From positions 1 to 22,918 of the IMG/VR virus record IMGVR_UViG_3300020159_001122: a stretch of 22,918 nt of DNA; one strand, 5' to 3'. Of the stretch, positions 1 to 22,918 are shown piece by piece. The notes under the pieces are model-generated. The model had not been told where the DNA came from and searched no databases. It saw only the letters and a program-made list of their open reading frames with translations. How positions within the stretch are numbered: position 1 is the stretch's first letter; each line of letters begins with the position of its first letter. The translations under genes were made by a program, and so were the position numbers. This DNA is from a virus.

Positions 1-1
1 A

Positions 2-742
2 GCATTGCCTGACCAACACATTGTAGTATTTGCACTAGATGGCTTAGAAGACACACATCATCTATACCGAATTGGCACTACCTACGAGCAGGTTATTCGC
101 AATGCCAAAGCGTTCATTGATGCTGGCGGCATTGCTGAGTGGTGTTTTATCAAGTTCAAGCACAACGAACATCAGGATGAAGAAGCTCGTAGGCGAGCAG
201 TCGAATTAGGATTCAAACATTTCACTTTGAAAAACTCTAGTAGATTTTTAGGTGAACCCAAATATAAGGTTCTCGACAAACAAGGCAAAACGACACATTA
301 TATCGAACCGCCGTCAGATAATAAGATGCATTTTATCAGTAAAGAAATGATTGCATCCTATAAAGAAACAATCATGCCGTTAGAAATAAAATGCAAAGTG
401 TTGGAATCCAAGGAAATATATATTGATGCACAAAAAAATATCATGCCCTGCTGTTGGGTATCTAGTATTCCTTACACACAATATGATGACGAAAATATTG
501 ACCTAGGTTTACGCCAAGAAATCAAACGACAATACGAAGATTTAGTTATAGATCTAGGCGGTATTGAAAAATTACATGCAGTCAATGTTGGAGTTAAGGC
601 TGTATTAGACAGCCCGGAGTGGAAGACTGCTTGGTATAAACACTGGAATCAAAAGAAGATGATTATGTGTGCAAGAATCTGCGGAGAAAGTAAAACTATT
701 TCAAAGCCTGGTGATCAGTTTTTAGAGCGTAATCACTTCTGA
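2..742 (+). CDS. Radical SAM protein, C-terminal part (5' truncated by window edge)
   Basis: The frame is open to the left edge, so this is the 3' part of a longer gene; the N-terminal CxxxCxxC cluster motif would lie outside the window. The visible 245 residues begin in the second half of a radical SAM barrel (residues 9-21 carry FALDGLEDTHHLY, the usual beta-strand with a substrate-side Asp, then the GGIAEW and FKHNEHQ segments). They continue into a twitch/SPASM-like auxiliary cluster region with C130, the pair C149-C150 (IMPCCW) and C222/C226 (CARIC). That Cys pattern is typical of radical SAM proteins holding a second Fe-S cluster. The substrate is unknown. It converges with the minus-strand oxygenase gene and overlaps its end by 21 nt. 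The family call is firm; the exact start is unknowable here. Confidence 0.85.
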   Translation, partial: ALPDQHIVVFALDGLEDTHHLYRIGTTYEQVIRNAKAFIDAGGIAEWCFIKFKHNEHQDEEARRRAVELGFKHFTLKNSSRFLGEPKYKVLDKQGKTTHYIEPPSDNKMHFISKEMIASYKETIMPLEIKCKVLESKEIYIDAQKNIMPCCWVSSIPYTQYDDENIDLGLRQEIKRQYEDLVIDLGGIEKLHAVNVGVKAVLDSPEWKTAWYKHWNQKKMIMCARICGESKTISKPGDQFLERNHF

Positions 743-1408
743 TACTGATTTTACAGTAACGCTGAAACCTTTAGATCGCACTGCACCAGTGATTGTATCT
801 ATAACTTCTTGAGATGCGTTTAACAACAACTCACGCTCACTCACTTTTTCAATACCCGTAACAAGCCCGGATTTTATTGCTCGATTTAGATAGCTCATAA
901 AACTAATGTGCAGTTCTTGTTTCCAATCGTAATCACCACCGTCCATTGATATTAACACACCTGGATACTTAAATGCAGGAAGAGGCACACGAATGTTAAG
1001 GTGTATACGATCTCGCCCGCCAAAATTAGTAGCCACATGAATTTGACTAGTATCCATTCTCCATATATGTCCATCTATAGGCACATGATACATTGTTTGG
1101 CTAGTAAGGTCTTGCAAATAGCAGTAGGGATTTGTTATAATAGCTAAGTGAAGTCTGTCATCTGGATCTGAATGTGCTGTATAACTTTCAGCACTGCTCA
1201 ATTTTAGAAGTCTAGCTTCACCAATAGTGCCCAATGATTCCAGTACATTACCCAATGGGGTATTTTTGAATTCTTTTTTAATGTGATAAGGCCCAGAAAA
1301 CAGCGGCCCGACAGTTTCATTTAGGTGTAGGCGTTTATCAAAACTCAATGATTGTACTTGTTCAATTATTGGGTCAATAGGAAATTTTATATCGAGTCGT
1401 TCAAGCAT
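722..1408 (-). CDS. Aspartyl/asparaginyl beta-hydroxylase-like Fe(II)/2OG oxygenase
   Basis: The 228-aa product has the features of the Asp/Asn hydroxylase (cupin-fold) family. An HxD pair is at H79-D81 (AHSDPDDRLHL), and the distal segment H124 to R134 reads HVATNFGGRDRIHL, which matches the family pattern of an iron-binding His followed by N, R and a second His that holds 2-oxoglutarate. Known relatives hydroxylate Asp/Asn or small molecules using Fe(II), O2 and 2-oxoglutarate; the substrate here is unknown. It is transcribed divergently from the PLP-type gene, with only 12 nt between the two ATGs. Its end overlaps the truncated radical SAM gene. It is one of four probable Fe(II) oxygenases in the window. 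The start at 1408 is the only ATG before the conserved part and is plausible. Confidence 0.82.
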   Translation of the reverse strand: MLERLDIKFPIDPIIEQVQSLSFDKRLHLNETVGPLFSGPYHIKKEFKNTPLGNVLESLGTIGEARLLKLSSAESYTAHSDPDDRLHLAIITNPYCYLQDLTSQTMYHVPIDGHIWRMDTSQIHVATNFGGRDRIHLNIRVPLPAFKYPGVLISMDGGDYDWKQELHISFMSYLNRAIKSGLVTGIEKVSERELLLNASQEVIDTITGAVRSKGFSVTVKSVSEVITL

Positions 1409-1415
1409 CTAAATA
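1409..1415 (+). promoter_or_regulatory. CTAAATA late-promoter-like motif
   Basis: CTAAATA lies 5 nt upstream of the ATG at 1421, inside the 12-nt gap between two divergent genes. It resembles the T4-type late promoter core TATAAATA; T4-like cyanophages are known to use (C/A)TAAATA variants. The same TAAATA core recurs close to other island starts. The placement would give an almost leaderless mRNA. This is motif matching only. Confidence 0.4.
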
Positions 1416-1420
1416 CTTAT

Positions 1421-2275
1421 ATGGAAAGAGTAAAGATAGCTTCGAGTTATGAAGAAAAATGGCTTCAAGTTGAACGGCCTAGCCCTCTTGCTGATAACAA
1501 AATTGAATCGCTGATCAGTGACGTACTATCTGGTAAACTAGATAAAGATATTACCGACACTGTCTATGAAAATTTCAAGCAAGAAATGGAGCAGTGGATA
1601 GTGGCTTCCCCTTTTAACACACTGACCGGGTTGGACACATTCAGTAGAAAAGACATCATTATCGGTTGCACTCAATTTATTGATACACTATATATGCAAG
1701 GTTCTGTGCAGGTAATTTCTGGTGATTACAGATATCACCAACGACTAGGAAATGTCTACAGTGATCCTGGTAAACTAAAACCAAATGTGCCGCTAATAAT
1801 TGCCATGCCGTTTCCTAGCACAGGTACTATACACTACAATATGTATAATATACTGACCGAATGTGTTGAAAAAAGCATACCAGTACACATTGATGGTGCA
1901 TGGATTACTTGCTGCCGCGATATTAACTTTGACTTTGATCATCCTGCGATTCAATCTGTTGGGATAAGTCTTAGTAAAGGAATCGGACTCGGATGGAATA
2001 GAGTAGGGCTACGATGGACTAAAGAAACCAAGGCCGATGCTATTACTATTATGAATGACTTTCACATGAACAATCGTGCATTGGTTATGATTGGACTTCA
2101 TTTTATTCGAAATCTTCCTGCTGATTATCTATGGCTAACTCATGGAGAACGATACTACAAAATCTGTAGAGACTTTAATTTACGTTCTACCCACTGTATA
2201 TACCTTGCCATGCGCGATAGTCAGCCAGTTGGAGTAAGTCCATTAATAAGGTATTTAGAAAATGCATCTACATAA
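1421..2275 (+). CDS. Short PLP-dependent aminotransferase-like protein (fold type I)
   Basis: With the ATG at 1421 the product is 284 aa. A longer reading from 1352 would run across the start of the divergent gene and adds an unconserved head. The core of a fold-type-I PLP enzyme is visible: an Asp that would contact the pyridine nitrogen (HIDGAW, D158), the Schiff-base Lys (SLSKG, K186) and a following Arg (GLGWNRVGLRW, R194) that normally binds the cofactor phosphate. Ordinary aminotransferases are about 400 aa, so this one is compact and lacks most of the small C-terminal domain, ending about 90 residues after the Lys. Transamination, decarboxylation or another PLP reaction cannot be distinguished. 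Its end overlaps the PP-loop gene by 14 nt, which indicates translational coupling. Confidence 0.72.
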   Translation: MERVKIASSYEEKWLQVERPSPLADNKIESLISDVLSGKLDKDITDTVYENFKQEMEQWIVASPFNTLTGLDTFSRKDIIIGCTQFIDTLYMQGSVQVISGDYRYHQRLGNVYSDPGKLKPNVPLIIAMPFPSTGTIHYNMYNILTECVEKSIPVHIDGAWITCCRDINFDFDHPAIQSVGISLSKGIGLGWNRVGLRWTKETKADAITIMNDFHMNNRALVMIGLHFIRNLPADYLWLTHGERYYKICRDFNLRSTHCIYLAMRDSQPVGVSPLIRYLENAST

Positions 2276-2987
2276 CATAGACGGAGTTGAAATACCCTTT
2301 GATTCTAACTGGAGCAATATTGCTATCAGCATTAGTGGGGGTGCAGATTCTGCATTACTAGGATATCTTTTGTGCAGTATGAACAAAAACTCAACTGTGC
2401 ATGTGATATCACATACTCGTATGTGGAAGACTAGACCGTGGCAACAGTGGGATAGCCTAGAAGTATATAACTGGCTTAAGATAAAGTTTCCTACTATAAG
2501 ATTTTATCGTTATACTAATTTGATTGCTCCTGAACTAGAGTATGGAAACATTGGTCCTAGTCTTGTTGATGAATATGGAAAATCAGTCAGTGGTGATAAT
2601 ATACAACAGCGAGCTTATGCAGAATATGTGTGCCACCAACATAATATCAATGCGTACTACAATGCAGTCACTCGAAATCCTAGACAAGTACAGTTTAGTG
2701 GGATGCAAGAACGCGATATTGATCCTTCACCTGATAATGAACATTTACGCATAATGAAACACATGGATGTATGGGCTATTCATCCTTTCCGCTTTGTGGA
2801 CAAGAGTTGGGTAATTAAACAATATAAACGATTAGATATTTGGAACTTGCTGGAACTTACAAGAAGTTGTGAGGGCGAGTTTGATAACATAAACTATCAA
2901 ACATATACTGCAGGACAGCATGTGCCTGTTTGTGGTACATGTTTTTGGTGTAAAGAACGAGAGTGGGCAATTGAACAATCAAAGTAA
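2262..2987 (+). CDS. QueC-like PP-loop N-type ATP pyrophosphatase
   Basis: The 241-aa product has the PP-loop SGGADS at residues 25-30, the signature of ATP pyrophosphatases that adenylate a carboxylate, amide or tRNA base. At the C-terminus are C203, C224, C227 and C230 (CGTCFWCKERE). This corresponds to the zinc site of QueC, the enzyme that turns CDG into preQ0, although the gap between the first and second Cys is 20 residues and longer than I recall for QueC. The family call is well supported, but the substrate is not: no GTP cyclohydrolase, QueD or obvious QueE is in view. It overlaps the PLP gene upstream and the next radical SAM gene downstream, so these three are probably made together. 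Other possible roles are amide or thioamide formation on another substrate. Confidence 0.78.
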   Translation: MHLHNIDGVEIPFDSNWSNIAISISGGADSALLGYLLCSMNKNSTVHVISHTRMWKTRPWQQWDSLEVYNWLKIKFPTIRFYRYTNLIAPELEYGNIGPSLVDEYGKSVSGDNIQQRAYAEYVCHQHNINAYYNAVTRNPRQVQFSGMQERDIDPSPDNEHLRIMKHMDVWAIHPFRFVDKSWVIKQYKRLDIWNLLELTRSCEGEFDNINYQTYTAGQHVPVCGTCFWCKEREWAIEQSK

Positions 2988-4233
2988 AACATTTTGTATG
3001 CATCCTTTTACAGGATTAGCGACTAGGGAAGACGGAGCAATTCAGGTGTGTTGTCGCAGCCATCCCATTGGCTTTATTCAAGATGCCCCTTTAGAGTATC
3101 ACTGGAACAGCGAAACAATGCAACGTATTCGCAGGCAAGTATTGCGTGGAGAACGTCCTTCGGAATGTTCTCCTTGTTTTAATTTAGAAGATCAAGGTGT
3201 AGAAAGTCTACGTCAACGACACATTGCAGGAGTTATACCCGAAGCTCGAATTAATTTGTATCCAGATGCTTTGAGTAAGATGACACATGATTTTACCATG
3301 CCGTTTGAAATACCCACTATGGAAATTAAACTCAATAATTTGTGTAATTTAAAGTGCCGCATGTGTCATCCAGGGGACAGTACCAGTTGGAACGATTGGG
3401 CAGAAATTAAAGACTTCTACAAAGACGAAGGCAAAATAATTTATCAGATGGTTGAGGATCATGATTTAGAAAATAAACCATTACTAGACAAGTTTGAAGA
3501 CAATGCAGGATGGTGGGCTAGTCTAGAAAAAAACTTGCCATACTTCCGACGTGTGGAGTTTGCAGGCGGCGAACCCTTGATGGATCCACAACACTATCGA
3601 ATATTAGACATGCTGGCTCCATACGGTGATCAAATTGAAATTAAATATGCCACCAATCTAACAACACTAGGAAAGAACAATAGAACCATATGGCAGTACT
3701 GGCCTAAGTTCAAATCTGTAGCCGTAAACGTGAGTATAGACGGTATTGGTGTCAGTTATGAATATGTTCGAGGTAATGCTTCGTGGGCAGAACTAATTCA
3801 CAATATCAAACAAATACAAACAATACCCAACATCAGTCGTATTGTAGGTGCTGTGGCTGTGCAAGTCAGCAATATCATGGTGTTGGATAAAATGATTGAA
3901 TACTTCCTAGATGACCTAGGCATTGTATTCTATACCAACATGGTACAGTATCCCAATGTGTTGTCTATTCAAACATTACCACAGCAGTTAAAAGAAATTG
4001 CAAATGACAGACTAGAATCTGTAAAGAGTAAAATACATAATTATAAAATGATTAAAGAGAGACCAATCCTGCTTGATATTACTATTGGTCAAATTGAGGG
4101 AGTACAAAATTTTCTACGGGCCAATGATGAAAGTCAGTTATGGCCGGACTGTATTGAGTTTAATCGTAGATTAGATAACACAAGAAATCAAAGTTTTTTA
4201 GACATTACACCAGAGTTTAAACCATATGTTTAA
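2971..4233 (+). CDS. Twitch-domain radical SAM protein
   Basis: The frame is open from an ATG at 2920, but that lies deep inside the upstream gene. The TTG at 2971, with a GAG-rich stretch upstream, gives a 420-aa protein that begins just before the conserved FCMHPFTG segment, so I prefer it. The N-terminal half carries an auxiliary-cluster (twitch-like) region with C9, C27-C28 and C66/C69 (CSPC). The radical SAM motif CNLKCRMC follows at about residues 125-132, and the GGEP-type motif (FAGGEPL) comes later. This order, auxiliary cluster first and SAM cluster second, marks the twitch-domain radical SAM proteins, several of which occur in marine viruses; their function is not established. It ends 8 nt into the next radical SAM gene. 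The alternative start at 2920 would add 17 residues. Confidence 0.85.
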   Translation: MNNQSKTFCMHPFTGLATREDGAIQVCCRSHPIGFIQDAPLEYHWNSETMQRIRRQVLRGERPSECSPCFNLEDQGVESLRQRHIAGVIPEARINLYPDALSKMTHDFTMPFEIPTMEIKLNNLCNLKCRMCHPGDSTSWNDWAEIKDFYKDEGKIIYQMVEDHDLENKPLLDKFEDNAGWWASLEKNLPYFRRVEFAGGEPLMDPQHYRILDMLAPYGDQIEIKYATNLTTLGKNNRTIWQYWPKFKSVAVNVSIDGIGVSYEYVRGNASWAELIHNIKQIQTIPNISRIVGAVAVQVSNIMVLDKMIEYFLDDLGIVFYTNMVQYPNVLSIQTLPQQLKEIANDRLESVKSKIHNYKMIKERPILLDITIGQIEGVQNFLRANDESQLWPDCIEFNRRLDNTRNQSFLDITPEFKPYV

Positions 4234-5122
4234 ATTAACTAGCAGTTGGCCGCATCAAGATCAAATCAAGATTGAATGGAATCTTGGTAAACGCTGTAAT
4301 TACGACTGCTCATATTGTCCAACTAGTATACATGATAATTTTAGTCCGCATACAGATATTAATGTATTAGAAAAAACTATCGACAGACTCTGTGAATTAG
4401 ATAAGCCTTTGCGAATCAGCCTCACAGGCGGTGAACCTTGTGTTCACCCAGACATTGAAGATCTATTTGACTATATGAAACGTAAAAATATTTTCTGGGT
4501 TAATCTTACCACTAATGGTACTAGATCAGCTTCATGGTATCTACAGAATGAAATGTTTTTTAATCACATAGTTTTTAGTTTGCATTTTGAACATGATTGG
4601 CAAAGAGTGATGCATATCATAAATCAGTTCTACGATAGCACAGAACGTGAATTTTTTGTAAATGTCATGGCACATCACGATTACATGGACGAGGTTCGAA
4701 CTGCGACAGCTCAACTGATACAGAAAGGTATTAAATTTGCTGTAAGACGAGTGAGATGGACTGAAGGGGATCATAATGTATTTGATGATCTACGATACAA
4801 TGGTCAAGATTTAGAGTGGTTATTGTCCATGGACGCTACAGCAAAACCTAACTGTCGTGTCGACGATACCAAAATAGTTCATGCCAACGATATTATAAAG
4901 AAGAATCAAAATCAATTCAAGGGGTGGACCTGTAATGCCGGCATAGAAAGTTTAATGATAAATTGGGACGGCGAAGTACACCGTGCCACATGTCGTGTCG
5001 GCGGTAGTCTAGGCAATATATATCAGGGAACATTTGTAGCACCAACTAATTCGATTATATGTACTAGAGATTGGTGCACCTGCGCTGCCGATATTCCTCT
5101 AACAAAAATAAAGAACTCGTAA
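4226..5122 (+). CDS. Radical SAM enzyme with SPASM-like C-terminus (paralogue A)
   Basis: The 298-aa product has the [4Fe-4S]/SAM motif CNYDCSYC at residues 24-31, the SAM-binding ITGGEP-type motif (SLTGGEPCVHP), and a Cys-rich C-terminus made of GWTCNAGIESL, then RATCRVGG, then CTRDWCTCAAD. The C-terminal Cys set suggests one or more auxiliary Fe-S clusters, as in SPASM/twitch enzymes. The same layout occurs in the products at 10318-11247 and 14392-15381, so the island holds three paralogues. SPASM relatives modify peptides or small molecules, but no precursor is identified. The gene starts inside the previous radical SAM gene (8-nt overlap), and its stop codon TAA sits inside a TAAATA motif that may drive the next gene. 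Confidence 0.9.
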   Translation: MFKLTSSWPHQDQIKIEWNLGKRCNYDCSYCPTSIHDNFSPHTDINVLEKTIDRLCELDKPLRISLTGGEPCVHPDIEDLFDYMKRKNIFWVNLTTNGTRSASWYLQNEMFFNHIVFSLHFEHDWQRVMHIINQFYDSTEREFFVNVMAHHDYMDEVRTATAQLIQKGIKFAVRRVRWTEGDHNVFDDLRYNGQDLEWLLSMDATAKPNCRVDDTKIVHANDIIKKNQNQFKGWTCNAGIESLMINWDGEVHRATCRVGGSLGNIYQGTFVAPTNSIICTRDWCTCAADIPLTKIKNS

Positions 5123-5125
5123 ATA
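5119..5125 (+). promoter_or_regulatory. GTAAATA late-promoter-like motif
   Basis: GTAAATA overlaps the TAA stop of the upstream gene and ends 4 nt before the ATG at 5130. It matches the TAAATA core seen near other starts in this island. Because the core overlaps a stop codon, part of the match is explained by coding constraint, so support is weak. Confidence 0.3.
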
Positions 5126-5129
5126 CATC

Positions 5130-5462
5130 ATGGACATTTATCACATCTGGGCCGACAAAGAGGGAGACATCAGCGACCTCCAATGGGTCAACAATATGAA
5201 AAGTTTTCTTCAACATCTTGTTGATGAAGGCAAAATGCACAGCTATCGCATCACTAGATGCAAGATGGGATTTCGCAGCATTGAGAATTTACCAGAGTGG
5301 CATATCATGATGGAGTTTACAGGAATGACACAATTAGAAAGTGCTTTCCAAAGAGTGGCGCCACTAGAGGGTGAATTAGAAGATAAACACAAAAGTTTTA
5401 ATCAGTTTGTAGGCGGTAATATACAGCATGCCTATTTTAGAGATTGGCCAGATGAACAATAG
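5130..5462 (+). CDS. DUF6614-like small protein
   Basis: The 110-aa product opens with MDIYHIWADKEGDISD and ends with YFRDWPDEQ. It contains an RITRCKMGF segment and an EWHIMMEF strand. This pattern fits my memory of DUF6614, a small alpha/beta family of unknown function found in marine bacteria, with a fold suggestive of a dimeric alpha-beta barrel or ferredoxin-like domain. No catalytic residues are evident. It sits between a radical SAM gene (7-nt gap) and the amidinotransferase, whose ATG lies inside this gene 11 nt before its end. That suggests it works with, or is co-expressed with, the amidinotransferase. The family name is from recall; the gene itself is certain. Confidence 0.75.
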   Translation: MDIYHIWADKEGDISDLQWVNNMKSFLQHLVDEGKMHSYRITRCKMGFRSIENLPEWHIMMEFTGMTQLESAFQRVAPLEGELEDKHKSFNQFVGGNIQHAYFRDWPDEQ

Positions 5463-6633
5463 AGTAAACAGTTGGGACGAGTTTCAACCGCTAGAAGCAG
5501 TAGTGGTTGGTAGTATTTACGACAGCAGTTTTTTTGATGGAGTTAAAAATAAAAAAATTGGCGACGTTCTCAAACGAATTGTAGACGAAACTAATGAAGA
5601 TATCGAATATTTTAAACAACAACTTAAATCACACAATATCGATGTGTTTCAAGCCTCTCCTGCGGAGCTTGGATACAAATCTAGCATACTGGACTATGTT
5701 GATGTTAATGGTAAACTAGGATATGGCAGCGATAACCCAGACTTCGTTAAAGATAGTTTAATTCCAACAAGTCCATTACAGGTTAGAGACGATTCGGTCG
5801 TAATGGGAAACAAAATTTTAGTAACGGATAGAACCTTTGAAGTAGAGGGATATACCAAAAAGTTTCAAGAATGGTTTGGCGCAGATCAATTAGACCTATC
5901 AATATATGAAGGAAATTATCGTTTTCATCAAACTGAAGAATGTTTAGAGCGTTATATTAAAGATCGTAATTTGGGCGAAACATTATCAGACTTTACCGAA
6001 GAACAAAAACGCAAGCTCATTGAAGAAAATGTATTAATGGGATTTTGTAGTCCTAATTTAACTCGTATTGGTAAAAAGTGCTTAGTTGATTTAAATCAAA
6101 CTCCTACACTGATAGATTTTTTAAAAGAAAAATATCCAAAATTTGATTATGCACCTTTAAATTTAGGCGGCCACAACGACAGTATTTTTAGTGTATTGAA
6201 ACCCGGACTTGTTGTATCGGGTCCTTGGTTTAAAGGATCAGAAAGTGCTTTTAAAGATTGGGAAATTATCTACTTTAATGACGCTCGGTGGGATCATGTG
6301 CGTGAATGGTTAGACTTACGTAGCAAAAACAAAGGCAAGTGGTGGGTACCAGGTGAAGAACAAAATGATCAATTTACACATTTCGTAGAATCATTCTTGC
6401 CAGGATGGACCGGGTTCGTTGAAGAAACTATATTTGATATCAACAGTCTTGTTATCGATGAGAAGAATGTTGTGATTAATAGCAACAGCCCTAACCTAAT
6501 CAAACTGTTGGAAAGTAAAGGCATCAACCCGATTGTGTGTCCTTTAAGGCACAGATTTTTTTGGGACGGTGGATGGCACTGTTTAACTCTTGATGTTCGG
6601 CGTAGTGGTGGTCAAAATGACTACGGACTTTAA
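5452..6633 (+). CDS. Glycine amidinotransferase-like protein
   Basis: The ATG at 5452 gives 393 aa beginning MNNRVNSWDEFQPLEAVVVG, the usual N-terminus of amidinotransferases; an ATG at 5428 would add eight unconserved residues. The guanidine-modifying enzyme triad region is visible: an RDD segment in QVRDDSVVMGN, the His in NLGGHNDS, and the nucleophilic Cys in GGWHCLTLDVRR (C377) near the C-terminus. Length and motif order match L-arginine:glycine amidinotransferase and its relatives, which move an amidino group from arginine to an amine through a Cys intermediate. The acceptor is unknown, and a hydrolase (arginine-deiminase-like) role is less likely but possible. It overlaps the DUF6614-like gene by 11 nt and the next gene by 17 nt. 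Finding one in a phage is unusual. Confidence 0.85.
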   Translation: MNNRVNSWDEFQPLEAVVVGSIYDSSFFDGVKNKKIGDVLKRIVDETNEDIEYFKQQLKSHNIDVFQASPAELGYKSSILDYVDVNGKLGYGSDNPDFVKDSLIPTSPLQVRDDSVVMGNKILVTDRTFEVEGYTKKFQEWFGADQLDLSIYEGNYRFHQTEECLERYIKDRNLGETLSDFTEEQKRKLIEENVLMGFCSPNLTRIGKKCLVDLNQTPTLIDFLKEKYPKFDYAPLNLGGHNDSIFSVLKPGLVVSGPWFKGSESAFKDWEIIYFNDARWDHVREWLDLRSKNKGKWWVPGEEQNDQFTHFVESFLPGWTGFVEETIFDINSLVIDEKNVVINSNSPNLIKLLESKGINPIVCPLRHRFFWDGGWHCLTLDVRRSGGQNDYGL

Positions 6634-7111
6634 AGAATATCTAAGCAAGTGGATCGTTGAAGTTCTAGACAAACCACAAGTATGGCTTAACAATCTTCCG
6701 TCATGCCCATATGCCAAACAGGCACTAATTAATAATCGTATAGACTTTAAACAAAGTCATGACTACATAACTGATATTCGTGAACTATTTGGTCATTGGG
6801 ATCCACAATTTGATGTAGTAGTACTAGTATGCGATGACGACATTGAATCGGAATTGTTTAGTGAGCATGTTGCAGAACTTAACAGACACTATGTTCCTTT
6901 AGGATACGCTTGTTTAGAAGATCATATTAACTGTGTTGAAACAGTTAAAGATATTAAATTTAATAACGGTCGATATAATCTAATAATATGTCAGCCGTTA
7001 AATAAACTTAATGCTGCGACTGTGCAGTTACACAAACAGGGTTATTATCAACACTGGGACAAAGACTACTACGATCAAGTAGTCAGCTGGCGACTAGCTG
7101 GAACCAAGTAA
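6617..7111 (+). CDS. Hypothetical protein with CPYAK motif
   Basis: Starting at the ATG at 6617 (in frame, inside the end of the amidinotransferase gene) gives 164 aa; a start at 6590 would add a run of hydrophobic residues with no support. I do not recognise the family. Visible features are an early LPSCPYAKQAL segment (a CPxA sequence reminiscent of thioredoxin/glutaredoxin active sites but missing the second Cys), an acidic strand VVVLVCDDDIESELF, a possible buried LNRHYVPLGYACLEDHI segment, and a Trp/Tyr-rich end. The DxF-x-VVVLVCDDD part looks like the core strand of an alpha/beta fold. It is the last plus-strand gene of the island and converges on the GNAT-like gene with an 18-nt overlap. 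Confidence 0.7.
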   Translation: MTTDFKEYLSKWIVEVLDKPQVWLNNLPSCPYAKQALINNRIDFKQSHDYITDIRELFGHWDPQFDVVVLVCDDDIESELFSEHVAELNRHYVPLGYACLEDHINCVETVKDIKFNNGRYNLIICQPLNKLNAATVQLHKQGYYQHWDKDYYDQVVSWRLAGTK

Positions 7112-7531
7112 TTCAAACCCATCTATAGCAGATTTGTATTCTGTATATTCGCCGAGATACAAATACTCATAACCTTGATCTTTGTATAACGCACACTCGT
7201 GCTCAAGACTACGCATACCTAATCTCAGTTTTGGTGTTTCATAGTCCCATATAAATCTTTCAGCCATAACACTTTTACTGTGTACAAACTTTAATATAAG
7301 ACTGTAGGCAACTAATTTTTCATTGTCATAATAGCCAATTACATCAACATTGGGCATTTCAAACTGTTCTTTAAACAGTGGCATTATGCTTTTGAATTTT
7401 TTGTGTGTGCAGTATTTGCCATACAGTGAATTTAATTCATCAAAATTAGGATTCGTAATAAACTTCCACTCGTTGATTTGAGTGTAATAGGTTTTAGACA
7501 AATCAATACGACAATAATTTAGGCCGGGCAT
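7094..7531 (-). CDS. GNAT-like acyl/aminoacyl-transferase
   Basis: The 145-aa product resembles the C-terminal GNAT fold of arginyl-tRNA-protein transferase-type proteins. A central strand IGYYDNEKLVAYSLILKF is followed by ERFIWDYETPKLRLGMRSLEHECAL and a closing YLYLGEYTEYKSAIDGF segment, which matches the typical YLGYY...K..F ending of that fold. Such proteins move an acyl or aminoacyl group from CoA or charged tRNA to an amine. The Q/RxxGxG-type CoA loop is only weakly visible (RLGMRS), so the donor is uncertain. It is the last gene of the minus-strand operon, overlapping the 60-aa gene upstream by 13 nt. Function is by resemblance only. Confidence 0.6.
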   Translation of the reverse strand: MPGLNYCRIDLSKTYYTQINEWKFITNPNFDELNSLYGKYCTHKKFKSIMPLFKEQFEMPNVDVIGYYDNEKLVAYSLILKFVHSKSVMAERFIWDYETPKLRLGMRSLEHECALYKDQGYEYLYLGEYTEYKSAIDGFELLGSS

Positions 7532-7701
7532 GCTTTCAATATTTCAAAAACACTTGCACCTAGTTGTCGCTCAACTAGAGCTCTAGTCGCTTCATTTTCA
7601 TAAATTTGTAATAAAGATTTATACAACACAATGTTCTGTTGTTGTATTTCCATAAATTTATCTATGTAAAATGGATCAGTGAATACAGGTTTATCAGTCA
7701 T
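7519..7701 (-). CDS. Small 60-aa protein, unknown
   Basis: The product is a 60-aa soluble, mostly helical peptide (MTDKPVFTDPFYIDKFMEIQ at the start, then a predicted amphipathic helix, ending in a Cys-Pro-Ala tail). It has no signal peptide or membrane segment. It is accepted as a gene because it fits exactly into the operon: 4 nt after the upstream oxygenase gene and overlapping the GNAT-like gene by 13 nt. No homologue is recognised. Its small size and position next to two oxygenases and a transferase make it a possible carrier or substrate peptide, but nothing in the sequence, such as a Gly-Gly leader site or repeated core, proves that. Confidence 0.6.
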   Translation of the reverse strand: MTDKPVFTDPFYIDKFMEIQQQNIVLYKSLLQIYENEATRALVERQLGASVFEILKACPA

Positions 7702-7705
7702 AATT

Positions 7706-8266
7706 TTAATATATGTTAAAAAGGTATTTAGGTGTCAGGCCACAGTTAGTGCCAGCATGCCAATATCTACGAGATTCCCATTGAAAGGTATCTCCTTGTT
7801 GCTTATTATAAAAAACTTCGTTTTCGCACACAAACACATGACCAAATTGGGGTTGGCCAATATGACAATGCCATCTTAACATATCTGGCTGTGTTAGCAA
7901 TAATTCTTCGTCATCATGCACATCCCAATGCATAGGTGCTTGTCTACCGGGCCATATTCTGCTGATCCATGACCCCGATTTTGGTTGTATTTCAAAAAAA
8001 TCACAGAACTTTTCTTCAACGATTCGATCGTAATGTTTGCCAGGAAAAAACATATCCCATTGTACTGTCCCACCAAGTTCAACTATCTTATATCCTTCGT
8101 CTCTCCATATATCTGTAACTTGATGAAGTAAAGGAATTGGATCACCTTCTTTGTGAGTAGGTCCATTATCTGGTCCTGGATGCCGTTCGTAGTCACATCG
8201 TTCTAATCCGTTGATAACATCAGTCCAATTAATGACATTACTACAATTTCCTATAAAGCTAATCAT
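7706..8266 (-). CDS. Cupin-type Fe(II)/2OG oxygenase-like protein (paralogue 1)
   Basis: The 186-aa product has an HxD pair in APMHWDVHDD (H113, D115) and a distal His in RRYWHAGTN (H170), the layout of the Asp/Asn beta-hydroxylase-like cupins. A strand with an Arg-Trp-His (LRWHCHIG) lies between them. It is clearly paralogous to the product of the gene just upstream (8259-8825): both share WDxxxP near the middle, HWDV-D, FYN-QQG/EQG, and HAGTN-G followed by YLF. The substrate is unknown. It overlaps that paralogue by 8 nt. The tandem arrangement suggests gene duplication within the operon, possibly giving two enzymes acting on related positions, or a heterodimer. Confidence 0.75.
   Translation of the reverse strand: MISFIGNCSNVINWTDVINGLERCDYERHPGPDNGPTHKEGDPIPLLHQVTDIWRDEGYKIVELGGTVQWDMFFPGKHYDRIVEEKFCDFFEIQPKSGSWISRIWPGRQAPMHWDVHDDEELLLTQPDMLRWHCHIGQPQFGHVFVCENEVFYNKQQGDTFQWESRRYWHAGTNCGLTPKYLFNIY
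7724..7731 (-). promoter_or_regulatory. CTAAATAC motif on minus strand, candidate internal promoter
   Basis: On the minus strand CTAAATAC lies inside the 3' end of the oxygenase gene and 22 nt upstream of the ATG of the 60-aa gene (7701). It is identical to the motif before the gene at 1421. It could give the last two genes their own late transcript, but it lies in coding sequence and may be chance. Confidence 0.25.
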
Positions 8267-8825
8267 TGGGAATTCCTAAAAAATGAAAAAGATAATATGG
8301 GCCTTGTCCAGCGTTGGTTCCAGCATGATATTCTCGGTAGTGGTCCCATCGATATATTTCACCTTGTTCTATATTATAAAAACATTCATTACCTAAAATA
8401 AATGCTTGAGCAAATTTTGGTTTATCTATAAAACAAACATAGCGAACAAGTTCTCCTTGTTTCAGCCACTCTTCCTCATTATCTTCTACATCCCAATGAT
8501 ACGGAACACATTGACCTGGCATGATTTCAGAAATAAACACACGTTTAGGATCAGCATTAACTATGCTAGCAAATATATCTTGTACATTGCTGTTAAAATG
8601 TTCCTCTGGATAATAGTCCCACCATTCGATGTTTTTAAAATCGTAATTGGCTTTTTTCCAGGTACTCATTATGTCTTTATAGTAGCCAAGATTAACTGTG
8701 GGATCATCTTCAACGCGAGCTGTTACTGTAGAAGGACTATTATGATCTCCGCTGCGAGGCACAATACTTTTTATAATATTGTCCCAATCAATTAAACCAT
8801 TAGTGGAACCGATGCGCTTAGGCAT
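8259..8825 (-). CDS. Cupin-type Fe(II)/2OG oxygenase-like protein (paralogue 2)
   Basis: With the ATG at 8825 the product is 188 aa (MPKRIGSTNGLIDWDN...); a longer frame to 8876 would run into the upstream gene and is not needed. Iron-binding residues are visible as an HxD in VPYHWDVED (H110, D112) and a distal His in EYHAGTNAG (H167). The spacing is almost the same as in the neighbouring paralogue. A conserved WWDYYPEEHF segment precedes the oxygenase core, corresponding to WDMFFPGKHY in the paralogue. Relatives hydroxylate amino-acid side chains or small molecules, but the substrate here is unknown. It overlaps the kinase-like gene upstream by 8 nt and paralogue 1 downstream by 8 nt. Confidence 0.75.
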   Translation of the reverse strand: MPKRIGSTNGLIDWDNIIKSIVPRSGDHNSPSTVTARVEDDPTVNLGYYKDIMSTWKKANYDFKNIEWWDYYPEEHFNSNVQDIFASIVNADPKRVFISEIMPGQCVPYHWDVEDNEEEWLKQGELVRYVCFIDKPKFAQAFILGNECFYNIEQGEIYRWDHYREYHAGTNAGQGPYYLFHFLGIPND

Positions 8826-9510
8826 TAAAAATTTTCCTATATATAAATTCCATAGTGTAGTTACCCCACTTAACATGTTCTTGCATGGAACGTTGAAACA
8901 TGATTTCTAAATTGTATTTGTTATTAACAATAGCGCCAGTTTCAGCTAATCTAAATTTTGCCGATTCGTGTATAATACCGTCCATATATTCTGCATCGAT
9001 ATATGGATCGTTGACTGGTACACAACCATACCAATCTATCGTTTGCATTTGCCCATCTTTAATAAAATGGCAATGAGGATACATAGTTAATTTGTATGTT
9101 CCGGTGTTATATAAATCTGTCATTATGTACTGAAGTTGGTTTTTCCAATCGCTACAATAATTATCTAGTTTTTTACCGCTATAGATAATTTCATTGCACG
9201 TTTCACCTTGCCATTCAAAAAATATTTGTTTTGCTTTATAATCAATATCTATTACAGCAGGAGTGTATGGTTTGTCTTTATATTTTAATAAATTTTTTAC
9301 TTCATTATCAAAGAACCATTCAGTTACTGTAGAAGTATACAGTGTTCTATTAGCATCTTCTTGTTTTTGGTATTTGTTTAACCAATCATAATTAGCACAA
9401 AATATAGTACGTTCTGGATTAAGTAGTGGCTCGTAGGTTTGTTGAGACATGCATCGTATGCCGTCCTCGTCTAATTTTAAAAAAGGTATCCAATTATTAA
9501 TCGAAATCAC
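8818..9510 (-). CDS. Hypothetical protein, weak kinase-like features
   Basis: The 230-aa product is not firmly recognised. Its middle part resembles the catalytic half of a protein-kinase-like fold. A hinge-like FFEWQGETCNEII stretch (about residues 97-109) is followed by a helix (DWKNQLQYIMTDLYNTGTYK), then LTMYPHCHFIKDGQMQTIDW, where H146/H148 with N-terminal Tyr-Pro could be a catalytic-loop relative and D159-W-Y-G a DFG-like metal site. No glycine-rich loop or VAIK-type Lys can be named. If it is a kinase, the target would be a small molecule or protein in the same pathway. It is embedded in the operon, overlapping the cold-shock/oxygenase gene by 14 nt. I am sure it is a real gene and unsure of its function. 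Confidence 0.6.
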   Translation of the reverse strand: MISINNWIPFLKLDEDGIRCMSQQTYEPLLNPERTIFCANYDWLNKYQKQEDANRTLYTSTVTEWFFDNEVKNLLKYKDKPYTPAVIDIDYKAKQIFFEWQGETCNEIIYSGKKLDNYCSDWKNQLQYIMTDLYNTGTYKLTMYPHCHFIKDGQMQTIDWYGCVPVNDPYIDAEYMDGIIHESAKFRLAETGAIVNNKYNLEIMFQRSMQEHVKWGNYTMEFIYRKIFNA

Positions 9511-10321
9511 GAACTTTATATCCTACACGAGGTTGATCGCTAAAGAAACAACTAGCGATCCATTTAGTTCCTTGAGTGATCAACCGACTTTCATGAATTG
9601 TACTCCAGTTTGTTACTTCATCATAGCACTGTTCAAAGTACAAGAATGAACCTGCTTTTGGTTGTATTTCAACATTTAATTTTGGAAAATAGGTTTGGCC
9701 GCCTACAAAATTGTCATTCAAAAAGAATATACCGGTTCCTACTCTGTCGCCGCCGTATTTGTAATAGTTTATTTGTCTCGGATCGTACGGGTAATCGTGA
9801 TGCAGATCTAAATACTGCCCTTCGACATAGTTATAGATATCTATAGCTTCAATATGGCTGTACGGAATTTTTGCAGAATTCACAATCGCTGTGGCCAACA
9901 TATCATAATGATAGGGATCTACTCCTAGACTTATTCCTCTGTTTTCTACTAATTCTGTTACCTGTTGAAAAGATTCTTGTCTACTTTGTATTCCGGAATT
10001 AGGATTCATCCCATTTCTAGAATGTCTTTCAATGATACTATTACATGCTTCTATAGACAAAAGATTATCAAAAACACTTATCCTTGGAATGTCTAAATGT
10101 TTGTGCTCAACCACTGAGGTCAGAACACTGATGTTGATAGCTTTACTGCCCTCTTCTGTTTCTATTCGTTCAAAAGAAACCTGCTGAAGTTCAAACAGTA
10201 CCTGAGGTTCTGCATTTATATCGCATTTTTCTACTAGAATAGAGGATCCATCTTTGTCAGATAAGATAAATCCATAATCTTTAGCATCATTAAACCATTT
10301 AACTATTCCGTATTCTATCAT
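9497..10321 (-). CDS. Cold-shock domain fused to prolyl-4-hydroxylase-type Fe(II)/2OG oxygenase
   Basis: The 274-aa product has two domains. Residues 1-70 look like a cold-shock (OB-fold) domain: GIVKWFNDAKDYGFI matches the CSD RNP-1 signature (GxVKWFNxxKGYGFI), followed by SILVEKCDI and VSFERIETEEGSKAINI as in CspA-type proteins. Residues from about 78 to 274 are a P4H-type double-stranded beta-helix: YNYVEGQYLDLHHDY gives the HxD iron ligands (H174, D176), GGQTYFPKLN and PKAGSFLYFE are family strands, H243 (TIHES) is the distal His and K253 (GTKWIASCFF) the 2OG-binding Lys. All catalytic residues are present. The fusion suggests an oxygenase guided to single-stranded nucleic acid, or one acting on a ribosome/RNA-bound protein. 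It overlaps genes on both sides by 4-14 nt. Confidence 0.88.
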   Translation of the reverse strand: MIEYGIVKWFNDAKDYGFILSDKDGSSILVEKCDINAEPQVLFELQQVSFERIETEEGSKAINISVLTSVVEHKHLDIPRISVFDNLLSIEACNSIIERHSRNGMNPNSGIQSRQESFQQVTELVENRGISLGVDPYHYDMLATAIVNSAKIPYSHIEAIDIYNYVEGQYLDLHHDYPYDPRQINYYKYGGDRVGTGIFFLNDNFVGGQTYFPKLNVEIQPKAGSFLYFEQCYDEVTNWSTIHESRLITQGTKWIASCFFSDQPRVGYKVRDFD

Positions 10322-11247
10322 ATATGTTTATCCGCCCTGATGTCAGCACCGCAATCACATCGTGATCTATTGCAAATCACAGATTTCGGCCATTGATCAA
10401 TGTTAAAATCTTTAACATTTCCGAGATCGATCATTCCACAATTGCTCCAAGAAATATTACCCTCGGGTGTAATTAGTAAATTTTCTTTTCCAGAAAAACA
10501 AGTCCACCCTAGAAAATTGTTAGTATCATTTTTCATTAATTGATCTGGATCTAACACCGAAGTTGATCCGTCGTCGTATACCGCTGTAGTGTCAATGTCC
10601 TTTAACCAACCATGAGAAGCTTCTAGTTCGCTAAATCGGTCTTTGGTAAATTGCCAGCTTGGGGGAGTGTCTAACAATGCTAACTGTTCGGGAGACCACT
10701 GATATGTGTAATTTGCTCCTGCCCAATTATCGACTGGTTTGATTAGTATAATTTTTATATTTTCTAATGATTTTAATTGAGAAACCCATGAGTTAGCTAA
10801 ATCCCAATGCTTAGGATCCATCATTACATAAACAATTACAAAACTTTGATCTGTTAAAACTTTGATTTTTTCAATATCAAATTTATGTTGACTTGGATGC
10901 ATGGTTAAACACCAAACATCTGCTAGATTAGCGACTTCTTTATAGAATCTAGCTGTCCTAACATTATTACTATCTACTGTGATTTTAATTCCAGTCCCTC
11001 GAAGCATTTTTAATATATCGATAAACTGAGGATGAGTAGTAACTTCCCCACCAGTAATTCCAATATATATAGGTTGCGTAAACTGACTGAAAAACTTTTT
11101 GTAAAAATCTAAATCAATAGTTAGATGTTTTCCAGTCCTAAATTGAGAAGGGCAGTATTCACAGGCATATACACAATTAGTGGTCATTTGCCAAGTAATT
11201 TTTAATGTGTGTTGATTACCGGATTGAATTTTAATTAGTTTTTTCAT
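10318..11247 (-). CDS. Radical SAM enzyme with SPASM-like C-terminus (paralogue B)
   Basis: The 309-aa product has the cluster motif CVYACEYC (residues 25-32), a GGE motif in GITGGEVTTHP where Val replaces the usual Pro, and a Cys-rich C-terminus GWTCFSGKENL, then SNCGMIDLGN, then CNRSRCDCGAD. The C-terminal pattern is nearly superimposable on paralogue A (4226-5122), including the closing CxxxxCxCxAD, so both probably hold the same auxiliary cluster(s). The barrel interior differs, which suggests different substrates or different sites on one substrate. The gene starts 17 nt inside the end of the sulfotransferase-like gene and ends in a 4-nt ATGA overlap with the cold-shock/oxygenase gene. 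Confidence 0.9.
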   Translation of the reverse strand: MKKLIKIQSGNQHTLKITWQMTTNCVYACEYCPSQFRTGKHLTIDLDFYKKFFSQFTQPIYIGITGGEVTTHPQFIDILKMLRGTGIKITVDSNNVRTARFYKEVANLADVWCLTMHPSQHKFDIEKIKVLTDQSFVIVYVMMDPKHWDLANSWVSQLKSLENIKIILIKPVDNWAGANYTYQWSPEQLALLDTPPSWQFTKDRFSELEASHGWLKDIDTTAVYDDGSTSVLDPDQLMKNDTNNFLGWTCFSGKENLLITPEGNISWSNCGMIDLGNVKDFNIDQWPKSVICNRSRCDCGADIRADKHI

Positions 11248-11863
11248 TTAGTTTGTTAATTTTATTTTGCCATTCTGCATCAACTTCCGATAATACGTTT
11301 TGTAATTGTTGCACTACCCAATTAAAATTTTTAATGTAATGATATTTTTTATAACTTTCTTGATTGTCTGTGTTTATTAGCGCAGGATCAAAATGACTTA
11401 ACGGATAACTTTCTAAATTAATCACTGTACCATAAGACGGGTAATAATTAAAATATTTTTTAATTTCTGTTCTTGCGATTTCAATATCGGAATCGTTTGC
11501 TAAAAATTCAAAAGGAGCAATTTCATCCCGTTTATTAAACCCAAAACGCTGTGCAATAATGAGACTCAGGAACGTATTTAATCTATCTGGTCTTTCAACT
11601 ACAAATATATCGTATGTTTTTGCATCCAGCGATTGAGCGTACCAGTCCTGTATAATGATCGATCGATCAATGTGCGGTCCGTGTATTTTTAATACTGTGT
11701 TGGCATCATCTATTTTATAAAATGCTTTTTTAATTTCTTGATCATTGTTAAGATCTAAGTTGAAATCAGCAAACACTTCGTCTTTAACAATGGCCCGGCG
11801 ACATGCATAAAATAACACAGTGGCTCGTGTTCTTGGCAGAGTATACAACATTACAGGTTTCAT
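11231..11863 (-). CDS. Sulfotransferase-like P-loop protein
   Basis: The 210-aa product starts MKPVMLYTLPRTRATVLFYA, which resembles the 5'-phosphosulfate loop of PAPS-dependent sulfotransferases (LPRSGTT-type). Around residues 88-100 is VVERPDRLNTFLS, like the 3'-phosphate-binding R-x(7)-S segment. LKIHGPH between them could carry the catalytic His. It is short compared with typical sulfotransferases (about 250-300 aa), and the first loop lacks a Gly, so PAPS use is not certain. The APS-kinase-like protein encoded three genes upstream in the same operon would be a logical PAPS source. It overlaps the small unknown gene upstream by 4 nt (ATGA) and the radical SAM gene downstream by 17 nt. Confidence 0.6.
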   Translation of the reverse strand: MKPVMLYTLPRTRATVLFYACRRAIVKDEVFADFNLDLNNDQEIKKAFYKIDDANTVLKIHGPHIDRSIIIQDWYAQSLDAKTYDIFVVERPDRLNTFLSLIIAQRFGFNKRDEIAPFEFLANDSDIEIARTEIKKYFNYYPSYGTVINLESYPLSHFDPALINTDNQESYKKYHYIKNFNWVVQQLQNVLSEVDAEWQNKINKLNEKTN

Positions 11864-12207
11864 AATTCTATAACCGGGTCACTGATAGTCCAACCACGTT
11901 CTGTTAATGCATCTTTAAATTTTAAAAACATATCGTGATTAAAAAAATATTTCATAAATTGATTTATATCGTTAGCTGTTTCCCAAATGGTAGTAGATGA
12001 CTTTGATATAATATCCCAAACTTCCATATCTAAGGGATAGTTTCTTATACTGTAGTCGATGTTGGCCTGTCTCCACCACACATCGAGCTCAAAAATAAAT
12101 TCTTCTCCGTATTTTAAAAATAAGATATTTTCAACTGCAGAATCAAATTCTTTGTAGTTTTTATAATCTGCATTTAGATTAGAAATTTTAATCGAACATC
12201 GTTGCAT
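11860..12207 (-). CDS. Hypothetical 115-aa protein
   Basis: A small acidic, aromatic-rich protein with no recognised family. Visible features are an N-terminal beta-strand-like MQRCSIKISNLNADY, a helical middle with YGEEFIFELDVWWRQANIDY, and a C-terminal MFLKFKDALTERGWTI segment. There are no Cys pairs, membrane segments or known motifs. It is accepted because its ATG directly abuts the stop of the SGNH-like gene and its stop overlaps the next ATG by 4 nt, which is typical translational coupling. It might be a partner subunit for a neighbouring enzyme; nothing in the sequence says which. Confidence 0.65.
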   Translation of the reverse strand: MQRCSIKISNLNADYKNYKEFDSAVENILFLKYGEEFIFELDVWWRQANIDYSIRNYPLDMEVWDIISKSSTTIWETANDINQFMKYFFNHDMFLKFKDALTERGWTISDPVIEL

Positions 12208-12966
12208 TTATAATTCCAGATTATTTAAAATTTGCCTAGCAGCCTTTTCATTTGTTTTGATACCATTATGCATTAAATCTCTTGCTTTATCACAGCTATC
12301 ATTTATTTTGTCGCAATCTAATAATTTTTGTGTACCTGAAAACAAACTAGCTTCGTAATATTTTGTACGATTATTCCATATTTGTCGACTAGCTAATTGT
12401 ACAAATAATGCTTGACACCTAGCATGTTCTTCATCCTTGTTCCAATGATAAATGTAGTTGTTATCTTTAATATCCCAGACTCCGTAATGTTCCACATATT
12501 TTTTATAGTAATAAACCGTTCTAGAATAATCAGTCCACAAATGTACTATTGCTAAAGGGGTTGGATATCGTTGATTTAGTATTACAGAATTATGAAAAGA
12601 AGACATCATTGAAGATCCGCCTATTCCCATATTAATTGTAGGTATTCCAGATTGTTGTTCAATCATTGTTGGTATAGTGTGTTGATCATCAACTCCTGTA
12701 CCAAAAACTACCGAACACCCAAATACAACTATTGAGTTAGCCCAATCAATTTTTTTAAATTCTTTTGTTCTATAACCATCTGAATTAACCGAATATTTTA
12801 CTGGCTGTGTTCGATAAACCCAATTGTCTTTTTGAGTTTTTAAATTTGTTTCGAATAACTGTTTAGTATCAGTTCCATAAAAATTGCTGTCAATGTCAGG
12901 ATCAGTTTTAATAAAATTAAGTTTTTTTATTTCTTTACTGGTCGTAGAAAATATTAAATTTTGCAT
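12208..12966 (-). CDS. SGNH/GDSL-hydrolase-like protein
   Basis: The 252-aa product shows the blocks of an SGNH hydrolase: VVFGCSVVFGTG with S85 in the nucleophile position, NMGIGGSS (block II Gly), and near the C-terminus DLMHNG, where D230 and H233 form the DxxH catalytic pair. A block-III Asn is not clear (AIVHLWTDYSRT lies at that place). The family covers esterases, acetyl-transfer/hydrolysis enzymes and glycan O-acyl esterases. No signal peptide is present, so it should act in the cytoplasm of the infected cell. It begins after an 11-nt gap downstream of the kinase/nucleotidyltransferase gene, the largest gap in the operon, where a TTAAATA motif is found. Confidence 0.72.
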   Translation of the reverse strand: MQNLIFSTTSKEIKKLNFIKTDPDIDSNFYGTDTKQLFETNLKTQKDNWVYRTQPVKYSVNSDGYRTKEFKKIDWANSIVVFGCSVVFGTGVDDQHTIPTMIEQQSGIPTINMGIGGSSMMSSFHNSVILNQRYPTPLAIVHLWTDYSRTVYYYKKYVEHYGVWDIKDNNYIYHWNKDEEHARCQALFVQLASRQIWNNRTKYYEASLFSGTQKLLDCDKINDSCDKARDLMHNGIKTNEKAARQILNNLEL

Positions 12967-12977
12967 TAGTTTCGCTG

Positions 12978-13817
12978 TTATTTAAGGCCCAGCTCTTGAC
13001 GAATTTTTGTGGCACTGATGTCTGTGATTGTTTCCTCAAATGTTTCCTCGCCACTGGTATAACCTACACCCCTGCCCCATCCAATGTGTACGATATTCGG
13101 AACTACTTGTATTTCGTATTGCCCTTGATATATTGGATCTAAATCTCGACGAATAAATGATTTGACTTTTTCTACTTCAAAAGGATTGCTACCTTGCCAG
13201 CCTTGAACATCACGTATTTGAATAACCACTTGCCCTGTACGTTGTATTAATCTTTCAAACAGAGCACGATGACCGTCATGCCACGGCTGCCAACGACCTA
13301 ACATCTGCACTGTTTCTTGTTTCCAATTAAAGACGGGGCGACGACGATTATCAATGATGTGTTGCCCGATAAACTCAGCCCACTTTTCTGCATTCTGTTC
13401 CGTGACACGGAAATCATACACTTCAGGTTCTACAAAGGCTGCATTGGTATCAGCATAACGTCCTTCACGTATGGTATCCATCCAAATGGTCCAGTCTGCT
13501 TTGAAGTTGTTGCGCATTTCTACCAAGGGTGCAACAAAGTCACAGATAACATAGTCACCTCCGGCTTCTATGCTGAACTGGAACATACGCAAACTCTGAC
13601 GAATGCGGCCATCATTGCTGAAGTCCCAGTCGTTGTACTTGCGACGAATATCATCTGCGTTGAACCAAGTTACCTTAGGTTTAAAACCAGTTATGGGTAA
13701 CATCTCAGCGTGACTCAAATCTGCTGTTCCGTGTTTTTCAAGATACTTTTTAAGAGCATCTGCTAGTGTTGTTTTACCTGAGCCTGGTAGGCCCATAATT
13801 AAAATTCGTTGTGTCAT
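12978..13817 (-). CDS. APS-kinase-like kinase fused to NadM-like nucleotidyltransferase
   Basis: The ATG at 13817 gives 279 aa; an upstream extension to 13877 would overlap the methyltransferase gene for no gain. Residues 1-160 are a P-loop kinase: Walker A GLPGSGKTT at 9-17, then WFNADDIRRKYNDWDFS and CDFVAPLVEMR, the layout of adenylylsulfate kinases. Residues from about 168 are a nucleotidyltransferase: GRWQPWHDGH (HxGH at 180-183) and ISATKIR (267-273, the ISSTxxR motif), as in NMN/other adenylyl- or cytidylyltransferases. The fusion could phosphorylate and then nucleotidylate a small molecule, or make PAPS or an NAD-like compound. It overlaps the methyltransferase gene by 4 nt (ATGA). 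Both domain calls are firm; the substrate is open. Confidence 0.85.
   Translation of the reverse strand: MTQRILIMGLPGSGKTTLADALKKYLEKHGTADLSHAEMLPITGFKPKVTWFNADDIRRKYNDWDFSNDGRIRQSLRMFQFSIEAGGDYVICDFVAPLVEMRNNFKADWTIWMDTIREGRYADTNAAFVEPEVYDFRVTEQNAEKWAEFIGQHIIDNRRRPVFNWKQETVQMLGRWQPWHDGHRALFERLIQRTGQVVIQIRDVQGWQGSNPFEVEKVKSFIRRDLDPIYQGQYEIQVVPNIVHIGWGRGVGYTSGEETFEETITDISATKIRQELGLK
12979..12985 (-). promoter_or_regulatory. TTAAATA motif upstream of SGNH-like gene
   Basis: On the minus strand TTAAATA overlaps the stop codon of the kinase/nucleotidyltransferase gene and lies 12 nt before the ATG at 12966. It falls at the only real gap in the operon, so an internal late promoter is possible. 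The Lys-stop codons themselves account for most of the match. Confidence 0.25.
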
Positions 13818-14407
13818 TGGGTAGTTCCTATAATCATATATCGCGTGTACAGTGGCAGTTTGAGTTCGCCAGCCCATTGTACTTTTACTTGACTCTGTTC
13901 TACAAAATGTTCTAAATCTTTTGCAATACGTATGTGTTCTGGAATATCATAATTATTACTCTGTAATACTAATAGACTGTTATGTGGCATTCCACTCAAC
14001 CATAGATCATATTGATCCTGTGTGATATGTTCGCAACTGGTATTGATAATAACATCGGCATCACTACGCATGGCACACATGTCTGCGGTCACTGCCCGAA
14101 ACTTGCCTGCCATTTCTTCTTTCTTATTCATCATTATAGCAATAGGTTCACACGTGGGATCGATATCAACGCTACGAATATTCTTAATGTAAATATCACT
14201 CTGGAATAGCATACTAGCGAGTACCCCGACCCAGCCGCCATGAATATCAATGCTGACAAACTTGTTTACATGTTTTCGAAGATTAGTGATTAACCACTCT
14301 TTGCTATTAAGTTGGCCCGACCAAAAGGCATCCATGGTCCTTATCGGATCTGGACTTTGACGGATAGCCTGCATCCAATAATGTAAATGTTCTAGATCAA
14401 TTTGCAT
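13814..14407 (-). CDS. SAM-dependent methyltransferase-like protein (class I)
   Basis: The 197-aa product has a Rossmann-type methyltransferase core. Motif I appears as SIDIHGGWVGVLASML (residues 52-67), motif II as SVDIDP (D81/D83 region, binding the SAM ribose), an acidic motif III at ADMCAM, and a catalytic-region NTSCEH (122-127) followed by LVLQSNNY. Motif I is degenerate (HGGWVG instead of GxGxG), as in some phage and small-molecule methyltransferases. It has no DNA target-recognition domain and no NPPY/DPPY motif, so a DNA adenine methylase role is unlikely. The gene starts inside the end of the radical SAM gene (16-nt overlap) and overlaps the kinase/nucleotidyltransferase start by 4 nt. 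Confidence 0.78.
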   Translation of the reverse strand: MQIDLEHLHYWMQAIRQSPDPIRTMDAFWSGQLNSKEWLITNLRKHVNKFVSIDIHGGWVGVLASMLFQSDIYIKNIRSVDIDPTCEPIAIMMNKKEEMAGKFRAVTADMCAMRSDADVIINTSCEHITQDQYDLWLSGMPHNSLLVLQSNNYDIPEHIRIAKDLEHFVEQSQVKVQWAGELKLPLYTRYMIIGTTQ

Positions 14408-15381
14408 TTTGGTATCTTTGAATCCGCCGAACTTACACAGCTAGGTGTAACACATATTTTTGGTTCTGTAAACAAATCAAATCCCTCTGTGAGTGTGCCC
14501 AAAGGCTGATCATGACAACTATATGATCTTTTAACTTCATTGCTTCTTATTATAACACTTTGATAGCCACTATTGCAACTCCAACCTTGAAATTTATTGA
14601 AATTAAATGCATTAAATCTTTCGGCCTGATCAAATAAGTATTCTTGGCCATTTTGATCATACAGTGCTATTTGATATAGATCTTCATCATCTACTTTCTG
14701 AGGAAATCCTGTTTGCATAATATCAATCATTTCATCAGTGTAACCACTTACTACAAAACTAGCAGTAGGATCACTCTGAGGTTTTAGAGTGACGTTGATA
14801 CCACGTTTAACAAATCTTTCACAGCGTTCATATAATTCCCAAAACTGTTCAGGAACCATTACTTGATTGATAGTAATATACACATTATCATAGATTAATT
14901 GCAGACACTTGTCACCAAATTCTTGTTCTTTAGCCTGTTCTGCGTGAAAACTAGCAGTGATACTTCTGCGCTGTAGATCTCTAGTGGCATGGCACCAAGC
15001 TCGCCACCATTTGGATCCTGGTGAAAGATTAGTAGTCATGTGTACGCTTTGGTATGGTGTGTTGGGTCCATCGTCCAAATGTTGTATTAGTTGTATCAGT
15101 TCTTTATAGGCTGTGGGTTCACCGCCCGAGAAACTCCAATGGAACTGATTGAATCCATTCTGCCTCGCCTGACGTTTGATTTCATCCACGGTGTGTTTGT
15201 AGACATCCAAACTTTGATAATCCTGTATGTCTGATCTAGCATAAGGCCAACAATAGGAACAAGAATAGTTACAGAAGCGACCCAAAATCCAACTGGTGGA
15301 GAACAAAGGGCGAGATAACATGGTCCGTTGTCCAAAACGTACGATGTCTTGGAATGGTATTTTTTGAAAATCGATTGTCAT
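14392..15381 (-). CDS. Radical SAM enzyme with SPASM-like C-terminus (paralogue C)
   Basis: This is the first gene of the minus-strand operon, 329 aa. The SAM cluster motif CNYSCSYC is at residues 37-44, and the SAM-binding motif reads SFSGGEPTAY. The C-terminus repeats the paralogue pattern: GWSCNSGYQSV, SYSCHDQPLGT, then CVTPSCVSSAD. In paralogues A and B the last segment has a third Cys (CxxxxCxCxAD). Here that Cys is Ser, so one auxiliary-cluster ligand may be missing or supplied elsewhere. Compared with A and B it has about a dozen extra N-terminal residues and a longer insertion before the C-terminal domain. Its ATG at 15381 faces the divergent promoter region, with a minus-strand TTAAATA motif 10 nt upstream. 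Confidence 0.9.
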   Translation of the reverse strand: MTIDFQKIPFQDIVRFGQRTMLSRPLFSTSWILGRFCNYSCSYCWPYARSDIQDYQSLDVYKHTVDEIKRQARQNGFNQFHWSFSGGEPTAYKELIQLIQHLDDGPNTPYQSVHMTTNLSPGSKWWRAWCHATRDLQRRSITASFHAEQAKEQEFGDKCLQLIYDNVYITINQVMVPEQFWELYERCERFVKRGINVTLKPQSDPTASFVVSGYTDEMIDIMQTGFPQKVDDEDLYQIALYDQNGQEYLFDQAERFNAFNFNKFQGWSCNSGYQSVIIRSNEVKRSYSCHDQPLGTLTEGFDLFTEPKICVTPSCVSSADSKIPKCKLI

Positions 15382-15391
15382 AAACTAGTCA

Positions 15392-15398
15392 TATTTAA
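15392..15398 (-). promoter_or_regulatory. TTAAATA late-promoter-like motif for the minus-strand operon
   Basis: On the minus strand TTAAATA lies 10 nt upstream of the ATG at 15381, in non-coding sequence, so it is not explained by codons. It matches the TAAATA core near other island starts. A transcript from it would have a very short leader. No Shine-Dalgarno sequence is visible before this ATG. Confidence 0.4.
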
Positions 15399-15410
15399 CC
15401 GTAAATAAGG

Positions 15411-15439
15411 TTGTGTTCGTAGAAACGAGAGTATATAAT
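15411..15439 (+). promoter_or_regulatory. Sigma-70-type promoter for the tRNA-like gene, with palindromic -10 region
   Basis: A perfect -10 box TATAAT (15434-15439) lies 17 nt downstream of TTGTGT (15411-15416), a weak -35 with three of six consensus bases. The -10 is part of the palindrome GTATAT-A-ATATAC (15431-15443), so an AT-rich -10-like sequence is also presented to the other strand. Transcription would start about 7 nt downstream, near the first base of the tRNA-like gene at 15446. Confidence 0.6.
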
Positions 15440-15445
15440 ATACAT

Positions 15446-15552
15446 GTGGTCGTGAGTGGAATGGCATACCTCCAGTCCGTTGTGAAACGCACCAGGGAAA
15501 GGGCAACGTCTTAGACATCGCTTTGTAGGTTCGAATCCTACCGACCACACCA
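15446..15552 (+). tRNA. tRNA-like gene with expanded middle, isotype uncertain (His GTG possible)
   Basis: A perfect 7-bp acceptor stem (GTGGTCG at 15446-15452 with CGACCAC at 15542-15548), discriminator A, encoded CCA (15550-15552) and a perfect T arm (GTAGG, loop TTCGAAT, CCTAC at 15525-15541) make a tRNA-type molecule certain. A short D arm fits (GTG with TAC, loop GAATGGCA). The total is 107 nt, about 30 more than standard. The best anticodon arm is GTCCG, 8-nt loop TTGTGAAA, CGCAC (one C-C mismatch), giving anticodon GTG for His. An alternative fold is CGTT-GTGA-AACG with a GNRA tetraloop. A further 32 nt, closable by AAAG/CTTT, stand where a 4-5 nt variable loop is usual. An intron, a degenerate tRNA or a tRNA mimic are alternatives. 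Confidence 0.65.
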
Positions 15553-15595
15553 ATTACTATAATAAGTAGTAGAACATAACACAAGGAAAAAAATT

Positions 15596-15790
15596 ATGTC
15601 AAACACAGTAGAACAACTCAAATCAGCATTTGAAAACTTTTTAGCAGAGGATGCAAAATTCCAAGCAGGTAACAACGCAGCAGGTACTCGTGCTCGTAAA
15701 GCTCTACAAGAAGTAGGTAAAGCAGTAAAGGCTCGCCGTAACGAAATCACAGCAGAGAAAAACGCTCGTAAAGAAGCCAAGGCAGCCTAA
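15596..15790 (+). CDS. Histone H1-like small basic protein
   Basis: The 64-aa product is rich in Ala, Lys and Arg, with a C-terminal RKALQEVGKAVKARRNEITA segment and a KNARKEAKAA tail, as in bacterial/phage histone-H1-like (Hc1-type) proteins. It probably binds DNA non-specifically, perhaps for genome condensation or remodelling of host DNA. A purine-rich AAGGAAAAAAA stretch before the ATG serves as ribosome-binding site. It is the first protein gene after the tRNA-like gene and is probably transcribed from the same promoter. No mobile or regulatory domain is seen. It is short enough that other basic nucleoid-type roles are possible. Confidence 0.75.
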   Translation: MSNTVEQLKSAFENFLAEDAKFQAGNNAAGTRARKALQEVGKAVKARRNEITAEKNARKEAKAA

Positions 15791-15791
15791 C

Positions 15792-16256
15792 ATGACCGAC
15801 AGTGTCGATTTATCCGACATCGATATTACTATCGATGGGAGTGGGGGTACCGATACTCTCACTCTCGATGCTGCAGGTTATCCAAATTATTATACCTCCA
15901 GTGGTCTCACAGTAGGAGGTATCAGTAGTACCAGTTCAATCACTGTACCACATACTATCACAACCGGCGGCACTAATGGATATATGTATGGTGCCGGCAC
16001 AGGTACTGCATGGGTAACTCCTAATTCGGCCAATCAGGGATCGATCAAAGTCACGGGTGATGCGGAATTTGACGGCGATGTTAAAATCAAAGGTCACAGT
16101 TTAACCAAACTTCTAGAACGCATTGAAGATAGAATGGCCATACTAATGGATCCCGATCCTGCAAGACTAGAAAAATTTCAGGCTCTTAAAAAGGCCTATG
16201 ACAACTACAAATTGATGGACAAACTCTGTCAAGAAACTCCGGAAGAAGAAGAATGA
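15792..16256 (+). CDS. Small virion/tail-type structural protein
   Basis: The 154-aa product has a Ser/Thr/Gly-rich, low-complexity N-terminal half (TIDGSGGTDTLTLD, GGISSTSSITVPHT), a bridging GSIKVTGDAEFDGDVKIKG beta-repeat segment typical of phage fibre or structural proteins, and a charged helical tail (LLERIEDRMAILMDPDP). The GDAEFDGDVKIKG-type motif is similar to GDLKVTGDVTAR in the fibre-type protein at the right end of the window. It lies 1 nt after the H1-like gene and shares an ATGA overlap with thyX. A minor virion or base-plate role is inferred from composition; the exact part is unknown. Confidence 0.65.
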   Translation: MTDSVDLSDIDITIDGSGGTDTLTLDAAGYPNYYTSSGLTVGGISSTSSITVPHTITTGGTNGYMYGAGTGTAWVTPNSANQGSIKVTGDAEFDGDVKIKGHSLTKLLERIEDRMAILMDPDPARLEKFQALKKAYDNYKLMDKLCQETPEEEE

Positions 16257-16933
16257 ATGTTCGATTACTCAGTTACAGTCAACCCACACAGGAATTTACA
16301 GATTTGGGCATCTCAGATGCGCAGGAACTCATTGCGTATTGCGCCCGTGTCAGCAATCCCTCAAACCAATACAACACCGAAACATCAGACAAGCTCATCA
16401 GATACTTGGTCAAACACCAACACTGGTCACCACTCGAAATGGTCTCAGCCTGTCTCGAAATTACAACCACAAGAGATATTGCACGACAAATCCTTAGACA
16501 TCGTAGCTTCAGCTTTCAAGAGTTCAGTCAGCGATATGCTGACCCTACTGAAGACCTGTCGTTCGTATTGCGAGAAGCACGAAAGCAAGATCCAAAGAAC
16601 AGACAAAACTCAATCTCGTTGGAAGCTACAATCGGCGATGCAATGTTACAAGACCAATGGCGAGATAAACAGCTCGAACTCATTGCCCTTGCCAAAGAAA
16701 CATATCAATGGGCTGTCGATAAGGGCATAGCCAAGGAACAAGCTCGTGCAGTATTACCGGAAGGCAATACAGTTAGTAAACTGTACATGAATGGTACACT
16801 ACGTTCTTGGGTACATTTTATTCAATTGCGCTCAGCTAATGGCACACAACTAGAACATCAATTAGTGGCAAAAGCCTGTGCAGAAGTGATTGCTAAGGTC
16901 TACCCAATGGCAACAGAATTTATTCCAGAATAG
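16253..16933 (+). CDS. thyX: Flavin-dependent thymidylate synthase ThyX
   Basis: The 226-aa product has the ThyX signature RHRSFSFQEFSQRY at residues 82-95 (family RHRxxSxxxxSxR) and the expected length. It converts dUMP to dTMP with methylene-tetrahydrofolate, FAD and NADPH, boosting thymidylate for phage replication in the host cytoplasm. Other conserved parts include the N-terminal ARVSNP region, the WSPLEM helix and a C-terminal NGTLRSWVHFIQLR segment that binds dUMP. The start overlaps the upstream gene by 4 nt (ATGA). ThyX is common in marine phages. Nothing suggests altered specificity (for example a hydroxymethylase), but that cannot be excluded by eye. Confidence 0.97.
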   Translation: MNVRLLSYSQPTQEFTDLGISDAQELIAYCARVSNPSNQYNTETSDKLIRYLVKHQHWSPLEMVSACLEITTTRDIARQILRHRSFSFQEFSQRYADPTEDLSFVLREARKQDPKNRQNSISLEATIGDAMLQDQWRDKQLELIALAKETYQWAVDKGIAKEQARAVLPEGNTVSKLYMNGTLRSWVHFIQLRSANGTQLEHQLVAKACAEVIAKVYPMATEFIPE

Positions 16934-16941
16934 GAGTTATT

Positions 16942-17100
16942 ATGGCAACCAGTGACTTTTTAAAAGCAGTGTTAGAAAAAAAGAAAGCTCAAAATAAACA
17001 AAGCAATCAAAAAAACAGCAAAGATGACAGTCATGGTATGCATGGCAGTCAAGTCAATGTAAACAAACCTGCAAAGAAATCTGCTGGTCGCGGGCGATAA
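16942..17100 (+). CDS. Small basic 52-aa protein
   Basis: The ATG at 16942 opens a 52-codon frame ending TAA at 17098-17100, preceded by GGAG at 16933-16936. The product starts MATSDFLKAVLEKKKAQN and is rich in Lys, Gln, Asn and Ser, ending AKKSAGRGR. It is hydrophilic and probably disordered, with a nucleic-acid-binding feel. It follows thyX by 8 nt and would be the last gene of that transcript, before a new strong promoter. The family is not recognised. It is accepted because it has a good ribosome-binding site, tight spacing and fills the gap. Confidence 0.7.
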   Translation: MATSDFLKAVLEKKKAQNKQSNQKNSKDDSHGMHGSQVNVNKPAKKSAGRGR

Positions 17101-17119
17101 TCCACAAAAAACAAACATC

Positions 17120-17148
17120 TTGACAGGTTTTTAGAAAGATAGTATAAT
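17120..17148 (+). promoter_or_regulatory. Perfect consensus sigma-70 promoter
   Basis: TTGACA (17120-17125), a 17-nt spacer and TATAAT (17143-17148) match the bacterial sigma-70 consensus in all twelve positions with the ideal spacing, in a non-coding gap of 83 nt. Transcription should start near 17155 and read the gene at 17184 and those after it. Such a promoter would be used by unmodified host RNA polymerase, so it is probably an early phage promoter. Confidence 0.9.
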
Positions 17149-17183
17149 TAAAGTGTTCGACTACTTAATCTCAGGAATAACAG

Positions 17184-18026
17184 ATGGCACAACATTCTAA
17201 TTATTGGACCTGTTCCAAATTCGCAGACTGGCTTCGCGGCACAGCAAAACCAGATTCTGCCACATCCGAAGGATGGGATGAATGGACTGAGAAAGCCAAA
17301 TCTTCACATCCTATACGTTTTTGGATTGCTGATGACGGATTGGATTACCTACAAGACTTTGTAACCTGGCCCGTAAGGAAACTCTATGATATCAAATATT
17401 ATATTAATAACCGTTGGGTTACTCGCACTCATAGTCTTACTGCTCATGTTCGTGATATTCGTCCTGGCACTTGGTGCGATGTTGGGAATCGATTCCTTCC
17501 ATGTCTTTTTAATGAACTTATTGACTTCGTTGAAATCGAACTTGCTTGGTGGCACATAGCCTGGGCAGACAAAGCGGAACGTGCAAAGTATTCTGCACCA
17601 TTTTGGGCCACAGGTTGGTTTCGTTGGAGAATCTGGCGCTGTCCACAGGCTGGGTTAGATAATTTAGAATGGCAACGTAAACTAGTTCACGATGATGAAT
17701 GGGTTAAAAAAGATGATCCGTTATATGGCAAGCCAACTCCGCAGGCAGTAAAAGCTCAAGAAATCTTAGATCTATACAAATGGTGGACTGAGACCTATCG
17801 CAATCGTCCAGATGCCTATGATGCCAGCGGTTGGAGTGCGTACTGTGAAGCCAGCAGAGAAGCCAATAATGGTAAACTACATTTTGGTGCTGATAAAACT
17901 CCTGAACTTAAAAAAATGAGTGACAAGGCTCACAAAGTGCTACAAAAGATTGAAGCTGACTATGAAGCAGAAGATGAAGCTATGATGATTAGATTAATTA
18001 AAGTGCGACATGGACTATGGACATAA
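17184..18026 (+). CDS. Conserved phage hypothetical protein, 280 aa
   Basis: The 280-aa product is Trp-rich (for example WWHIAWADK, WFRWRIWRC, LDLYKWWTETY) and hydrophilic apart from those clusters, with a helical acidic C-terminus. No enzyme motif is visible. It looks like a conserved hypothetical of T4-like marine phages; this is recall, not a search. It is the first gene behind the perfect sigma-70 promoter, with AGGA at 17173-17176, 7 nt before the ATG. Being first in a strong host-type transcript suggests an early role, such as host takeover. Its end overlaps the next small gene by 10 nt. Confidence 0.7.
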   Translation: MAQHSNYWTCSKFADWLRGTAKPDSATSEGWDEWTEKAKSSHPIRFWIADDGLDYLQDFVTWPVRKLYDIKYYINNRWVTRTHSLTAHVRDIRPGTWCDVGNRFLPCLFNELIDFVEIELAWWHIAWADKAERAKYSAPFWATGWFRWRIWRCPQAGLDNLEWQRKLVHDDEWVKKDDPLYGKPTPQAVKAQEILDLYKWWTETYRNRPDAYDASGWSAYCEASREANNGKLHFGADKTPELKKMSDKAHKVLQKIEADYEAEDEAMMIRLIKVRHGLWT

Positions 18027-18187
18027 AAGACCCCACCCCATTTCGACTCTGGGTGCAGAGAATTTGGTTGGAAAATCGTGAAGAGCATTTGACTTTTAAT
18101 GAAACTCCGTTTACAATTAAACAATATTGGAATCAACACAAATATTGGCTCAAGAGAAAATACCAACAGCAGAGAGAAAAAAAATGA
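18017..18187 (+). CDS. Small 56-aa phage hypothetical protein
   Basis: The ATG at 18017 inside the end of the previous gene opens a 56-aa frame closing with TGA at 18185-18187. The protein is Trp/Arg/Glu-rich: WVQRIWLENREEH, then FTIKQYWNQHKYWLKRKY. The closing YW-x(4)-KYWLKR type pattern resembles short proteins seen next to similar genes in T4-like cyanophages (recall). It ends in an ATGA overlap with the next gene, which supports it as a real translated unit. The function is unknown. Confidence 0.75.
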   Translation: MDIKDPTPFRLWVQRIWLENREEHLTFNETPFTIKQYWNQHKYWLKRKYQQQREKK

Positions 18188-18408
18188 TATCGGAAACAAA
18201 ATTACAGAAACTCTATGAGCAATATTTTGAATTTACCGATCATATGGTATCACAATATGATCCTAGTGCTGTGGCTGCTATCATGCTTACACAGGCTCTG
18301 AGCATTTATAGAACCACAATGACTGAAGACGATTATAATCAAATGGTAGATTCCATATCGGCCAAACGAGATAAAGTACAGATTTTTCAAAGCGATAATT
18401 TACAATGA
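18184..18408 (+). CDS. Small 74-aa phage hypothetical protein
   Basis: The frame is open from 18127, but the ATG at 18184, overlapping the stop of the 56-aa gene as ATGA, gives a 74-aa helical protein (MISETKLQKLYEQYFEFTDH...). It shows two predicted helices, one through AAIMLTQALSIYRTTM and one through DDYNQMVDSI. It has no Cys and no membrane segment. It is coupled in the same way to the next gene (ATGA at 18405). It is a conserved-looking accessory phage protein with no assigned function; an internal interaction or regulator role is only a guess. Confidence 0.75.
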   Translation: MISETKLQKLYEQYFEFTDHMVSQYDPSAVAAIMLTQALSIYRTTMTEDDYNQMVDSISAKRDKVQIFQSDNLQ

Positions 18409-18824
18409 AATCACAAACTCCAGCAGAAGGTATTTTGAAAACACACGACTTTGGCAATTTCAAATGTTATAAGGTTGTCTGTGAATGTGGACAGCCCGAT
18501 CACGATGTTAACTTCGAAGTCGAATCAGACGAAACTGGTGTGAATGTTAATACCTATGTGACAGCTAAAACAAATTACTGGTCTGAAACTGTTAAAAAAC
18601 GCTATGATATCGACAGTATTTGGTTACAGGAGTTTGACTGGGCAGTGAAAGATATCATCAATGGATTTGTTACACGGTTAAAACTTACATGGACTGTATG
18701 GACCAAAGGCTATGTTCAGTGTGAAACTGTGATAACTATGACCGAGCAACAGGCCCTTAACTATGCAGAAACTTTAAAATCTGCTGTCAAGGATGTTAAG
18801 GAGTTTAAGGAGAAAAAAAATTAG
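18405..18824 (+). CDS. Phage hypothetical protein, 139 aa
   Basis: The 139-aa product has an N-terminal CYKVVCECGQPDHDVNFEVE segment with three close Cys (C-x4-C-x-C) and Asp/His that could hold a metal, followed by beta-strand-rich NVNTYVTAKT and VTRLKLTWTVWTKGYVQCE parts and a helical tail. The CECGxxDHD pattern looks like a conserved phage hypothetical of the T4-like marine group (recall). The start is fixed by an ATGA overlap with the previous gene. Its 3' end overlaps the possible ATG start of the next gene by 32 nt. The function is unknown; a small metal-binding beta-domain is the only structural suggestion. Confidence 0.72.
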   Translation: MKSQTPAEGILKTHDFGNFKCYKVVCECGQPDHDVNFEVESDETGVNVNTYVTAKTNYWSETVKKRYDIDSIWLQEFDWAVKDIINGFVTRLKLTWTVWTKGYVQCETVITMTEQQALNYAETLKSAVKDVKEFKEKKN

Positions 18825-19074
18825 GATCAAATTATTATTTTTGAATAACGTTTTATTAGTTGGTGTTCTATTAACCGCGGTGTATCTACATTGGGATTAT
18901 AAAAGCGATCGTGTAGAACAACTATTGATCAATGCAAGGTTGAACGTAGAAAACAGGGAACTTGCAGACAAGGATCTACAACTGCAAGAAGATATCATAA
19001 GATTAACCAGTTTAATCGACGATCAAAACAATAAGATTTTAGAATTACAACTAGCGGTACCTAAGAAAAAATAA
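18793..19074 (+). CDS. Small membrane protein with coiled coil
   Basis: The 93-aa product (from ATG 18793) has an N-terminal basic stretch, one hydrophobic segment at about residues 14-32 (LLFLNNVLLVGVLLTAVYL), then a 50-residue charged helix with heptad-like spacing (VEQLLINARLNVENRELADK). This is a single-pass membrane protein with an external or cytoplasmic coiled coil, similar in layout to an i-spanin (Rz-type) or lysis-control protein, though no sequence match is claimed. The start is open. The ATG at 18793 overlaps the previous gene by 32 nt, while an in-frame ATT at 18820 sits 7 nt behind an AAGGAG (18807-18812) and would be a better-spaced but rare start. A TTG at 18841 is also possible. 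Confidence 0.65.
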   Translation: MLRSLRRKKIRIKLLFLNNVLLVGVLLTAVYLHWDYKSDRVEQLLINARLNVENRELADKDLQLQEDIIRLTSLIDDQNNKILELQLAVPKKK

Positions 19075-19082
19075 GGACAATC

Positions 19083-20042
19083 ATGGCAACTAAAAAACAA
19101 AAGCAGGAACTTATAGATGTTCTTAAATTCACTCCTCAAATGGTAAAAATTGAGATTGGTGCTTACGGTGGTGAAGTTTACATGGGCACTGTGGATAGAA
19201 AAATCTATGACTACTTTAAAGAACATAAAATCGATCTAGATCAATATGCCAGCGATTGGGACAACGAACTAAATGTTCCTGACGAGTTACAACCTTTCCC
19301 GCCAGGCAGTGCCTACGAATGTGATGATCTTTGCCATGCCAGTGGTGCTGAAATGACTGATTCAAATACTGTTACAGTCACTGACGAAAAAGGCAATACC
19401 ATATGGGAAGGCAATCTCAGTCTTGATTGGTTAGATGAACAAGGTATCGCAGCTGAAGAATGGGAAACTGCTATCATCGAAGATCAACCAGAAGGCACAG
19501 TGATATTCTGGGGCGGTCAAGGTGAAAAGGGTCTACTGTTTGGTGGCGAGTTTGAACTACGTCAACCATTTGATCCATTGAAATTAAAATTTTCATTTAC
19601 CAATGCAGATGGTTGGTATATCTGTAACGGAGTTCAATACAATGGCGAAGACATAGATAACAACGATTATAGTACCACAGGCAAGTGGGGTGAAAATAAA
19701 TGGATTATTATAGGTGACGAAGAAGTCTATGAAAGCGTGTATCGTGACGGAGATTTAGAATCTGAAGATGAGGACAATGAATTCGAAGTTGAATTAGAAG
19801 AAGATGAAGTCGTAGAAGAAAATACGTTTTCGGAATGGTTTCATGTTGATGTCAAACCCGCACACAAGGGTGAATATGAAATAGAATTAGAATCTACTAC
19901 TTGGCCGTTCCCATTACAACAACGTGCTACTTGGTCTGGACGCATTTGGAAAGATTTAGACGGTGTGAAGATCGCAAATGTTAAACAATGGCGAGGATTG
20001 AATTTTGATCCAAACGAAATCGAATTCAAAGAAGATGTCTAA
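19083..20042 (+). CDS. Acidic phage hypothetical protein, 319 aa
   Basis: The 319-aa protein is strongly acidic, with an Asp/Glu-rich run at about residues 225-250. It contains repeated small beta segments (KGNTIWEGNLSLDWL, FTNADGWYICNGVQYNG, WFHVDVKPAHKGEYEIEL). No catalytic motif is seen. The early CDDLCHASG has two close Cys. The VYMGTVDRKIYDYF N-terminus suggests a phage-specific fold. The start has GGACA upstream, and the ATG at 19083 follows the previous stop by 8 nt. It overlaps the next gene by 8 nt. A DNA-mimic or protein-binding role is conceivable because of the acidity; no evidence beyond composition. Confidence 0.7.
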   Translation: MATKKQKQELIDVLKFTPQMVKIEIGAYGGEVYMGTVDRKIYDYFKEHKIDLDQYASDWDNELNVPDELQPFPPGSAYECDDLCHASGAEMTDSNTVTVTDEKGNTIWEGNLSLDWLDEQGIAAEEWETAIIEDQPEGTVIFWGGQGEKGLLFGGEFELRQPFDPLKLKFSFTNADGWYICNGVQYNGEDIDNNDYSTTGKWGENKWIIIGDEEVYESVYRDGDLESEDEDNEFEVELEEDEVVEENTFSEWFHVDVKPAHKGEYEIELESTTWPFPLQQRATWSGRIWKDLDGVKIANVKQWRGLNFDPNEIEFKEDV

Positions 20043-20565
20043 AATCAGCAAGAGTCCTGACCGAATGACCTTTCAGGCCAAATCCTATCAAGAGAAACTC
20101 ATGGAAGACCCCAACAATCGCAATGCTCGAGCTATGGTTGAAATGTGGCAAAAGTGGAGAGAAGAAGCAGATGCGAAAGAACTATCCGAAGAATGGCAAC
20201 AGAACAATCTCGAATATGATCTACGCACCTGCGAACCAATCTTAAAAAAAGTTCGTGAAAGTGACCGCTATGCTCAGAATTTATATGCGGCTCTGTGTAA
20301 TATGCAATGGCAGAAATTAGAAGTAATTCCGATATTGAAACAGGATATGTGGAGTTGTTCTTGGCGACATAGTGGCGGTATAATAGCTAACATGCGCATG
20401 CAGGGCGACTACATTGACTGGTACTGTTCTGGTATGGGAGATGGGCTTGGTAACGGCGACCCAGATAATATTAAAGGGTATGTAGCAGAAGGAGCGGTAA
20501 CTGATGAAATCAAGGAGGATCTAAAACAACTGGGATGGCTTCCAGTTGAGTGGGATGATGAATAA
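20035..20565 (+). CDS. Conserved phage hypothetical protein, 176 aa
   Basis: I choose the ATG at 20035 (overlapping the previous stop by 8 nt), giving 176 aa; the ATG at 20005 lies in the coding part of the upstream gene. The C-terminal half has a Cys/Trp-rich pattern: LYAALCNMQWQKLEVIPILK, MWSCSWRHSGGIIANM and GDYIDWYCSGMGDGLG. It resembles a conserved hypothetical of T4-like marine phages (recall). The N-terminal 60 residues are a helical, charged stretch. No enzyme motif can be named. It is directly joined to the next gene, whose ATG starts at the base after this stop. Confidence 0.75.
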   Translation: MSKISKSPDRMTFQAKSYQEKLMEDPNNRNARAMVEMWQKWREEADAKELSEEWQQNNLEYDLRTCEPILKKVRESDRYAQNLYAALCNMQWQKLEVIPILKQDMWSCSWRHSGGIIANMRMQGDYIDWYCSGMGDGLGNGDPDNIKGYVAEGAVTDEIKEDLKQLGWLPVEWDDE

Positions 20566-20760
20566 ATGAGCTATTTGTTATTTGAAATTTGGAGCGAAGA
20601 TGAAATTGGACACCAAGATTTGGTGGATACCACAGCTAGTAAAACAGAAGCATTTGCTATCGCAGAACAATGTCTAGGAGAAGGATTTGTAGCTGCCGTA
20701 GTATATCAAGAGGACGAAACCGGTGAACCCAAATTAATTAGACGCTTCGAGGGCGGTTGA
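20566..20760 (+). CDS. Small 64-aa phage hypothetical protein
   Basis: The 64-aa acidic protein (MSYLLFEIWSEDEIGHQDLV...) has an alternating beta/alpha pattern: LLFEIW, a helix through TEAFAIAEQCLGEG, then FVAAVVYQEDE. This resembles a small beta-alpha-beta domain. It starts on the base after the previous stop. Its TGA stop (20758-20760) lies inside the -35 box of the next promoter, so this transcript runs straight into a new promoter. The function is unknown. Confidence 0.7.
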   Translation: MSYLLFEIWSEDEIGHQDLVDTTASKTEAFAIAEQCLGEGFVAAVVYQEDETGEPKLIRRFEGG

Positions 20761-20785
20761 CAAGACCCCAAATTGGTGTTATAAT
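20757..20785 (+). promoter_or_regulatory. Perfect consensus sigma-70 promoter, overlapping a stop codon
   Basis: TTGACA (20757-20762), a 17-nt spacer and TATAAT (20780-20785) match consensus in all twelve positions. The -35 contains the TGA stop of the previous gene. It should drive the 392-aa gene that starts at 20817, and an AGGAG at 20806-20810 follows. The spacer sequence is not shared with the promoter at 17120, so this is independent selection of the consensus rather than a copied block. Confidence 0.9.
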
Positions 20786-20816
20786 ATAAGTATTGTTTAA
20801 TTAATAGGAGCATTTC

Positions 20817-21995
20817 ATGATGGCAACAAAGCGCAAAACCAAAGCAGCCCATTTGACTGAAGCTAGATCTTCTAAAGGTAGAGATCATTCACCAAAATGG
20901 GACAGTGTTGAGACAATGTCTGATGATGAATTCAGTCGCCATTTTCGTATCAGCATGGATTGGTATCGCCTAGAATCATCTGGAAAAGATCTAAAACCCA
21001 AAGTGATCACGTGGATGGCAGCTAACGATTACGCCAAAGATGAAATCGCATTATTCAAGAAAACCAAAGATTGGCGCTGTAATCTAACTGTAGGCGCATT
21101 AGTAGCTAATCTACTTAAAGGCATGCCCGACAGCCGACCTGGCTTCAACGAAGGTCGTAGTACAACAAAATACGTTAAAGATTCTATTGCTAAAATCCTC
21201 GAAGAAGGTAAAAATGATGTTGAAGAGGAAGAGGACACAACTAAATCTTTGATTCCTGTAGTTACTATTCAAGATCGTTTGCGTGAAACAGCAGGTAAAA
21301 TGAGCGAAGAAATCGATTACGCACTTGATGAATTCTCAACAAATCCCGATACGTTTGATCCCAAAGCTATTAAAGTTTTGAATTTGCTCAAAGCCAAAGA
21401 AGCCAAGGCAGCGCATGCTAGAATCATCAAAGGATTCTATACTAGATCCTATGAAGAACTGCAAGAAGCACAATTGGGCGAGTGTGAACAACTCAAGGAA
21501 GCCTATGGTCATCTTTCAAAACCGCAGTTAAAAAAATTGATTGCATTTTATCATGAGATTATCTCAGCCTGTGATATGCTAGGACAAGAAGCCAAAGTAA
21601 ATCGCAAGCCACGTGCTAAAAAAGCACAACCAAAAGAAAAGATCGTGGCCAAGCTCAAGTATGCCAAGACCAATGAACAACTTAAATTAGTATCTATTAA
21701 TCCTGCAGAAATTATCGGAGCCAAAGAATTGTGGGTCTATAACACAAAATCACGTAAACTTGGCAAGTATGTAGCTTCTGAATATCTAGAACTAGGTGTT
21801 AAAGGAACTTCAATTACAGGATTTAATGAAAATCTAAGTGTGCAAAAGACACTGCGCAAGCCAGAAGAACAGCTTAAAGAGTTCAAAGCCGCAGGTAAAG
21901 TTCAACTACGCAAGTTCTTAGACGACATTCGAGCTGTAGATATCAAGTTGAACGGACGAATTAACGAAGATATCATCCTACTTCGAACACAATAA
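20817..21995 (+). CDS. Large phage protein, probable virion component
   Basis: The 392-aa product is basic and charged. The N-terminus (MATKRKTKAAHLTEARSS) is followed by helical parts, an acidic hinge (VEEEED at about residue 137), a central helix-rich region, an Ala/Lys-rich linker (RKPRAKKAQPKEK) and a C-terminal KELWVYNTKSRKLGKYVASE beta segment ending in VQKTLRKPEEQL. The GTSITGFNENLSVQKTLRKP end resembles structural proteins of T4-like cyanophages (recall). It has a good ribosome-binding site (AGGAG, 20806-20810). Two ATGs in a row (20817 and 20820) are possible starts; the second has better spacing. It is the only gene between the consensus promoter and a terminator, so it has its own strong transcript. 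Confidence 0.7.
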   Translation: MMATKRKTKAAHLTEARSSKGRDHSPKWDSVETMSDDEFSRHFRISMDWYRLESSGKDLKPKVITWMAANDYAKDEIALFKKTKDWRCNLTVGALVANLLKGMPDSRPGFNEGRSTTKYVKDSIAKILEEGKNDVEEEEDTTKSLIPVVTIQDRLRETAGKMSEEIDYALDEFSTNPDTFDPKAIKVLNLLKAKEAKAAHARIIKGFYTRSYEELQEAQLGECEQLKEAYGHLSKPQLKKLIAFYHEIISACDMLGQEAKVNRKPRAKKAQPKEKIVAKLKYAKTNEQLKLVSINPAEIIGAKELWVYNTKSRKLGKYVASEYLELGVKGTSITGFNENLSVQKTLRKPEEQLKEFKAAGKVQLRKFLDDIRAVDIKLNGRINEDIILLRTQ

Positions 21996-22014
21996 CAAAG
22001 TAAATTCTCAGTAT

Positions 22015-22038
22015 AAGCGGGCCCGGTGCCCGCTTTTT
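22015..22038 (+). terminator. Intrinsic (rho-independent) terminator
   Basis: An 8-bp perfect stem, AAGCGGGC (22015-22022) with GCCCGCTT (22028-22035), loop CCGGT, is followed by a T run to 22038. It lies 20 nt after the stop of the 392-aa gene and ends the transcript from the promoter at 20757. The GC-rich stem stands out in this AT-rich sequence. Confidence 0.93.
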
Positions 22039-22046
22039 GTTTGTGG

Positions 22047-22053
22047 ATAAATA
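22047..22053 (+). promoter_or_regulatory. ATAAATA late-promoter-like motif for the fibre-type gene
   Basis: ATAAATA (with G before it, so 7 of 8 positions of T4 late TATAAATA) lies between the terminator and the fibre-type gene and ends 7 nt before its ATG at 22061. It is non-coding and correctly placed for a late gene. Transcription would start almost at the ATG. Confidence 0.55.
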
Positions 22054-22060
22054 TGTTACT

Positions 22061-22918
22061 ATGAACAAAAAGAATCTCGAACAAGCCTTAGCCGCATTAT
22101 CTGATGCTTTAACTAGTCAAGAACCCGAATCATTACTTAACGATCCGTTGGTATTCGTTAGTCGATTACCTAAAAGATCACTGAGCGGAGATCATATCTA
22201 CCAGGGTAAAATACTAGGATTCAGCAGTGCCGGAATCACTGATCAAGCATCAAAAGAACAGATCATAATCAAAGATGATTACGTTAGAATATCAGCTGCA
22301 GCCATTGGCAGCATAGAAGGTGACCTCAAAGTAACTGGTGATGTTACTGCTAGGACACTAAGAGCAGATGTTCTAGAAGTCAAAGAACTCAAAGCAGATA
22401 TCAAGTTCGAAAAAGATTCTAACATTCCTTTCAATGGTGCTAACAAAGGATTAATCTGGACAGGATTAAAAAGCACCAAACAATTTATTTTCGCTACAGA
22501 ACCTGATAGATTTTTCAGCTCTGAAACGATAGACGTCGCCAAGGGCAAGTCTTTTTCAATTAATGGCATTAAAATCATCGATGACCAAGAACTAGGTTCT
22601 ACCATTGTTAAAAGTAATCTACGTGAAGTAGGTAGGTTGCGTGGACTAATAGTCGACGGCTCTGTTAGTATCAACAATTATCTATATTATAACTCTGCTT
22701 CAGATAGACTAGGACTAGGCACAGAAGAACCCAATGCTAGTTTTTCTGTAGCCGAAGATGCCATAGAAGTCATGTTGGGCACTCGAGACAGTGTTCGTGG
22801 TATCGCAGGCACGTTTGCTAGTCATGCATTTGATCTAGTCACAGACAATACCACAAGGATTGGTATTGCTGCCAACGGTAATATACAACTAGGTAATACC
22901 AAACAACCTCCGATACAG
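22061..22918 (+). CDS. Tail fibre/virion structural protein, N-terminal part (3' truncated by window edge)
   Basis: The ATG at 22061 opens a frame that stays open for 286 codons to the right edge. The start MNKKNLEQALAALSDALTSQ is a short helix. Next come PLVFVSRLPKRSL, repeated beta-type segments (SIEGDLKVTGDVTARTLRAD, VLEVKELKADIKFEKD), LIWTGLKSTKQFIFATEPDR and a YNSASDRLGLGTEEPNASFS segment, the G-x-G-T-x-x-P type seen just before the receptor-binding or chaperone part of phage fibres. This fits a T4-like tail-fibre or hinge-type structural protein. No Shine-Dalgarno sequence is visible in the 22 nt between the terminator T run and the ATG. The frame at 22279-22677 on the other strand is a shadow of this gene. 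Confidence 0.75.
   Translation, partial: MNKKNLEQALAALSDALTSQEPESLLNDPLVFVSRLPKRSLSGDHIYQGKILGFSSAGITDQASKEQIIIKDDYVRISAAAIGSIEGDLKVTGDVTARTLRADVLEVKELKADIKFEKDSNIPFNGANKGLIWTGLKSTKQFIFATEPDRFFSSETIDVAKGKSFSINGIKIIDDQELGSTIVKSNLREVGRLRGLIVDGSVSINNYLYYNSASDRLGLGTEEPNASFSVAEDAIEVMLGTRDSVRGIAGTFASHAFDLVTDNTTRIGIAANGNIQLGNTKQPPIQ

Follow-up and report, generated by a model that had tools for sequence, protein, structure and literature searches.

A putative tailoring island of giant phages with separable radical SAM and amidinotransferase modules

Introduction

Phage-borne modification pathways have a track record of uncovering new chemistry. Those for DNA hypermodification are densely packed and include radical SAM, PLP and GNAT-type genes. 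We have analysed a 22,918-nt stretch of viral DNA (IMG/VR record IMGVR_UViG_3300020159_001122, positions 1 to 22,918; the window hereafter), in which bases 1–15381 form an island that has dense clustering and a QueC-like gene in common with the thymine hypermodification and 7-deazaguanine pathways of phages. Unlike in those pathways, no hydroxymethylase, DNA-base kinase or transglycosylase is recognised in the window.

Bacterial O-antigen and polysaccharide loci hold the same N-terminal-twitch radical SAM family (N_Twi_rSAM) as the island, and in multiples (four in locus L222 and four in L102). To our knowledge, this family has neither a product nor an assigned substrate. These bacterial loci have glycosyltransferases and exporters; the phage islands, almost devoid of GT2 and GT4 glycosyltransferases, contain 2OG oxygenases, a kinase-like protein and an amidinotransferase cassette in addition.

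The amidinotransferase-family protein of this cassette (AMD) matches AGAT, HsvA, SxtG and StrB1 by profile and has the catalytic Cys, the His and the guanidinium-binding Asp in common with them. However, in its phage clade the triad Asp of the AGAT type is replaced by Cys, Asn or Ser, and the clade has an FWDGGxHC motif of its own. The protein U9 has a significant profile match to the DUF6875 heme oxygenases (ZigI; the 'cytochrome P422' of a preprint) and the motif Cys-Pro-[FY]-Ala in common with them, but it is missed by the DUF6875 Pfam model and its heme binding is putative. DUF6875 proteins have been reported as heme-binding Trp oxygenases (PMC13307353). The YqcI/YcgG guanidine N-hydroxylases are more remote from U9, with a similar cysteine motif only. 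For argolaphos, the pairing of a guanidine heme N-hydroxylase with GNAT-type aminoacyl-tRNA ligases has been described (PMC8976061). The ATE-like protein of the cassette has the C-terminal GNAT part in common with arginyl-tRNA-protein transferase but, at 145 aa, lacks its N-terminal half.

Organization of the island

Comparison with relatives shows that the region is made of two separable modules, R and G (Table 1), and we read it, with slightly less than even confidence, as a hypervariable island by which giant phages tailor a product. The island is 99.7% coding with all intergenic gaps ≤21 bp, in agreement with the overlapping or nearly overlapping genes described in an earlier note on this DNA. 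All five radical SAM genes listed in that note are real and their ORF coordinates are confirmed, and each of its four Fe(II)/2OG-type oxygenases has the backing of a Pfam match or of an invariant HxD...H motif. Profile matches also bear out its calls of a QueC-like PP-loop ATPase, an amidinotransferase, a GNAT protein and a kinase/nucleotidyltransferase fusion. The compact PLP enzyme shows the SLSKG motif but has no match in Pfam or NCBIfam, and the SGNH-like hydrolase is weakly matched. The calls of a methyltransferase (MT, with no match in Pfam or NCBIfam) and of a sulfotransferase did not gain any HMM support.

Table 1. Genes of the island, their positions in the window and the main evidence for each assignment.
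Gene	Assignment	Position	Strand	Evidence
rS1	Radical SAM (module R); N-terminus outside window	2..742	+	PHROG radical SAM 8.4e-7
OG1	Aspartyl/asparaginyl-hydroxylase-like 2OG oxygenase (module R)	722..1408	-	Asp_Arg_Hydrox PF05118, E 1.6e-5
PLP	Compact PLP-enzyme-like (module R), start uncertain	1352..2275	+	SLSKG motif only
PPL	QueC-like PP-loop ATPase (module R)	2262..2987	+	PHROG QueC-like 2.5e-6
rS2	N-terminal-twitch radical SAM (module R)	2971..4233	+	NCBIfam N_Twi_rSAM NF033640
rS3	Radical SAM with C-terminal cysteine cluster (module R)	4226..5122	+	PF04055 46.3 bits
D6614	DUF6614 protein (module G)	5130..5462	+	PF20319 E 2e-22
AMD	Amidinotransferase-family protein (module G)	5452..6633	+	Profile vs AGAT/HsvA/SxtG/StrB1
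U9	DUF6875-like putative heme oxygenase (module G)	6617..7111	+	hhalign vs bacterial DUF6875
ATE	Arginyltransferase-C-terminus-like GNAT (module G)	7094..7531	-	PF04377 27.3 bits, cut-off 25
	60-aa protein	7519..7701	-	Close relatives only; 6/72 amidinotransferase loci
OG2	2OG-oxygenase-like	7706..8266	-	Invariant HxD...H in 17 relatives
OG3	2OG-oxygenase-like, OG2 paralogue	8259..8825	-	Invariant HxD...H in 17 relatives
KIN	Protein-kinase-like fold (module R)	8818..9510	-	Profile vs TTK E 8e-7
CSOG	Cold-shock domain + 2OG oxygenase fusion	9497..10321	-	PF00313 7e-11; 2OG-FeII_Oxy_3 PF13640 6e-8
rS4	Radical SAM, rS3 paralogue	10318..11247	-	PF04055 32.4 bits
	Sulfotransferase-like per earlier note, unconfirmed	11231..11863	-	No HMM match; 6/72 amidinotransferase loci
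U115	115-aa protein	11860..12207	-	No HMM match; 6/72 amidinotransferase loci
SGNH	SGNH/GDSL-like hydrolase	12208..12966	-	Weak, E 0.095
KNT	Kinase fused to nucleotidyltransferase	12978..13877	-	PHROG 10255 3.4e-43; P-loop GLPGSGKT, HDGH
MT	Methyltransferase-like (module R)	13814..14407	-	Conserved in 44/52 rS2 loci
rS5	Radical SAM (module R)	14392..15381	-	PF04055 44.7 bits

Module R

Module R consists of rS2-rS3 on one strand facing rS1-MT-rS5, together with OG1, KIN, OG2/OG3, PLP and the PP-loop gene. It recurs in 52 viral loci. Its core members occur together in 44–51 of them, with overlapping genes in an order that is conserved. Among these loci, rS3 and rS5 are each found in 51, rS1 in 49, OG1 in 43, KIN in 40, the PLP gene in 32 and the PPL gene in 28. 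Such joint recurrence of the same enzyme families exceeds chance.

The score of rS2 against NF033640 is 335.2 bits (curated cut-off 170), Pfam matches place a SPASM domain at residues 9–69 in addition to the Radical_SAM domain, and the protein contains CNLKCRMC. It is assigned to the N_Twi_rSAM family by a score above the cut-off and by the presence of CxxxCxxC along with an N-terminal auxiliary-cluster domain. The proteins rS3, rS4 and rS5 pass the Pfam Radical_SAM cut-off and contain CxxxCxxC. This motif is missing from rS1 only because the window takes in this 359-aa protein from residue 114 onwards; rS1 aligns to residues 114–359 of full-length orthologues, of which those in L001 and L004 carry CQASCPMC.

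The predicted structure of KIN (AF2 pLDDT 94) is matched by Foldseek, with a probability of 1.00, to Ark1, WbdD and PRPK. The catalytic HRD aspartate is absent from KIN, where KLS is aligned with the HSD of TTK. PPL contains SGGADS and C-x(n)-CGTCFWC motifs and does not reach the Pfam cut-off; QueD, FolE and transglycosylase were not matched among the window genes. OG2 and OG3 are without a Pfam match.

Module G

Module G comprises the DUF6614 protein, the amidinotransferase, the DUF6875-like protein and the ATE-like GNAT. The AMD family profile matches solved amidinotransferases with E-values of 1.1e-25 to 5.6e-21, and AMD and its clade keep the catalytic Cys, the His and the guanidinium-binding Asp (HC, HND, RD). 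The triad Asp of FDAAD is absent, the window having FCSPN and the relatives C, N or S, whereas L102, c29 and L078 retain it. As judged from these residues, AMD is a member of a phage clade in which Cys and His are kept and the triad Asp is lost. Amidino transfer by AMD is putative because this Asp is missing. Creatine-type metabolism (compare the published virus methyltransferase AMG) was considered but is not supported, given the missing triad Asp and neighbours that do not fit.

U9 is linked to bacterial DUF6875 by profile only (hhalign 95.9%, E 5e-9). Its Cys-Pro-[FY]-Ala motif is invariant and its predicted structure has an AF2 pLDDT of 94, with no Foldseek match in the PDB at E ≤0.001. 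In Pfam, U9 of the window is without a match, and DUF6875 is matched weakly in 6 of 23 relatives. Membership of YqcI/YcgG was not supported, the match being non-significant (hhalign 3.5%, E 0.012, over 25 columns, in a comparison with only two YqcI sequences). The best PDB match of ATE is the arginyltransferase 7wfx, and an ATE_N match is absent. Around bacterial DUF6614 and DUF6875 genes, neither an amidinotransferase nor an ATE or radical SAM partner was found, and our literature search found nothing on DUF6614 or on phage radical SAM together with amidinotransferase.

Separation and distribution of the modules

The earlier note proposed that the whole island serves a single pathway. The gene sets do recur together, but relatives split the island, and one inseparable pathway was rejected because modules R and G occur apart. 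AMD is present in three of the 52 rS2 loci, all three on contigs already found with AMD, and the other 49 carry module R without the amidinotransferase cassette. Module G is also found without any radical SAM gene, in rearranged gene order with its partners retained. In L006, L007, L009 and L010, D6614-AMD-U9-ATE lies exactly at the convergent junction of module R, whereas in L138, L139, L168–L171 and others this junction is empty and rS2(+) rS3(+) run straight into opposite-strand rS2/rS1/MT. Module G is a portable four-gene cassette at the convergent strand switch of module R. This split offers a clean experimental handle: phages that have the cassette can be set against phages that lack it.

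The sulfotransferase-like gene, U115, CSOG, KNT and SGNH, which occur in only 6–8 of 72 amidinotransferase loci, form a third layer of optional decoration. Across related phages the genes were found neither scattered nor as members of unrelated known pathways; the idea of a joint system in the earlier note therefore stands to that extent, and its 'building or decorating a complex product' is still the best general description of this putative function.

Islands with 5–11 radical SAM enzymes in <20 kb occur across freshwater and marine giant phages (median 6–7 radical SAM genes per island, range up to 11). Among the cultured phages searched, rS2 was found in three records and MT and ATE in none. 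In a search of 30 records, the T4-type capsid protein (Gp23) was matched in none of the 20 module-R records, and its three matches were all in module-R-negative records.

Glycan contexts of N_Twi radical SAM enzymes

Enzymes of the rS2 type are located in surface-glycan contexts in all four of the non-island records examined. Among 299 Pseudomonadota, N_Twi rSAM passes the cut-off in only two, and glycan genes are present at both loci. Four N_Twi rSAM genes in tandem adjoin ABC-2 permease, RmlC, RmlD and WbsX genes in L222, and the L223 locus adjoins GT2 and a sugar epimerase. Vibrio phage K566 has four interleaved with two GT8 genes, a GT4-like gene and PagP, and in L102 four are accompanied by GT2, an ABC ATPase, a carbamoyltransferase, PKS-like genes and an amidinotransferase. 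In a cyanophage, a relative of AMD adjoins KdsA, KdsB and 2OG oxygenases, and some islands contain epimerase, UDP-glucose dehydrogenase, sulfotransferase or DegT genes. The tie of N_Twi rSAM to surface-glycan loci yields a testable prediction.

A full polysaccharide-synthesis locus was rejected, as GT2 and GT4 are nearly absent from the module-R phage records: of 25 such records, many of them fragments, none has GT2 and two have GT4 above the cut-off, these being the only GT families searched.

Nature of the product

We favour, at not quite an even chance, a sugar-type product tailored by the island enzymes, because all four non-island records show surface-glycan contexts. The substrate that module R would oxidise, methylate and rearrange would be of carbohydrate type; as the phages are almost without GT2/GT4 glycosyltransferases, sugars or glycan precursors made by the host are the likeliest candidates. 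Module G would then attach an amidino (guanidino) group, which might be oxidised by the heme-type protein U9 and aminoacylated by the ATE-like protein, to give a decorated glycan of the cell surface or of the virion. Against this sugar-type reading, GT2 and GT4 are nearly absent from the phage records, the ATE-like, cold-shock-fused and QueC-like proteins point equally to RNA or protein, and the glycan argument is based on four records, all of them distant relatives. It is doubtful whether a modular multi-radical-SAM assembly line, with a plug-in cassette of amidinotransferase, heme oxygenase and aminoacyl-transferase, yields a guanidine decoration that is oxidised and aminoacylated and has no known counterpart in viruses, by means of an amidinotransferase clade working without its triad Asp; the clade poses a specific enzymology question.

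Several features of the island would also fit a free small molecule, namely a guanidino or N-hydroxyguanidino product (a competitor toxin or metallophore) made from arginine and other amino acids. AMD is in the same family as SxtG, HsvA and StrB1, the DUF6875-like heme-type partner and the ATE-like GNAT parallel the argolaphos logic, the bacterial L102 combines an amidinotransferase with N_Twi rSAMs, PKS-like genes and a carbamoyltransferase, and a Trp-halogenase family match occurs among the island genes of relatives. However, no NRPS, PKS, ATP-grasp ligase or transporter is recognised among the window genes and an export pathway has no obvious need in a cell near lysis, which makes such a product unlikely. 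Less probable than that is modification of a virion protein or RiPP by the SPASM/twitch radical SAM enzymes, the Asp/Asn-hydroxylase-like oxygenases and the arginyltransferase-like GNAT, for which the SPASM/twitch architecture, weak RiPP-maturase matches, the PF05118 oxygenase and the ATE_C domain speak. In an island so densely coding, the 60-aa and 115-aa ORFs, each in 6 of 72 loci, are the sole room for a precursor gene; no conserved precursor peptide gene fits, and a RiPP cluster was rejected. The glycan loci in which N_Twi enzymes occur elsewhere argue against both of these readings.

The cold-shock domain joined to an oxygenase, the QueC/TilS-like PP-loop protein, the resemblance of KIN to the RNA kinase Ark1 and a tRNA-like RNA 65 bp from rS5 are suggestive of nucleic-acid modification, whether of phage DNA bases, of tRNA or of the tRNA-like RNA itself. 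This is a little less probable again, as the window's sole thymidylate synthase, an ordinary ThyX, lies outside the island, neither a transglycosylase nor a hydroxymethylase family is matched in the window, and the tRNA-like RNA is missing from 11 of the module-R records searched and occurs in 17 loci that lack radical SAM genes upstream. It is very improbable that the island is a pile-up of unrelated cargo genes at a hypervariable site, sharing no product. The outer genes do vary between relatives on mixed strands and module G is separable, but the conservation and order of the module R core, with its overlapping genes, and the cohesion of the module G partners through rearrangement argue against it.

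At the edge of the island, the tRNA-like RNA occupies positions 15446–15552 and is anticodon-less. It is not an obligatory part of module R, because many R records lack it and loci that have no upstream radical SAM gene contain it.

Two-module organization of the island

Comparison of viral loci reveals, with high confidence, that the island consists of two modules. Close relatives of the radical SAM gene rS2 were found at 53 loci in a scan of viral contigs, and 52 of these loci were new records. Among these 52 loci, rS3 and rS5 were each present in 51, rS1 in 49, MT in 44, OG1 in 43, KIN in 40, OG2/OG3 in 38, PLP in 32 and the PP-loop gene in 28, the lower counts being minima because flanks of at most 10 kb were taken. 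This rS2-associated gene set is referred to as module R. The amidinotransferase (AMD) was found in only 3 of the 52 loci, all on contigs already known to carry it. A separate scan for AMD yielded 72 loci, in which tblastn detected its partners DUF6614 (41 loci), U9 (59) and ATE (49); together with AMD they constitute module G. In loci lacking AMD, for example L138, L139 and L168–L171, the junction is empty, with rS2 and rS3 on the plus strand abutting rS2, rS1 and MT on the opposite strand. Exactly at this boundary, L006, L007, L009 and L010 carry D6614-AMD-U9 on the plus strand and ATE on the minus strand.

All four genes of module G, or three of them, are also present at loci that lack radical SAM genes (L039, L041, L050, L052, L056, L057, L063 and others), where the orders U9-ATE-AMD-D6614, ATE-D6614-AMD-U9 and U9-ATE-D6614-AMD are seen. 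The constancy of the partners despite this rearrangement is the best evidence that the module G genes work together. In the amidinotransferase tree, one 18-row clade and one 11-row clade contain no module-R loci; the window's own clade (24 rows) is nearly all module R, some of its 'no R' labels belonging to truncated contigs. It is possible that both modules act on one product.

Gene content of the island

The ORF coordinates of the earlier note were borne out, and 99.7% of bases 1–15381 are coding, with neither overlaps nor gaps exceeding 21 bp. The gene identities are as listed in the table. All five radical SAM calls stand: besides the full N_Twi_rSAM member rS2, three proteins (rS3, rS4 and rS5) exceed the Pfam Radical_SAM cut-off, and orthologues of the truncated rS1 contain CxxxCxxC. 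Two of the four proposed oxygenases have Pfam support, and the other pair (OG2 and OG3) is recognized by an HxD...H motif invariant across 17 relatives. A family profile supports the amidinotransferase, and the PP-loop, kinase/nucleotidyltransferase and ATE-like GNAT calls are likewise supported. The PLP and SGNH calls depend on motifs or weak matches, and HMM support was found for neither the methyltransferase nor the sulfotransferase.

Features of the island and the adjoining sequence
Feature	Position	Strand	Description
rS1	2–742		radical SAM; C-terminal two thirds of a 359-aa protein
OG1	722–1408		2OG-type oxygenase
PLP	1352–2275		putative PLP enzyme
PP-loop	2262–2987		PP-loop protein
rS2	2971–4233		N-terminal-twitch radical SAM (N_Twi_rSAM, NCBIfam NF033640), 335 bits vs cut-off 170
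rS3	4226–5122		radical SAM
D6614	5130–5462		DUF6614
AMD	5452–6633		amidinotransferase
U9	6617–7111		DUF6875-related
ATE	7094–7531		arginyltransferase-C-terminus-like GNAT
OG2	7706–8266		2OG-oxygenase-like, paralogous to OG3
OG3	8259–8825		2OG-oxygenase-like, paralogous to OG2
KIN	8818–9510		kinase-like
rS4	10318–11247		radical SAM
MT	13814–14407		called as methyltransferase
rS5	14392–15381		radical SAM
tRNA-like RNA	15446–15552	+	107 nt
Hc1	15596–15790		histone H1-like (PF07432, E = 1.8e-14)
ThyX	16253–16933		thymidylate synthase (PF02511, E = 4.7e-45)

The median number of radical SAM genes per island is 6–7, taken over 83 loci each with at least 3 such genes, and the maximum is 11 (L146). 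One unassigned island gene matches Trp_halogenase (E = 1.7e-92); L181 17712–19325 (538-aa ORF) is a guess at it by length only. L075, a 161-kb contig assigned by binning to a marine Chloroflexi MAG, likewise has an island, which contains an amidinotransferase and nine ORFs of the radical SAM family; this contig is probably a misbinned giant phage.

Proteins of the two modules

The fold of KIN is that of a protein kinase: its AF2 model (pLDDT 94) matches the RNA kinase Ark1, the O-antigen-capping WbdD and PRPK with a Foldseek probability of 1.00. The HRD aspartate is absent from KIN.

The AMD family profile matches AGAT, HsvA, SxtG and StrB1 in the PDB. Like canonical amidinotransferases, the phage clade retains the nucleophile Cys, the His and the Asp after it, and also, one side branch excepted, the RD pair. 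However, the triad Asp of FDAAD has been lost: the window has Cys at this position, and other members have Cys, Asn or Ser. The motif FWDGGxHC is the clade's own. Some islands carry, in their outer part, a second amidinotransferase, which has a canonical FDAA motif (L017 3002–3985 and seven other loci; cluster c29).

Profile comparison indicates that U9 is homologous to DUF6875 (95.9%, E = 5e-9; control families 0.06–0.75), with which it shares a Cys-Pro-[FY]-Ala motif. DUF6875 proteins have been reported to be heme-binding, tryptophan-oxidising enzymes (2026 paper, PMC13307353). A link of U9 to the YqcI/YcgG guanidine N-hydroxylases (E = 0.012) is suggestive only; the heme ligand in AglA of that family is Cys44 (PMC12866846). 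ATE matches the C-terminal domain of arginyltransferase, and argolaphos provides a precedent for pairing a GNAT-type aminoacyl-tRNA ligase with a guanidine heme oxygenase (PMC8976061). Module G may put a guanidine on the product and oxidise it.

A possible carbohydrate substrate

The N_Twi family is rare in whole bacterial genomes, exceeding the cut-off in 2 of 299 Pseudomonadota. Both of these loci contain surface-polysaccharide genes (ABC-2 permease, RmlC, RmlD and WbsX in one, GT2 and a sugar epimerase in the other), and N_Twi genes keep similar company in Vibrio phage K566 and one Bacteriovoracaceae locus. In cyanophage S-SCSM2R, a distant relative of the amidinotransferase adjoins KdsA and KdsB. 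These neighbourhoods favour a carbohydrate-type substrate, and the chance that the island product is a sugar or glycan is, in our estimate, slightly short of even. The main counter-evidence is that, among 25 module-R phage records, GT2 was above cut-off in none and GT4 in 2. With GT2 and GT4 this scarce, the module R phages would need to tailor sugars made by the host.

In a Bacteriovoracaceae MAG (L102 8530–14880), four N_Twi radical SAM genes flank an amidinotransferase whose FDAA motif is canonical. PKS-like genes and genes for an O-carbamoyltransferase and an ABC ATPase lie next to this locus, which is a candidate cluster for a bacterial natural product or surface glycan.

A tRNA-like RNA at the island edge

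Just outside the island lies a conserved tRNA-like RNA with a 7-bp acceptor, encoded CCA, T-arm and class-II D-arm, in which a variable-length hairpin replaces the anticodon arm. A sigma-70-like, promoter-like TTGAC/TATAAT is present upstream. In the window, the RNA was not called by ARAGORN and its Rfam score was below threshold. Its acceptor and T stems covary, with 99.6% of cells paired and 19 double changes versus 5.9 in shuffles. The pattern of its D-arm recurs in at least 120 stretches of viral contigs. It is possibly an aminoacylatable non-decoding RNA.

As in the window, the RNA adjoins rS5 in all 25 pattern matches from other loci. In a less biased scan of loci with usable flank, a radical SAM gene was beside the RNA in 55 of 72 and there was none in 17. 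The RNA is also missing from 11 other records with module R and so seems to belong to the backbone of a single giant-phage clade rather than to the island. Hc1, directly after the RNA, is conserved in relatives, and ThyX belongs to the phage backbone adjoining the island.

Follow-up and report, generated by a model that had tools for sequence, protein, structure and literature searches.

A cold-shock domain fused to a predicted prolyl-4-hydroxylase in T4-like phages: a candidate docking module

Oxygenases of the prolyl-4-hydroxylase (P4H) type are common in aquatic phages; to our knowledge, no substrate has been established for any of them. The closest characterised relative of the enzyme described here is the P4H of Bacillus anthracis (3itq, 5hv0, 5v7y), described in the title of its PDB entry as an enzyme that interacts with EF-Tu and modifies it. 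More distant are the EF-Tu prolyl hydroxylase of Pseudomonas putida (4iw3) and the PHD2/HIF group, and one virus-encoded P4H is known from PBCV-1 (the viral collagen prolyl hydroxylase, 5c5t). Both EF-Tu and the ribosomal protein Rps23 are supported substrates of this oxygenase superfamily (PMC4682802; PMC6437050)—Rps23 is modified by another 2-oxoglutarate (2OG) prolyl hydroxylase (PMC4682802).

Here we describe a gene that joins such an oxygenase to a cold-shock domain (CSD). It lies in a 22,918-nucleotide stretch of viral DNA (IMG/VR virus record IMGVR_UViG_3300020159_001122, positions 1 to 22,918), hereafter the window. The window enzyme has the same fold as the B. anthracis P4H (Z about 20) and the same HxD...H and Lys set, at 28-30% identity over about 172-184 residues; the Bacillus protein is cellular and has no cold-shock domain, whereas that of the window is phage-borne and carries one. 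The P. putida enzyme and the PHD2/HIF group share the DSBH prolyl hydroxylase fold (Z about 14-15) but are further removed, at about 16% identity, and also lack a CSD. The PBCV-1 protein (Z 17.6) has no CSD either and belongs to an algal virus; as to a collagen-like substrate on the phage side, no run of three G-X-P triplets occurs in seven large contigs of phages related to that of the window, whose records may be incomplete. Cyanophage 2OG-Fe(II) oxygenases, gathered in PHROG 61, are P4H-type phage proteins too (phrog_61 is matched by 33 of 37 members of our family), and matches were also found among phage P4H-like proteins in BFVD; these lie at about 24-34% identity to the window enzyme, and no record spans both domains. 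The cold-shock proteins CspA and CspB share with the fused CSD an OB fold (rmsd 1.1-1.3 Å) and the RNP1 motif, but the fused domain lacks the RNP2 motif and the F38 loop and is joined to an enzyme.

The fusion gene and its two domains

A first-pass annotation of the window had proposed that this gene (Table 1) fuses a CSD to a complete P4H with the active-site residues H174, D176, H243 and K253, a proposal that would fall if the N-terminus failed to match a CSD profile or to form an OB fold. Both the match and the fold are present. In the 274-residue protein, Pfam places CSD (PF00313) at residues 4-66 (E 7.3e-11; 42.2 bits against a cut-off of 27) and 2OG-FeII_Oxy_3 (PF13640) at residues 162-260 (E 5.7e-8; 34 bits, cut-off 27), and a search of PDB sequences matches residues 4-65 to the cold-shock protein 3cam (E 3e-8) and residues 77-258 to the B. 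anthracis P4H (3itq/5hv0; E 1e-19). An AlphaFold2 model built on the family alignment has two well-formed domains (mean pLDDT 85.9): residues 1-67 form a five-stranded OB fold that superposes on E. coli CspA (1mjc; Z 14.1, 1.3 Å over 67 residues), and the remainder superposes on P4Hs (Z about 20). The active-site residues had been named correctly; the HxD...H iron triad and the basic 2OG anchor are unchanged in 37 sequences. By fold and catalytic residues, the protein thus qualifies as a P4H-type oxygenase, with putative enzyme activity.

Neither a sequencing artefact nor chance accounts for the fusion: the joined frame is found at 36 of the 47 distinct viral loci, and purifying selection acts on both domains (dN/dS 0.08-0.21 for the CSD, up to 0.16 for the P4H). 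The earlier remark that the domain order is unusual also holds: no Pfam, PHROGs, NCBIfam or PADLOC family spans both halves, and a literature search found no paper on a CSD fused to an oxygenase or to a glutathione peroxidase (GPx) domain. The order is new to these libraries and to the literature searched. As an aside on annotation, 36 of 37 P4H-type oxygenases of this family match PHROG 2297, whose name, 'DNA endonuclease', may be a mis-annotation.

Table 1. Features of the fusion gene and its surroundings; positions refer to the window unless a sister-phage locus is named.
Feature	Position	Strand	Remarks
CSD-P4H fusion gene	9497..10321	-	ATG start, 274 aa
Cold-shock domain, residues 4-66	10124..10312	-	PF00313 E 7e-11; CspA-like fold, Z 14.1
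RNP1 motif KWFNDAKDYGFI, residues 8-19	10265..10300	-	W, F/Y, N, K, F/Y, F retained in nearly all relatives
RNP2-equivalent segment ILVEKC, residues 28-33	10223..10240	-	VFVHFS in canonical Csps; His and both Phe gone
P4H-type Fe(II)/2OG oxygenase domain, ~residues 77-262	9536..10093	-	Profile, PDB sequence and structure matches
HxD iron motif H174-H175-D176	9794..9802	-	Invariant, 37 homologues
Distal iron ligand H243	9593..9595	-	Invariant, 37 homologues
2OG-binding lysine K253	9563..9565	-	Invariant, 37 homologues
KinL, 230 aa	8818..9510	-	14-base overlap with end of fusion gene; predicted protein-kinase-like fold
DSBH1, 205 aa, putative HxD...H oxygenase	8259..8876	-	43/47 loci; invariant H127-W-D129, H184
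DSBH2, 186 aa, DSBH1 paralogue	7706..8266	-	42/47 loci; aligns with DSBH1 at 30-35%
MOD, 60 aa	7519..7701	-	Same module is C-terminal domain of fusion in one clade
Radical SAM gene directly upstream	10318..11247	-	Overlaps fusion start codon; PF04055 E 1.3e-7
MT13814, island gene without assigned family	13814..14407	-	31/47 loci; adjoins CSD gene in many relatives
rSAM_D, radical SAM gene of shared island	14392..15381	-	PF04055 E 2e-11; 33/47 loci
CSD-GPx genes in sister phages	L024 4357-5091; L032 5294-6022; L034 2402-3112; L035 5264-5989		

The CSD half departs from canonical cold-shock proteins in a patterned way. We mapped its positions in 33 sequences (29 CSD-P4H and four CSD-GPx) onto B. 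subtilis CspB, taking the mapped residues to be the nucleic-acid-binding face of CspB, as established for the Csp family. On the RNP1 side, the equivalents of W8, N10 and K13 occur in all 33 sequences, the F9 position is Phe or Tyr in all 33, the F15 position is Phe or Tyr in 31, and F17 is Phe in 31; the window motif, KWFNDAKDYGFI, has the equivalents of W8, F9, F15 and F17. On the other side, the F27 position is aromatic in just eight of 33, none retains His at H29 (acidic, Glu or Asp, in 24 of the 29 CSD-P4H proteins) or Phe at F30 (Lys or Arg in 24 of 29), and all 33 have a deletion of the F38 loop; the window protein likewise has ILVEKC in place of a VFVHFS-type RNP2 and no Phe38 loop.

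The annotation had read the CSD as a working nucleic-acid binder, a reading that these residues weaken: of the eight ring positions that make up the CspB face, four are lost across the family, nearly throughout, and a free-standing cold-shock protein of one of these phages retains what the fused domain has lost. This free protein, encoded in a contig that also carries the fusion (G001), has an RNP2 that reads DLFAHFS and scores 103 bits on PF00313, against 42 for the fused domain. Because the fused CSD keeps only half of the canonical face, it is more consistent with a maintained OB-fold module that serves in docking than with a general binder of single-stranded nucleic acid. The four retained aromatics, the retained Lys13 and the Lys or Arg gained at F30 speak the other way, and the domain may still make residual contact with nucleic acid, at most in an altered and weaker form. 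By profile and fold the domain belongs to the CSD family, and we withhold the name "nucleic-acid-binding cold-shock protein" because RNP2 is missing from its face.

Distribution, exchange of partners and the surrounding island

The 47 distinct homologous phage P4H loci divide into 36 with the CSD-P4H fusion, five with a CSD-GPx protein and a separate P4H, and six without a CSD, the last being a distant outgroup. The fusion recurs in other genomes down to about 60% P4H identity, with the CSD as the more variable half (51% identity in the CSD and 79% in the P4H between the window and L020). The CSD swaps partners—it is found on the P4H, on a GPx near the P4H, or not at all. The Pfam GSHPx profile lies above its cut-off in all four CSD-GPx proteins tested (E 1e-29 to 1e-34), and CSD in three of the four; that of L035 falls below, at 18 bits. 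The CSD-GPx and P4H genes share a few bases in L032, L034 and L035, and one epimerase-like gene separates them in L024. With its peroxidase half, CSD-GPx adds another CSD fusion of unusual type. The GPx motif NTASxCGLTPQY is largely intact, and the CSD-GPx protein may be an active thiol peroxidase. A search for GSHPx elsewhere in fused-form phages gave no match in six related contigs, several of which are fragments. A further variant, confined to one clade, has a C-terminal module of about 60 residues after the P4H in 11 fused proteins; elsewhere, including the window (7519-7701), the module is a separate gene. Since the CSD, GPx, P4H and C-terminal module are fused to one another in various loci, these arrangements suggest that they function together.

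In a midpoint-rooted P4H tree, the CSD-less group forms one side (support 100/100) and the fused form is spread across the ingroup; the GPx forms are nested in at least two places, and two GPx branches are long or weakly placed (L035 and L067 being long branches). Most simply, a single gain of the CSD was followed by insertion of the GPx or by its exchange through recombination, a polarity that depends on the midpoint root and the long branches. On this scheme the P4H cassette would have existed first, without a CSD; the ancestor of the main clade would have acquired the CSD, joined to its P4H; in some lineages a glutathione peroxidase domain would then have entered after the CSD and so split the gene into two (or have been lost in the others); and the 60-residue module would have been fused to the C-terminus in one clade. 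Between the window and L007 and L010, dS is 0.25-0.36 in the CSD and 1.3-1.4 in the P4H; this strong difference in synonymous divergence between the halves points to recombination within the fused gene, which would exchange the CSD among phages.

Outside this family, relatives are few and remote. Two scans of 84,980 species genomes (one with the P4H alignment, one with the whole protein, both requiring near-exact short peptides) followed by tblastn yielded no cellular relative; named phages gave solely matches of 24-34%, none covering both domains; and plasmids, queried with the P4H half, gave stand-alone 2OG oxygenases alone, at 26-34%.

The P4H belongs to a gene cassette. KinL is present in 44 of 47 loci, and several of the loci that lack it, DSBH1 or DSBH2 (Table 1) are contigs ending near the gene. 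The model of KinL (pLDDT 93.3) has its best Z, 12.5, to protein kinase domains and its top Foldseek match to the RNA kinase Ark1, and on this model we assign it a kinase-like fold. DSBH1 and DSBH2 share an invariant H-W-D and a distal His, a motif by which they can be classed as putative Fe(II)/2OG oxygenases; they have no profile match in Pfam or PDB, and profile searches of PDB sequences likewise gave none for KinL. Radical SAM genes surround the cassette, and aspartyl-hydroxylase-like and ATE_C-like GNAT genes lie in the same island. The "radical SAM/oxygenase island" of the first-pass annotation is real—PF04055 matches occur in the window, and island genes are common to related loci—and a literature search found no paper on it. 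The further idea that the fusion ties the island to nucleic acid is unsupported, as the cassette of distant phages is the same but for a P4H without a CSD (L152, L157). Because the cassette also occurs in that form, the CSD is, from this comparison of loci, an addition to the cassette and not its core.

Several neighbouring genes deserve a brief description. The GNAT-type protein (7094-7531) matches ATE_C, the arginyl-tRNA-protein transferase C-terminal domain (E 6e-6). A PP-loop ATPase (2262-2987) with a QueC-like C-terminal cysteine motif, CGTCFWCKEREWA, adjoins two radical SAM genes; its Pfam QueC match is below threshold (E 0.016). The radical SAM protein at 10318-11247 has viperins as its nearest PADLOC models (pVip, E 1.7e-11), and is probably not a viperin itself, scoring 31 bits against an NCBIfam viperin cut-off of 180. 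One ORF (12978-13877) combines an APS-kinase-like P-loop half (E 2.9e-6) with a weak cytidylyltransferase-like half (E 0.04) and is perhaps a nucleotidyl transferase-kinase fusion. Adjoining ThyX at 15792-16256, and at the same place in L024, L031 and L157, is a protein with a conserved C-terminus (~...PDPAKLExFxALKKAYxHYK...) and a fast-changing N-terminus rich in Gly, Ser, Thr and Tyr, with 31-52% identity among otherwise close relatives; it may be part of the virion or tail tip, or may serve the island as a substrate.

The window represents part of the genome of a T4-like phage, and its relatives are likewise T4-like. The T4-type major capsid protein gp23 is present in six of 11 related contigs and the terminase in four of five, and the ORFs of contig G001 read as including T4-type genes for DNA polymerase, sliding clamp and ribonucleotide reductase. 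Judged by the ThyX of the window, the nearest named phages are Methylophilales phages (Melnitz, 64%). T4-type methylotroph phages with radical SAM genes have been described from a Lake Baikal virome (PMC7678222) and, likened by that description, may be kin of the window phage. In G001, AhpD- and AhpC-like peroxide-defence genes also appear, on reading the sequence, to lie near the canonical cold-shock protein gene (L172 7470-8560).

Candidate substrate and role of the cold-shock domain

The reading that we favour, and hold to be reasonably probable, is that the fusion is a phage protein-prolyl hydroxylase (its activity being predicted) with a cold-shock-derived docking module rather than a general nucleic-acid binder. 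It would be an intracellular Fe(II)/2-oxoglutarate prolyl-4-hydroxylase whose N-terminal OB-fold domain derives from a cold-shock protein; the enzyme would hydroxylate a prolyl residue of some protein of the host or the phage, with the cold-shock-like domain serving as a docking module, exchangeable between proteins, for the substrate, a cassette partner enzyme or the ribosome.

The oxygenase half bears directly on the type of substrate. Its best PDB structural match is the B. anthracis P4H (Z 19.9, 28% identity over 184 residues); next come P4Hs from algae, from viruses (collagen type) and from humans, and the P. putida enzyme solved with EF-Tu, 4iw3. Among the 50 best structural matches listed, all are cold-shock proteins, hydroxylases of protein prolyl or lysyl residues, or PiuC-type and other 2OG enzymes. 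These results disfavour the annotation's suggestion that RNA or DNA is itself hydroxylated, with the CSD presenting single strands, and we now regard it as highly improbable; the one point in its favour is the presence of a CSD-type domain. No nucleic-acid dioxygenase is among the 50 best matches listed, no AlkB-type enzyme is among the structural matches listed for the oxygenase half, and Pfam gives no AlkB-type match in the fusion, with solely CSD and 2OG-FeII_Oxy_3 above cut-off. The loss of RNP2, and the CSD-less orthologues that retain the same cassette, speak against it as well. A gentler version, in which the CSD binds RNA (mRNA, rRNA or the ribosome) and so delivers the P4H to an RNA-held protein such as a ribosomal protein, ribosome-bound EF-Tu or a nascent chain, is a contender, if an unlikely one: the RNP1 set (W, F/Y, N, K, F/Y, F) is present in nearly every member, the domain is under purifying selection, and close oxygenase relatives modify EF-Tu as another 2OG prolyl hydroxylase modifies Rps23 (PMC4682802). 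Against this version stand the loss of F27, H29, F30 and F38 in nearly all members, with an acidic residue at H29 in 24 of 29 CSD-P4H proteins, and the low PF00313 score of the fused domain beside that of the free protein with its RNP2 intact (42 and 103 bits).

Two further explanations look away from nucleic acid. The enzyme might tailor a peptide or small molecule made by the radical SAM island, with the CSD or GPx merely organising an enzyme complex; the P4H is almost always beside KinL and two further putative oxygenases, and the island is rich in radical SAM genes besides its aspartyl-hydroxylase-like and ATE_C-like GNAT members, but no precursor peptide was identified and the substrates of characterised P4H relatives are folded proteins or proline-rich repeats, so that we rate this explanation as doubtful. 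That the CSD is a role-less passenger left by operon rearrangement is very unlikely: it is the more variable half of the protein (51% against 79%, window and L020) and can be replaced by the CSD-GPx arrangement, but its dN/dS of 0.08-0.21, its retention at 36 of the 47 loci, even where P4H identity falls to about 60%, and its nearly invariant RNP1 are at odds with that idea.

Returning to the docking reading, translation machinery, the annotation's own alternative, is a better lead for the target than RNA or DNA, because the closest characterised relative modifies EF-Tu. A protein of that machinery—EF-Tu or a ribosomal protein—would be the best single candidate, and is put forward tentatively at most, the case for EF-Tu being one of homology at about 28-30% identity. 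The more specific proposal, that the half-degenerate CSD attaches to a translation factor or to ribosomes engaged in translation while the P4H hydroxylates a host translation protein (e.g. EF-Tu), is distinctly unlikely as it stands. The Pseudomonas prolyl hydroxylase modifies the switch I region of EF-Tu, which lies near the cut site of the T4-exclusion protease Lit; because of this closeness, hydroxylation at switch I, if it occurs here by analogy, could influence phage exclusion.

The family offers a case of a cold-shock domain that has been retained as an enzyme module after the loss of half its nucleic-acid-binding face, in a fusion shared by dozens of sequences from T4-like phages, swapped to a peroxidase in some and extended by a module in others. 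The CSD, GPx and MOD would provide three physical handles on the partners of the enzyme, so that its substrate may be sought by pull-down and proteomics. If the proposal of a translation target is true, the CSD-P4H, the kinase-like enzyme and the further oxygenases would make up a dedicated phage programme that rewrites the host translation machinery during infection.
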